A DNA stretch of 64,000 nucleotides, taken from Clytia hemisphaerica. Its lineage: Eukaryota > Cnidaria > Hydrozoa > Leptothecata > Clytiidae. The position numbers and the translations under genes are program-made. The notes under the pieces are model-generated. The model ran no database searches. It saw nothing but the letters and a program-made list of their open reading frames with translations, and was not told the origin of the DNA. The first letter of the stretch is position 1, and every line of letters starts with the position of its first letter. The DNA lies in contig CACVBU010000415.1 in NCBI GenBank assembly GCA_902728285.1, forward strand, positions 247,776 through 311,775. The letters run 5' to 3'. Positions 1 through 64,000 of this stretch are shown piece after piece.

Positions 1-146
1 AAAAAGGTACAACCAGCCAGAAAAAGGTACAACCAGCCAGAAAAAGGTACAACCAGCCAGAAAAAGGTACAACTAGCCAGAAAAAGGTACAACCACCCAG
101 AAAAAGGTACAACCACCCAGAAAAAGGTACAACCACCCAGAAAAAG
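1..146 (-). repeat. 20-bp minisatellite, end of an array
   Basis: About seven tandem copies of a 20-bp unit (aaaaaggtacaaccagccag, with ccagccag/ccacccag variants) begin at the window edge and stop near 146, so the array probably continues outside. The unit is the exact reverse complement of the unit that fills 10758-12055. Confidence 0.95.
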
Positions 147-406
147 GTTCAAATTTACCTTGTTCTTAATACTTTGGTCATCGAAGTCTTGTGTTCTTAC
201 ATAGTTTGTTCTTATAAAAAACGTACAGCACATCTCCAGGTTACAATTGTTGCTTTTTATCGGACTAATATTATTGATTTCTGAGTACTTTACAGAATAC
301 CCTTGTATCTTGCAGAAATCTGGCGAGAAACTTCAAGCACCAGTAACTGAGTGGGGCGACGATTTGCACACTTACTTCGGCGCTGCGCGTGGTGTACGCA
401 GTTAGC
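147..406. other. non-coding spacer
   Basis: AT-rich sequence between the minisatellite and the first 86-bp satellite block. No supported gene or repeat is seen. GC rises towards 360-406, where a degenerate satellite unit may begin. Confidence 0.6.
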
Positions 407-610
407 GCACGTATTTGACGTGCGCAAGCCTTTCGCGTGCGATAGGAGCTTTTATAAGTCTGAAATGGCCTTCGCGACTTCGGCGTAGCGGCGAAGAACG
501 TTGCGCTGCGCAAGCCTTTCGCGTGTGATGGGAGCTTTTATAAGTCTGAAATGGCCTTCGCGACTTCGGCGTAGCGGCGAAGAACGTTGCGCTGCGCAAG
601 CCTTTCCAGA
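407..610 (+). repeat. 86-bp GC-rich satellite, block 1
   Basis: The octamer cgcaagcc recurs at 423, 509 and 595, exactly 86 bp apart, so this is a head-to-tail array of a little over two units. Each unit holds a TATAA-like stretch (cttttataagtctgaaatgg) and a GC-rich part rich in ttcgcg and gcgaag. Because 86 is not a multiple of three, open frames on both strands run through the array. They are shadows, not genes. Confidence 0.93.
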
Positions 611-657
611 CGACCACGGCTTTTTCCTCGACACCGTATCGTCTGTAACTTTTTACA

Positions 658-689
658 TTTATTCCCCCAGAGATTCGTGGGGGAATAAA
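658..689. other. 12-bp perfect hairpin
   Basis: tttattccccca at 658-669 is perfectly complementary to tgggggaataaa at 678-689, with an 8-nt loop. It sits just after satellite block 1. The role is unknown; it could be a terminal hairpin of a small element. Confidence 0.7.
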
Positions 690-2361
690 AATCCTCGGCT
701 TCAAGCCAAAGGACCGTAGCTTTTGACTGCAGCAAAAACTCTACCAATAAAATTTGTCACCGCGAAGGAGTGTTTTTGTAAACAAAGCTCAAAAACAGAG
801 GCGGGAAGAGTAGGAACTGATGTTTTGCTACATTTCGAACGAAAACATTCGAAAATATGTGACTTTAGAAACATTCTAAAACGTACCAAGAGAGTTCGAA
901 ATGTTGCAAAATTTTGTGTTTTTATTTATTTTGTGCTTTGAACTTTGAAGAGTCACTCCTTCAAAAAGTTTTTGGAATGGTTAGTCACTAGTTGTCTAGA
1001 ATTATCCAGAAATTAATAGATACGAATTTAAAAAGGGAAAGAGCAGAAAGATGACTACAAGAAACTTTCTCTGGAGCACTGCTTATGTTTGATTATTTTT
1101 GTTACATAAAGACTTTAATTTTGGTAAAATGGGCAAAGATTGACAAATGGTTTTATGAATTTGTCGAAGAATGGACAGTGGTGTGGTGAGACACACAAAT
1201 TAATCAAACATATCTGTATGCTGGAATGATAGTGGTTGGATTTTTGTTAAAGATTGCTCCATGGATCATCCCTGCTTCGAACAAACTTGGAAGTACAGGA
1301 GTATATACTTAGGCTCCTTGTTTTTGTTACCAAAATAAAGCACTATTTTTTCATTTCGAAAGATTTGAGTAACATTGTTTTTAATCACTTGTCAGATCGT
1401 TTCTATCGTGGACATTTCTATTTCTATTCAGACAGTGGACATACAGAATGCATGGTAGTGTATTTCATAATGAGAAATGTTAACAAAGAGAATATATGTT
1501 ACGTGGGTGGTGTGGTGGCAAGCACAATTCGAGAGGTCCACCAAATAATTTTGATGAAATCATGAGGAAATGTGGCTGATGGTCTACAGCTGGATTATTT
1601 TATTTATAATTTTTAACAGAATAATCCTCGAGATAGGAGACCTTTAAAAGATACCTTTTCTTTCCTTTTGTGGATTCTACCGGAGACCACTATGAGTATA
1701 GAAATAATTATTTGAAAGTTTCGAAATAATCAAAACATGTTTCAGCTTGATAAATGCGAAGTACAAATCCAGAAATCAAAGTAAATCTTATTTATATATT
1801 TTATACTTTTTTTACTCTTTTCAAGGGAATTTTGCATATTTTTTTACAAAGTGGTAGGAATCTTTTGTCGTTTTAGGTGCATAATTTTTTTTTTAATTCT
1901 TGTATTCCTCCGTTTTTATGTATGGTGGTAAGCTTTATATTTTCTATTTCAAAAAATTTGAGCAATTTATTTTCAATGCTTTTATTGATAGAGTAGGGTT
2001 GTTACTTTATCTGCTTTTTACTTTTTAGGCAGTGAAATTTTATAAACAACACTCAATACATTTTTTGTTGTGTTTAATTTTTGTAACATTTTGTACAATC
2101 AACACAGCGACACACCTCACAATACTTAAAAAAAGTTCTGCAATAAGTCTCAACATTCAATTTTTTCTTTTCCTTTCCACCCGCCCTTCTTTGTTTATGT
2201 TTTCGGCCGCCATCTTTTTTCGTCGCTAGTGACGTCGAATTTTATAAAAAAAACACGGCATCGACAAATTCGGGCAAGTTCTCCATCGTAGACGCGAAAG
2301 TGGTAACAAGTGATAGACCAACAGAGTGATCAAAAAATCGCGTGTTGGGATAGAGATAGGC
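690..2361. other. AT-rich stretch without a recognised gene
   Basis: An open frame at 1254-1565 (103 codons) matches no family I recognise and has no clear coding signature. The rest is homopolymer-rich non-coding sequence. A GC-richer patch around 2180-2290 leads into the next satellite block. Confidence 0.5.
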
Positions 2362-2957
2362 TAGCCTTTCGCGTGTGATGGGAGCTATTATAAGTCTGAA
2401 ATGGCCTTCGCGACTTCGGCGTAGCGGCGAAGAACGTTGCGCTGCGCAAGCCTTCGCGTGTGATAGGGCTATTATAAGTCTGAAATGGCCTTCGCGACTC
2501 GGTCGGCGTAGCGGCGAAGAACGTTGCGCTGCGCAAGCCTTTCGCGTGTATAGGAGCTATTATAAGTCTGAATGGCCTTCGCGACTTCGGCGTAGCGGCG
2601 AAGAACGTTGCGCTGCGCAAGCCTTTCGCGTGTGATGGGAGCTTTTATAAGTCTGAAATGGCCTTCGCAACTTCGGCGTAGCGGCGAAGAACGTTGCGCT
2701 GCGCAAGCCTTTCGCGTGTGATGGGAGCTTTTTAAAGTCTGAAATGGCCTTCGCGACTTCGGCGTAGCGGCGAAGGATGCTGTGCTGCGCAAGCCTTTCG
2801 CGTGTGATGGGAGGTTTTATAAGTCTGAAATGGCCTTCCCGGCTTCGGCGTAGCGGCGAAGAACGTTGCGCTGCGCAAGCCTTTCGCGTGTGATAAGAGC
2901 TATTATAAGTCTGAAATGGCCTTCGCGACTTCGGCGTAGCGGAAAGAATGTTGCACT
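2362..2957 (+). repeat. 86-bp GC-rich satellite, block 2
   Basis: Seven further head-to-tail copies of the 86-bp unit in the same orientation as 407-610. Single-base losses vary copy to copy (for example agccttcgcg against agcctttcgcg near 2450). The last unit is interrupted at 2957 by the element at 2958-3281 and resumes at 3290. Confidence 0.93.
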
Positions 2958-3281
2958 CACTGACCTTTATATAACCCTGGACCAAGCAATATCTGCCATC
3001 TTTGATTTTTTTGACCGAAAAAAAAAATATCTGCCATCTTTGATTGGAGTTTTTTTGGAATTGGTACCCGAGGAAAAGCCATTGCAATGTTAAAAATTAA
3101 CATCTAACGCCGCTACATCATAAAATAAATTCGAGGAAAAGTAGACCTAGCGCTCTCGATGCATTTACACACCGCTATCGAGTAGTGCCGCCATTAGGGT
3201 ATCAATTTTCAAAAAACTCCGATCAAAGACTTTGCTTGGCTGGGATTGAGAAGCTTGGTCCAGGGTATATAAAGGTCAGTG
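2958..3281. mobile_element. 324-bp hAT-like MITE in the satellite
   Basis: Terminal inverted repeats of about 29 bp (2958-2987 and 3253-3281, differing by one base) begin CACTGACC and end GGTCAGTG. The flanks are an 8-bp target duplication with one mismatch: gttgcact at 2950-2957 and tttgcact at 3282-3289. An 8-bp duplication with CA...TG ends is what hAT elements make. There is no transposase gene. The left half holds a duplicated atctgccatctttgatt motif. Confidence 0.85.
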
Positions 3282-3289
3282 TTTGCACT

Positions 3290-3345
3290 GGCAAAAGCCT
3301 TTCGCGTGTGATAGGAGCTATTATACTATAAAGTCTGAAATGGCC
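3290..3345 (+). repeat. remnant 86-bp satellite unit
   Basis: The sequence aagcctttcgcgtgtgatag through ctgaaatggcc continues the satellite unit broken by the MITE. After 3345 the array stops. Confidence 0.85.
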
Positions 3346-3849
3346 TGGTGGTGTCAATAATACATGTGTTAGGTAAAGGTTAAGTCAATAAAACCTACTT
3401 GTTCTTGTAATTTTAAAGTCAATCAAAACTTAAAATCAAATGATGTATAGATGTGACCCAAAACGGTTTTAATGAGTTTTTTTAAATGGTGGATAGAGTA
3501 ATTCATTAAAAAAGTAAGGATGTGATTAATAAGTTATTGAAAATATACAAATAATAATTAGAATTCAACATCTGAAGAATAATACAATTATATGATTGAT
3601 TTTGACTAAATACAAATATGGATGTGTGGAGAAAAACCTGAATTTTTCCATAAATATCTGGTCACCTAACCTTAAAACCCAAAATTTGAAATTAAGGCAG
3701 AGTACAAGATAATGTTTAAAACATCATTAACTGCCAATTTAAAAATCATCCAAACACGTAAAAATTTAATTATTCAAACCATAAATATTAAGTGTGATAA
3801 TGTATAAGACTCAAAGATCGAGTTTAGTCATCAAATCTGAGACTATCTG
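3346..3849. other. non-coding flank of element copy A (ATPase side)
   Basis: AT-rich sequence between the satellite and the 3' end of the minus-strand ATPase gene. No gene is seen. Its length, about 0.5 kb, resembles the corresponding spacer of copy B (61613-62175). Confidence 0.5.
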
Positions 3850-5465
3850 ATTTTCAATGTTTTCTTTATCGGTTACATAAATACTGATTTATCATTCTCC
3901 ACTGACAGCTTACCAAGACCATTCAACTCTAACCCCTTTAGAAACGTTTAGCTTCTTCTGAACCATTTTTTCCCCCCACCTGGGACACACATGTGATTTC
4001 TTGTGATGGATGAAACCGGTACGATCTTTGAATTTTGCGTGAAGATCTTTTTGATTTTCGCCTTGTGGACCAATAGAAACTCCTCATCCATTATTACTTC
4101 AGGTAAAGGCATTCGCTATGTCGTTTCCTTCCATTCCATCGTGAAGTATTTTTTGTGCTGTCTATCAATGCAATTAAACAGTTAACCGAATACGTTACCA
4201 ACGTGATGGCTCGTTCCATGTCGACCATCCCAATTGTGAAATCCAGATTTGATAAGTCATCGGCATCGAGGTTTGAGGTAACAACGCGTAGTGCGCACTG
4301 GAGAGCAGCTACTCTCAGCACATTACCGATACTTTTGGACATAATCATTGATTTCATGTCTTCGAACACATCTGCCTTTCTGAAGTCCAAACTTTTTGAT
4401 CATATGATGCAAACAAAGTAATGCTTCAGTGTCTAGCTCAAAAACATGACCTTTATAGTAAAAGTGTTTGAAAATTTTGTCAAACAAATTCTGGATACAG
4501 AGTGGAACTTTTGTTTTCGAAGCTGCAATTTTTTTCCGTTATTGGAACATACTCTCCTCTTCAGAAGTAGCGACCAAACATCTTGGCAGGAATCCATCAA
4601 AATGATTGCTGTTAACGATCATGTTAATAAGAAGTAGTTTTTGGTTAAACCCATAAAACTGAATCGTGGGTCTTCAATTTCCACCTTTCCGCCCGTGCTT
4701 TGTCTTTTTTGACCATGATGAACCGGACCAAAGAGATAGATATCTAAGAGATAAAAGTATCTTATGTTCATATACCATTACATGAAGAGCTATTTTCAAA
4801 AGATAAACGTTAAAATTGAACATACGGATGTCAGGTCTATACTAACTGAGTTATGCGAAAACCCGTGCGAACACAATTAAGATTTTAGGTTCTCCATTGG
4901 AGTGCGTATTACCTATATTTGACGGTGAGGTATATGGGATCTTAAAATTACAAAACTAAGTAAAAAGTTACCTTGAGCGTTCGACATTTCCATTTGAGTT
5001 TTTATCCATTGCATCTAAGAATGTGGAAAACTCGTCTACAGCGCATAAAACGGAGCCGTTGTTCTCATGAAGTGTGGTCATGAGACCCTCGATAGTGCCA
5101 CTGTCAAAGATGTGCTGTTTATCATCTCGCTCATTTGTTTCAATCTTGTTGATGATATTTCGAAAAGTGATACACAGCTTGATTTATTTGTACCACTTCT
5201 GCCTGATACCAACGAGTAAAGGATGACGGGTTCTTGGTACGATTCAGCCAGTTTTACTCTGCTCACACCGAGACAGTATGATATACTCGTTAGAAGTGGG
5301 TCTGCAAGGTAAGAATACGGAACTCCAAGTTTTTTCTTCTCCACTGTTATCCATTCATCGATTAGTGTAGGGAAGGTTTTCTGTGTGTCCAACTTTACGC
5401 CCAACATTTTTCCAGTGCGCGCCGGTAAACATCGTCTGAGATTTCTTTCAAAGGTTTCGACATGA
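3850..5465 (-). pseudogene. DUF3987-like P-loop ATPase gene, copy A (broken)
   Basis: Read from ATG at 5463 (MSKPLKEISDDVY). The reading passes a frameshift near 5400, then shows LGVPYSYLADPLL, a Walker-A-like SGRSGTNKSS near 5185, a frameshift near 5165, IFDSGTIEGLM, and a Walker-B-like VDEFSTFLDAMDK near 5000. A GT-AG intron lies at about 4755-4971. It is followed by RYLSL..WSKKTK, HFDGFLPR near 4600, RKADVF..GNVLRV near 4350, and a C-terminal part ending NGLGKL near 3890. This order (hydrophobic lead, GxxGxxKS, DE, DGFxxR, late RV segment) fits DUF3987-type primase/helicase ATPases known mostly from phages and plasmids. Every block aligns with copy B at 59054-61612. At least four frame breaks make it a pseudogene or an assembly-damaged gene. 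It diverges from the KDZ gene at 5717. The DUF3987 assignment rests on motif layout only. Confidence 0.7.
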
Positions 5466-5716
5466 TTGTTCCTCGAGTGTTGATTGAGGTGAAATGAATT
5501 TATGACCGTTAAGTTTCTAATTTTTAAGATGGCAATGCAATGTTCTCCCCAAAATCAAAATCCGACGTCACAACAACTAAAAAAGCCATTGCATTGTCTT
5601 CTTGAAAAATGATTGTAACGTCAGTTTTTTATGAAACAAATTATGTACAAAAGAAAAATTTGTTTGAGTACAAACCTTCTGGAAGCAGATACGGAGAAAA
5701 GTTAAGAGGCGCGAAG
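5466..5716. promoter_or_regulatory. divergent promoter region of copy A
   Basis: About 250 bp separate the two divergent starts (5463 minus, 5717 plus). It holds a CRE-like gacgtca at 5564-5570 and a duplicated gcaatgcaatg/gccattgcattg inverted pair (5532-5542; 5585-5596). The equivalent region of copy B also has tgacgtca (58953-58960). A shared bidirectional promoter is inferred. Confidence 0.5.
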
Positions 5717-7494
5717 ATGATTATTCGGATTGATGTATTGAAAGTGTTACAGAATTTACTTAGTAATGTTTCATTACGCACTCCACACCGAATCGAATAC
5801 ATAACGAAGACTTTGCAATCGTATGTAACCACATTAAGTGACAGTAATCTACAGGTATTAGAAGACCTTGACCTACCAAATGGTGAAGTTTATTTTCGTC
5901 CAATCGAAAGTCATATCCTACCTACACTGCAGCACCTGTATGGTTAGGTATAAAACAGGGAACAGCGAATACATGGAGCAGCCAGCATTTATCCCAATTA
6001 CCACTACTTGTTGCTCGAAGAAGATCAGGATTAACCCTAGAGCATCCCAAGTAAGGATTTACACTGAAAATGGCATTATTGATGGATTGAATTACCATGG
6101 TTTGTGTAAGACGAAGTTTTACAGACACTGGACAGAAAATAAAGATGGATATCGAACGTATCTAACAGATGGAGATGACTACTTTATGATCACGTCATCC
6201 ATAGCTTTTACGACACGATATCTAGAGAGGATTTCTCTACAGATTTGTATTGGTGCTACAAGTTTTGATAAGATTTCCGAAATGTACAATGTTGAATTTG
6301 GAATTGATGACTCTACAAAGAAACTGATTGCCGAAGTCATCGAAAATCATTGGCTCATAAAACGACTAATAAGCATTTGCCCCGCAATGTTATGGCACAG
6401 AAAGGACCACAATAAACATTTCGATATTGAAAAGATATGTGAAGATGTGTATCCAACCTTGAAAAAAGTAATCGATCAAAAATGGTTTTCACACGAATGT
6501 AACGAGACAGGTAATTCGGATACATTTTGAACTTGATTCATTTTAACATTATATGTGTAGGCTTAAATTGAAAAAATGACTATTACACCCCTGTCTCAGC
6601 ATCCCGGTTAAATGTTTCCCAGTGGGGTTTTTCAAAATTAATCAAAATAATGACTTTTCTAAATATAGGTTGCAAGAATAAGATGGTTGTAATCGACGGA
6701 AACGAAAAATTGTATCGATATTGTTGCGCTAAACCGATAACTAAGTTGCCTCATGAGATAGGAGAAGTTAACAAAGTTGTTCGTTGTATAAATAATCCGG
6801 TTAGAGGAAATCAATCTTTAAAAGGATCCAAATTATGCCACATCCACTCTAACGAGTCAGGAGAGATGAAAAATGAAATCAAAAATGAAAGATTAGACCT
6901 TTATCCTATGACTAGACAAAGAGTAAAGCTATTGGAGAATGTTATTACAAGTGGAGAAGGTTGCAAGAAAGAAGAGAATTGCAACAAGTACGAGACACGG
7001 ACTGCTGGTATGTTGTATGTTTTTAGATCATGCGGCATTCGATTGTCCCATTTGAAATGTATACTGCTGAAAGTCTATCAATGGTGTTTACAGGGTTAAT
7101 TGATATATTTCAAGGAAATCTTAATGGAAACTTGAAAGGTATAGTTTATGATAGATCCTGTGATCTACACCCGTACGTCTGTAGATTAGCAAGGGAAGGG
7201 AATGTTTTTGCCAAGGAAATGAAGAATTAATGTTTATTGTGGACGTTTTTCATGCTGAGAAACACACGCAGTCGAAATGCGTGCTCAGTAGTGACGACTG
7301 TAAATACCATCCCGATCTTCCTAAATTTAAGGATGTGCGTAAGATGAATACGGAAGTCTGTGAGCAAACATTTCATGTACTGAATTGTTACAAAAACATC
7401 ACAAGGAATATGACATATGCAAAGAGGTTATGTTTTATTGAAATTACTGGATGACAATTATAACACCAGGCTTTCTAAAAAGTTAAGTTATTGA
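5717..7494 (+). pseudogene. KDZ transposase with CxC5/CxC6-like clusters, copy A
   Basis: The likely start is MIIRIDVLKVLQ at 5717, matching the copy B start. After a frameshift near 5890-5935 comes a CxC5-like cluster (TTCCSKKIR..VRIYTENG..YHGLC, about 6000-6115). An acidic linker and a GT-AG intron (6511-6668) follow. A CxC6-like cluster comes next (VVIDGN..RCINNPVRGNQ..KLCHIH, about 6685-6850). After a frameshift near 7000 the transposase core reads MYTAES, GIVYDRSCDLHPYV (about 7140), VDVFHAEKHTQSKC (about 7235) and NTEVCEQTF (about 7350), ending with LLDDNYN and a stop at 7492-7494. The VDxFHxxKH and NxExxEQ motifs are those of CxC5/CxC6 KDZ transposases in fungi; the D and E residues are the presumed RNase-H-fold catalytic set. 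Two or more frameshifts make it inactive as written. It is paired divergently with the ATPase. Confidence 0.82.
6511..6668 (+). other. intron in KDZ copy A
   Basis: gtaattcgg...aaatatag splits a glycine codon in ..NETG^CKNK... Copy B is continuous at the homologous place (HSCSNVGCKDK). The intron contains cctgtctcagcatcccggtt, and a closely similar cctgtctcag...accgggg segment lies in the unrelated intron of ATPase copy B. Confidence 0.8.
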
Positions 7495-7814
7495 GATGGT
7501 TAAAAAAGATGTTAAATTAAAGCTGTATAATTCAAATTTTTCACGAGTGTTTCGTTCACTTTTAGTTGCAGGTGTGTTTTAATTATAAATTGTTTAATTT
7601 TTTTGGTATAAAGAATTAATGAAGATGTTGTAAGAGTTAAAAATTACAATATTGGGATATTTATAACTATATTTTTAAATTTATGAATAGGGATGTATAT
7701 AAAATTTAAGAAAATGTTTTACTCATTAATCGTGGTAAATATTAAAGGTCTCAATAAATTTGAAAAAATTGTTTCTAATCTGTGAATAAAAATTAGATAT
7801 GTCAATATTTCACA
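7495..7814. other. non-coding flank of element copy A (KDZ side)
   Basis: About 320 bp of AT-rich sequence between the KDZ stop and the inverted satellite. No gene is seen. Confidence 0.5.
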
Positions 7815-8420
7815 AAAGGTTGCACTGCGCGACGATTTTCGCTGCTGCGTCGAAGCCGCGAAGGTAAAAACTTAAATAAGATTATATTTTCTTGCGAAAG
7901 GTTGCGCTGCGCGACGATTTTCGCTGCTGCGTCGAAGCCGCGAAGGTAAAAACTAAATAAGATTAAATATTTTCTTGCGAAAGGTTGCCTGCGCGAACGA
8001 TTTTCGCCGCTGCGTCGAAGCCCGAAGGTAAAAACTTAAATAAGATTAAATATTTTCTTGCGAAAGGTTGCGCTGCGCGACGATTTTCGCCGCTGCGTCG
8101 AAGCCGCGAAGGTAAAAACTTAATAAGATTAATATTTTCTTGCGAAAGGTTGCGCTGCGCGACGATTTTCGCCGCTGCGCCGAAGCTGCGAAGGTAAAAA
8201 ACTTAAATAAGATTAAATATTTTCTTGCGAAAGGTTGCGCTGCGCGACGATTTTCGCCGCTGCGCCGAAGCTGCGAAGGTAAAAAACTTGAATAAGATTT
8301 AAATATTTTCTTGCGAAAGGTTGCGCCGCGCGACGATTTTCGCCGCTGCGCCGAAGCTGCGAAAGTAAGAACTTGAATAAGATTTAAATGTTGCCTTGCG
8401 AAGCCTATGCGCAGCGCCGA
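7815..8420 (-). repeat. 82-84 bp satellite, inverted homologue of the 86-bp satellite
   Basis: About seven head-to-tail units, each with gcgaaaggttgcgctgcgcg, then ttcgccgctgcgccgaag, gcgaagg and an A/T-rich tail (aaacttaaataagatt). Reverse-complementing the 86-bp unit of 407-3345 gives gcgaaaggcttgcgcagcgc, ttcgccgctacgccgaag and gcgaagg in the same order, so the two arrays are related, diverged and oppositely oriented. The arginine/alanine-rich frames across it are shadows. Confidence 0.93.
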
Positions 8421-9080
8421 AGTTTTTGTGTAAATCGCCGGCCCTTTGCAGTAACTGCAGTAAGTCACTGCAATTGTTTTATATGAACGAAAGAACGTTT
8501 GATTATTCTATTTCTTATTTCATTACAGAATCTTTTGTTTATTTGAAAAAGCAAACTAAAAACAGAAACATGTCAAATCAAATTATAATCACTCTCTGAA
8601 TTCGCTTTAACAGCAAAATTAGTAAATGGGCTATTTTGCAATCCTTATAAAAAACTATTTACGGGATGTGTGAAGCCTGCACAATTTTGACAATTTTTAT
8701 AAGAATGTCGAAAGTTTTTTAAGCCTTTGAATCTCCTAATTTCTCATATATTTAAGACTAAAAATTGAAACGTGTATAAGTTCTTCTTTTAACCATTTTC
8801 TGACTGTTTTGGTGTATGTAATTTCTTAAAAAATTGTATGTTGTAAATTCTGCAAAAGCCTTGAAGGACAAAATTTGATATATATCTCCTTAAATATTTG
8901 CATACACAAAATGTTGAACAAAAGATACTACAGTGCCTTTTATACTTATACGAATTTAGATGCTTTAGCTTGGGCTTTTACTATGGTTTAAAATTATAAT
9001 TTATCAGTATGAATTAGACAGCGCGTTAAATTAGAAAAATGAGAGTACTTCCAGAAGCAGCCAACGAGCCCATTTCCCCG
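8421..9080. other. non-coding stretch
   Basis: AT-rich, with ctgcagtaactgcagtaagtcactgcag near 8447-8470 as the only local pattern. No gene is recognised. Confidence 0.6.
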
Positions 9081-9084
9081 AAAT

Positions 9085-9575
9085 ATCTGTTTCCCTTTTC
9101 CAGGAGAGAGCTTTTTTTGAAAAATGGGGAAACAGATCCGATTTTCTAGGAGAGACCTTTTCCTTAAAACTATCTGTTTCCCCGCTCCAGCTGATGACGT
9201 CATCAGTGAGAAACAGATCAATATTTCTAGGAGATGACATAATAAATTGGGAAACAGATATCTGCTTCCAAAAAAGATGATATTGCATTGGAAACAGATT
9301 GGACTTTATGGGGGAAACAGATATCAATAACAAAAAGAAAGGGAAACAGATGAAAATTTCCAGGAGAGGGGAACAGATATCCTATTTGGGAAAACAGATC
9401 AAAATTTTAATTCTGAAAATTGTGGAAACAGATCAAATTTTCTAGGAAAGATACTTTGAGATTAAAAATTTAGGTTTTGCGGAGAAACAGATCTTCATTT
9501 CTAGGAATCAGAGTTTTGAAATATTCGGCCAACAGATCAAATTTTCCAGGAAGGCTATGTCTGGGAAACAGATAT
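9085..9575. repeat. cluster of dispersed gggaaacagat motifs
   Basis: About 14 copies of (g)ggaaacagat(c/a) lie 20-70 bp apart. The first and third are inverted (9085-9095; 9172-9182); the rest are on the plus strand (9126, 9208, 9249, 9289, 9311, 9341, 9368, 9388, 9423, 9481, 9530 and 9563, approximate). Many are followed within 20 bases by tttctagga or tttccagga. The spacing is irregular, so this is not a simple tandem array. A long frame at 9031-9333 is a shadow. Confidence 0.85.
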
Positions 9576-10757
9576 TTAAAAAAAGGTCCTCGTTGGATGC
9601 TTTCGTACTTCCTTTCTTGGTATATCTTAAAAATTCCTCCGGTATTTCGGTGTACGTAACTCTTTTACGTCCCATCTTTTATAAACTGACAGTTATATTG
9701 AAAGAGACAGATTTCACCTTGAATTTTTTTATTGCTTTGTTAAGACACCAGACATATGACTGGCTTATTTTAGATAATTTGTACATACCCTTTTGCCCTA
9801 AAGGTTGGTGCATGTTAGTAGACTTGGGTGTTGATTGTGAGAAGTTGTTGGTTTTGTTTGACTTTGTTTCTGGTCAACTCCAGATCAAAAAGCTCGTCCA
9901 GGAGACTTTCCTCCTGCTGGAGTTGACCTTCTGTCTTTCTATAGTGAATGTAAGTCTCTCTCTCTTTAGGTTTTGTTGTCTTGCATGTTTTGTTACGACC
10001 CCCAATCCCCCTGATTTTCACATTTTATCATGTTATCATTTTATTCATTTTCAAAAAGAAAAATATGTGATGCTATGAAATGCATCCTTTTGCTTTCTTC
10101 TGTTAACATGTTGTTTTTTGTTAAGCCTTAACTTTACCTTCTGAAACTTTGAGCTTCGCTGATTTCAAATATGTTTTCAGATTGTTTATACCTTTCTGGG
10201 ATCAGAAGCCATTTTTTGAGGAATAGGATATGAAAAAAACTCAAAAGAAAACACTTTTGAACGAGCCCAGTTCTTCTCAACGAAGCATTACTTGTAGTTG
10301 TATTTTTTCACTTCAAGAAAAATGTATTGAAGTTTGTAAATTGTCAATTTTTCGAAATAGACTTTAGTTCAAATATTAAGGAAAGTATTTTTTGTGGAAA
10401 TCATTTTTGTGTTGCAAGGATATGAAATCTACAATTTTTAATGACTTTAGAAAATAGTATCGATTATCATTTAGAGTAAATATTTTAATTTAGTACTAGT
10501 GTTTTATGTCACTTTTATTTCTATTTGAGTAAATTCTTGTGTGATATTCTAACAATTGCATCTTTACATTTTCATACAGAAAAGAAAAATTTACCTTTTT
10601 TGTTAAAAAGATTGTATTTATTACAGAACCTTTTGATATAATAATAATATGAGGTCTGTGAGGGCTGAATATGGAACTTCCTCAACCTTTGAAATCAAAT
10701 ATTTAGGAAAAGGGTTGATTTGAAAAATGTTACGGTATAAGTCTTTAAATTTGGGTT
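9576..10757. other. AT-rich stretch, frame at 9557-10078 unassigned
   Basis: A 173-codon open frame is rich in Phe/Leu/Cys and resembles translated T-rich sequence more than a protein. I cannot assign it. No other gene is recognised up to the minisatellite. Confidence 0.5.
9872..9928. other. 12-bp perfect inverted repeat
   Basis: ggtcaactccag (9872-9883) pairs with ctggagttgacc (9917-9928). The 33-nt loop contains aggag...ctcct, which can extend the stem. Function unknown. Confidence 0.75.
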
Positions 10758-12055
10758 GTGGGAGGTTTTACCTTTTTCTGGGTGATTGTGGCTGATTGTA
10801 CCTTTTTTTCTGGCTGGTTGTACCTTTTTCTGGCTGGTTGTACCTTTTTCTGGCTGGTTGTACCTTTTCTGGGTGGTTGTGGCTGGTTGTACCTTTTTTT
10901 CTGGCTGGTTGTACCTTTTTCTGGCTGGTTGTACCTTTTTCTGGGTGGTTGTGGCTGGTTGTACCTTTTTTTCTGGCTGATTGTACCTTTTTTTCTGGCT
11001 GGTTGTACCTTTTTCTGGCTGGCTGTACCTTTTTCTGGCTGGTTGTACCTTTTTCTGGGTGGTTGTGGCTGGTTGTACCTTTTTTCTGGCTGGTTGTGGC
11101 TGGTTGTACCTTTTTTTCTGGCTGATTGTACCTTTTTTTCTGGCTGATTGTACCTTTTTTTCTGGCTGGTTTACCTTTTTCTGGCTGGTTGTTAACTTTT
11201 TCTGAGTGTTGTGGCTGGTTGTACCTTTTTTTTCTGGCTGGTTGTACCTTTTTCTGGCTGGTTGTGGCTGGTTGTATCTTTTTTTCTGGCTGATTATACC
11301 TTTTTTTCTGGCTGGTTGTACCTTTTTCTGGCTGGTTGTACCTTTTTCTGGCTGGTTGTACCTTTTTCTGGGTGGTTGTGGCTGGTTGTACCTTTTTTTC
11401 TGGCTGGTTGTACCTTTTTTTCTGGCTGGTTGTACCTTTGTCTGGCTGGTTGTACCTTTTTCTGGGTGGTTGTACCTTTTTCTGGGTGGTTGTGGCTGGT
11501 TGTACCTTTTTTTCTGGCTGGTTGTACCTTTTTCTGGGTGGTTGTGGGTGGTTGTACCTTTTTCTGGCTGGTTGTGGGTGGTTGTACCTTTTTTTCTGGC
11601 TGGTTGTACCTTTTCCTGGATGGTTGTACCTTTTTCTGGGTGGTTGTGGCTGGTTGTACCTTTTTCTGGGTGGTTGTACCTTTTTCTGGGTGGTTGTACC
11701 TTTTTTCTGGTGGTTGTACCTTTTTCTGGGTGGTTGTGGCTTGTTGTGGGTGGTTGTACCTTTTTTTCTGGCTGGTTGTACCTTTTTCTGGTTGGTTGTT
11801 TGGCTGGTTGTAACCTTTTCTGGGTGGTTGTGGCTGGTTTACCTTTTTTTGGCTGCTGTTGTGGGTGGTTGCAACCTTTTTTTTCTGGCTGGTTGTACCT
11901 TTTTCCTGGGTGGTTTGTGGCTGGTTATGGCTGGTTGTTGCTGATTGTGGGTGGTTGTGGCTGATTGTGGCTGGTTGTGGGTGGTTGTGGCTGATTGTGG
12001 CTGGTTTGTGGCTGGTTTTTGTGGGTGGTTGTGCTGGTTGTGGCTGGTTGCGTAT
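10758..12055 (+). repeat. 1.3-kb G/T-rich minisatellite, hierarchical
   Basis: Built from three 10-bp modules: tggctggttg, tgggtggttg and tacctttttc. The main body alternates the 20-bp unit tggctggttgtacctttttc with insertions of tgggtggttg. From about 11930 the tacctttttc module drops out and pure 10-bp GT-rich modules (with tgattg variants) remain. The strand is almost devoid of A. Several long frames on both strands (Phe/Trp/Leu/Val or Thr/Gln/Lys/Pro repeats) are translations of the array, not genes. The unit is the reverse complement of 1-146. Confidence 0.96.
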
Positions 12056-13065
12056 TTTAGTATTACCCATTTCGCACAACAAAATAACACAATAAAAAAC
12101 TTTTATTTTTGCACTGAGCAAATTTTCTTTACTTTGATAAATTTTAGCTTTTTAATTAAATTAGATCTAATGTTACTTCAAAAAACGACTTTAATTTTTT
12201 TTAAATCATTTTAGTATGTGACGTCATTTAATCAAAAAACTTAAATATCTTCCAACTGGAGCCACTTTTGGTGATAAAATTTTGCCCATGAATTTAGTGG
12301 AGCATTTGTAAACCAGTGAAATCAAAATTTTTATTATTTTTTTGCTGACGTCAGCAAAAATATGCAAAATTCGAATTATTGCAATAAAATGCTGACGTCA
12401 TCAAAATTTTCTTTGCCTTAATATCTTTCAGTTTTTCAATTTCAGCTTTATAATCAAAGTATATCAAAAGTTATTGCAAAAAACGGTTTTATGACGTCAT
12501 CAGTTAGCCCGAAATCAAAATTTCTTAATTTTGGGCTGAAAATTTGAAATTTTTGAAAAATTCTTTTTTCATACTACGAGTTACCATTTTTTGCACAGAA
12601 ATTAATCAAAATGAAACAACGAAATCCTTATTTTTAGTACTTTTTACCCCCGGATTTCTTCATTTTTTGTTAGGTGCCCCTACAAAATTAGTAGAATAAA
12701 ACTAATTCTTGGACAAAACTGATTTTTTTCAAATTTTTTTTTTAACCCATAGTGTAATGATCAAAGATCATCTAGAAGAAAAAAGATCAGAAAATTTTAA
12801 ACCCAAATTAGAATTATAGCCAAAACATGCCGAAAATAGAGTTTTTTTCTATTAAAAAATGCCCCTTTTTGGGCCACTTTTTGGAAGGCCCTCTGCAGTA
12901 AAAGTTGGCTAATTTTTGCTCCAATTAGCTTCACAAAAAATCCCATAACTTTTTTTCTATAATTGCTAGGGAAGTCAAGGACCCCTCGTTGAAACGAAAA
13001 AAGATAGAGCTTTCCAAAAAACCAAGTTTGACAGGGGGGTTTGAAAGTTTGAAAATCGGCCTAAA
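12056..13065. other. non-coding AT-rich region with TGACGTCA-like motifs
   Basis: gacgtca occurs several times (near 12221, 12345, 12391 and 12491, approximate) among long A/T tracts. No gene is recognised. The last part may be the 5' region of the MULE fragment that follows. Confidence 0.6.
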
Positions 13066-13509
13066 GTGCCTACTTTAACAAAAACATTGAGTAAAAAAAA
13101 CCCAGATAAGAATGTTTATTTACGATGTCACCACAAAACCCGATATCCTGAGACAATGAATCCAGGGGAGCTACGGAAACAACAACCATCGAAAAAAAAT
13201 ATTAAAAATGACTGCCCTTTCTCGCTGTGCATCAAATTCAAACGTGAGAGTAATAACAATGGCAATGAACCATACAACTGTGATTTAAATATCAAATGGA
13301 ACCCAGTCACTACAAGCTCTTCATTCACGGACATACAGGTCTCAACGCAATCTGATATATCCAAGCTTTTTGAACAAGGTTATACTCCATGTCTGGCCTA
13401 TCAGGAGTTTTGGAGAATGATGAAAGAAATTTGTTCAGATGAAATAGAATTACATAAACTTATGTCAGATCGTTCACGGTTCCCAAGGAGAACAGACTTT
13501 AACTTCTAA
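13066..13509 (+). pseudogene. MULE-type transposase N-terminal fragment
   Basis: The frame reads YLRCHHKTRYP, then PSKKNIKNDCPFSLCIKFK, CDLNIKWNP and LFEQGYTPCLAYQEF, and ends DRSRFPRRTDFNF. A zinc-binding N-terminal module with cysteine/histidine spacing, followed by LFExGxxPxxAxxxF and a DR..P..D segment, is typical of the region before the catalytic domain in animal Mutator-like transposases. The catalytic domain is absent: the frame stops at 13507-13509 and nothing similar follows. The first codon is not ATG, so the true 5' end is unknown. I treat it as a truncated fragment. Family assignment is from motif memory. Confidence 0.6.
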
Positions 13510-13829
13510 ATCTTTACTTTCATATTTTTGCTGGTGATAATCAGTATAGAATGTGTTCAAAGTTCTAAATTGTAGGTGTTAATGCTCATTAAACGGTAAA
13601 TATAAATGATTTATGTATTCATAGAGAATTAGTCTATTTAAATAAATTCCATGACACAGATGATCTATATAGAATCCATTAAAGGTCAGTTCTTTATTCT
13701 TATCTAGCTAAAGAGTTCTGCAGAAATGATTTTCGTAGATTCCAGCGGAGGTATGGAAGAATATAACCTGAGAATATTTCTGGTTGTGACACATTCTTTT
13801 TATTATTCATAGAATTATATTACACAGGT
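13510..13829. other. non-coding spacer
   Basis: AT-rich. It probably includes the 3' side of the LINE fragment that follows on the minus strand. No gene is seen. Confidence 0.5.
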
Positions 13830-14929
13830 CTATCGACCTCTACGAAATAATTTAGATTTATAAATATTGTCTACTTCTTCATCTGTCGTCCAGTCGTCAG
13901 AAGATATGGGCAGAGAAGACGTTGTTTTGGTCTTTGTCCTAGGTTTTGGAACTAGGCGAAGGTTTGTTCTAGGGCTTCCTCTTACATGCCAAACGAAATC
14001 ATCATTTTTTAAATTCATCTTATTCGCCTTTTGGCACATATCTTTAATAATTTTTCTTTCGTTGATGGTGAAGTCGTCTGTAATGCTAAAGCCATCAATT
14101 TCATTGAATCGTTTCAGCTTATGCAGATTTTGCATTATCCGTTCTTTTTCCTCTATACTTTTTAAGATCAACTTGATTGGACGCCAATGTAGCCCTTTCT
14201 GTTTTTTTGTCCAATGCGATGATGGTGGGACGGTTTGATATCTTGGACGCCATGTTACCTAGTATACCTTCAATATCTATTCTGTCTTGTTTCCTGTTGG
14301 TCCTCTTTGTTATCTACCTCTAATTCCACCATTCCATGTATAATAATATTTCGTTTTCTTGATTCGATGTCTCTGTCTTCATTCTTGTTTTCTTGTTGGT
14401 GTTCTCTCACTGCTGATTTGATATTATCCTTGTGTTTCTTAGTTATTTCAGCGTATGTTTTTTCTGATGATTTTTCTATGTAATTCGTCGTTAGTTTTAT
14501 TTCTTCTATTATAATCTGCTTGGTTTTTATTTCAAAGTCAGCCATCTTATTAGTTAAGATGTTTTCGATATCGTTCTTAAGGCTGCGGTTCTTGGCTAGC
14601 TGGTTGTTGAGCTTTTTAATGACGTCGTCCTTCTTCTCAATCTCCCTCTGTATCATATGATACGAGTTCTCACCTATTTTACTCATTAGAGATCGTGTTA
14701 TCCGCACGCAATTCTGACATAGATATTGTTCGTTATAAGTGTTGGCAAAAATTTGCAGCTGATAAAGCGGTAATTGTGTGCACTCGTAGTGTACCATGCG
14801 GTGGCATTTTCGGCATTTTAGACGGTTTTGGTCATCGTCATCTGAGCAGGAGGTGAGAGTGCATGTTTGTTTTTGTTTAGCTTCTTCAAATGGTTGTTTT
14901 TCTTGCTTTTTGTCGGTTTTTACGTTCAT
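13830..14929 (-). pseudogene. LINE ORF1 with PHD finger and RNA-binding-like tail (CR1/L2-like)
   Basis: Read from ATG at 14929. An acidic/lysine start is followed by a PHD-type finger (CTLTSCSDD..LKCRKCHRMVHYECT..LCQNC, about residues 23-80). A coiled coil of about 90 residues comes next, then the conserved RKRNIIIHGMVE segment. A frameshift lies between 14270 and 14171. The C-terminal piece reads SIEEKERIMQNLHKLKRF, DDFTINERKIIKDM and FVWHVRGSPRTNLRLVP. PHD-finger ORF1 proteins with an IIHG.. RRM-like part and a WxVRGxPxxxLR tail belong to CR1/L2-type non-LTR retrotransposons and chaperone the RNA. No reverse transcriptase follows on this strand. A 29-base A run lies just upstream of the ORF on the plus strand. 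The copy is broken. Confidence 0.75.
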
Positions 14930-14942
14930 GTTTTTGATTTTG

Positions 14943-14944
<2 letters not shown>

Positions 14945-14973
<29 letters not shown>
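14945..14973 (+). repeat. 29-base A run
   Basis: An uninterrupted A tract on the plus strand, immediately upstream of the minus-strand LINE ORF1, so a T tract in its 5' leader. It could be a homopolymer in the leader or the poly(A) tail of an insertion whose 5' part was inverted. Confidence 0.9.
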
Positions 14974-14975
<2 letters not shown>

Positions 14976-16263
14976 CTGGCGCATTACCCCTAGTGACGAA
15001 ACAACAGAGACTCTAACAAGGGCATTTGAGATGTATTCTTCATCTCTACCAGGTATAACCAGCACTCTTTATCATTGACAGTGTTGGTGTACTGTACATC
15101 TGATCGTTTTATTTAATTGTCTTGACAAACAAACACTATAACTCAAATGAAAATAATTATTAAAATTACTAAAACTAAATAGTCATTTATTTTTCGTAAT
15201 AAAAAAAACCTTTTATGTCTAGGTTATGCGTTTTACAACAACCTATCTGGACCTGGTATCGTAATGACTGATAATTGTGGCGAATAATACGATGCCTTAC
15301 TGTATTTTAAACATATTCGATTATTCAATCCTTGTATTCGATTAATTAGTCCTTTTTCGCTTATCTCTTAGGGATCTTCTAAAAAATATAACCAAATTTC
15401 GGTAAAATGGTTTCGGCTAAATTCGGCTGTTTAACCGAATCGCTTCGGTAGAAAGTTTAACTAATTTGGTAAAAGTAATCATTGAATTCGGCTTAAGCTT
15501 GTGGAATTCGGTTAAAGTTCTACCGAATTTCGGCTATAAAGAATTTTACACTGTCTAAAATAATAATAGAGAATTCCACTGATGACTGATACGGGGATAT
15601 CTTGAAAAGACAGGGTTATCTTGAAAATTGTTCTTTTAACTACTTACAGATTCTGAATTTGTTTATCTAGTATTTTTGAATAGCGAAATACTTTGCTCTC
15701 TTACATTTCTTTTCAAATCATAATATAGAATTGGAAAGCAAGAAAAATGTCTCGAGATACCAAATATCTTGAGGTTCAGCCAAGCCCAGCATGATCCGCA
15801 ACGAACGAAGCAGAGTGCAGACTTTTACTAAATGTTTGTTTACATTGAGCTCCCTCTGCGTGCTTTCCTTCGTCTTATCATGTGAACTTTTACCAAAAAT
15901 AGTGATGAAATACACTCCTTCTGAGTGTGTTCTCTTTCTTTTCACGTTATTTTCACTTTTTCTCTCTCGCATTCTGAAAGTTGCATCAAACATTCGAAAC
16001 GCCACAGATCAGGAGCTTGTAACAAATCAGAACTCGTAACAAATCAGGAGCTCATATGAAAGCAGAGACTGCGAGATGCCCTTTTTGAAGCTTTCCCTCT
16101 CCTCTACTGGGGAAGCAATCATTTTATTTTATTTTACAACATTTGGCTTCTTAGGTCCTTCTTTATTTTGAGCACCCTCCCTTTAATCTTTTTTTTTTGT
16201 TTTGCCATTTTTGATTTCTGAAAAAATCTTTCTTTGTTCCAAATGTACTTGAAAATGTAAGTA
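14974..16263. other. non-coding stretch with ttcgg cluster
   Basis: At 15395-15535 the pentamer ttcgg and its context aattcggtt recur about eight times in irregular spacing. A 95-codon minus frame at 15718-16005 is unrecognised. Near 16010-16050 aacaaatcag is directly repeated. Confidence 0.55.
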
Positions 16264-16456
16264 AATTGAAAAACAAAGCTAATGGCCGCTAATGCCCGCT
16301 AAGGGCCGCTGTTAGCGGCTTAAAACTTACTATGTGGCCGCTTCACTGTGGTCGCTTTTAATAAGCGGCCTCGCATCGGCCTTCTTCAATATCCGAGCGG
16401 CCCAAAAGGTAAAAAGACCGGTCGAGTAGAGGCCAAAGAAGATCGGTCTTTTTACC
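16264..16456. repeat. gccgct-rich palindromic segment with 13-bp hairpin
   Basis: Several copies of ggccgct/agcggcc in both orientations occupy 16282-16375. They are followed by ggtaaaaagaccg (16408-16420), perfectly inverted as cggtctttttacc (16444-16456). This looks like a small foldback element or a degenerate MITE. Confidence 0.65.
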
Positions 16457-17212
16457 AATCGGACTTTTATGTACTTTAAATCGCTTAGGGAGTCACATAT
16501 AATGTTCAAGTTAAAATTTTTTTTAAAGTAGCCCTCACAAAGAACAAGGACTGCCAAAAAACAAATTTTAATAAATTGAACTAAATGAAGAATCTTGAAC
16601 ATATTTATTGGTCTTAGATGTTAGCTGAGTTTATTAAAGGTTTATATAGTATACTACTTTTTCGTAGTATCCCAAGGTAAAATTATTGGATTCTATTATT
16701 TCTTCAGTTTAGGTACATTTATTTAGATATTGAAAGGTATATAATCTAATCACATATTAGATGTATATTTTAATATTACACTTTTACCTAAAAAGTATTA
16801 TTTTTTGCTTAGTTTTATTGCTAAAAAACGCTTTTTCAGTACTTAAATAAAACTGCCTGATTTTTCAATGTTTTCTGCGGACTCTCATACCTGCATCACT
16901 TAAATAGTAGCCGACTTCTGACCCTCTCCTACATTCCCTGCTTAAATGCAGTTTGGCCAATGGCAAAGTTCTTGTTATGTTTCTTCCATATCATCCAGCA
17001 AGTTTGGCGATGGCTTTTTGACAAGAGCAATAAAAATTCCCAAGTAGACCGACCAGGCATGATTTTTTCTCACGAAAATAAGTTCAAATCATACTGTATG
17101 TAGGGTGTTGCAGAGATTTTTAAAATTCAATCTACATTTTTAACCCATCCTGTAAATTCTTAAGGTGACAAAAAAATTGAATTTAAATCTCTTTTACAGA
17201 AATCATACAGAG
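16457..17212. other. non-coding stretch
   Basis: AT-rich. No supported gene or repeat. Confidence 0.55.
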
Positions 17213-17920
17213 CATAGTATAAAAAAGCTGCGGCTGGAATATGTACCACATTGTCTTCTCAGTTAATTGCTGTTCTATCTCTGTCTCCGAGCTTTATAAG
17301 AACATCAAGATGCTCAGTTTATTATTGGTAGATAGTTTTTGAAATTTCTCTCTTATTTTCCTTCACAAAAAGTTTTTTTATTGCTAGATATCTTTGAATC
17401 TGTACCAAATAGAACACTTGAACTAATTTGGACATATTTTAGGGGTATTTTGTGGAAAAAATAGTTTTTCGCCAAAATTGAAATTATAAGAACTATATTC
17501 AAGATGACAACTTTCTTGTCAGTTTGAATGATAAATTTTGAAGGTGGTGGCTTGAAACTTTCACATTATTATCTAGATGTACTTTTTCATTGATTTCTAA
17601 AAAGATTTCACTGAAATATTGCGAATGCATTCGAGGCACTTTGTTTATTTTTGAGTTCTTTCAGCCCAGACATTTTGTGCTTGTTTAAATTTCTTATCTT
17701 TCCTTTACAATGATTTTATAATGCAAGTGTATTATCAAGGGTATATCATTAATGTCTAAAACATACTGAGAAGTAAGTATTAACGACAAACCAATAAAAT
17801 TTACAATTAAAGATGCTACATTACTGATCTCTTGATAAAAAAATAGTCATCAAATACGACAGAGATAGAACAACAGAAGTTCAGATGTTATCATTCCAGC
17901 CACGGCTTTCTTATACTATG
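17213..17920. mobile_element. 708-bp inverted-repeat element
   Basis: catagtataaaaaagctg at 17213 is matched in inverse by ...ctttcttatactatg ending at 17920. Similarity extends for about 70 bp per arm, through gttctatctctgtc. The interior is non-coding. Flanking 8-mers (atacagag; agcagagt) share only a partial match, so the target duplication and superfamily are unresolved. Confidence 0.65.
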
Positions 17921-19645
17921 AGCAGAGTAATGGGTCCCACTAAACCTGCAAAAGCAGCGATTGTATTGGCTATCAAAAAGCCATTTTAGATTTTCTTGAA
18001 AGCCAGATAAATTGTGGAATTGTATTTTTTCATGGTCCCTATCTCGAATAACAGGAGTTCAAAGTCTGGACTTCGAAATTTCCTTGGACAAAATAACTTC
18101 CTGAAGAAAATATTTAAGCCTTAAAATTAGCCCCGACCCTAGATCAGGTGCCCCTATGTGCAGACAACCCTAAACAGTTGTTTTTGACCCTTAACTCTCG
18201 GCCGAGTCGTTGCTTTTTTGATAAACAGCAATTTTGGGACTTACTTCATTGTCGTTTACTCGCGATTTTTGACAGTTTTAACAAATGAGTTTGCCCTAAA
18301 CTTCAGTTAAAAGGTTATATTTTCACATTAAATCAATTACACAATATTTTGAACTTGTTTATACAGTTAAATTTGAGCTCAATACTCTTCATTATGAAAA
18401 TTCGCAAAATTTGATAAATTTTACAGATCAAAAAATTCACCTCGTTGACACACTCGAGTCTGACAAAGTCCACTTTTCAGACTCCAGTGGCATGTTCCCG
18501 TCAGACATCAAGGTTAGTGTCCCCCCTTTTGAAATTTGAAATTGACCTTTGAAATTGGACCCTTATAGTGCAGAGAAGATTTAGCCAAATTTGAGTAAAT
18601 TTGGGTGGAAAATCAACTCTTACGTTTTTTAAAAAATATTGATTACCTTTTTGAGGCAAATTATGATCAGATTTTACATATTTCGTTTTTTTCTTTTAGT
18701 TTTTTCATTTCAATTTTTCGATTTTTAAATTCTACTAGGTAGGTTTAACAGGATATATAAAAAAAGTTATACATTAATCTTTTTAAAATGCAGAAATTGC
18801 CATTAAGGTTGGTGTAAAATCGAAAAATTAGGTATGTCCAGAGCCCTTAAATCCACGAAATTTTGCAACTTTTCGGTCTCGCAAAACTTTCTGACCGCGA
18901 AAGTTTCTGCCCTTAAAGTAAATCCTACTAAAATTAAGGCCACCTAAGTTTTGGCCGATAAGGTATTGGCAAATCAACATATTACATGAAAACCAGCAAA
19001 ACTTACTCAGGTTTAGGAAATGTGAACAAAGAGAATATTTTATACCGCCGTGTTTTTACCAATTTTTTCTAACTTTTTGGCTCTTTGTTTTGACTTTCCT
19101 AGAAATCAGGAGATATTTTGAGTGATTGTTCCCTCGAATTTTCCAGCGTCGTATTACTTTTAGCGATATCGTTTTCACCTCAAGAAAAGCTATCCTTAAA
19201 AGATCAGGACTTCCATTTTATAAGGAATACAGTTTAGAGATTTCGGCCGAAGATGTAAAACGTCAAGGAAATTTCAAACAAATTTTGCTGATTTCGTCAT
19301 ATATGATATGAATAAATTTTGTCACTTTATAGCAACATTTCCTGAAAATTTAAAGCTAAATTATAAATATGAAGGATTTTAAGAATCCCTACTTCGCGAA
19401 AATCGATTTTTGCTTATCGTCAATTTTTGGATTTGTTTTTCTCTAGGTTTCTCGTTTGTTTTTTTTATCATATACATGGTGTAACCCTGCTTTTTTTCAT
19501 CTGTCTACCTAACGGGAATGCCAAATGTACTTTTGTCGTAGTTTGTTCACCTTTGATTCGTAAGAAAATGGTGAAAGTTTCTTCTCGTGCATTTCTCAAG
19601 AACCTGGTTTGACTACTTATAGAGATATCTTTTCAATTTGAAAAA
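17921..19645. other. non-coding stretch
   Basis: AT-rich sequence. Around 18840-18950 there is a GC-richer patch (cgcaaaactttctgaccgcgaaagtttctgc) of dispersed-repeat appearance. No gene is recognised. Confidence 0.5.
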
Positions 19646-21178
19646 ATGGTGTTCGAAAAAGGATGTGGCTGCATAAACCATGATCCGGCTTCAACATGTA
19701 CTAACTTCCTGCAAATAGGTTCCAGCAAGATCACAGCTAATGAGGTTACAATTATGAAAGAGCGCGGTGCTATCACTTGTAAAACTGTCCCTGTTTGTAT
19801 GGAATGTAAAGATCGTTACGGGGTAGCACCACAAGCAAATAAAGAAGAAGACATCGTTAAAAGTATCTTGAAAGACATAAAGAATATACGTAAGGATGGT
19901 CCCCTTGACCTTGAACGACTGGGAGACTATGACGTTTACCAGTGACTTGGCAAAAGGCCAAAGACATTGGTAGAAAATCTGAAAGTATTCTGTGGTATTG
20001 ACCTCCTTGGCAACACAGCAGGACTATAACATACTCACCCTCATCATTGAGCTAATATATGGATGTTGCAGTAGAAATTTGGTACTTCCGCTATCCGCTA
20101 TGAAAAATTTCATTTTACAAACCACAACGCAGTCAAAAGAAGCAGTGAAAGTAGAATCGCGTCCGGCACCAGCTGGTTCATACACCTACATTTCGAAGCT
20201 ACTAGACACTGCTGCGGTTGATCAAATTCCCGTTCCTCAGGTTGATGTGATGTCAATGCTCGATAATAATCAAGTTCTGGGGAAAACTTGGTCTTTGGAA
20301 CCGCAGAAGAAGATGACGCTTAGCGTCATCACAATGCATGCGCAGAGACCAATCGAGAACTCTTTCCTGCAATTCGAAGACCATCTGAAGCCCAAGCATT
20401 ATTTATTGACACCGACGCCCATTCAAATCTTGGATCAGTCAAAAAAAAGACTTGTTCGATCTCTTTCAGAACGAATTTCTAAAAAAAATGAATCGATTCT
20501 CTCCAAAAAACTACAGAAATGTCAAAAGGTTCGAGCAATAACATGGCTTGGCAAAGTGAAGTTCTGTGTGCTTTGTGATAGGGAAAACGCAAAGGTGTAC
20601 CGGAAGTGCCGCTCCTTATGGGAAGGTAACCTTGAGACACGCCAGTTTTTGCTGTCAGAATTTTTACTCGGTGATGAAGGTGGTGAGGCAGGAGAAGAGA
20701 AAGAGAAGCGGTGGTTGACGAAATGGAAGAAGAGGACAAAGCAGATGAGGAAATGGAGGTTGATGAGGGAGACGTGTTTGAGACAGAGGATGTGGGGGTG
20801 ACGGGAAGTGAATTGGAAACAGAAAGCGAATTGGAAACAGCAAGCGGATTGGAAACAGCAAGTGAATTGGAAAAAGCAAGTGAGGTGGAAATAAAAAGTG
20901 AAATGAGACCGGAAAGTGAGGTGAGAACGGGAATTGGAGCAGAAACGGTGAGTTGGAAGATGAAAGTGGTGAAAAAGGGAACGGACCTGGTCATTTCAGA
21001 GAACGGGAATGTGGAAATGGTGGCGAGACGTTGTCGTCAGGTTGCACTTGTGATACGGCTAAGTCCACGATGTCGATCCATATGCCGAGGTAGCAATTCA
21101 CTCTTCTCGAGATGCATAAATTTATTGTCCTCGTTTTCAAACAGATTTCATTGCTATAAAATTACATATTCACAATGA
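19646..21178 (+). pseudogene. broken cysteine-rich gene with acidic repeat tail, function unknown
   Basis: The first part (ATG 19646) has cysteines at GCGCINHD, STCTNF and PVCMECKDRYG, a likely zinc-binding N-terminus. An in-frame TGA at 19943-19945 interrupts DYDVYQ...LGKRPKTLVENL, and a frameshift follows near 20030. The next frame (to 20801) contains QVDVMSMLDNNQVLGKTW and TLSVITMHAQ, then CVLCDRENAKVYRKC, possibly a second zinc site. A further frameshift leads into a Glu-rich tail (20711-21178) with an 18-bp repeat. The DNNQ..GKTW..SVIT pattern feels familiar from multi-copy cnidarian transposon-like genes, but I cannot name the family. It is decayed; no neighbour explains it. Confidence 0.5.
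20808..20935 (+). repeat. 18-bp coding repeat, Glu-rich
   Basis: About six degenerate copies of gaattggaaacagcaagt encode the hexapeptide ELETAS and variants. It lies in the acidic tail of the preceding pseudogene. Confidence 0.85.
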
Positions 21179-22499
21179 TAATTGTGTTGTTTACACCTCA
21201 TGAGACATTTTGAATTTCAAGTACTTTTTGTTTTAGAGTTAATGTTTGCCTTTTGGGAATTTAGATTCGACGGGTCCATAATGCATAAAACATAATGCAT
21301 ATTGCATAATGCATAATAGTATTGTATAATTTACAGAACGATTTTATATTTTCTAAAACTCTCCTTTGTAGAGGGTAAAACCACGAAAATCTCTTTAGAA
21401 GAGTTTAAGTAGACATTCCAATCAGAGGGATTTCCCCAGAGACATACTATTTACTTTTCGAATCCGAACGAAAAAGAAACCATTCGAATCATAACAATAA
21501 AGGGTTTTCCCCTTCTTCTTTCTCAAAAAAAGGTAATCATAAACATTCGAATGTAAAAAGATCTATTTTCTTTGTCGGATCTAGCCTTCGCAAGAAGCTC
21601 TTTATTTTATATCAGCCGGATATTGACTTATCTAAACAAAAGGCATCCACATTTGGTTAATGGTTTGTAAGAGGGAAAACCCGTTGAACTTTATTAGCAA
21701 TTGTTCGAAAAGATCTCTGAGAAAACCCAGAATAAAGATCTTGCTATAAAATTTACGTTTTTGAGTAAGAAAAGTAATATACGGAGGAGATATTTTCGTT
21801 TTTTTTCTACACTATACTACATTCTGTAAAATACAACTATGAAAATCAAAATGGCGACAAGCATTTTCAGTGGATCATAGATTTTTTTCATCATCCAAAA
21901 TTCAAATTTACAGCTTTCTACCCTTTATTTTCTGGTAGAAAATGGTATATTTGTTTTGCTGAAAGTATTATCTTTCAAATTCTCCTTATTATAAGCTATA
22001 AAATTTCTCGTTCTTTTAACCATATAGCGTTATTTAGCGCAATGTAGTAAAAGAAACGGATAAGATCGGAAAAAAGATTGAAAAATATGTTGTCCTTGTT
22101 ATCTTATCGTTATCTTTAGCCTTTGTCGTTATTTTTGATTATTTGTCAGTCTTTTAGATGGTCTGGGAAAGTTACTTTAACAATCTGTAAAGTAATTCTA
22201 CAAATATTATCTTTTGAGAGTATCAAGTTAACTTTGTCAAGTAGATTGAAAAAGACTTTACACGCGACAATTTGAACCTATTGTTGTATAGCGGAACCTG
22301 CACTTTCTCATCATAATGTTGAAATGTCATTATTACTCTCTTTCTATCGTCTTTGGTCGATGGTACTGTAAACTTTGTAGCAATCACTAGCTTAAGTGTA
22401 TTAACTTTTGTGGTTTTTTGGTAACTTTTGTGGTTTTTTGGTAAAATCCGCTGAATTAAGTACCCGCCAAAATGATTACTATGAAGGAATCACACAGTA
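21179..22499. other. non-coding stretch with two short tandem repeats
   Basis: cataatgcat recurs three to four times at 21279-21315. A 22-bp direct repeat (taacttttgtggttttttgg) lies at 22402-22445. There is no gene. Confidence 0.6.
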
Positions 22500-22501
22500 T
22501 A

Positions 22502-22779
22502 CACGTTTTTTTTTTTTTAAGAAACTAGTTTTACCAAGCAGCCTCAATGTTTCTTAAGAAATCGGCCTTTTGAGCCTTAAATGTTTCTTACATGTTTCTA
22601 AACTTTTTGACATAATCAGCCTCATGGAAGGCTGGATTGGAAGGTTCTTAAAAGAAACCGAATTAAAAATGTCATTTTCTCATTCTGAGCCTCAGCATGT
22701 TTCTTAGATGTTTCTTAGTTTTTAGACATTCTGAGCCTCATGTTTCTTAAAAGTGTGTTTCTTAAAAAAAAAAAACGTG
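22502..22779. mobile_element. 278-bp TA-flanked MITE with poly-T TIRs
   Basis: The TIRs read CACGTTTTTTTTTTTT then aagaaac, and inverted gtttcttaaaaaaaaaaaacgtg. TA lies on both sides (22500-22501; 22780-22781), as for Tc1/mariner-type insertion. The interior is mostly iterations of tgtttctta and gagcctca in both orientations. There is no coding capacity. Confidence 0.8.
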
Positions 22780-22904
22780 TAACGCTGGAACGAGAGAATG
22801 CCTTTTCTTGGAGATGGACGCGACAATATTAACAATTGTCCTGGAGTTGTTTCAAAAGGCGTACATTTGCGAAGAGTGTGACAAAAGCTTTTACGGAAAG
22901 GCGC

Positions 22905-23817
22905 TTTACGTGGTAGAAAGTCGTTTTCTAAGCAAATTTTATGTGGATGGTTATACGAACAGTTTCAATTTAGCTCGTTTGACATCACCGAAAAGTTTAT
23001 TGGCATATACCATGCAAGTTCCTGGCCACACAAAAAGAATGAGTATTTAGAATCTTTAACCTCAAACGACGGAGAAAAATGAGTCATCATTTGCAGCAGT
23101 GCTCTTGGCTGTGGTGTTGATTGCCAAGATGTAAAGTTTGTTTTGCATTTTGGTCCGCCACATAACCTTGTTGATTATGCCCAACAAATTGGTCGTGCAG
23201 GTCGCTCAAATGCTCCAGATTGTCATGCAGTCTTTTACAGCTTCTCTCAAGCTGCCAAAATTGCTAATGATGTTAAAAGTTACATTGACCATACAGGATG
23301 TCTAAGGAAAAAACTGTTTTCTCCTTTCAGTGAGTCAGATACTGAGATCTCACCTGTTCAGCCTGGGCATGACTGCTGCAATATTTGTGCACAAGATTGT
23401 CATTGTGAATCTAAAACATGTAAAAAATCGTACTTTGAAGTTACCTTATCAGATGAAGATAAACCTGTCAAAGTAAGAAATGTAACTGACAAGGACTGTG
23501 AAACAATCCAATCAAGATTATTCAACCTTCATGAGAAAATAACTAAATCTTCAAATGCAATGTTTGTTCCCTCAGGTATCATATCTGGATTAACAAATGA
23601 AATCATTTTTCAAGTTGTTCGTCACCACAAACCTATCAATCGTTTCTGAATCTCAGGCAAAGGATATATTTGACATTATTGCTAGCCACTTTAGCAATAC
23701 AGCGCTTCCTTGTGAACCACAATTGTGAAAAATGTGGAAAAACAATATGAATTTGGGGATTTTGAATTTGAGAGTGATTTTTCTCTTGAAGAAGATTATG
23801 GGGTCCTTGAAGATTAA
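22905..23817 (+). pseudogene. RecQ-family DNA helicase, C-terminal half
   Basis: In one frame from about 22915 the sequence gives a helicase C-terminal domain: GIYHASSWPHKKNEY, an in-frame TGA near 23080, then VIICSSALGCGVDCQDVKF (motif V), HFGPPHNLVDYAQQIGRAGR (motif VI with its arginine finger) and the RecQ zinc-binding region (TGCLRK..CCNICAQDC). A frameshift near 23640 leads to SESQAKDIFDII and an acidic end, VEKQYEFGDFEFESDFSLEE, with stop at 23815-23817. The N-terminal helicase lobe (DEAH box) is missing. RecQ enzymes unwind 3'-5'. This type, with the GRAGR motif and acidic tail, is multi-copy in cnidarians, so mobile-element ancestry is plausible but not shown. It is convergent with the DUF6589 gene. 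Confidence 0.8.
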
Positions 23818-24633
23818 TGATGACTATTAGTCTTCAAATATTTTTTAATGTTCTTTAGAAGTATTTTGTTTTTAGTGCTCAATTTTCTTTTATTATTTTT
23901 TTTAAGATGATCCTGTACCCATTGGAGTTTAGCAGAGAACAAAATCTGAACTAAATATAATTTTTGAAGTCATTACCAGATCGAATAGGTGTGTGAAAAA
24001 TGTTATGAAGGACAACTTATACATGTTGTTGAATTTAATGAGTTTAGGCCAAGAAAGCTATTTGTAACAATTCTAAAAATTGAAACCACCAGGTAGCTCC
24101 TTTTATTCTTTCATGTCAACTTTCAGAAAATGATTACAGTGTGCATGGGCTACAGTATAATTTAAACAAAACAAAAACTTTTTCTACAAAAATTCATCAT
24201 ATTGTTAGGTGATAATTATTTTGTATGTTATTTTGAATCTAGGTCTTTGTTCCTAATGACAGTTTTTGAAAGTTATAAAATTAAGGTAGCTTTTCATAAT
24301 ATACAGTAACAACCATCTTGAAACATACTTCTTATAAAAAAATTAGTCCCAACGATTTCAATGTGTAAGAAATAAAAGTGTAAATCCGTCTAAGGCTAAA
24401 ATAATTATAGCCTAACGATATATTATAGAAAATATTTACAGTACTCAGGCTATTGAAATACAAACACTTTCTACAAAAATTATAAAAACACATAAAAACA
24501 TAAAAATTTATGTATTGTTAAAAATAAGACTAAAAAATTATCAAAAATTAAATATCAACTAACAAAAAATGCAACAAGATTCCATATAACTGAATGTATA
24601 TACACAAACAAAAGTAAATGTCTCAATATAAAA
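23818..24633. other. non-coding spacer between convergent genes
   Basis: AT-rich 3' flanks of the RecQ and DUF6589 genes. No gene is seen. Confidence 0.6.
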
Positions 24634-27600
24634 TCATTCAAGTATCCACTGCGAAGTCAATGATGTTACTGGTGTTCTTTTCTCTGTTGATTTCAATTCT
24701 TTTGTCCAGGTCAAAAGTTTGGTTGTGTCTTTCTTTGTTAAAAGCGTGTCACTGAAATATTCAAAGTTTTCGTACGGCTTATACGTATTATCGTCAACAA
24801 AAGGGTTTTGGTTTTTCATCTCCTTTGTAATCTTTTTGACAGTGTCTCTATAGTCCCTCTTTTGTGATCCCGAAGATGGTTTTTTGATGCTCAAATTATT
24901 TTCTGTTGTGAGTACCAGGGTACGGATGTTGTTCATTGCCTCAGAAATTCTTTTAGCATTTATTTTTTCATTTAAATTGCTTCTTAAGGTCTTCAGTTGT
25001 TCCTTTAGGAAGTTATTTAAATGTTCAAGGTGAAGGTCCATAGGGATATTTTTACCTGGGACACCATGTATGTTGATGAACCTGTCAAAAATCAGCTCGT
25101 GGGATTCTTGTGTGTTGATTTTAGGTTACACAGTAATTTCATGATTGAGAAGGAAGGAGTACTTGCGATGACCGAAAGTTTTAAAGTAAAGAAGGGCCAT
25201 ACGGTAACACTCAATAGTCCTCAAGCCATCACCTTCTTTGTGTGCATCATTGATGTTACGCAATAGTAGATTTAGAGTGAGCAGGGCTTTGTGGTATGTT
25301 AACCGAAAATTACATCCCTCATATCTGTAATTTGAAATATTAAATTGTCAATTTATCTAGAATAACAAGAAACAATCTAAAAGCTACAAATTATCAGATA
25401 ATCAAAAATGTTTATTTGTCTGCAACAGTCTAAATATTATTAAGATGAAGAAAGGAATTATCATCGGAGATTACAATTGTCTCTTCTCAATTCGCTAAAA
25501 TCTATTTTATTTTTAAATATAAAGTCTAGCAACTAAGAGCTTGGCTGATTATTGGTCCTTTTGTCCAAACATTTAAATGTCCCATGATAATCTAATATAT
25601 ACCTATTGTATGAATGATCTTTCATCTCGTGTTTGTGTCGTTCTTTCATGGTAGTATACACATTTGAGCATTTTTTGCAAAGATAAAAGAGGACTTTTTG
25701 AGCTTTTTGTTCCGATTTCTTGTATTTCCCAATTGGTGTTTGTAGTCTTTCAGGATACTGCGTTGTAAATCTGGAGAAAAATAATTAACAAATTAAGCTA
25801 CCAATTAATTAGGTATCGAGTTCAAATATGTATTAAATGTATATACCATGACACCATGTATATAGATAAAGTATTTCACGTATACATTGTATGTTTTGAA
25901 ATCTTACTTTTACTAGATTGAAAATTATCCTTACTTGTCAAGAATCTTCTCAATAAGACCATATAACCAATCAAATTTTACTTTGGCATTTTCTGTGTTT
26001 CGAATGTTCTCTGGGACAGGATCATCTAAAGTAATATATTATATCTTAGTTATATTAATAGTGTCATTTAATGTATTTTTTGATTATTTTGAACTTTCAC
26101 AACACAAAATCATTTTTGTTTGACAGACATAAACTGTCGTTGTTACTATACAAAATGAGTATCCAAAGAATCCTCCTTTTTTAAAGGTAAAAACATGCTG
26201 TTTTAAGGTTATTGGGATTAAAATGTATACCTTCGGATTCAGTCATTGAGAAATGTACCATAGTTGAGGCTATGACTTGGGAATCTAATTCCATATCGCT
26301 GTAATCTTTGTATGCGTTATACTCTTTTGCAGGCCCTTTTTTTGCATTTGATGTTATGTGCAACGTTCATTGACCAGGCAGGTGTCATGGTCTCCTTTGG
26401 TGAGGATTCCTTGCCAAATTGTTTGAATTTAAGCTGAAATTATAAATAATGTGGTTTGTTTCATTATTTACCCTAGATATTTCTATTGTCTGTCTCCTAA
26501 AAGGGAGGATTTATTATTTAATTTTTTGTTTTGCCATTTAGATATACTGTAGCCATTCAAAAAGAAGTATATTGCTATATGTCTGAATCAATCAAAAGAA
26601 GTTCTGACATTGCCTACTATATAAAGCATTCTTTTCGTATGCCACCCTTCAAAAGTCCGTAAGAGTCCTTGGAGTCTTTCGTATTTGGTAGAACCGTCCA
26701 GAAAACCTTTTTGTGCATTTGATGCCCTTTCCTCGGTCAATTGGTCTCCTCCAAATACAATGGATCGGATCACCTAGAAAGGAAAAGTAGTTATTTTTTA
26801 TATTTTATAGAATATAATATGGAATAGGCATTGTTTTTATAGTATGGTTATAGTTATAGCACAGTTGTTTTTTGTTTTGCATGTTTTTAAATTTTACCTT
26901 TAAAGTTTCATTCTCAAGCTTTGTCTTTGGTACATATTCATTTGTGAGCTCCTTTAGGATTTCAACCATTTCCCCAGTGATGTTCTCTGCCTTGAACAAA
27001 TGACCAAGTGGTACCTTTGAAAATAAATAATTAGTTTGAATAATCTAAATAGTTAAATAGCAGAACCTTTATTTGTAGGCTCTTTTGGCGAAGGAGATAG
27101 AGAATAGATTTTTGTTTTCGATATTAAGCTAATAAGTTAATAATAAGTTAATAATAAGTGATTTTCATTGAAACAATTTAACTTACCATCTCTGATTGTT
27201 TAGCCATTTCTTCTGAATAAGGATGTTTTATGTGACCACAAACATTTTTTTTGAACATTTTAAATGCAGGAAGGTGTGTCACCAAAATTCTTGCGATCAA
27301 TATTTTGTTTGATTCGTAAATGGTTTCAAATGTACGAGAGTCGGGAAGTAAATCACGATCTTCAAAGTTAGCTTCTCGGAGGACATCCTCTGAATAATGA
27401 AAACAGTCAGAACTTTTGACAGGAATTTTCTTTTAAAATAAGTGTCTTCACACAAAAATCCCTAAGGACATAAGTTTAATAGAATCAACAAAATTACCTT
27501 TGGGAATTGTTCTGTTTTTTACTGCCATTGAATGTAACCAGTGAATAGATGTCTCGCTTGTTGTTCAAAATCTAGGTTGTCACTGATGATCTAAAGACAA

Positions 27601-29251
27601 GGTACTTTAAAGTTACTAACTATATTATATCTATTTTAATGTACGTTTTTCAGAAAGTAAAATGTTCAATATAATTAATAGAACTTGTGAAATTGATATT
27701 AAAGACATACTACACAATCACAAATCATCTTATATTCTTTTATCAAATGCCTTGATTTGTTATGCTCTTTTTTTCTATTAAGTTAACCCCAGTGTAAGCC
27801 ATTTTGAGCAACAAACAATCAAAAAGTCTTTCAAATTTTTTTGCGTTCTCCTTTTGATTAAAGTATGAATTTTTTGAATATTAAGTACCGTAAAACCGTC
27901 AGGGCGTCCATGCACAGCTCTGTACGTTTTTAAATCATCTAGATTTGATGGATCTAGTCCCGCAGCTTGCATTTGTTGGTACTCGTGTTCCCATGATGAT
28001 TTCCAGCGTTAGGCGTCCCTACCGTAATCCTCGCCCATTTCTCGATTTCTTTTCAAGGCTTTACTATAGGTGTTGTTTATCCCAAACTTGTTGAACCATC
28101 CACAACCCCGTTTTTTCAAACCTCCAGCAACTAAGAGTTGGTCATTACGCGAGGCAACTATACAACCTCGTTTTGAATATCTGAAATATTGAAGTTAACT
28201 TCTATTTTTTTAAAGATTCTTCAATTTTGTAATGTAAGCCATAATTTACAGAGACCTGAGAAACTAAACTCTCTGTTTTCTTTCAGACCATCTTTCAAAA
28301 AATCAACTTTGAGGGTCATTAAATTTTCAAGCTTATTAAGAACAAAAAACTACTGTTACGATCTTTTACCTGGTTTTGAAAATTGAGCCATAAACAGACG
28401 CACGACACGGCTTTGTGTGTTCCTTGTCATCACCCAAAATTCCCAAGCTTCCTTTAAGACATGCCGATAACGTGGGGCATTTTTCTTCGATTTTATCACA
28501 GAAGTCTTTATCATCGAAACATAGAATACTCTCCTTGCTTGTGTCAGTTAAAAGGGGGTCGTTTTCTAGGTTGCGAATCTCTTCAAAACATGATAATGTC
28601 AAGGATCGTAGATTGACCTGAATTTGATAGCAAAATATTTTTTAAAGTGATTTACAATTTCTATCTGAATTTTTTTGCCGATTTCTCGATTGCCAAATAG
28701 ACGAGAATATGTTTACCAGGATTATCCCAACACAAATAATGAACATTTCACATTACAAAAGAATAATTTCAGTCCCTGTGCCGGCTTGCAAAAGATTAAC
28801 GAATAGATAGCCTCTGAACCTCTTAATTTGTGATGTGAAGTTCGCGGTGAAAAGTTCGATTCACTTACTTACAGTAAGGGTGTTTTAATTCATGATATCT
28901 CGGATATAATGATTTTGAACTCAAATTTCAAGGGATCTGAAGGGATATCTTTTACCCGTATAAAAATATATTTTACTTGGTCATCAACAGTATGCACGTC
29001 GTTATTTGGTTCAGCATCCCACTCACGTAAAATAGCTTTGGCTTTTCCAAGCAAGGAATTTTTCTATAACACTCTCGACATATAGTCTTTGCCTTATCAG
29101 GACCTTCCTCAAGTTCTATCTTAGTAAGCTTTTCAATCTTTTCTTTCAAATTTTCATCGTTTACGGACTTGCGTTTGTAGAGGTTGAATCTAGAAGCTCT
29201 GCTCTTTTCGGTATCTTTATATGGCTCTTTACATAATCTACAAAATGACAT
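24634..29251 (-). pseudogene. DUF6589-type gene, 11 exons, lightly broken
   Basis: Exons on the minus strand, with GT-AG borders read by eye: 29251-28977, 28617-28370, 28180-about 27785, 27590-27498, 27389-27187, 27014-26898, 26773-26618, 26433-26231, 26025-25935, 25770-about 25597 and 25324-24634. Exon 1 holds a CxxC..CxxC N-terminal finger (FCRLCKEPY..ICRECYRK). Exon 7 holds FGGDQLTEERASNAQ and FEGWHTK. Exon 8 has THFS-like TMVHFSMTE. Exon 10 holds a C2H2-like finger (YLCKKCSNVYTTMKERHKHE). Exon 11 holds TYHKALLTLNLLLRNINDAH, EGDGLR, INIHGVPGKNIPMDLHLEHL and a basic C-terminus. GDQLTxxR, EGDGxR and NIPxDLxxEHxN are hallmarks of DUF6589 proteins, abundant in cnidarians and sponges and of unknown biochemistry. 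Lesions: TAA at 28009-28011 and frameshifts near 29060, 26370 and 25115. Confidence 0.82.
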
Positions 29252-30372
29252 TATGGTACATTATGATAATTAGTTTGAGTTTCTTCCATCTTCTTATTTT
29301 CAAAAAATTTACTTCACTTTCACTTTCGCTTAAAAAATTCTTTTTTCCCGCGGTATTTTCCCGCGGTATTTTCCCGCGGTGAAGCAAAGGCTATTGAAAC
29401 ATTTGATGAATTAGATCTTTCTCTAAAGTTTGTCATACTTATCCGTGTTTTGATTTCTTTTTTGGTCAACAATTCTTTATTTTTTGTTATTTTAATATAT
29501 TCTTATCCAAACATTGGGTGATTAGCTCAAAAGAGCAATAAAATAGTGCTTCAAAGACCTCCTTTGATCTTTCATCCAGTGGATGGGCTGTTCAGGGGGG
29601 TTAAATGTAAACATTTTTTACACACACGCAGTGATTTTTCTGTAGTTATCAACCTCCTAAACTAGAAGTAGTATCATTGGTTGCACGTACTCTTGTATAT
29701 ATAAGTCGATATTGAATTGTTTAGTGGTTGAATAACAAACCATGCATTTAAAAACAAAGCCAATGTTGATTACAAAGTGAAAGTGAGAGGAAGGAAATTA
29801 ATGGCTGCTTGACTTACATGTTACAGATTGTTTATATGGATTTTATCGTAGAATTGTAGCTGTTTTTATATTCAGAGTAAAGTAATTTACATGGTAAAAG
29901 GTTATTTTGCTTTCATTTCGGGGAAATGTTTGGTTCAATCTCTTAATAAAGGCTTTTTTTGGTTTAAAAGGGACCCAAAACCTGCTCAACCAACATATTC
30001 ATGCTTTTTTCACCTTTTCTGCTACATTTTTATGTTTTTAAAACCACCATTTTTAAAGGGACATATTTTCGTAATTTATAACATAATCATGTCTGAACTC
30101 TGCATACCTTATTGGAACTAATTTTCGCGAGAACTAAAAATTAAAAAATTCGATATAAATATGTGCATATTTATTTTTCTCTCCTTGAATTTTATTGGCC
30201 AATTTTGTCAACTGTCATCTGCCACCAAATTCAAACTGGGTCAAAAATACCATACTCTCAAGGAGAAGTTGTTGGGTTAAATTTTGCTACTGGGTGGTGT
30301 AAGTTTAAATAGAGGGTATGGATCTCCAGACTACTCTAGAGTCACAAGAAGAAAGAAATTAAGACATAGGCA
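29252..30372. other. upstream region, no gene recognised
   Basis: The 5' side of the DUF6589 gene. A 13-14 bp tandem (ttttcccgcggta, three copies) lies at 29344-29383, about 95 bp upstream of the ATG. It contains cccgcgg, an E2F-like core, and may be promoter-related. Beyond it is AT-rich non-coding sequence. Confidence 0.55.
29344..29383. promoter_or_regulatory. triplicated ttttcccgcggta upstream of DUF6589 gene
   Basis: Three perfect direct copies about 95 bp upstream of the inferred start codon, in the gene's promoter position. The palindromic ccgcgg core suggests protein binding. Regulatory role is inferred from position only. Confidence 0.45.
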
Positions 30373-30673
30373 CAAAGGGTGATATGTCACATGTTCGACA
30401 ACCCATTTGTTCGACAACTCACTTGTTCGACAAATTCGTAAAATTGTCGAACAAGTGGGTTGTCGAACAAATGGGCGCCCACTTGATCGACAACCCACTT
30501 GATCGACAACCCACTTGTTCGACAATCTATAGTTGTTCGACACTCACTTGTTCGACGCCCACTTGTTCGACATTAATTGTCGAACAAGTGGGCATCGAAC
30601 AAGTGATCGTTCACATAATCGATAGCCCAGTTGTTCGACAGTGTAGATGGTCGACAGTTTGTATATTACCCTG
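30373..30673. mobile_element. small inverted-repeat element filled with ttgttcgaca motifs
   Basis: About 17 copies of ttgttcgac/gtcgaacaa, mixed in both orientations and often followed by acccacttg, fill the segment. The ends aagggtgatat (about 30376) and atattaccct (ending 30672) are imperfect inverted repeats resembling mariner-type ends. No protein is encoded; frames are shadows. Confidence 0.7.
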
Positions 30674-30779
30674 TACCAAAGTGTATTTCACATAAAATCG
30701 TAGCCTATGGTTTGCCCTTATCTGGCTCCCAGATGCAGAAATTTTCTTCCGACACGGTAAAGCTCTGAAGGGAGGCCCG

Positions 30780-31040
30780 TATATTCGAGTTAGAGAAGTT
30801 CGAGTTAGCAATTTTCGAGTTAGCTAAATTATGACGTCATAAATGTAAATTATGACGTATACTCAATTCTAACTGGATTTTTCTTTTCCAAAAAAGATTT
30901 TTCGAGTTAGAATTAACTTGAATCTTTTTTTTCGCCAAAAAAATTTTCGAGTTGGCTAACTTGGATTTTTTTCACAAAACCTTTTTTGAGTTAGTTAACT
31001 AGGAATTTATTTTTCGCGCACAAGTTTTCGAGTTAGCTAT
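30780..31040 (+). repeat. cgagttag motif block, left copy
   Basis: ttcgagttag recurs six to seven times, with aaattatgacgtcataa between. A homologous block lies in inverse orientation at 38966-39165 with the same order (cluster, then taaattatga..gacgtca, then a c/t-rich stretch). Confidence 0.8.
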
Positions 31041-31057
31041 CTTGGGAAAGATTTTTA

Positions 31058-32231
31058 TCAGGGGGGATCAGGGTCAGAATTCGCCGGAAATTCGGCCGTC
31101 GAAATAGTTCCTCGGCCGGTGGAATACTTGTCCGGCCGGCGGAAATGCTATCCGGCCGGGGGAAAATTGACCGTCGGAATAGTCATCCGGCCCGCGGAAA
31201 ATTGGCCGTCGGAAAAATTATCCGGTCCGCAGAAATTGAGGTCGAGTTATTTTTTTGAGCTACGAAAAATTCGAGTTATGATAACATTTTCCGTAAATTT
31301 TGGTTTAAATTATGATGTAATTGTCATCATCAATATCGTTACCTCAACGGTCGTAAGGGGCTCATTTTCGGTTTTTTTCAAAACTGCATGTACTTCCACC
31401 TCATAAACATACCTATTTTTGGGCTTTTTTGGAGAAGCTTAATTTAGCCGTCATGAATGTGTCCTGTCAGATGTCCCATAATGCACCAAACTCGAGAAAA
31501 TTTGGAAAATCCTTGAAAAATCCGCCATTTTGATGACGTCATTGACAGAAAAACTTGAATAAGTTCAGGTAGAAGAAAGATTTCGAGCTCAAATTTCGAC
31601 CAGAGACGTATATAAATAAAACAAATTAGAAAATTAGAAAAAAAAATCGAGAAAATGCTTACGTCAGCAAAAATAGCTAAAAAACCATTTTTACAAAAAA
31701 ATGCTTTTAATTTTTAATTTGAATCTTTGGTGAGGTGGAAGTACATGCAGTTTTGAAAAAACCGAAAATGAGCCCCTTACCCTTACGACCGTTGAGACTG
31801 TTTTTTTTTTGCTTTAAAAAAATTATTCGAGTTGTTAACTTTTAGATTAGCTATTCAAATTTCCTTATTTTATGTTATTCTATAACTCGGTTCCCGAGTA
31901 CTGTTGTTGATAAGGTTATTTTAATCAAGCCAAAAATTACGAAAAAGCAAGGACGCAACAACTCGGTTTTTCATAACTCAAAAAAACAACTCAAAAAAAT
32001 AACTCGACCTAAATTTCCGCGGATCGGATAACTTTTTCGACGGCTAATTTTCCGCGGGCCGGGTGACTTTTTCGGCGGCTGGATAACTGTTCCGACGGCC
32101 GGATGACTATTCCGATGGCAGATTTTCCATTGGCCAGATAATATTTCCGCCGGCCGGACGACTATTCCGCCGACCGAGGAACTATTTCGACGGCCAAATT
32201 TCCGGCGAATTCTGACCCTGATCCCCCCTGA
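31058..32231. mobile_element. 1.17-kb TA-flanked element with long, internally repeated TIRs
   Basis: The ends TCAGGGGGGATCAGGGTCAG and CTGACCCTGATCCCCCCTGA are perfect inverted repeats, with TA on both outsides (31056-31057; 32232-32233). The arms extend about 220-280 bp and consist of degenerate 20-25 bp units around ccggccggcggaaa, then gaggtcgagttattttttt. The interior holds a second inverted pair (31343-31796). No coding capacity. Confidence 0.85.
31343..31796. mobile_element. nested 454-bp inverted-repeat element
   Basis: ctcaacggtcgtaagg plus about 50 further bases (gggctcattttcgg...gtacttccacctca) at 31343-31408 are matched in inverse at 31728-31796. It sits within the element at 31058-32231. 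No clear target duplication was found, so it may be a nested insertion or part of the host's arms. Confidence 0.7.
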
Positions 32232-32233
32232 TA

Positions 32234-33300
32234 GATTTTCACATCTGAAAGGTTTAGATTACGGAATTTTGCAAGACCGCGTAAAGGATTTTGCAGCGAG
32301 GAGTCTGGTAACCCAGCAACCTCGTTCCCTGCGTATTATTAGCTATTTATATGCTTACTGATAGCACACCCCCTTCTCACATCCCCACTGGGAACCCCTC
32401 CCACTAGAAAAATTGTCCAAAATATCGTCCCCGGTGGGAAATTAACCCCGAATTTTTGTCTCCATTAAAAATAATCAAATATGAAAAAATGGCAGATTTT
32501 TTGTTTTACTTTTATGACGTTTTGTTTTAAGAAATTCCCCCACTGACGTCCTATAAATTAACCTTTGTCCGTCCGTCCGTTCGTTCGTCCGTCTGCTGTT
32601 ACCAGCTTTTCTCGAGATTGGCTCATTAGTTTTTTCTGATTTTTGGCAAAAATATGCAAAATGGCAGCCGGAAAAACCGTTTTTTGGCCTTTCCTCGAGA
32701 TTTCATCATTAGTTTTTTCTGATTTTTTTGCACAAAGATGCGTATTAAGAATGCCCAAAACATTGCAGAGTACGATTTTTGAAAAAAACTTTTTTCCGGC
32801 CGAAAATACCGGAAATATGCCGGAAATTGCCGTTTTTACAGATTTTTATCGGACTTTTGCCTTATGTTTTGTTGTTTTTTCACACAAAAACATTATTTAT
32901 AACAATACCCACACTATCAAGCATAGTTCAATTGTCAATTAAACTGATTTTTGAAGCCGGAACCTACTAAAAATTGCCGGAAAAGCCGATTTTCGCCGGA
33001 AAAACGGTATTTCTTGAATTTCTCGAGCTGTACTTTTATTTTTTCACGAAATTGATGCAAAATGGCAATATCCGGTATAAGATATTATAGAAGTCGCTGT
33101 GCATAAAACATACTATATCATATCATATGATGTAGGATAGCGTTATATTGTAAGATAATATGACTAAATGAAAAATTATTGCGTGTGGATTACGGTCTTA
33201 CAATATTATGATGTTACATACTATTTTTTGATGTTGCAAACTATTTTCTAAAAATAAACTTTTTGCGCAATCATGCAATTATTATTATAGCAAAATAAGA
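32234..33300. other. non-coding stretch with (GTCC) microsatellite
   Basis: gtccgtccgttcgttcgtccg lies at 32569-32590. Two related segments (ttagttttttctgattttt at 32628 and 32710) indicate a local duplication. No gene. Confidence 0.6.
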
Positions 33301-33304
33301 AAAC

Positions 33305-34008
33305 CCAAATATATTTTTCACGCTCTTGCTCCATTAAAGTATAAAAAATCTGTTGTTATTGGAATGATTCATCGTATTTTCAGAGCATGTAGCTCTTACA
33401 AAACATTCCATGAGGGTTTAGAGCGTGCTAAAGTAATCCTTAACAGAAATCAATATCCCGAACCGCTAGTTGATTCTATCATACGAGATACTTTAAACAA
33501 ATTGTTTGAAAAAGAAGAGCCTCCTGTGGTGGAAGAAAATGAAGATGAAGAAGATGAGCCGAAAATGTTTTTTGTTGAATACAGGGGAAAATTATCTGAG
33601 GAATTGAAATATAACCTTGGAAAGTTGAAAGCCCCTTGTCGTGTCATATTTACTTTGAAAAAGTTAAAAACAGTGCTACCATCATTGAAGTCCTCCGTGG
33701 AAAAATCCTTAAAAAGTGGTGTAGTTTATAAAATTACCTGTCCACGATGTAATTCGTGCTATGTTGGCCAAACACGGCGACATCTTATCACCCGAATTAA
33801 GGAGCACGGTAGGAAAAACGCACCCGTTACCATTCACATGACGTCATGCCAGCACTCATTAACAATGGATGACGTAGCCATTTTGAAAGGTAGTTCTCGT
33901 TCGGCAAGCCATTTAATGACACTAGAGGCACTTTTTATTAATCAATTAAAGCCTCAACTGAACACAAAAGACGAGTATAGAAGCCGTACATTAGTAGTCA
34001 AGTTTTAA
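33305..34008 (+). pseudogene. Penelope-like retroelement, GIY-YIG end (5'-truncated)
   Basis: The frame opens upstream of the first ATG (33364) with ALAPLKYKKSVVIGMIHR, the conserved post-RT linker. It continues through a basic/acidic linker to a GIY-YIG endonuclease: GVVYKITCPRCNSCYVGQT, RRHLITRIKEH, then a histidine/asparagine-bearing ALFINQLKPQLN near the C-terminus (stop 34006-34008). Penelope-like elements join a telomerase-like RT to this nuclease, which cuts target DNA. The RT is absent, so the copy is truncated at its 5' end. The reading frame itself is intact over 214 codons, in contrast to most genes here. Confidence 0.85.
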
Positions 34009-34200
34009 TTGTAGTTTTTTATACTTTTATTGTTTGTTGTCACATGGGATTTTCCTTAGTAGCAACAATTTTATTACATATTATATTTTTTTTTTGCAGT
34101 AGCATTTTCATTTCTCACTTTTTTCTGTAAGCTTATGGTTGTTTTTACTGTAGATATGTGAACATATTGGAGATTTTTATAATCTTGTTTTTATTGAATT

Positions 34201-34240
34201 TTAGACCTGAAGATGATCAATAGATCGAAATATATCGTCA
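34201..34240 (+). ncRNA. hammerhead-like core at Penelope 3' end
   Basis: ctgaagatgatcaatagatc followed by gaaa, 200 bp after the stop codon, matches the CUGANGA..stem II..GAAA order of hammerhead ribozymes, which Penelope-like elements are known to carry. Stem II would be gatc/gatc. I cannot confirm stems I and III, so activity is doubtful. Confidence 0.4.
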
Positions 34241-35059
34241 AAAAATAAAATAATTGCTCGTTGTTGGTTAATTGAAAAATAAACAAATAGGAAAACTTCA
34301 CTATTTTTCTTGTCAGCGGTCGCTGCAGCGAACGAAGCGAAGCGACCTTTCAAATCCGTGCCTGTCTGAAGTTGAGTCCAGTGCTTTAGCATGTTACAGT
34401 TTTGAAGATATTGCACTGCAGTGTAATTCTGTAACGTCAGATCTTTTGTTTAGGATGCTTTGTTTTAATAAGTTTCCCCACTGAGGGGGAAACTTGCATC
34501 TATCAACACAACAGGGTATTCTTAGTCAATTAGATTAGACTAATATAAATAAAACCTGGGATACACGGGGACGAGGTTGGTAACCCAGGGATTGGCGGGT
34601 CCAACCGTAATATTTTTAGCTTTACGCTCAAGCTTAGTTGCACCCGTTGCACATAAAAATTGACTATCACTCATTCCTCTCCGATGGGAAATTGGCCAGT
34701 ACATACACGAGAGGATTGGAAGAGTATCTCCGAGATAATTTTTTCCGAGTTAATAAAACCGGTTTACGAAAAATCAGACTTTTTCCGAGTTATGACCTCA
34801 TATCTTGAACTTCGGAATTGGACATTCCATAACTACAAGCGTTAATGCGTCTAGCGTTAAAACTCAGAGCTAAAACTCTACACTTCGATCCTCCTTTAGA
34901 GCACTTACAAGTAGATTGCGTGGTTTTAAAACTTTCTGGGGAATTTTTCTTTTTTCTCAAATACTATGACCATTCTTGTAGGTTTAGTTTTCTTCCTTTA
35001 GCTTTTCCGATTTATTTTTTTCATTTTTTAACTTGGGGATTTTGCTTCCTTTTGTTTTA

Positions 35060-35330
35060 TCATCAATTTTAGAAGAGATCCAGTCTTCCTTCTTGACAAA
35101 AGTTGAAACCAAAGTCAACGAAGCCCAAAAATCGTATGCCAACGCAACATCCGTGCTAGCGAGTGGCTTGAAATCAATCGTAAAAAGAGACAAGGTACGC
35201 TGAAATCAAAGAAAAGAGGGATCACGACCAACGCCAAAGGAACACCATAATCCATGGAGTAGCCGAACAAAGGGATAGTGAAACAACTGATGGTGACAAA
35301 AACTTTGTCAACGATCCTCGTTAAAACTAT
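35060..35330 (+). pseudogene. LINE ORF1 fragment
   Basis: A coiled-coil-like stretch (SSFLTKVETKVNEAQKSYA, about 35080) and, after a frameshift near 35195, RQRNTIIHGVAEQRD..DGDKNFVND. This is the same IIHG.. signature as the ORF1 at 13830-14929, on the opposite strand and clearly diverged. No RT follows. Confidence 0.65.
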
Positions 35331-36080
35331 CATGGATTTATCATAGGACTCTGGATAAATAAAAATAAAACGGTGGAGAGCGAAGCATTGTTTTTCCATT
35401 GTTTTAACAATCGAGGATGTAGCTTTGTCCGCAAAGGACAACTGTCATGGCGGCTCGAAGGTCTCTGATTTTGAAAAATGATTAATAATCCAATTTCTAA
35501 AAAGTCCTGTAACTTCTTGTTTTTGTATATTTACCGGATGAAACTTTGAAAATGAAAGCAAGAAAGCTCAACGAATACATTTATGAAATCAAATGTGACA
35601 AAAATATCATCAAACAAGAAAAATTTAGTAAAAAGCCTAGAATGACGCTAAAAATAAAGTTGGCAATATCTTTCCAAATTTTTTCTGGGAAGAGCTAGGT
35701 TTGACATATGTTAGACCGGAGTATCTTGGTTTCATAGTGATATGAAAATCTTTTGGAGGCACGCGGTGGCACGGTGGTTTTGGCGAGGTGGAAATTTTCT
35801 GGTGTCAACATTCAATTTCTTTTACATAGCATGTTTGTCATATTTTTATCACAGTTTGAAACGTCATAACGACATATCATTAGCAATTTATTTGATGCAT
35901 TTGACTCTCTTGAGAGAACTTTAGGTCTCATTTGAGAATCGTATAATTGTGTTTTGATGAAAAATGCAATAAATAATTTTACGAAAGATGATTAGTGAAG
36001 GGAGAAGGGTGAACAATAATGTCATTACTGCGGACAAGGCTAGTACATGAGAAATCGATGAAAAACCAGCTTGTTGTGTA

Positions 36081-36441
36081 CACATTTTTTTTTTATAAGC
36101 AACTCCATTTTTCAGGTCAGGCCTAGATTTGCTAAGGGTTTTTTGAAATCAAGGCCCAAAGTTGCTTGTAAGGTTGCTTAAAAATTTTCAAGCTTAAAAT
36201 GGTTGAAAAGCACATTTTTGCATTTTTCAACAATTTTTCAATTTTGAATGGGCAGTAGAGGCATTTTTCAAAGATTTTCAAGGCTTTCTTTCAAAGTTGT
36301 GTCAAAGTTATTTTTTATTGCTGAGGAAAAAAGTTGCTAATTTGGATTTGAGGCCTCAGGATTGCTAAGCAAGTTGCTTATTTTTTGGGCCATTTTGAGG
36401 CCTGAGCCCTTAGCAACTCGGTTGGTTATAAAAAAAATGTG
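36081..36441. mobile_element. 361-bp TA-flanked MITE with poly-T TIRs
   Basis: The ends CACATTTTTTTTTTATAA and TTATAAAAAAAATGTG are inverted, with TA on both outsides (36079-36080; 36442-36443). The interior is built from ttgctaag/agttgctta, caaggc and gaggcc motifs in both orientations. It shares end structure with 22502-22779. Confidence 0.8.
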
Positions 36442-36489
36442 TATCCAGAGTCCTATCTATGATAAATCCATGTAACTATAAATATTCCG

Positions 36490-36611
36490 CAACGGCGGTT
36501 ACAGAAGGTACTCAATCTTTTTTACGGAAAGTGTTTCTTTTGTTGTTATTCCTTTTATGGGAGTAATTGCTCTCCATTAAAAACACTGAGTACCTTCTGT
36601 AACAGCCGTTG
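36490..36611. mobile_element. 122-bp mini-MITE
   Basis: caacggcggttacagaagg and tactca (left) are inverted as tgagta and ccttctgtaacagccgttg (right), 25 bp with one mismatch. attccg flanks both sides and may be the target duplication. Confidence 0.75.
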
Positions 36612-37159
36612 GATTCCGACACTAACCATCAAGAATATATCGAGAATCGGTAAACAGGCCGTTTATAAAAACGACCAATAAAGATTGTGCTTGGATCAGA
36701 AAGAGAAAAAATTAACTTTATTCTTTATAATGGCTCTGAAAATGATATCTTATTCGCTTATCTTATCATTAATTCTCTAAGAAACAAAAGAAAAGATTTG
36801 AAAATGTTAATATTACCTCATCTACTATCAGAGTCAAAATATTATGAGAATTTTGGTCGTTTTTCGAAATTTGAAGTTCAGAAGAGAAAGTCAATTTTGG
36901 GCTAAAACCTCTACTCGTCTATTCCTTTTTTAGAGCACTTACGAATCGTTTGTAGTTTTGAAACTTCCTGGGGAACTTTCCTTTTTTCTCAAATATTATG
37001 ACCATGATTGTAGATATTTTATGCACATAGTTTGACTCCTCTTTTCCCGAATCTAAACTTCTTTTCAAAGGATTTAAAAAGCCAATTAGACTCGATTTTT
37101 CAAAAAATAGCAGAGGTCTTTTACTATGGAAAAAAACCATCTTCTCAGTAATAACCTGA

Positions 37160-37400
37160 TCTCGCCAGAAATAGAATGCTTAACTCTTTCAATATCGTCA
37201 TTTCGAAACCTAAAAAATTTTCTTTGAAGAGCTTGATAAAAAATCCATCAACATGCTTTAAGTCAAAAGAGGATAGATGCATTGATTTTATTTTAACAGA
37301 TCGGCCTCTTTGTTTCAAAAATAGTGGGTCCTTTGAAACAGGAATCAGTTACTACCACCGCTACCACCATTTGATTTTCAGCATAGACCATAAACTTCTG
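37160..37400 (+). pseudogene. LINE APE-endonuclease fragment
   Basis: FSLKSLIKNPSTCFKSKED, then RCIDFILTDRPLCFKNS and FETGISYYH, match the C-terminal part of apurinic-type endonucleases of CR1/Jockey-like LINEs (normally ..CIDLILTNRP..ETGLSDFH). The final SDxH is degenerate (SYYH), so the nuclease would be dead. Upstream and downstream parts are missing. Confidence 0.75.
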
Positions 37401-37499
37401 GTCGCGGGTGTTTTGTCGAAAAGATTTTACAGCTGGTATGGTAGAGTTTGGTGGTCTTTGTTCCAAACTCTACCGCCGCTATTTTTTACGTAAACTGCC

Positions 37500-37715
37500 A
37501 TTGCGGCTGTCTCGAGTGAGTGTTTGCCGAATTTCAAAGTCCTGGTTTGCAGAATTCAGAGTCCCACTTCAGTGTCCCGAATTGTGGGTCCCAACTTAGA
37601 GTCCTGGTTCGCCGAATTTCAGAGTCCCACCCCAAAGGTCCCGGTTTGCAAAATTTTAGGCCCCACCTCATGGTCCCACTTATTACAATCCAACTTCAGG
37701 GTTCCGGGACCCACC
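37500..37715 (+). repeat. degenerate gagtcccacttcag repeat
   Basis: Six to seven imperfect iterations of a 20-45 bp unit around cagagtcccacttcag and cccggtttgc(a/c)gaattt. The frames across it (PNSQVL..-like) are shadows. Confidence 0.7.
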
Positions 37716-37719
37716 CACA

Positions 37720-38679
37720 CTTCATTTTTATGTTGTTTTATTTTAACGAGTTTTGAAATTAGCCGTAGCATAGAAATTCAGACATAGTAGACATAAAGCA
37801 AGAAGTAATGGAGGGAAAAATTTTAGTCGTCTAGAAACCTTTGTGAAAAATATCTAGGGGTCTTGTTCGGAAGCAATGTTTGCTTTGATTTCATAATCGA
37901 TTTGATTGGTTTAGAAAAACAATAGAGACGCACATAATCGGTTGAACAAGGTTGAAACACATAAAAGGAGATATCAGTACACATAACAATTTCCTCTCCC
38001 AAGAAATTATTCTCCATTGTCCAAACAAAAGAAAAGTGTCATTATTTCAATTATAATTTTTTCCCGCTCAAAAAAAAAGTTGATTTTGTTTTTGAGAGTT
38101 TGTTGATGCTAATCTCGTCCCGTGTGTCCCAGGCTTTATTTACGTTACTGATTGAAGCATCAAAAAGCTGATGATACGAGGATACGTGTTGTTGCTTGAT
38201 CAAGAATTAATTAATTTAATCTATACCCTTCGTGCTCTTAACGGAATAGCACCCCCGTCCGATAAACTCTTTTTTTAGAAAAAGACCCTTTGTTTTCTCG
38301 CTACGCAAGTTTCTGCGTAAGTAGCCGGGGATTCTATAAGGCCGGAATACCGGATTCTTCCCAGTCGTTTATACAAACTAAATCCCGTAAATCATAATAT
38401 CATATAACATATATACTACGGTATTACACGCATAAACGACTCCAGTCTATGTAGTCTCGATTTCCAGACCATTATTCTTATTACGCAAAATAGGGCGCAA
38501 TTCTACTACATGTATGTCTGCCATAAAAAGCAGCGCTAGAAAGTGTTTTGAATAATTTTCCTCTTTTCATCTTTTGACGAGCGCACTTCTCTTTTGCAGT
38601 ACTGTTCACCTTTTAGTGTTTGATAATTAGGTGAAGCTGATTATTGACCTGGAATTTTTAATTTATAAGTCTAGCTCTA
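37720..38679. other. non-coding stretch
   Basis: AT-rich. Only the inverted end at 38111-38142 stands out. No gene. Confidence 0.5.
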
Positions 38680-38961
38680 GACTACAGGAGGCCCCCCAGC
38701 GGTTTGCGTGATGGCGTGATTGGGACTTTTTTCTTGCGTGATGGCGTGATTAGAGATTTTCTTTGGCGTGATGGCGTGATCAAGATTTTGGCGTGATGCG
38801 TTATAGGGCAAAAATTTGAGGCGTGATGCGTGATTTGGGCTATTTTTCGCTATTTTTTTGCGTAATGACAAATTTTAGCGATTTTCGTGATGCGTGATGG
38901 AGAAAACTTTTTTGCGTGATGGCGTGATTAGGGGTGCCGCTGGGGGGGGGCTCCTACAGTC
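38680..38961. mobile_element. 282-bp TA-flanked MITE filled with gcgtgatg
   Basis: The ends GACTACAGGAGGCCCCCCAG and the inverse (ctgggggggggctcctacagtc) are followed by TA on each outside. The interior carries about 14 copies of gcgtgatg(g), mostly as gcgtgatggcgtgat pairs separated by T-rich spacers. Confidence 0.85.
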
Positions 38962-38965
38962 TATG

Positions 38966-39165
38966 CTTTTTGAGAAAAATGAAATCCGAGTTGATTGCTA
39001 ACTCGAAAATCCTTTTGGGAAAATGGAAAAGCGAGTAACAGTTAAGTGACGTCATAACTTTCACTTCATCATAATTTAGCTAACTCGAAAATTGCTAACT
39101 CGAAAATTGCTAACTCGAAAATTTCTAACTCGAATTTTGGTAATTCGATAATTCCGGGCCTAGGT
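38966..39165 (-). repeat. cgagttag motif block, right (inverted) copy
   Basis: ctaactcgaaaa recurs five times after gacgtcataactttc. This is the inverse of 30780-31040. Confidence 0.8.
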
Positions 39166-39198
39166 TTTCCGGGCCTCGTTTCATTTCCGATGTTTTAT

Positions 39199-39475
39199 TT
39201 TGTCGAACAACTGGTCCGTCGAACTGATGCGCTGTCGAACAACTGATCGCTTAATTGTTCGACAGACCACTTGTTCGACAAATGAGTGTCGAACAAGTGG
39301 GTGTCTAACAACCATACAGTCGAACAAGTGGATGTCGAACAAGTAACTGTCGAACAACTGGTCTGTCGAACAACTAAGTGATCAGTTGTTCGACAGCGCA
39401 TCAGTTCGACATTTTTTAAGATTTGTCGAACAAATGTACCGTCGAACAAGTATACTGTCGAACAAGTGGGATTTC
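39199..39475. repeat. ttgttcgaca motif block, right copy
   Basis: About 17 copies of gtcgaacaa/ttgttcgac in mixed orientation, commonly followed by gtgg or ctg. Related to 30373-30673. Together with the cgagttag block it forms an inverted copy of the 30.37-31.04 kb segment. Confidence 0.8.
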
Positions 39476-39669
39476 CCCGCACAAAGTCTGACCATACAGT
39501 TAAGTACAGCAGAAAAGGAAAGGATGAAAAGTCGGCCTAGAACCCGGTTTGGCGTCCCGTGCCCGAGCGGCCGCCTCAACGAGAAGAGGGAGAAGAAAAT
39601 GAGAAAAAAACATTCGTTGTGTCAGGTAATTTTCAATATTGCAGAGGTTTTAACTGAAATTGAAAATTA

Positions 39670-40056
39670 CACCGTTTAACAGTGTCGACTGCGCCAGACT
39701 GCGCACGCGTATGAACAATTTTCCATTGTTTAGATTTTGGCAACCACGGGAACCTCTCTCTCCCCCGTAAAAATGGTAGGTAAACATCCAGTTCTCATAA
39801 GAAAACCCAGCTGAGAAATGGTAGGTAAAGAATTCCTTTTAACCATAACTTCTTTTCCTGTAGATGGATTTTTGTGAAATTTTCAGGAGAGATACATAAA
39901 ATTGTCATTGACATCATGTTCAAACATCTAAAACATTCTCTTTAAAGGGAAGAAGAAAAATGGCAATGTTTACATTTCTCTAACCTTCCACAGTACTAAA
40001 GTGAGCATTTTTACCTACCGCCTCTACGGTGGAGATGGCAAGACTGTTAAACGGTG
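39670..40056. mobile_element. 387-bp TA-flanked MITE
   Basis: caccgtttaacagt (39670-39683) is perfectly inverted at 40043-40056. TA lies on both outsides. An inner ggtaggtaaa/tttacctacc pair extends the symmetry. Non-coding. Confidence 0.85.
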
Positions 40057-40369
40057 TATTCTTTTGAGATTGTCGATAAATGGTTCTCACATTTGTTGAT
40101 TTTTCTAATTTCAAATAATTTTTTGAATGGAGCTTTAACATGTTTTCCGGCTAGTTCGAAACGCAGGTTCAGGTTCCAGGTTTCAGGTCACAGGTTAAAA
40201 CGGAATAATTGCCAGACCAGATATATCATTTCGACTTGAAGTTTGCAGACCAGATATAAAAAATTCTTATTTATTTTTCTCTTTTCTGTGTATGTTAAAA
40301 GTTTCATTTCCTAACATGTATATAGTTTTCTTCTGTATATATTTCTGGTATATCTTGAGGTAGACTATG

Positions 40370-40490
40370 CTATAGTCTAAGACGAATCACTATCTAAGAA
40401 AAAAGCCCAAAGCCGAAGAAGAAAATTCGCAACTGTTTTTTTTTGCCGAAAAGAGTTAGCAGTCGGTAGAGTTGCCAGTCTTAGACTATA
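40370..40490. mobile_element. 120-bp inverted-repeat element
   Basis: tatagtctaagac and gtcttagactata are perfect inverted ends about 95 bp apart, with GC-richer sequence between. A minimal foldback or MITE remnant. Confidence 0.65.
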
Positions 40491-41360
40491 CGATTTTGGC
40501 ACAAAATACAAAAACAGTCCAAATCGTACGAATTCGAGTTTCCGTATGCGAGGCCAACTGTGTTCAGTATTCGAAAAAATCAAACAAAAAAAAAGAGGCG
40601 GGAGAGAAACTGAGATAAAAGAGTGATTCCAAGAAATATTATAGTTCTCTTTGGAGACCCTCTCCCTTTTATTTCCTTTATATTTTCTTGGAACTACACT
40701 TTCTTTTCTTAGAAAACAAATTTTTATGAACAGTCATTTTTTTAATTTTTTTAGTTTGTAATTTCTTTGCAACAAGGGTATCTATCTAAACTTTTATCTT
40801 ATAAATTTCTTAAAAAGCGTCAAATCATGTAAGATTGTTTTGCCTGAGGATTAGGGTATATCCTTATATTTACCCCTTTTATATATTAAAGTCCATGTAA
40901 ATAAAAAGCTATAGTATATTCTCCCCACCACCATTTGCTCAAAGAAAAAGGATATGTATACAAATTATTGACAGTTTAATTACTTGCAATTTGTGACTTT
41001 CCTGTTTGATAAAAAAATTTACAGTAGTGGATGAAAAATCTTATGATAACTTTTGCAGGGAAAAAGTAAAAAAGTTCCAGCTTGTAAGCTTTGCAGTATG
41101 TTGATCTTGCTTTGATTTGAGCTTAAATTTCTTTCTACCCAAAAAGACATTAAAAATGAGGATGAAATAGGAGAAAAGTTAAGAAATCCCCAGAAATTAG
41201 CTTAAAATGGAAAAATACCAATTAGTAAAAACCTTGAGGCAGATTTAAATGACATTAAATTTCTTATTTACAAAAACTGATAAATAGTCAGCCTGAAAAC
41301 CATCAAAAAATATAAACTAGAGGTATATAGGAAGCTAAAAAACCACGGCTCACAAAGTCC
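40491..41360. other. non-coding stretch
   Basis: AT-rich, no gene recognised. Confidence 0.55.
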
Positions 41361-41368
41361 CATTCAAG

Positions 41369-42757
41369 GTGGGATTAATTAAGATATCAACTTCACGTTT
41401 AAAGCTACTGACTTTAATTCGATCGAACGTAACTTCATTCGCAGCCTACCAAATATTTCGTGCTATGGTACAAACTATCATCCTTTACGGGTCATCCACC
41501 AACCTAAACCTCAACAGATCTAGCATCGACCGCCTTAACAGTATCGATCGCAGGGCTAAAAAGATCATTAACAAACGGCAAATAGATCGCCATATTATCG
41601 AGCCGACATCGAATGTCATGAAGCGTCAAGCATGTTGCCTTGTGAAGAAATGTATGCTGGGTAAAGCAAGTGTGTTGCTGGCTAATCATTTCGAACAAAA
41701 TAACCACGGTGTCAATACACGAAACCAAAATGCTTTTATTCGTCTGCCCAAAATTCGTTTAGAAGTTGCCCGACGTGGATTCTTCTTTATGGGAGGAAGG
41801 TTGTACAATACGCTACCAGTGGAATTGAGAACCGTAAATGACTTTAATATTTTTAAAAACAAAATAAAGTCTCATACTTTCAATTTTATTTAAGTATAGT
41901 GCCTCTGCTTAGCCTTTAACTTGCCACTACACTATCTCTTTTCTGGATAATTTATTTTTGGATCTAGTGAGGCTTTGGTTTTCACTCTCGTTGCTACATT
42001 TAACTATATCCCTAATATTCTGTATCAATTTGTTTACAACACCACAACACTACGTAATGATCTTTTACCAGAGATAGTAAAGAGAGGCGTTTAGGATATT
42101 TTATCTAATATTTATTTCCGTCTTATTTTTTTTTTTTTTTTTTTTTAACATTTTGAATATGATAATTTCATTGTTTTTGGGTACTTTCTCCTTTTCAGAG
42201 TTTACACATTGCGTCACACTTTTCAGTGTTAATATTCTCAGTCTCGACATACTGTATTAATAGACTTCACATGCATGTATACTCTTAGTCTTGTTTACAT
42301 TAATTTTAAGATAACCTTTTGAAGTATCTATCGATCACAGCGTGGTTTTTCTGCGGGTATAACCTTTCATATTTAGTTTAATATATTCTCTATTAGTTCT
42401 ATTTTATGTTTGCCTCAGTTATTTTTCATACTGTGTTATGCCTCGTGTTTTTCCTTACTATCATTTACTCATGCCTTTCCAACATTGGAAAGTACGTACA
42501 CCTCTCAATCAAAACGAGATCTAACATCGTAATTTTTACTTTCATAGCGAATTTAACTCCTCATTCAAATAATTAATTTTCAAATGCTTTTTCATAGCCA
42601 AATTCAATACGTTCGTAAACTATGCCAGCATGCCTTTTATTTAACTTATAATTTATTTATTATTTTAGATTTATAACAGGACCAAAGGTAATATCAGATA
42701 CTTGTAACTGTTTGCGTAATCCTGTATAAATATTCAATAAAAACTAAAAACTAAAAT
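41369..42757 (+). mobile_element. 5'-truncated LINE (CR1/Jockey-like): RT C-terminus and 3' UTR
   Basis: An intact 174-codon frame to 41893 has the C-terminal thumb/tail features of non-LTR RTs: MVQTIILYGSSTNLNL, RLNSIDRRAKKIINKR, ACCLVKKCMLGK, HGVNTRNQ..RLPKIRLEVARRGFFFMGGRLYN and LPVELR. About 860 bp of 3' UTR follow, with a T run at 42127-42147. The copy ends in an aataaaaactaaaaactaaaa tail at 42737-42757. The RT palm and endonuclease are absent, a normal 5' truncation. Confidence 0.85.
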
Positions 42758-42842
42758 TTTGGCCAATTTTTCCTGGACTAAAAAAGGTAATTCAATCATG
42801 ATTAACAAATGATTCTAAACTGTCCTCCGACAATACCGTATT

Positions 42843-43440
42843 ACAGTCTCGACTATTTCCAGAAGGCTGGTGTAAAATTTTCCAAGTCATAATCTCAAAT
42901 TATATCAGGACGTCAAGTGAAAAATTGCAAGTCATGATAACATATTTTAGTAACAGTCTCAATTTATACCAGGGTGTTGGTAAAACATTCCAAGTCACAA
43001 TCTCAAATTGTACCAGGACGCCAAGTGAAATAAGTTATAATCTCAAATTAAACCGGGACGTCAAGTGAAATAAGTTATAATCTCAAATTGTACCAGGACG
43101 TCAAGTGAAATATTCCAAGTCATAATCTCAAATTGTACCAGGACGTGAAGTGAAATATTCCAAGTTATAATCCCAAATTAAACCAGGACGTGAAGTGAAA
43201 TATTGCAAGTTATAATCTCAAATTATACCAGGACGTGAAGTTAAATATTGCAAGTTATAATCTCAAATTAAACCAGGACGTTAAGTTAAATATTGCAAGT
43301 TATATATAATTTCAAATTATACCCAGGACGTCAAGTGAAGGCAAGGCATTTTCTCAAATAATATCAGGACGTCGTGAAATATTGCAAGTCTTAATCTCAA
43401 TAATAAACCAGGATGCTGTGCCAAATATTTCATTTCGGTA
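42843..43440 (+). repeat. 45-50 bp minisatellite
   Basis: About 13 copies of a unit around caagttataatctcaaatta, then aaccaggacgtgaagtgaaatattg. Copy lengths vary (one truncated near 43020-43060), and the array becomes degenerate at its 3' end. Confidence 0.92.
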
Positions 43441-44104
43441 TTGTGCTCTCTGCAAATTACTGCCACACATATTCTCATTATTATCCCATGCATCCAATTT
43501 CTGAATTTCTGATTCTTACCTAGAAAATTTAGAATAATAATCTGATAATTTTTACAGGTACGACTATAGGTAACTGAACTTCTCAACAATTCAAATCAAA
43601 ATGAGAAAATGTGAAAGTTTTCCAACAAGAAGTATATTAAAAGCAGTCTTTTAAAGTCCACAATTGACAATAAGTACTTTCTTTGACATTTTTCAATGTT
43701 GTCAAAGAACTGCTAACACCAGGTGAAAATAACTTTTTAAGAGTAGAGATATGAGGGTATTCACATATCTAATGAAACACTGCCTGTGATTCATAGGATT
43801 CATAAGAAATATACAAACTGACTTACCTACTTAGTTTCTCTGTGTCTTTTTTCTGTATGTCAGTATGTAGACTTCAGTTGAAAAATCATTTTAAAACAGC
43901 TTCTACAGAAGCATACTTGAGGAATAAGTACTCCCTTAAACTAAGTTATCTTGTAGTCTCAATAAAACAAATGAACCAAGAAGAAAAAATCCATAATGAG
44001 CTGGATTTTCACAGAAAAACCACAGATCCATCTTGTCCTTGTGTCTTCTTCCCAGAGACCAGCGTGTTCTTGATCGTCTGAACCAAGCTCGGCCTTTATA
44101 CTTA
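43441..44104. other. non-coding stretch
   Basis: No recognised gene. A 79-codon frame at 43842 is unassigned. Confidence 0.5.
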
Positions 44105-44168
44105 GGCGGTTTTCACCACGGAGCGACTAACCAAACCAGTCTCACTGGTTAGTCCAAGCAAAACCGCA
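44105..44168. other. two-level palindrome
   Basis: Outer gcggtttt/aaaaccgc encloses inner gactaacca/tggttagtc (44125-44133; 44146-44154). It could extrude as a cruciform. Possibly the remnant of a tiny foldback element. Confidence 0.7.
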
Positions 44169-44189
44169 AAATCTTTTTTATGCCAAAGA

Positions 44190-44298
44190 GTTATCGTCCG
44201 TTTCTTCGAAACTCTCCCGCCGATTTTTTTCCGTATACCGCCATAACGCCATAACGCCATTGTTTCCCGCCTTTACTATCACTGTAACGGACGATAAC
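44190..44298. mobile_element. 109-bp inverted-repeat element
   Basis: gttatcgtccgtt and aacggacgataac are perfect 13-bp ends. The interior has ccgccataacgccataacgcc direct repeats. Confidence 0.7.
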
Positions 44299-45223
44299 AT
44301 CGTCTAATCTTGAGGGTGATAAAAGAGAAAAATTGACCGGCTAAAAACGTCGAACAGCCCGGCAATCGTTCGTACGAGGACGTCCTGCAGCGTACCTTGC
44401 GCAGCCCGTAGCCCGGCGACTGTGGATTGATGAAATTTGGCATGTTTTCCCCCTTCGATATGCTTGACGTCTCCAGAAAGTTTCAAGTCGTAAGACTTAC
44501 TCAGTCCGGCGCTCAGGGAGGGGGTCATTTACTGTCCCGTACGGGTCCTTTACGGTCCCGTAGCGCCCTTCCGTCAAAAAAAAAACATAAAACATCAAAA
44601 CCTGGTCAAAAATTGGGACTTTGACCCGAACCGGATCGGATTCGATCAGGGAATCCACAGTGCATGAACTTCGGATTAGAAACACCGGTCTGTAAAATGA
44701 ATATTAAGTCAGTAAGAAATTTCTAAAAAGTTTTGAAAGAACAGATTGTAATTGTTTTCTGCCCACCATGCTGAAGCTCTAAAGGGATGGGTGAAAACAA
44801 ACAATCTGACGTCTTTGTTGGACAGATTCATGCGAGACCGCTTTCAAAACAATATCCTGGAAACTAGCGTTTGCTGCTTCAAGGTTTGTTTTGATTTTGC
44901 TGCAAAGGATTATGGCGGGTGAAAAATGGCTCAAACTGGGCGCCATTTTTATAATGAGCACCTTGTTGTAAACTTTCAAAGCGGTATGGCCAATGTCCAC
45001 AGATGTTTTATTTCGCATTGTACCTTTAGAGCAAAGCCTGTCGATAGCAAAATCCACATCTGGAGCAGGTAAGGATTGGAGAGGAGGGCAAATCAAAAGT
45101 CAACTTAAAGGACTTTCAACATCATGCCAACGATACATCTCGCATTTGTAATTCACCTCATCTACATGTAATGTTTTGCACAATCTACGACTGTGCTATA
45201 TTTTTTGTCACAGATTTGTTGCA
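44299..45223. other. non-coding stretch, frames unassigned
   Basis: 44340-44680 is GC-richer (gtcccgtacggg, acggtcccgtagcg). A 105-codon minus frame at 44779-45096 has no recognisable motif. Confidence 0.5.
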
Positions 45224-45232
45224 GCAAGAATA

Positions 45233-45761
45233 TAGCCTGGATATCCAAGCTCAAAATTTTTTAGAGAAAACAAAATTTACCTCAACATATAAAGTTATAT
45301 TTATAAAATTATAGAGCTGTTTCCCTAGAGAATGAAAGTGCGAACCCATGTTTCCAAAACTTTCCTAGCCAGAAATTAAAAAACAGAAATTAATAAAAAG
45401 CAGCCTTACGAGATCTAAAACCATTTAAAACATTTAAAGATTACACCAGAGTCCATGAACATCCATTATCATGACCAATCATGTTTTCTTGGAAAATGAA
45501 CTTGCTTGTTTTTTTTTCTTTTTCATGTTTTCGTGTAACAGAAAGCTCTATCTTCACTAGTAAGTGGAGGACTTTCCTATTTTCTTCAGACCTGTTCTGT
45601 GCCGTGTAGATTAGTCTTTACAGCTTTAGCGGAGTGAGCGCAAGCAAACTGACTGCATTCTCGAGAATGCAAATCGCTCTAGGGAGACCAGGCTGTAAAC
45701 CAGAACATAAAATATCAAAAACTAGCTTGTAAAATAATTTACAGCCTGGATATCCAGGCTA
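45233..45761. mobile_element. 529-bp element with perfect 9-bp target duplication
   Basis: tagcctggatatcca starts the element and tggatatccaggcta ends it. gcaagaata is found immediately on both sides (45224-45232; 45762-45770), a perfect 9-bp target duplication as made by Mutator-like transposases. The right end is itself an 18-bp palindrome (45743-45760). A second 18-bp palindrome with a heat-shock-element-like core (ttctcgagaa) lies at 45654-45671. Non-coding. Confidence 0.88.
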
Positions 45762-45770
45762 GCAAGAATA

Positions 45771-47287
45771 TTTCGAGAAAACAGGTAATAATTGCGAAGC
45801 AGTTTTGCTATCGTGTGCATGTACCTTTAAATTCTATATACCAGGGGAGCGCCAAGGAAAAATTGATGTGCGTTTTCTACGGTACTGAAAACATCATTTC
45901 GATCCATCAGGCGGCACTTTCTCATACATTTCTATCTGTCGCTTCCATAAATTTGGAACAATTGGTTTTTAGTGTAGAGGATGTATACCAGATCTAAAAT
46001 GTTGCGGAGATAATCTTGCCTTGAGTTTCTGTTTCGATTATCTCCCTAATGTTTAAATTAGGAAATTTAAAAAGGAGATTGGAAAATCAGCGCGGGCTGG
46101 AAGCGTTCAAACGCTCGTTTTTCAAGAAGTCGTTGCATTGACTCGGGAAAAGATTTTCGAACTTTTCCAAATATGTTGACTCTGAATTCGAATGTTGACT
46201 CTGTCTTTGAAAAATAAAATCATTGTTGTTTTGAAAAGAGACGTTGGTGCTTTGAAAAGAAACGGTGCTTGATGAAATGAAACGAAGAAAGCAGCTGGAG
46301 AAAGAAAGAAGATGGAATTTTTATTGTTTCGTCAACAGGACAGCAGCCTCAACGGAGTTGTTGCTTCGTTGCAAAAAGAGGTTCAAAGCTGGAAAATAAA
46401 CTGTATTATGATGGTGGGAGAACCATTCCTTAGATGATTGGATCTTGGTAGTAGAGAGCACAACATGAATTTGGAATTTTAGTATGTTTTGAAATGGGAA
46501 AAAGATAAAATATTTTGGATATGGCTAACCTGGAAGAATTTATTCCTCCCCTTATTGAGTGAAAGAAGAACTCTTTCTCTAATTCTGGCTTGGCCGACCC
46601 TCGCTCGATGATGTGGGCTCTGTCTCTGTGGTTGTTGTTTGTTGTTTATGAATACGCATTGGTGGTCAGAGAAATAGAACATTGACATGTGATTGTATTT
46701 TAAAGGATTTTATTGTTGATAATGATAATGGTAATGACTTGTAAAATGTCAAAATACATCGACAAAACTTGACATTATTTTTATGATGCACTTTAACTGT
46801 TTTTAATTTCTGTGCTACAATTAATACTGCCGAGAAAAAAGTCACAGATTTTTTTTAACTTTTTTATGTGAAGAGTTTGCTCCTGTTTGTCAACAACTCA
46901 AGGCTGAAAGACTTGTCATACTTGTCTCCAACATACTTAAGATTAAGAGCCTTTAGATTTCCCAACTTTGAAAAAATACACAGCCAGTAAAATATAGAGC
47001 TTTTGCTTAGTAGCATCGTTGAAGAATTCTTTCAAAATCTCAGATCTTTACTTTTTATCTGGTTTTTCATAATTTTCATCTCAGGATTTTACAGCGCTAA
47101 TAGTTTTGATATAATTTTAGAACATTGTTAAATTTTTCAGAATTTATGATGCAATTATACGATATTCCTAACTGCGTTAGATTATTGAATTTTGAAATTG
47201 TATAAGTCGACTTATTTCCATTAAATTCTAGTCTTGAAATCCTCCTTCTTTTACATCCCTGTCTCAATAAACCGGGTGATGTTTTAA
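45771..47287. other. non-coding stretch
   Basis: Short unassigned frames only (45815-45997; 46479-46688). No recognised gene or repeat. Confidence 0.5.
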
Positions 47288-48449
47288 GAGCAGATGCAGC
47301 TAAGGATCAGAAATATGGAATTAGGGGGTCTTCAGATTTTGATGAAATTTGGCACATATGTGAGGAACCTTGAGCTGATCACATGCAGAAAATTTCAGCG
47401 CTCTAGCACCAGCGGTTCGAAAGTTATGCCCAATTTTGTAAAAATCTATTTTACTGACCGGTAATTTACAGACCAGAATTAAAACTGCTATAACTCCTTC
47501 AATATTTATCTAATTGAGCTGAAATTTTGCACACATGAAGAACTTATGGATTACTTTCAGGTAAAGTCAAAAAAAAATTTTTCGAGACCACTGATGTTCC
47601 GCCATTATGGATTTTCGTTTTGAAAATTCTAAAATCTTTGCGCAACTCGTGCCCAATTTCCCCAAAAAGGGGTTGTCAGAATTTTGAGTGTCATATATCA
47701 TTTGAAAGCTCAGACTGTCTTCTTTCAAGACAAAAAAGAATTAGGATGGAACTCTCATCCTAACTAAAGAAAATTTGATTTGAAGTGGGGTCATTTTTTT
47801 ACCGAAAAATTCAAAATTTCCCTAGCAACCGTGTATGAATTCCTTAGTAACCAAGGTAAATATTAATTCAAATGATCTGATTCATTCATAGGAACATTTT
47901 CTTATGTGTCTTTGAGCATCAACAGATGTAAACTCCCTTAAGTAATCATCAAGATCATTTTTTTTCTATTTTCCACCTGAATTAGCAAATTTTCCTTAGC
48001 AACAAATGACAGCTCTAGGCAACCAAAGAGGTAATTTATTGTTTTATTATTTTATTTACCTATTTCATTGTTTTCCTTGGTAAAAAAGTGAAAAAAGGAG
48101 GAAAAGTATACTGAAGTATCAAGGATAGAAAATTAGAGAGAAAGGTATCCCAAAATCTTGTCCTCACTTTGGGAATACTTAACTATTTATTTTACTTACA
48201 ATTCAACATGATTCCCATTTAATCCCACTCCAAAGCCTGTCCATTATGTAAATATAAGTGTTTTTATTTATTTTTCTCATTTTTTAAATATATAAATGTT
48301 ACTTCTATGAAGGCTCATTTGAAGAAAAAGTTTGCAGAAGCACTATCAAATTTTTTTTGATCATTTGAAATATAAAAGTGGCGTAATGGTTTTAGATCAA
48401 TTTTGATAAAATATGTTTTAAACTATTCTAAAAATAATATAAAATTCTA

Positions 48450-48578
48450 CTGGGTGACCCCAAAAAAGTGTAAATAGGAAAGGTAAAATTAATTTCAGCA
48501 TATATTATTTTAAAATTTGGTTCAGTACTTCTCTAGGTTTTTCTTGAAGTCAAAATTCACTTTTTTTGGGTCACCCTG
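48450..48578. mobile_element. 129-bp mariner-type MITE
   Basis: ctgggtgaccccaaaaaagtg and the inverse cactttttttgggtcaccctg are classic mariner-like ends. TA precedes the left end; TT follows the right. It abuts the first readable codon of the gene at 48579, so it has probably cut off that gene's 5' part. Confidence 0.8.
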
Positions 48579-49517
48579 TTGGCACAATCTAAGAAAAAAA
48601 AGTTGAGTTGCTTTGTTGGTGAGAGATTAAATGAAGAATGTGGTTTGACTTGGTTTGGATCTAATGATAGTAATTCTCTTCCTGTAAACTTTGGTGAGTG
48701 TCGTCAGGATCCTACCACCCATCTTTCATCATTGGGATTCTCAGATGAAACAATCTTTCACTGCCCAAACACCAATGAACAATGGCTTATCATGCATCGT
48801 CTTCAATTTACAATCCCAGATGAGGCGCTAATATGCCCAAAGCACCGATTAAAATTTGGATTAGGATGGAAACCTGAAGTGTCATGCCAATATCCCAGCC
48901 ACAAGAAATCAAAATTGAAAGCAAAGAATATGCGCAAAATACCAATTTCAGCAGCAGCACAGTGCCACCTCCTCTTTTCTAGTGCTGGAGAGAAAACAGT
49001 CATTCAAGTTGGTTCCAAATGGTGCAGTAGTTGTCGAGTCAAATGCCATCCCTCTTTAATGGAACAAAACAAAATAGACCTAGGTCATAGGTGTTCTCTA
49101 TGTCTTGAAATGCATGACACAAATGAGATGGATGTTTCATTAATCTCAATGGATGACAATCAGCCTGACCACCTAAATGCATCTATTGTTTCAACAAAAC
49201 CAGAACCTGCTGACAGTGATTATGAACCTGAGCCTCAATATTCCGAAAAAGAAATCTTCAATCGATCCATGAGTAGCATGTCAAGTGAATGGGAGCCATT
49301 GACATTTCAACTACATAAAGAGTTTGATGACTTGGATGAAAAGAACCAGAAAATGCTTGTCAGAAAAAGTTTATCAGCCATTGACACCGTGTTTGAATCA
49401 ATTGCACCGGGCCAAGCAGAAAAATTGAAAAAAGCATGTGCCAATCCAACACCCGACACCTATCTTACCGAAGCACTTCAGCACTTTATATTTTCAGGTT
49501 TGAGCCAAACGCAATGA
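48579..49517 (+). CDS. cysteine/histidine-rich protein inside TTAA element, 5' end missing
   Basis: An uninterrupted frame of 312 codons, the longest intact coding stretch of the window. It has no ATG near its start: the first codon is TTG at the edge of a MITE. Visible features: a basic start (SKKKKLSCF), CRQDP, LICPKHRLKFGLGWKP, SCQYPSHKK, a second pair WCSSCRVKCHPS and CSLCLEMH, then an acidic linker with DSDYEPEPQYSE and a helical C-terminus. The CPKHR..G.GW..C.YP.H..VGSKWCSSC order suggests a zinc-binding module and is familiar from multi-copy proteins of cnidarians and sponges, but I cannot name the family. Candidate accessory or DNA-binding protein of the TTAA element. Intactness suggests recent activity or selection. 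Confidence 0.7.
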   Translation: MAQSKKKKLSCFVGERLNEECGLTWFGSNDSNSLPVNFGECRQDPTTHLSSLGFSDETIFHCPNTNEQWLIMHRLQFTIPDEALICPKHRLKFGLGWKPEVSCQYPSHKKSKLKAKNMRKIPISAAAQCHLLFSSAGEKTVIQVGSKWCSSCRVKCHPSLMEQNKIDLGHRCSLCLEMHDTNEMDVSLISMDDNQPDHLNASIVSTKPEPADSDYEPEPQYSEKEIFNRSMSSMSSEWEPLTFQLHKEFDDLDEKNQKMLVRKSLSAIDTVFESIAPGQAEKLKKACANPTPDTYLTEALQHFIFSGLSQTQ

Positions 49518-50601
49518 TTGAAGAGAACACACAACTGACCAAAGTCAACAATCGATGAAAAACGAAAACAATCACATAGATATTATTTCATTAGCCATTC
49601 TTCTTTAATTTTGACAAGAACTATAGTATCCAAAAACCATTATTTCTATACATTCACTCCTTCATTCCACTTTTTTCATACTTTTTTTCTCCATCTTTGC
49701 CTCAGGATTGAGAGAATTTGCATATTTTGAAGGAAATTTTGAAATAAAACTTTGATATTGGTTAAAAAATGTTTGGATCCATCATATACACTCTCAAAAA
49801 AGATTTATCAAAGGACCTACAGGCAAAAATTAAAACATTAAAAGGGGGATTTCTAGCGGTTTCTAAGGAATTTTTGCTTGTTGCTAGGGAATTCTTGAAA
49901 ATAGAAAAAAAATTGACCTTGATGATTACTTGTAGGGTGTTTACATCTGTTGATGTTTAAAAATACATAAAAAAATGTTCCTATGAATGAATCAGATCAT
50001 TTGAATTAATATTTACCTTGGTTACTAAGGAATTCATACACGGTTGCTAGGGAAATTTTTAATTTTTCGGTAAAAAAGTGACCCCACTTCAAATCAAATT
50101 TTCTTTAGTTAGGATGAGAGTTCCATCCTAATTCTTTTTTGTCTTGAAAGAAGACAGTCTGAGCTTTCAAATGATATATGACACTCAAAATTCTGACAAC
50201 CCCTTTTTTGGGAAATTGGGCACGAGTTGCGCAAAGATTTTAGAATTTTCAAAACGAAAATCCATAATGGCGGAACATCAAAGGTGTCAAAAAAATTTTT
50301 TTTGACTTTACCTGAAAGTAATCCATAAGCTCTTCATGTGTGCAAAATTTCAGCTCAATTGGATAAATATTGAAGGAGTTATAGCAATTTTAATTCTGGT
50401 CTGTAAATTACCGGTCAGTAAAATAGACTTTTACAAAATTGGGCATAACTTTCGCACCGCTGGTGCTAGAACGCTGAAATTTTCTGGATGTGATCAGCTC
50501 AAGGTTCCTCACATATGTGCCAAATTTCTTCAAAATCTGAGGACCCCCCTAATTCCACTTTATATGGAGGCCTTCTGAATCTTAGGTGCATCTGCTCTTA
50601 A

Positions 50602-51780
50602 GTTTGTTTAATTTGTTGCCTCTGGGTTCTCTGCAAGGGAAACTTTTTGAAGAGGCTAAAGGGGTATTTTTCTACTGGAGACGAAATTTTTGCCAAGTTT
50701 TCCAGCGGGTATGTGACACAGGGGTGTTTATGTTAGTTCTTTCGTTAAGGGGTGTATCAAAAAATTGCAATTTGGAAAAAAAGTTTTCGAATGTTCTTTT
50801 TATAATTCGAACGTTCGAAATTAAAGATTCGAAACTCGAAAGTTCGATTTGGAACGCAAGGAATTCGAACCCGGAAGTAAAACAAGTTCAAAACAAAAAC
50901 TAATAACTAAAAATACTCAATGCTTAAGGCAGACAAACTTTCCCGAGCAAAAACAATTTGTGAACTTTTTATTGAATATTCTTAGAGAGTAGAGAAGAGC
51001 ATAATGGATTAAAGAAATATTTTTAGGGTATATAAGTCACATTCATTTGAAATTGCTGATTTTCCAACGATTTGTGAAACAATTTGTATAATTTTCCTCA
51101 AATTCGTAGAAGTAAACGTTGTAAGTTTGTTGTATGCCTGAAGTGTTTGAGTAAATCTCTAAAGGGGCACAGTCTTCCTGGACCTGAGCAGTTGTATCTA
51201 GGGTTTGTATTTACGATTCTAGTGACCCTATAAATATTTTGCTTGCAACTTGCGAATCGAGTGACTTGCCTGAATCGCTTCGCAATTCTTTTACATATAC
51301 ACTAGTTTCATTTCATCTCCGTCCGATCTAATATGGCTCAGCCCTACTCTTATTATGACTGAAGGTCATAATTTCAACGACCTCTTTGTTTCTACTCACA
51401 AAAACATGGCATTTATTGTAAGTATTAAATAATGATTTAAATTCCTCGAATATCTGCGGTTTTCACTTCCCTGCTAATATTACATTGCAAGATTCAGGGT
51501 CTTGTATTGCTGATTGCAGATTCAAGTAGTAGTGTTTAGTTTTAAGCCAACTAAGTCATTTCAAACCCTGTTGCACACAAGTGAAGTCTGTTGCCTGAAA
51601 GTACCCTTACAAAGGTAGCAGGTATCTCCTACTCATTAGGTGAGAGGTGAAAAACGAAGCTCTTCACAAGGTGAAAGCTAAATATGTGAATTGAATCCAT
51701 GATAGTGATTGAGATTTATAGACAAAGAATTGGCTTCGGGCATTTTCTGATGTTTTCACAATTTTATTTTAGGAAACCTA
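50602..51780. other. non-coding stretch, possible DIRS 5' flank
   Basis: 50760-50880 is rich in ttcgaa and gttcga motifs. 51150-51700 has no recognised gene. It could include the untranslated leader of the DIRS element that follows. Confidence 0.45.
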
Positions 51781-51808
51781 AAGGAGTAGCAGTAATGATG
51801 AGGAAGAG

Positions 51809-53460
51809 GTGATCTCAACCGAACCCCCTCAGGACAAAATGCCACGCTTAGAGCTGGACGATAATGATGATGGCTCTGATCTGCAGGAAAAATTGATAAC
51901 TTGTGTCCAAAAATATCTGAAGAAACATTATTCAGACAAGTTATTGAAAGAGAAGATTTTAGAGGGATGCGCAGTACCGACTAACATCGAAAAGCCACCT
52001 AAAGTTTATATCTATATTAAAGAGATGATTAATGAGACCTTTGCAAAGGCAAGAAATCTCAGATTGGATGGTTATTTAACAGGTATCCAAACTGCTATTC
52101 GCAACATTTTTGGCCCTCTGTCAGAGGTGTGGAAGGATGTTCAACAGAGAGCAAGCAACTTCTGGAAGAAGATGTCTCAGAAGAAGACAAGGTACTGAGA
52201 GACAATGAAATTGCAAAATTAGAGAACATCAGTCAATACTTGGACACTGTTGTTACACTAGTTGGCCAGGCATCACAAGTGTGCAAAGACTATGCTTTCT
52301 GACTGGGAACCAGCATTTGAAGAAAATGACTCCATCACCTTGTTCGGGAACAAGTTCGAAGAGGAGATAGTTCGAAGTTCCAAGGCCAAAAAGAAATTGA
52401 GAGATATTCACAAGGGTATGGTCAAATCATCCAACACCAGTACTTAGCCCTTTCCGAAGGACCCCTTGCCCTCGTTTTCAAGAGGCGTCAGGGGGGGCAA
52501 ACCGATAAAATCTCTTTTTCAAATGATAAAACCACCAAAAAAGCCCCCTCTTGCAGGAAAACTAAAATATTTTCATCAGAATTGGCTAATGGCACAGACA
52601 AAGGAAGAGTTATTAGTCACGAGGGATACTCTGATCTTTCTTCTAGAAAATTCGGGGTTTGTGATAAACTTCTAAAAGTTGGTCCTAGAACCCTGTCAGA
52701 GGTTAGAGTTCCTTGGGGTCATTCTCAACTCAGTAAAAATGGAAGCGTCTCTCCCAGAGAAAATTATGGAAAAAATAAAGGCCAATTACAGGTTGCTTCT
52801 TTCTCAGAGAATGGTTTCAGTAAGGGATCTAGCTCAATTATTAGGGAGATTAACAGCCGCTAACGTAGCAATTCCCCTTTGCATTACCGTGGTATTCAGA
52901 GACCCCAGATTCAGGGTCTTCTACAGGAAAATTCTTAAGAGGAACTGTTAGAATTGAACCAAGAAGTCAGAGCAGAAATGCTCTCTGGTGGATTCAGAAT
53001 ATAAATGTCAGCAACTGACGAAGTCTGTTGGTGAAGCCTCCGCAAATAGTGATCCAGACAGATGCCTCAAAGTCAGGTTAGGGGCGGTTTGTCAGGGACA
53101 GTCAGCAGGGGGACTATGGTCGGAAGATGAGAGAAAAGACATATAAATGTGCTAGAACTGAAAGCAGCCCAAATGGGGCTATTGATTTTTGCAGAGAGGT
53201 TAAGACCAACATCCATACATCTTCAGATAGACAACATTTCTGCCCTAGCCTACTCTTAAAGATGGGGGAAACAGTGAGTCCAGAGATGAACAGTATAAGC
53301 AAGGAGCTGTGGAGTTACCTGCTAGAACATGGGATCACAACTACTGTGGAGCATCTTCCGGGGATCTTGAACAGGTTAGCGGACAAAGAGTCGAGAAGGA
53401 AAGACAGGAGCAATTGGAAGCTAAACCCAAATGTTTTTTGTCAGTCTTGATACTGAAAAG
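51809..53460 (+). pseudogene. DIRS-like retroelement with internal deletion
   Basis: A gag-like part (51809-52198 and, after a frameshift, to 52447) reads VPTNIEKPPKVYIYIKEM, DTVVTLVGQASQ. At 52466-52600 the RT start AGKLKYFHQNW is fused almost directly to the late RT segment TRDTLIFLLENSGFVINF and EFLGVILNSVKMEASLPEK (52600-52790), so most of the RT palm, including the catalytic YxDD region, is deleted. The RNase H region follows in several frames: QTDAS near 53060, then INVLELKAAQ-like, LQIDN and GGTVSPEMNSISKELWSYLL, VEHLPGILNRLADKESRRKD and KLNPNVF (to 53450). The tyrosine recombinase and methylase of DIRS are not found. Non-functional. Confidence 0.8.
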
Positions 53461-54553
53461 CTTAAACGGTCATTTTTTTCAGGACAGCTTTTTTCATCAA
53501 AATGTGAACGGAAAATTAGGTTTTTATGTAGCAAATTGTCTAAGTTCATTATTGAATAATCTAGGCCGATCATGTCTGATCATACTTAATTTTTATTTTT
53601 ATTACAGCCAAGGGATATGAAAACCAAAATCTACAAAAACATTTTTTCCCAGAATAAATGCAAAAAGGTTGCGAGATAACTTTTTCCGTTCGCAAAGTTA
53701 TGTCCGCACACAATTGATTTGCTAGAGAAGTGAAAATGTTAATATCTATAGTTATTTGTTTGTTAACCCTTCCAATCCATTAGAGAACCAAACCAAGTAA
53801 CACTTAAATACCAGTTGCCTTTCATTGAAAAATATTCCATTTTGAATTGAACAGGGTATGATTTCCGTTCACAACTTGTCAACAATGATTCCGCATATTA
53901 TTTTCATCTGTATTTTTTCCAAACAACTTAAATTTTAGTGTCCAATGTACTTTATTCTCTATTCAATCGGTCTCTTTGAAGTTAGCTAATGCAAGTTTTC
54001 TATTTAAAAGACTTTTGTTGGTGAGAAAATGACTGAAGTGGCTTCCCTTGAAATCATTTATGTCCGCAACAAATGTTTCCGTTTTTTCAAACTATAGGCT
54101 CCTAAGATTACCAAAAAATATTGTTAGTAATGACTATTTAAAGTGATTTATACCTATTTAAATAAAATCTTATTTGGTTTTTTTAAAATCTGACTAGATT
54201 TCTTGAATTTAGTGTTGCGCACATAACTGATAATATTTATGATTCTGTGTTATGATATAATTTTGTTTTTCTGTTATTTGTCACACAGGCAGTTGGTGCA
54301 AAGCTTACTACAGGGTCATAACTTTAAGAAACATAAGTTTTTGACAAATGCTGGTCAATTCCATTAAGAATATGAAAAAAAACATTGGCAATTCTTTGTC
54401 TCTAGCTTTCTTTTTTCAAAAGTCTGAACCAATTTTTGGTAGGAAATATATTTCTTATGGCTCAAATCTTTGTTTCTAGCTTCTTTTACGTCTTAGTCAC
54501 TTATATTAACTTTGGATTTAACATTCAAGATAAGCTGAACTGCTACAAAGGCT
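53461..54553. other. non-coding stretch with repeated ttatgtccgc
   Basis: ttatgtccgc occurs at about 53697 and 54057 and inverted (gcggacataa) at about 54782. It may be a degenerate dispersed repeat. No gene. Confidence 0.5.
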
Positions 54554-54557
54554 TTAA

Positions 54558-54744
54558 AGGGACATAAAAGTACTTACGAAATTTGTAAACAAACTCTATG
54601 CAGCGGATACAAAATCAAACCAAATATGGCTAACTTTGATTGTTCAATTGTTTTACAAGTTTGTTTTGGACACGTGATTTTAATTGTTCTCTTTAATGAC
54701 ATGTGGTTTGCGCAATGTTTACATTTTACTACTTTTATGTCCCT
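54558..54744. mobile_element. 187-bp TTAA-flanked MITE
   Basis: agggacataaaagta and tacttttatgtccct are perfect 15-bp ends. TTAA lies on both outsides (54554-54557; 54745-54748), so it is a piggyBac/Kolobok-type non-autonomous element. Confidence 0.82.
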
Positions 54745-54748
54745 TTAA

Positions 54749-55093
54749 GTCTAATACTTTGGCTTAAAGTATTTCATGTTGCGGACATAACTCGCAGGCG
54801 TTTAGATCAGTTGTTATCTTAGTACTTAGTGAAACTTTGGTACTGCAGTGTAATGAGCGCACTATTTAATTGATTATATAATTATTCAAATTGATCATCT
54901 CTTGCACTGAAGAAACTCCAGTGTCCATGAAGTGAGTCCTTTCCATTGCTCTAAGCAAGTTTTGTGTTATTCTTTTGTTTCTTTTGGTTTGAAAAAGAAA
55001 TAGAGAAGTATTTATGTGGGGTTATCAGAATTCAAAGAAGTTCTTGAGTAATTTGATTATCATTATACTATTTATTGTAGACCTAATCTAAAA
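54749..55093. other. non-coding spacer
   Basis: AT-rich. No gene. Confidence 0.5.
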
Positions 55094-55679
55094 ATGACTA
55101 AATTTAAATTGCGTTTCCGTCCTGCTAAACTCCAGGAAACTATTCATCGTACAACGGATTATCGGCGCCGGATCAAGGACAAGAACCCTGAAAGAAAGAA
55201 AAAGGAGAGAACTTGAAAAGGCCAAACATGACAACTAAAGAGATGCAAGAATGAAGAGGAAAAGAAACGATGAATTGCAGGTGACGAGGCAAAAAAACTA
55301 CAGAGAGAGAAATAAAGCAGAGAAAGAAGCAACAAAGAAACGTCATTAGAACCAAGAACCAAATCTTGCAGAGGGTACAGAAACTCCTATTCTATCAAAC
55401 AAAAAAGTGGTTTGTCGTAAAGATTATCATCAAGAGTATAGAAGAAAACAGAGGGCTAACGAATCACGTCAGAAAAGACAAGCAGTTAAAATAAAGGATC
55501 GAGAAAGGAAAACACCACAAAGGAAAGCAAGTGAACAGCCATCAATTCTGACCCCTTTGAAATCGTCTCCAGCTTTGTCATCGATTTGTAACAGTAGTCT
55601 TGGATCGTACGCTGATACAGTAGCCGACTTGGTCGAATCTGCAACTTCTCTTTGGAAAACACAAGATAAGGTCATCTAA
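55094..55679 (+). pseudogene. broken Lys/Arg-rich gene, unknown family
   Basis: ATG at 55094 gives MTKFKLRFRPAKLQETIHR, TTDYRRRIKDKNPERKKKE and then a stop. The adjacent frame continues with in-frame stops near 55242 and 55347, then KDYHQEYRRKQRANESRQK and a Ser-rich end to 55679. The spacing Y(R)xxK..NPERxK..Y(R)xR repeats every 20-30 residues. Such basic helical repeats occur at the start of several transposon-like animal proteins, but I cannot identify it. One frameshift and two stops. Confidence 0.5.
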
Positions 55680-56430
55680 GAAATGTTATTCTCTAGACGA
55701 TGTTGCGACTGGGACAAATCAGCTATGGAAGGATATCAAGGATGGAAGCAACAATTCAATGCTCATTTGAAAAACCTTCAACATGAATTAAAGCTAAAAC
55801 AAAGGAGTTTTTAATAGACACGATCAGAACACTTCGGGTAATCAGAATCTTTTCTTAAAACTGTAAGGAAAATTCGATGTTTCCGCAATTGTACGTTCGA
55901 AAATATTAAGTTTTTAAAGACAAGAAACTGGAAAGACTTATATTTCATGCAGTGGGACACATATTCTAAATCAACCAAATCGATGCATTTCAACTTGATG
56001 CATCCAAACCTGAGACATTTCAAATCGATATATTCCAACTTGACACATTCCTATTTGAAACGTTCTATTTGACGATCCACAATATAAATTCCCTCCATTT
56101 TTATCTGGTCTGCGTTTTGTACGTTTAAAAGATTTTGCGCGCTTCATATGGAATTTCGCTTCAAATATCACCAGAGACTTTGTAGTGCAGTCTGCCTCCT
56201 TGATTCAGTTAAAATTACTTAAGAGTATCCATTATGGAAGACAATAACAACCTGTTGAAGTGCCTAGACGAATCTCGAAGGTCGCCCGAGCAATCTACTG
56301 AAGATAAAATCAAGAAATTACAAACATATCAAAAGAATTATCGTATATTTGAAGAAATCAGGCAAGGTCTTTCTTCATCAAGAACCTCCCATAATAACTT
56401 ACCGGTAGCAGGACACTTAGGCACAGATTT
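55680..56430. other. no gene recognised
   Basis: A 67-codon frame at 56234-56437 has a coiled-coil-like composition but no family. 55950-56060 holds a loose aaatcgatgcatttcaac-type iteration. Confidence 0.45.
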
Positions 56431-56889
56431 TGATTAATTCGTCTCAGACGTCTGAGATCATCTAAATTTCATCTCAAATCTTGACTATTTCTTTCCTTGA
56501 AAACAGCGTCTTAGACATCTCAGATCATCTGAGATCTTTCGAGATCATCTGAGGTTCGTCTCAAATTTTGACTATTTTTTTCCTTGAAAACAGCGTCTCA
56601 GACGTCTCAGATCATCTGAGATCTTTCGAGATTATCTGAGGTTCGTCTCAAATTTTGACTATGTATTTCCTTAAAAACAACGTCTCAGACGTCTCAGATC
56701 ATCTGAGGTTCGTCTCAAATTTTGACTATTTTTTTCCTTGAAAACAGCGTCTCAGATCATCTGAGATCTTTCGAGATCACTTGAGGTTCGTCTCAAATTT
56801 TGACTATTTCTTTCCTTGAAAACAGCGTCTCAGATCTCCAGAGATCTTTCGAGATAATCTGAGGTTTGGCTCAAATTTTGACTATTTGA
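56431..56889 (+). repeat. gatcatctgagg satellite, KDZ-side array of copy B
   Basis: About five and a half units of 65-90 bp. Each holds gtctcagacgtctcagatca, gatctttcgagatcatctgagg and ttcgtctcaaattttgac. The units contain nested palindromes (tctcagacgtctgaga). Inverted single units lie at 62178-62222, on the far side of the copy B genes. Confidence 0.9.
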
Positions 56890-57319
56890 TATTTTCTCCT
56901 ATCTTATCTATTTTGTAAGTTTTAAAACATCATCTAAGCTTCAATGTCAAAATGTTTATAACGTTTAGATCTTTTCGCTTCGAATTTTAATAACTCTAGT
57001 TGTAATTTTCTCGAACCATTAATATGTTTTTATTTTTTATATTTGCTGTAAATTAGAAATTGAATAAATGACTAACTGTTTGAAAAAGCAAAAATTATTG
57101 AATTATAAACTCAGATCGCATAACTTTATTTTAAAATATAAACAGATTATAAAAGCAGAATTGAACAACCTACAAAGACATCAAATTACTAAGAACACCG
57201 AAACATTAATTCTCACGAAATTCCTTGTATATAATTAATTTTTGTGCAATTTCATTTCCTAAGTTATTATTAGAATACATTATAATCTACCATGAAGGTT
57301 CCTTTCACTTAGTCATTGC
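56890..57319. other. non-coding flank of element copy B (KDZ side)
   Basis: About 430 bp, AT-rich. It corresponds in position to 7495-7814 of copy A. No gene. Confidence 0.55.
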
Positions 57320-58821
57320 CTACAATAGTTTTACTGATTTCCGCAAGTTATAATCATTGTCAATGAATTTTAAAGTCTTTTACCATAACACATTTTCCTC
57401 GTGATGTATTTGAACGGATTTATTCTTGCGAAAGACTGCTCAGCAATCTCAGTGTTCATGTCTCGAAAGATATCAAATTTCCGTAGATGGGGGTGGTATT
57501 TACGTTCGTCACTCGATAATGTGCATTTATCTTGGGTATGTTTTTCTGCGTGAAAAATATCAACTATATGTGTTAAACGCTTATATTTTGCAATATCATT
57601 TCCTTCCTTCGATAAGCGTTTTAAAAAAGGATGCAAGTCACAAGCTCTATCATAAACAATACCACGGATTTCATTAGCATTAGGATTATTGCCAAAAAGA
57701 TCAACTAAATACAAAAAGATTTTCTGCAGTATACATTTTCCAATGACTTAGCCGTTTTTGCCATCTTTGCAGCCCTCCAGTGATGTAACGATTTCAGGAA
57801 TCAACTTTTTATAACTACGGGTTATAGGCCGTAGATCTAACTTCTCAATGGTGTGACTAGATTGATCATTTTGGTGAAATTTGCAAAACTCAGACCCTTT
57901 CCTATATTGGTTACCTCGTACGGGGTTACGAATACACATTTCATATTGGTTTACTTTGCTTTCATTTCCATCTATAACAATGAATTTATCTTTGCAACCA
58001 ACGTTAGAACATGAATGCTTCAACCACGTACTATCGATAGCATCTCGAACACTAGGATACACACGAATGGCAATCTTTTCGATATCAAGCTCACCTTTTG
58101 CGTTACGGGGCCATTCTTCAAAGGTTTGTTGGAAGAAAAGAATTTTGTAAATAAACCAGGTGTCCTCTAAACGACTTGGATTCAATTTAATGGACGGGTT
58201 GTGTAGGTTGTTGTAAATGTCGGATGCAGCTTCGAATGACACATTTCCAATACCGATTTGTAAATCAATGTTTCTTAATAGCTCTCGCTCGAAAACCACT
58301 CCGTTTCAAAATAACAAATATGGCACTTGCACGTTGGTGAATATTCGGCATTTTGTCACACGATGTTCCTTGTAACCATAATAAAAGATATATCCACACT
58401 GACATTTTCCGTGGTAGCTTTTTCCATAGAATAAACCATCCGTTTTGTAAATATTTATCTTTGCATGGCTTCTTGCTTCGAGTTTGATTGGCTTCCCGCA
58501 GCAAAATAAATTGTCAGGTAACAATATAATATCCTTGATTGTACGTTTTGAAGATGGCATTTTGTTATATTTCGGTAGATAATCTATTATAATTGTTAAT
58601 GTCACTTCATCAAAAGTAAATTCTTGCTGAGAATAAACTTCTTGTTCAAATCCAAGATCAACAATTACACTTTCTGTGGTGTAGTTTTGTCTTTTTATTT
58701 CAAAATCACTTTTCAGTTCTTTGAAGATTTCAATGACTAGTCCGATTCTGTTTGGAGTACTAACCGGAACACTCTTTGTTATTTCTGACAGAACCAGCAG
58801 CAAATCCAAATTGATCTTCAT
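57320..58821 (-). pseudogene. KDZ transposase with CxC5/CxC6-like clusters, copy B
   Basis: Start ATG at 58821 (MKINLDLLLVLSEI). A CxC5-like cluster (LFCCGKPIKLE..NIYKTDG..YHGKCQCGYIF) lies at about 58510-58370. An in-frame TGA is at 58306-58308. The sequence resumes as VVFERELLRNIDLQIGIG, DIEKIAIRVYPSV, and a CxC6-like cluster (FIVIDGN..CIRNPVRGNQ..EFCKFH, about 57990-57870). After about 57750 a frame break and an apparent deletion of some 25 codons follow. The core then shows MYTAE, GIVYDRACDLHPFLKRL, VDIFHAEKHTQDKC, NTEIAEQSF and, after a last frameshift, IDNDYNLRKS with stop at 57320-57322. It aligns with copy A throughout but is strongly diverged. It lacks the intron of copy A. Confidence 0.82.
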
Positions 58822-59053
58822 TTTTCATGTTAATAAACTTGTTATCCCTTGTTAAAAATGACTATATCAAAGATCACATTGCAGTTATAATTTTGAAATT
58901 GAGACGATTGCTTTTTCTTACGTCAATTAATAAAGATGGCATTATATTGCTGTGACGTCAATTTATTGATAACCTTCCATAGCTTTAAACCGTTCGATGT
59001 TCGATAACTGAATCATTTCTTAAAAAGAAAGGACAGTGAGTAGACGTATCAAG
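58822..59053. promoter_or_regulatory. divergent promoter region of copy B
   Basis: 232 bp between the two divergent start codons, with tgacgtca at 58953-58960 and aagatggcattatattg just before it, comparable to aagatggcaatgcaatg and gacgtca of copy A. A CRE-type shared promoter is inferred. Confidence 0.5.
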
Positions 59054-59322
59054 ATGTCAAGGATCGCTATCGAGGACAATGAATATCTACGTATCCTCAA
59101 AAATGCATGGAAAGTTCCATTTGATTTATCAAACGCATTACCATTGGAACAATACGAGTGGATTAACTATCACAGCACAATTTTGGGCGTTCCTGATACA
59201 TATATATCATGGCCGCTTCTTGCTACTGCAAGTTATTGTGCTAAACACACATTTGTAAATTGCAAACAACTCCATCGTGAACCAACCAGTCTTGATTTAG
59301 GCTCTTGTTGCGGGTCGTACCG

Positions 59323-59614
59323 GTAAGTTTATGTTTTCCTATCATTGCCAGCTTTGCAATTTTTTCTCGATTAAACATTAAACAATAATTATTTAAAAAA
59401 TGTTGTACATTCCTGTCTCAGTGCCCCCCCCACCGGGGTATCTAAATTCAATTGGGTGAATTTCAAATATTTCTATCCCACTGGGTCACTTTCTTCCAGC
59501 AGGGTCATATTATATCGCCTCTAACTTTATTTCATCATATTTTCAGTAGGGTGGTACTTTCTAATTTTTTATTTTAGCACATGGTTAATAATCTACTGAC
59601 CCTTTTTTCTTCAG
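59323..59614 (+). other. intron splitting the Walker A motif of ATPase copy B
   Basis: gtaagtttatg...ttcttcag splits the second glycine codon of GRTG^TNKS. Copy A is continuous here. The intron contains cctgtctcag...caccgggg, similar to the intron of KDZ copy A. Confidence 0.8.
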
Positions 59615-60279
59615 GTACCAATAAATCGGGGCATTGCGGCTTGGCAAAGATGAACTGGCAAAGGTTCCGATCACGTATTTGAATCTAGCACAATGGAAGG
59701 GTTATTGAAAACGTTAACAGAAAATAACGCACGTGTTTTGGGAATATATGACGAATTTTCTACCTTTCTGGATAATTTGGATAAAGGTACCACCGGATCG
59801 TCAGAAATAGGGAGATATCTGTCATTGTATTCTGCTGTCGATTGGTCCAAAAAAACCAAATCATCTGGTTCGTTCAATTATGGCTAGTTTTGCGCAACCA
59901 TTTTACGCTTTAAACTTTGTGAAAGGCAATCAACTTGATGGTTTTTTTCAACGTTTCTTGATTTTCATGCCCCAAGAAAAAATGGTTTATATTGATGAAA
60001 AGTTAGCTAAGATGGAACAGAAAAATAAAAACTTAGTAAATCTCTCTGAAGTTTTACAAACCATTTACAACTTTTGTCAACAAGAATATTGTGAACTTTT
60101 CCCGAGTACAAAATCGTTCATGATGATATTGTCGCTTTCCGTTCTAATGATCTCTTTGACGAAGAATTGGTTAGTATAAAATCTAAATCGTTGGGCCAAA
60201 TAGTACGTGTGAGTGGAGTCGTTTCCTTATTGCGCACCTTAATGATGAAAAACGTGATTTCACTTCTACCATCGATAAG

Positions 60280-61168
60280 GGGTCGTTGTAAAACATGGAT
60301 TAGCTCCATGGAGTACCCCCAAAAATACCTGTCAGAGCGATGAATATCACTAATTTGATAATCAACCTTTTCCACCAGCTGCAAACCACCAATTTAAAGC
60401 TATCAAAAGAATTTCCAAAGTATTTTTTTGTGAAAAAATGGCTACCATTTCTGGCTGTAAAGCTCATATAGCGCACGCTCTCTGCTTAGAAATCTTTGTT
60501 GATTCTACAATCAAACAGACCAGATTTAGCTTACAGAATAGCTCTGATATATCAAACACTTTAAGATATTACATATAATATCAGTGTAATTGTATATAAT
60601 ATTATGTGTTATATTATTTATGTAACACCAGTAGGGTACTAGAGCTTTCTTAAACAATATTTTTCTTTTGTCCATTTGTCAACAGATTGACATTTTTAAA
60701 GAAAATATTGTGACAATCATAGAATACATAGCTCATCAACACATTTCTAAAAGGAATTTTTATCATACTCAATATGATACAGGTAGTATGACTGGATATG
60801 AAATGGCAGTTGGGGACAGTCTGTGAGAGAGGTTACAGAGGGGTTTTAGAGCATTAATTATTCATTATCATTTTATTGACAAAATACACTTCAATTAACA
60901 AAATAATAAGACATTCACAATAAATGGAGTGTGCCAACTTATTTCTTTGATATAAGAATTTCATACTCAATGTGATGCAGATGCATAAAAGGATATAAAA
61001 AGAGACCATTCAAAAAGAAACATTCTTGCTACAGAGTAGTTTTAGAGCAAATACAAAATTATACAGGTCTTTATTTTCCTCTCGCGGCGATCTAAAATCT
61101 GGTCTGCAATATTTTTAGAGTACTCCAATAGGTACTCCATGGTGCTAATCCATGTTTTACAACGACCC
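60280..61168. mobile_element. 889-bp MULE-like MITE inserted in the ATPase gene
   Basis: The ends gggtcgttgtaaaacatgg and ccatgttttacaacgaccc continue inward as an imperfect inverted repeat of about 38 bp. The flanks are atcgataag (60271-60279) and atcaataag (61169-61177), a 9-bp target duplication with one mismatch. The interior has a degenerate direct duplication with a period of about 198 bp (tcatactcaatatgatac near 60764 and again near 60962). No transposase. Codons on both sides align with consecutive parts of copy A. Confidence 0.85.
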
Positions 61169-61612
61169 ATCAATAAGTACGATTTCCTCGTGTCAAAGCG
61201 TATTGTTGATCACTCAATCGCAACAAGTTTTTCATTGCTTGACAAACAATCAAATCGATGGTCTAAGCATGTCTTAAAGCCTGGTATTCCGGACCCTAAA
61301 AATATGACATTAGAATTCTTGTTTCCTCACAGCAAATTTGTCAAAAAATTGTTATCGCGAGATGAAACGCCGTTATCTATAATTTCACGTGATAACATTT
61401 ATCCGGTTATTAACAAAGAAAAAGGTTCGTCTGTGGCACTTAAATTTGTTCGCGGGCTTTGTAATGTGGGTTTGGGGAGAATTGACGAGAGCACAAAACG
61501 ATTTAAACGTTTCTGGTTGGATGACAATGACTGCGACGACAAGGAAAATTTGGAAAGTAAATGGAACTTAACATTGATATGTAAAGATATGTTAGAAAAC
61601 GTAAAATGTTGA

Positions 61613-62177
61613 AGCAGCAAATTTGTAAAACATAAAAAATGAAGCGACTGCTTAGGTAGAAATTTTCGACACTTTTCATGTTTTAAAGATATGTTATATA
61701 GCGTCTAAGAAGCGGTTTACTTGCGTAGAGGAATTACTATTTGAGCCTTTCCCTACCCTTTAGTTTCGGCAAGTAGAATTACTAGTATGCCAAAAATATA
61801 ATCATTTGTTACAATTAAATAATATTTATCGACGCTTTAGCTTATTTTAAATTGGATAAAATTGACATTTTATGGTTTGAAGGTTTAGATTCTATAGTGT
61901 TAATTGCGCACGCATAGCTGTTTAGTTCGTTTTCTAGAGTTTGTATATCAGCAGTTTTTTTTGTAAAATGTTATGTAATAATTTATCTTTTAACTAAAAT
62001 TTCATTGTAGATTTAACAGGTTTTATTGGTAATAAATGAAATTAAATGTTATGATTTGACTGTACAATTTAGTGTTCATGTATCTTCGCAAACAGTTGAT
62101 ATAATATAGGCTAATCACAATTTTTGGAAAATTAATTTAAAAGAAAGAAATGACCATAAGACTGAGACGTACATCAG
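61613..62177. other. non-coding flank of element copy B (ATPase side)
   Basis: AT-rich, about 560 bp, comparable to 3346-3849 of copy A. No gene. Confidence 0.55.
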
Positions 62178-62225
62178 ATAATCTCGTAAGACAATAAAAT
62201 TGGGCGAACCTCAGATGATCTCGAT
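62178..62225 (-). repeat. inverted satellite units, ATPase-side end of copy B
   Basis: ctgagacgtacatcagataatctcg and gcgaacctcagatgatctcg are the reverse complement of the gagatcatctgaggttcg/agacgtctcag parts of the array at 56431-56889. Only about two units are present. Confidence 0.7.
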
Positions 62226-62747
62226 GTTCCAGTTCTGGGACTTGGACTCATGATTTCTTCTGTTTAGCTGAGACAATGACAGAACAAACACCAAATGTCC
62301 AAGATCAAGATCTCCTAAAAAAGGGTAACTTAGGAAAATAATGGATTGTGTTCGGCAAAAATGCAATTACGAATCAATTAGAGAAACAATAGACGGTTCC
62401 CGTCGTCGCAAACGCCGGTTTAGCTTGCGCATCAAAAGCCATTAGGATGACAAAGATAGTATTGTTATTTCAATTTAACCGAAAACGGGAAATCATTAAG
62501 CAGAATTATTTTCGTTAAAAAGTCACTGTAGGGGCTTCTTTGATTCGAATGTCAAATCCTTTTTTGGGTGGGGGTTTTATCGGAAGGTAGTGCTAATTTT
62601 CGCGCTCAATCATAGATGAAAATGAAATTTTAAACATAAAATTAAAACCACGAAATCCCTCTTTAAGCTTGAATTCTAAGCCCAAAGAATGAAATATTAT
62701 CACTTATAACTGATTGAAGTTGAGAAATCGCATATGTAATGTTTTGT

Positions 62748-62776
62748 GACGTCATTTGGGCCCTAAATGACGTCAT
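62748..62776. other. 29-bp palindrome with two CRE sites
   Basis: tgacgtcattt, then gggccc, then taaatgacgtca. The arms are inverted, with one mismatched position on each side of the gggccc centre. A double CRE in opposite arms is a plausible bZIP binding site. Confidence 0.7.
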
Positions 62777-63123
62777 CGAAAGGTCAATAAATTGTTTCCT
62801 TCACTGAAAGTGAAATCAATTTCTCATTTGCCCAAAAGATTCTCTCGATGATTTCCGATCCAAAACGCCTAAAAATTCAGCCAAATTTCAAAGTAACACT
62901 CAAGCTTTATAACCCCTCCCAATTTAATTCTCGATTCAATGAGGTGTCAACGAACTCCCAACTCCTTCTCAAACTCGAGATATCGCATTTTACTCTTATT
63001 ACGACTATGTGAAGCTCGTGGCATGATAGACGGAGATGGCTCTTAATGCTGGGCTAGCATTACAGAAATTTTTTATAAACTCAATTAGTATAGTAAGATT
63101 ACTTGAAATGTGCTACCTTAAGC

Positions 63124-63190
63124 AGGGGCGTATCCAGGATTTTTAGGATACCCTGCAAAAAAGATTCAGCTCAGGGGCGGATATAGGATA
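63124..63190 (+). repeat. two hAT-end-like motifs in tandem
   Basis: aggggcgtatccaggatttt (63125) and aggggcggatataggatatt (63173) resemble the CAGGGGCGTATCCAGG end of animal hAT elements. Both point the same way and no inverse partner is seen in the window, so this is an end fragment or a local duplication of one. Confidence 0.5.
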
Positions 63191-64000
63191 TTTGAAGACC
63201 TTGTGAAAGAAATCCGATTTCCCCGATTTTTGCTCAAAACCCGTTTTTATCCCCGATTTTATTGCGTTTGTTCTTATAGAGCTTTTTGATGTTATGTTAA
63301 GATGTAATTTCCGCCATTATGGAAGCAAATGTTCGAATCTCTAGACAAGATCTCTTACGCATACCGAAATCATTACTTCACGTTTCAATCATAGTCTTAG
63401 TGGCACTTGCAAATTTTACTCTCAGTTTTACTCTCATTTTGGATTTTTTTAAACTGTATGGAAATAACTCTCGCTTTGTAAACTAAGATTAAAAGCATGT
63501 AGTAGGTGAAATAAAATGAACAAAATTTAAAGCTCGGAGGCAGTCCCGGCACGCCAATCAATATTGACTCTTTGAAGTTTAGTTTTTTCCATATTCAATC
63601 CTCGACGACTTCATTCTACTATCACTTTCACTTTTTGAACCTTTCAACTTTTATCAACAAAAACAAAAATATTCAGAATCATAATTTCGTGCAAATTTTT
63701 CTCGCTTATTCAACCAAAAATAACTTTAAAGTAAAAGTAAAATCTTAAAAACATCGAGACAAACTTTCGTTTTCGTTGTTGTGAAAATTGAATTCACAAG
63801 GTCATAATGTATGCGTTTCGTGCAAAACTATGCAAAATTATATAAAATACACACATAATGGCTCTTCACCATCGAAAAAAACATAAAATATGATTAAGGT
63901 TTCTTTGAAAACGCTGTACGGGGGAGTGTTTGGATTCTCTTTAAAAAACAGTGAGCTATCATATTTCATGATGACGTAAATCAGTGTGTGTGTGAGAGAG

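Follow-up and report, generated by a model that had tools for sequence, protein, structure and literature searches.

In Mu, Tn7 and IS21, a DDE transposase is accompanied by a separate P-loop ATPase. Kolobok transposons have their own transposase and a TTAA target, and in Foldback/TU elements tandem repeats make up the inverted terminal regions, with an 8-bp target site duplication (TSD) in the TU elements of sea urchin. Fish-type Zisupton proper has an isoform with a C-terminal Ulp1/SUMO protease. The KDZ superfamily (Zisupton, Dileera and Kyakuja) is already known: in the available portions of two studies its transposases can exceed 1300 aa (PMC12477816), Zisupton and one Dileera family have 8-bp TSDs, and two Kyakuja families have 7-bp TSDs and lack terminal inverted repeats (TIRs) (PMC12730594). 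An excerpt of another study describes KolobokH and Kolobok-1_CCri as DDE transposons with a RecQ helicase, which lies on the complementary strand in Kolobok-1_CCri (PMC9587614). DUF3987 has been predicted to be the helicase domain of mobile-element primases, and PrimQH and All3500 are phage and plasmid families of PrimPol-DUF3987 primase-helicases, according to the part of the source at hand (PMC5862659).

The stretch of DNA analysed here (the window, 64,000 nucleotides) contains two loci that are almost certainly KDZ-superfamily DNA transposons, each with divergent genes for a KDZ transposase and a DUF3987 ATPase. An earlier note on this DNA had proposed two head-to-head KDZ/ATPase pairs in mirror orientation, and Pfam finds the domains of both in the window. 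The loci stand, but their limits, given as 3.85-7.5 and 57.3-61.6 kb, widen to 349-8448 and 56414 to about 62224. The note also suggested an undescribed transposon class. What is new is a KDZ lineage with a DUF3987 partner; it does not rank as a class, as it sits inside the KDZ superfamily. We did not find a KDZ element paired with a DUF3987-type ATPase in the literature searched.

Features of copy A:
349-8448, whole element of 8.1 kb, of which a nested insertion makes up about 1.75 kb, bounded by the TSD, with termini that match those of L039 and L040
341-348, TSD on the DUF3987 side, CAGTAACT, 8 bp, read from the sequence
349-395 (end approximate), + strand, TIR on the DUF3987 side, GAGTGGGGCGACGATTTGCACAC...
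421-606, + strand, outer portion of the DUF3987-side array, 2.2 units of 86 bp
607-2362 (boundaries approximate), nested insertion within this array, judged from the L039 and L040 arrays, which are uninterrupted with 9 units
2363-2954, + strand, inner portion of the DUF3987-side array, 6.9 units of 86 bp
4094-5554, - strand, DUF3987 ATPase gene, frame-broken, with Walker A GRSGTNKS and Walker B DEF
5606-7454, + strand, CxC5 and KDZ transposase gene, frame-broken
7815-8384, - strand, KDZ-side array, 6.8 units of about 82 bp each
8406-8448 (inner end approximate), - strand, TIR on the KDZ side, ...AAATCGCCGGCCCTTTG
8449-8456, TSD on the KDZ side, CAGTAACT, 8 bp, identical to the one on the DUF3987 side, read from the sequence

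Features of copy B:
56414 to about 62224, remnant; homology to L042 stops at 62224, and the terminus CACTTAGGCAC lies at 56414
56414-56434, + strand, terminal repeat on the KDZ side, CACTTAGGCACAGATTTTGAT
56454-56887, + strand, KDZ-side array, units of 78-87 bp
57370-58824, - strand, KDZ transposase gene
59024-61612, + strand, DUF3987 ATPase gene, split by a nested insertion
60280-61168, nested insertion of 0.9 kb with inverted ends of 38 bp (97%)
62163-62224, - strand, remnant of the DUF3987-side array

Copy A is a complete element. Copy B has lost its DUF3987-side end and keeps the KDZ-side terminus at 56414, which it has in common with L042, L041, L044, L045, L046 and L048. In both copies repeated units of about 85 bases lie close to the element ends, and in copy A the unit of the KDZ-side array is related, in inverted orientation, to that of the DUF3987-side array. 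Positions 349-440 of copy A have 31 matching places genome-wide.

Like Zisupton, Dileera and Kyakuja, the lineage has the PF18758 domain and a CxC-type cysteine cluster. Judging by the accessible text of the two KDZ studies, it shares the 8-bp TSD with Zisupton and a Dileera family (PMC12730594) and the habit of carrying an extra gene besides the transposase with other KDZ elements (PMC12730594, PMC12477816). It differs from them in its divergent DUF3987 gene, its subterminal tandem arrays and a compact transposase frame of 541 aa (L050), where more than 1300 aa are possible (PMC12477816, seen as an excerpt). Its short TIRs and 8-bp TSDs also set it apart from the two Kyakuja families. An added helicase, here a putative one, is a likeness to Kolobok as far as the excerpt of PMC9587614 goes; the transposase belongs to another superfamily, and the ATPase is DUF3987 rather than RecQ. 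We rejected membership in Kolobok, as Pfam gives KDZ and the TSDs have 8 bp instead of TTAA.

In the raw frames of the window the domain matches are weak. Copy A gives DUF3987 in two pieces (5.3e-5 and 2.2e-5, singly below the curated Pfam cut-off) and copy B in one (0.0098, also below). KDZ (PF18758) reaches 8.6e-6 in copy A (26.0 bits, just under the cut-off of 26.6) and 7.1e-8 in copy B (32.8 bits, over it), and CxC5 (PF18718) reaches 4.9e-7 in copy A (30.4 bits, cut-off 26.9). Better preserved relatives remove the doubt over these matches because they match Pfam clearly: 1.8e-30 for DUF3987 (PF13148; L041, 106.8 bits, cut-off 27), 9.6e-8 to 1.7e-11 for KDZ and 5.2e-13 for CxC5. KDZ exceeds its cut-off in L039, L041, L042 and L050. 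CxC5 does so in L039 (49.6 bits), falls below in L041 (25.9) and L042 (22.2), and has no Pfam match in L050 or in the frames of copy B. Only these two domains exceed cut-offs in the transposase frames scanned. The earlier note mentioned cysteine clusters as partners of KDZ transposases in general; here CxC5, which occurs in several of the families, lies within the transposase protein. Pfam found no Ulp1/SUMO protease domain in the frames scanned, which were read without an exon model. In our alignments, the acidic residues conserved in VIDGNEK, GIVYDR and NTExxEQ are candidates for the DDE residues.

The suggested kinship of the partner to P-loop ATPases holds: it is a DUF3987 protein with kin among phage helicase and primase families (3.8e-15 to the PHROG "DNA helicase"). 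It is also related (25% identity, 2e-8) to a PrimPol-DUF3987 protein of an IMG/VR phage (L054), namely to its C-terminal half; Prim-Pol is present in that protein too. Unlike in those primase-helicases, whose DUF3987 domain is homologous, the gene stands alone beside a transposase in an animal host, and Pfam finds no N-terminal primase domain in L041. Judged by its sequence, the stand-alone protein is a P-loop ATPase homologous to the phage primase-helicase domain, and by this homology it may act as a helicase. No solved structure matched it by sequence.

The two genes had also been thought to stay together over time. In the single 417 Mb animal genome that was searched they occur paired more often than singly. 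A KDZ gene of the clade lies no more than 8 kb away at 30 of the 46 DUF3987 loci, in 26 cases head to head. Among the 38 clade KDZ loci whose match covers 150 aa or more, 27 have a DUF3987 partner; once short fragments are counted, the figure is 33 of 63. Within 8 kb no partner was detected at 16 of the 46 DUF3987 loci and 30 of the 63 KDZ loci. By chance we would expect about 0.1 pairs (computed for 41 and 63 loci), and no DUF3987 was found within 10 kb of any of the 79 other KDZ places. Four KDZ-only loci that we fetched are nearest to DUF3987-bearing families, at 98, 96, 93 and 77%. All six diverged families sampled have the head-to-head pair; since most fully read copies were chosen by DUF3987 hits, its presence in every family is partly by choice.

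That the window copies belong to separate families, as the earlier note had it, is borne out by their readable parts (29% identity for DUF3987, 43% for KDZ) and by better copies of families A and B (36% and 44%). The two proteins diverged in step: their distance matrices correlate with r = 0.946 across 15 copies (p 1e-4) and 0.93 across 7 representatives (p 0.0015). With one member of the closest pair dropped, r is 0.73 or 0.77, values reached in 11 or 6 of 720 permutations. The sole informative pair of ten, L050 and L053, shows purifying selection on both proteins (dN/dS 0.07 for DUF3987, 0.105 for KDZ). Six other close pairs gave 0.38-1.33, besides a single value of 4.95 where dS was 0.001; the three deep pairs had reached saturation.

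Mobility is recorded in the TSDs. Perfect 8-bp TSDs flank 10 of 21 tested copies (window A, L039, L040, L042, L044, L045, L048, L057, L063 and L064). At recognisable ends of the other 11 a perfect TSD was not found; L041 matches at 7 of 8 positions, and ten have no duplication. Copies 97% identical lie on two further contigs. The better copies have short imperfect inverted repeats, with GAGT... at one end and ...AAGTG or ...CTTTG at the other (of 25 positions, 16 or 17 match in families A and B and 12-14 in the C250 family). Tandem arrays with units of about 70-95 bp lie near both ends in 9 of the 16 copies scanned, and near one end in 7.

A transposon with both genes as working parts is very probable, and the ATPase is probably needed in normal transposition. 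The ends and array would be sufficient in cis, for which the gene-less elements L063 and L064 speak. The KDZ transposase would recognise ends and arrays, cut, and insert with an 8-bp stagger, while the DUF3987 ATPase may assemble on the arrays or on the transposase-DNA complex and spend ATP, by which the element ends would be opened or remodelled. We hold such a helicase or remodelling mode to be plausible, at slightly less than even chances. A more specific version is rather unlikely: a eukaryotic DDE transposon would have taken over a phage-type replicative helicase, which would load onto iteron-like arrays close to the termini and tie transposition to a local opening of the strands or to replication, in a copy-and-paste or repair-coupled mode. 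To our knowledge, such coupling by a helicase is undescribed for eukaryotic DDE transposons.

One could also argue that the ATPase is a regulator like MuB, TnsC or IstB, which would form a filament or ring on DNA in an ATP-dependent manner and activate the transposase, choose targets or confer immunity, opening no strands. The gene logic would be that of Mu, Tn7 and IS21, Pfam gives DUF3987 as the sole domain in 480 aa, with the primase domain lacking, and most aligned copies keep Walker A (GRSGTNKS), Walker B (DEF) and an RFL motif. Yet its sequence kin are the phage helicase and primase families and the PrimPol-DUF3987 protein, and a Pfam scan up to E = 1 shows no TnsC, MuB or IstB family, which makes this possibility a doubtful one. 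Somewhat less likely still, DUF3987 could be a passenger or counter-defence gene that aids persistence and not transposition, comparable to the TET/JBP dioxygenase of fungal KDZ elements. Accessory genes are known in KDZ elements from the parts of two papers available to us (PMC12730594, PMC12477816), and L045 and L057 have perfect TSDs though they lack DUF3987. Against a passenger speak the head-to-head pair in each of the six families (chosen, as said, by DUF3987 hits), divergence in step with the transposase, and similar constraint in the one informative pair; nor did Pfam find a silencing-related domain in the frames scanned. To host duplication of unrelated adjacent repeats we give next to no credence. 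The genome is repeat-rich, and two copies lie close together on C786, but 30 pairs far exceed the chance expectation, and an 8-bp TSD of its own flanks each of ten copies at separate sites, which refutes it.

Against the preferred reading, a transposon with two working genes, count L045 and L057: their perfect TSDs mean that the DUF3987 gene is not needed in cis. Its product may have come from elsewhere in trans or may be dispensable, or the gene may have been lost by deletion once these copies had inserted. An uncharacterised ATPase family, hitherto discussed in phage and plasmid replication, is here found as a recurring companion of a eukaryotic transposase. The whole element is now defined, with ends, TSDs, arrays, two genes, and internally deleted and gene-less derivatives. 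Therefore, a helicase role of DUF3987 can be tested directly against that of a transposition regulator, as can a need of animal KDZ transposases for an ATPase.

The gene-less derivatives L063 and L064 (1.2-1.3 kb) have both ends of family A and clean TSDs, and arrays were called on their DUF3987 side only. With array-built inverted ends and an 8-bp TSD, the lineage is similar to Foldback/TU elements, which these two resemble. The difference is that here the coding partner is known, and array-ended elements of this kind thereby have a coding source. The window copies themselves are decayed, both with broken frames and nested insertions.

Our results show that the window carries two copies of a mobile two-gene element that makes 8-bp target duplications and bears subterminal arrays. 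The window is C296:247776-311775 of an animal genome: matches to wnt, a family not known outside animals, number 39 in this genome, and none of 14 control genomes gives any. The earlier note had described two gene pairs lying head to head and mirror-imaged; both are seen in the window's reading frames, and our searches of the genome (417 Mb in 951 contigs) confirm and extend that observation. The genes lie as follows.

4094-5554, minus strand, ATPase frames of copy A
5606-7454, plus strand, transposase of copy A
57370-58824, minus strand, transposase of copy B
59024-61612, plus strand, ATPase of copy B

With Pfam, pieces of the window are assigned to DUF3987 and KDZ, and in copy A also to CxC5. 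Since both copies in the window are broken, several of these pieces fall under the curated cut-offs. Among loci fetched for comparison (L numbers), L041 gives a DUF3987 match of 1.8e-30, L042 the strongest KDZ match of the better copies (1.7e-11) and L039 a CxC5 match of 5.2e-13, while L050 has an unbroken transposase frame of 541 aa with KDZ over the cut-off. Nested insertions lie within the elements at 607-2362 and 60280-61168; the latter (0.9 kb) has 38-bp inverted ends that are 97% complementary. An Rfam scan of the window at gathering scores found no match.

The ends of copy A were set by alignment with L039 and L040 (contigs C722 and C733), which are 97% identical copies. The element occupies 349-8448, starts with GAGTGGGGCGACGATTTGCACAC and finishes with AAATCGCCGGCCCTTTG, and its target site duplication (TSD), CAGTAACT, stands at 341-348 and again at 8449-8456. 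At the equivalent ends the TSD is AAGATTCC in L040 and AAGTTTTC in L039. Family B, named for copy B, has the termini GAGTGTAGCACGGATTTTG and CAAAATCCGTGCCTAAGTG and the TSDs TGGTTTTG (L042) and CATGGAAA (L048). In the C250 family, a further family, the TSDs are TCCTGACT (L044) and GTTTTCTC (L045), and the flanks of L041 read CAAAAAAT versus CAAAAAAA. The TSD of L057 is GAAAAAAT. Copy B lacks the end on the DUF3987 side; its terminus on the KDZ side, CACTTAGGCAC at 56414, is common to L041, L042, L044, L045 and L046.

In total, the 8-bp TSD is perfect in 10 of 21 tested copies and agrees at 7 of 8 positions in one more. The sample leaves out L043, in which the KDZ side is missing. For L046, L047, L049-L053 and L056 the search gave chance-like 8-mers only, none of them at recognisable ends, and L058 has no TSD at recognisable ends, its best pair falling within the arrays.

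The earlier note had proposed that the two genes stay together, and we asked whether their copies lie mostly apart across the genome. They do not. Searches with the PF13148 and PF18758 models and the L041 proteins gave, after clustering, 46 loci for DUF3987 and 63 for the KDZ clade to which the DUF3987-paired genes belong. A clade KDZ gene lies at most 8 kb from 30 of the 46 DUF3987 loci (26 pairs head to head, four otherwise), and none was detected within 8 kb of the other 16. Seen from the KDZ side, a DUF3987 partner is present at 33 of 63 loci, or at 27 of 38 where at least 150 aa were matched. Two of the unpaired loci, L043 (C624) and L005 (C540:377 kb), retain part of the 5' region of the KDZ gene and were scored as unpaired despite it. 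Locus counts come from manually compiled hit lists, with some extra pieces at the same loci left out; DUF3987 hits confined to roughly residues 400-480 of the first query, largely dispersed repeat, were excluded, and clade KDZ hits come from a single query, the C-terminal part of L041.

Could the two genes be neighbours by chance, or could a host segment that carries both have been duplicated? Chance would yield about 0.1 pairs, as computed for 41 and 63 loci (the DUF3987 gene of copy A was entered manually here and was recovered by a later search). Other KDZ genes occupy 79 places (the 110 model hits minus 20 that belong to the clade and 11 that were second hits at a listed place), and none of these has a DUF3987 locus within 10 kb. 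Both explanations are rejected on the pair counts together with the TSDs. A 34-sequence tree (15 from the clade and 19 others), for which 15 of the 30 loci L009-L038 were taken, splits the DUF3987-paired KDZ proteins from the rest with a local support of 0.934.

A second, far more divergent DUF3987 gene, 24% identical to that of L041, is found at L008:1393-2319 (C310:9990-10709); genome searches with the PF18758 model and the L041 query gave no KDZ match on contig C310. Other KDZ lineages, with open frames of 363-501 aa, occur at L059, L060 and L061 (C261, C788 and C8), distant from DUF3987 loci. At C335:626576-638257 five like KDZ C-terminal fragments recur in tandem every 2.3 kb, with one partial fragment besides; going by the search coordinates, the element has given rise to a tandem array here.

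We fetched four loci with only the KDZ gene, of which C170 shares 98% identity with L041, C643 96% with L052, C274 93% with L051 and C412 77% with L052. A search for DUF3987 found none in these four, and arrays were called near one end or both. The KDZ-only copies L045 and L057 carry perfect TSDs. An element can hence do without an ATPase gene in cis. These copies are silent on a need in trans, because the deletion could have come after insertion.

In 9 of 16 copies (window copy A, L040, L041, L045-L049 and L053) Tandem Repeats Finder detects arrays close to both ends; in the remaining seven (window copy B, L039, L042, L044, L050, L051 and L052) it detects them close to one. Their periods are listed by family below.

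Array periods (bp) on the DUF3987 side and the KDZ side
Family A: 86; 82-84
Family B: 86; 87
C250 family: 84; 81-84
L047 and L049: 93; 71
L050, L051, L053 and L057: 94-95; 69-75

Units at opposite ends are related and mutually inverted in families A and B, with about 68-78% identity. Unit number differs within a family: the DUF3987 side has 5.5 units in L041, 6.0 in L044 and 9.5 in L045. The units differ in hairpin potential (z between -4.1 and +0.7 relative to mononucleotide shuffles), so we rest no claim on hairpins.

A 92-base probe from the DUF3987-side end of copy A found 31 places in the genome, gene-bearing copies included. From these we chose two on contigs without either gene detected, L063:73-1247 (1.18 kb) and L064:90-1393 (1.30 kb). 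Both have the two family A ends and perfect 8-bp TSDs, GCTTAAAT and AAAAATAG respectively, and neither has a part matching the coding region among the matches shown. On the DUF3987 side both have a called array, with 4.3 units in L063 and 6.9 in L064; their KDZ side is similar to the KDZ-side units of copy A, yet no array is called there. The ends and their array are thus probably sufficient in cis. During transposition, the transposase would bind the ends and arrays and carry out DDE chemistry, and the ATPase could act on the arrays or on the transposase complex.

The two proteins appear to share a history. DUF3987 and KDZ distances correlate at r = 0.946 over 15 copies (p 1e-4) and at r = 0.93 over seven representatives (p 0.0015). 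Because one close pair drives much of the correlation, we dropped either of its members, which lowers r to 0.73 in one case and 0.77 in the other; of 720 permutations, 11 and 6 respectively reach as high a value. One pair, L050 and L053, shows both genes under purifying selection: for DUF3987 dN/dS is 0.07 over 410 codons, at a dS (1.8) that nears saturation, and for KDZ it is 0.105 over 524 codons. Of nine further pairs, three are deep and saturated and six are close, with dN/dS of 0.38-1.33, in keeping with young or dead copies, plus a meaningless 4.95 (dS 0.001).

The ATPase is a protein of about 440 aa. The final 40-50 residues of the L041 frame are dispersed repeat (L041:2887-3021), whose translation matches dozens of other genome loci. 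Most aligned copies retain Walker A (GRSGTNKS), Walker B (DEF) and an RFL motif. In PHROGs the protein matches 'DNA helicase' (3.8e-15) as well as two primase families, and DUF3987 has been predicted to be a helicase domain of mobile-element primases (Kazlauskas and colleagues, PMC5862659). A Pfam search for a primase domain fused to this ATPase found none. Peptide-pattern scans, in which misses weigh little because each used two to six short peptide patterns, found no relative in viral contigs with the L041 ATPase as query, one relative (L054) with alignment A5, only L054 itself with its own domain, no KDZ in viral contigs, and no relative of the element proteins in genome contigs elsewhere. 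L054, a phage protein of 772 aa, combines Prim-Pol at its N-terminus with DUF3987 and is 25% identical to the element ATPase over the core. Phages and plasmids searched by tblastn gave no relative, solved structures searched by sequence no match, and NCBIfam nothing meaningful. The ATPase may be a helicase, may remodel the complex, or may regulate transposition in the manner of MuB or TnsC.

The earlier interpretation of a paired element is largely supported. It is a new lineage within the KDZ superfamily, with the KDZ domain, a CxC cluster in some families, terminal inverted repeats and 8-bp TSDs. Accessory genes are already known in KDZ elements (TET/JBP; PMC12730594), and helicases are known in Kolobok, another DDE superfamily (PMC9587614); hence, the principle is not new. 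The literature searched, which takes in few subscription journals and not the founding Zisupton and KDZ papers, gave no report of a KDZ-DUF3987 element, of a head-to-head DUF3987 partner or of the arrays.

Elsewhere in the window, a Helicase_C domain fragment (1.6e-9) lies at 23083-23646 and a GIY-YIG catalytic domain (4.7e-5) in an open frame of 258 aa at 33232-34005. A satellite with a 20-bp unit (TGGCTGGTTGTACCTTTTTC and its complement) occupies 10698-12046 and 1-152 and contains long open frames.
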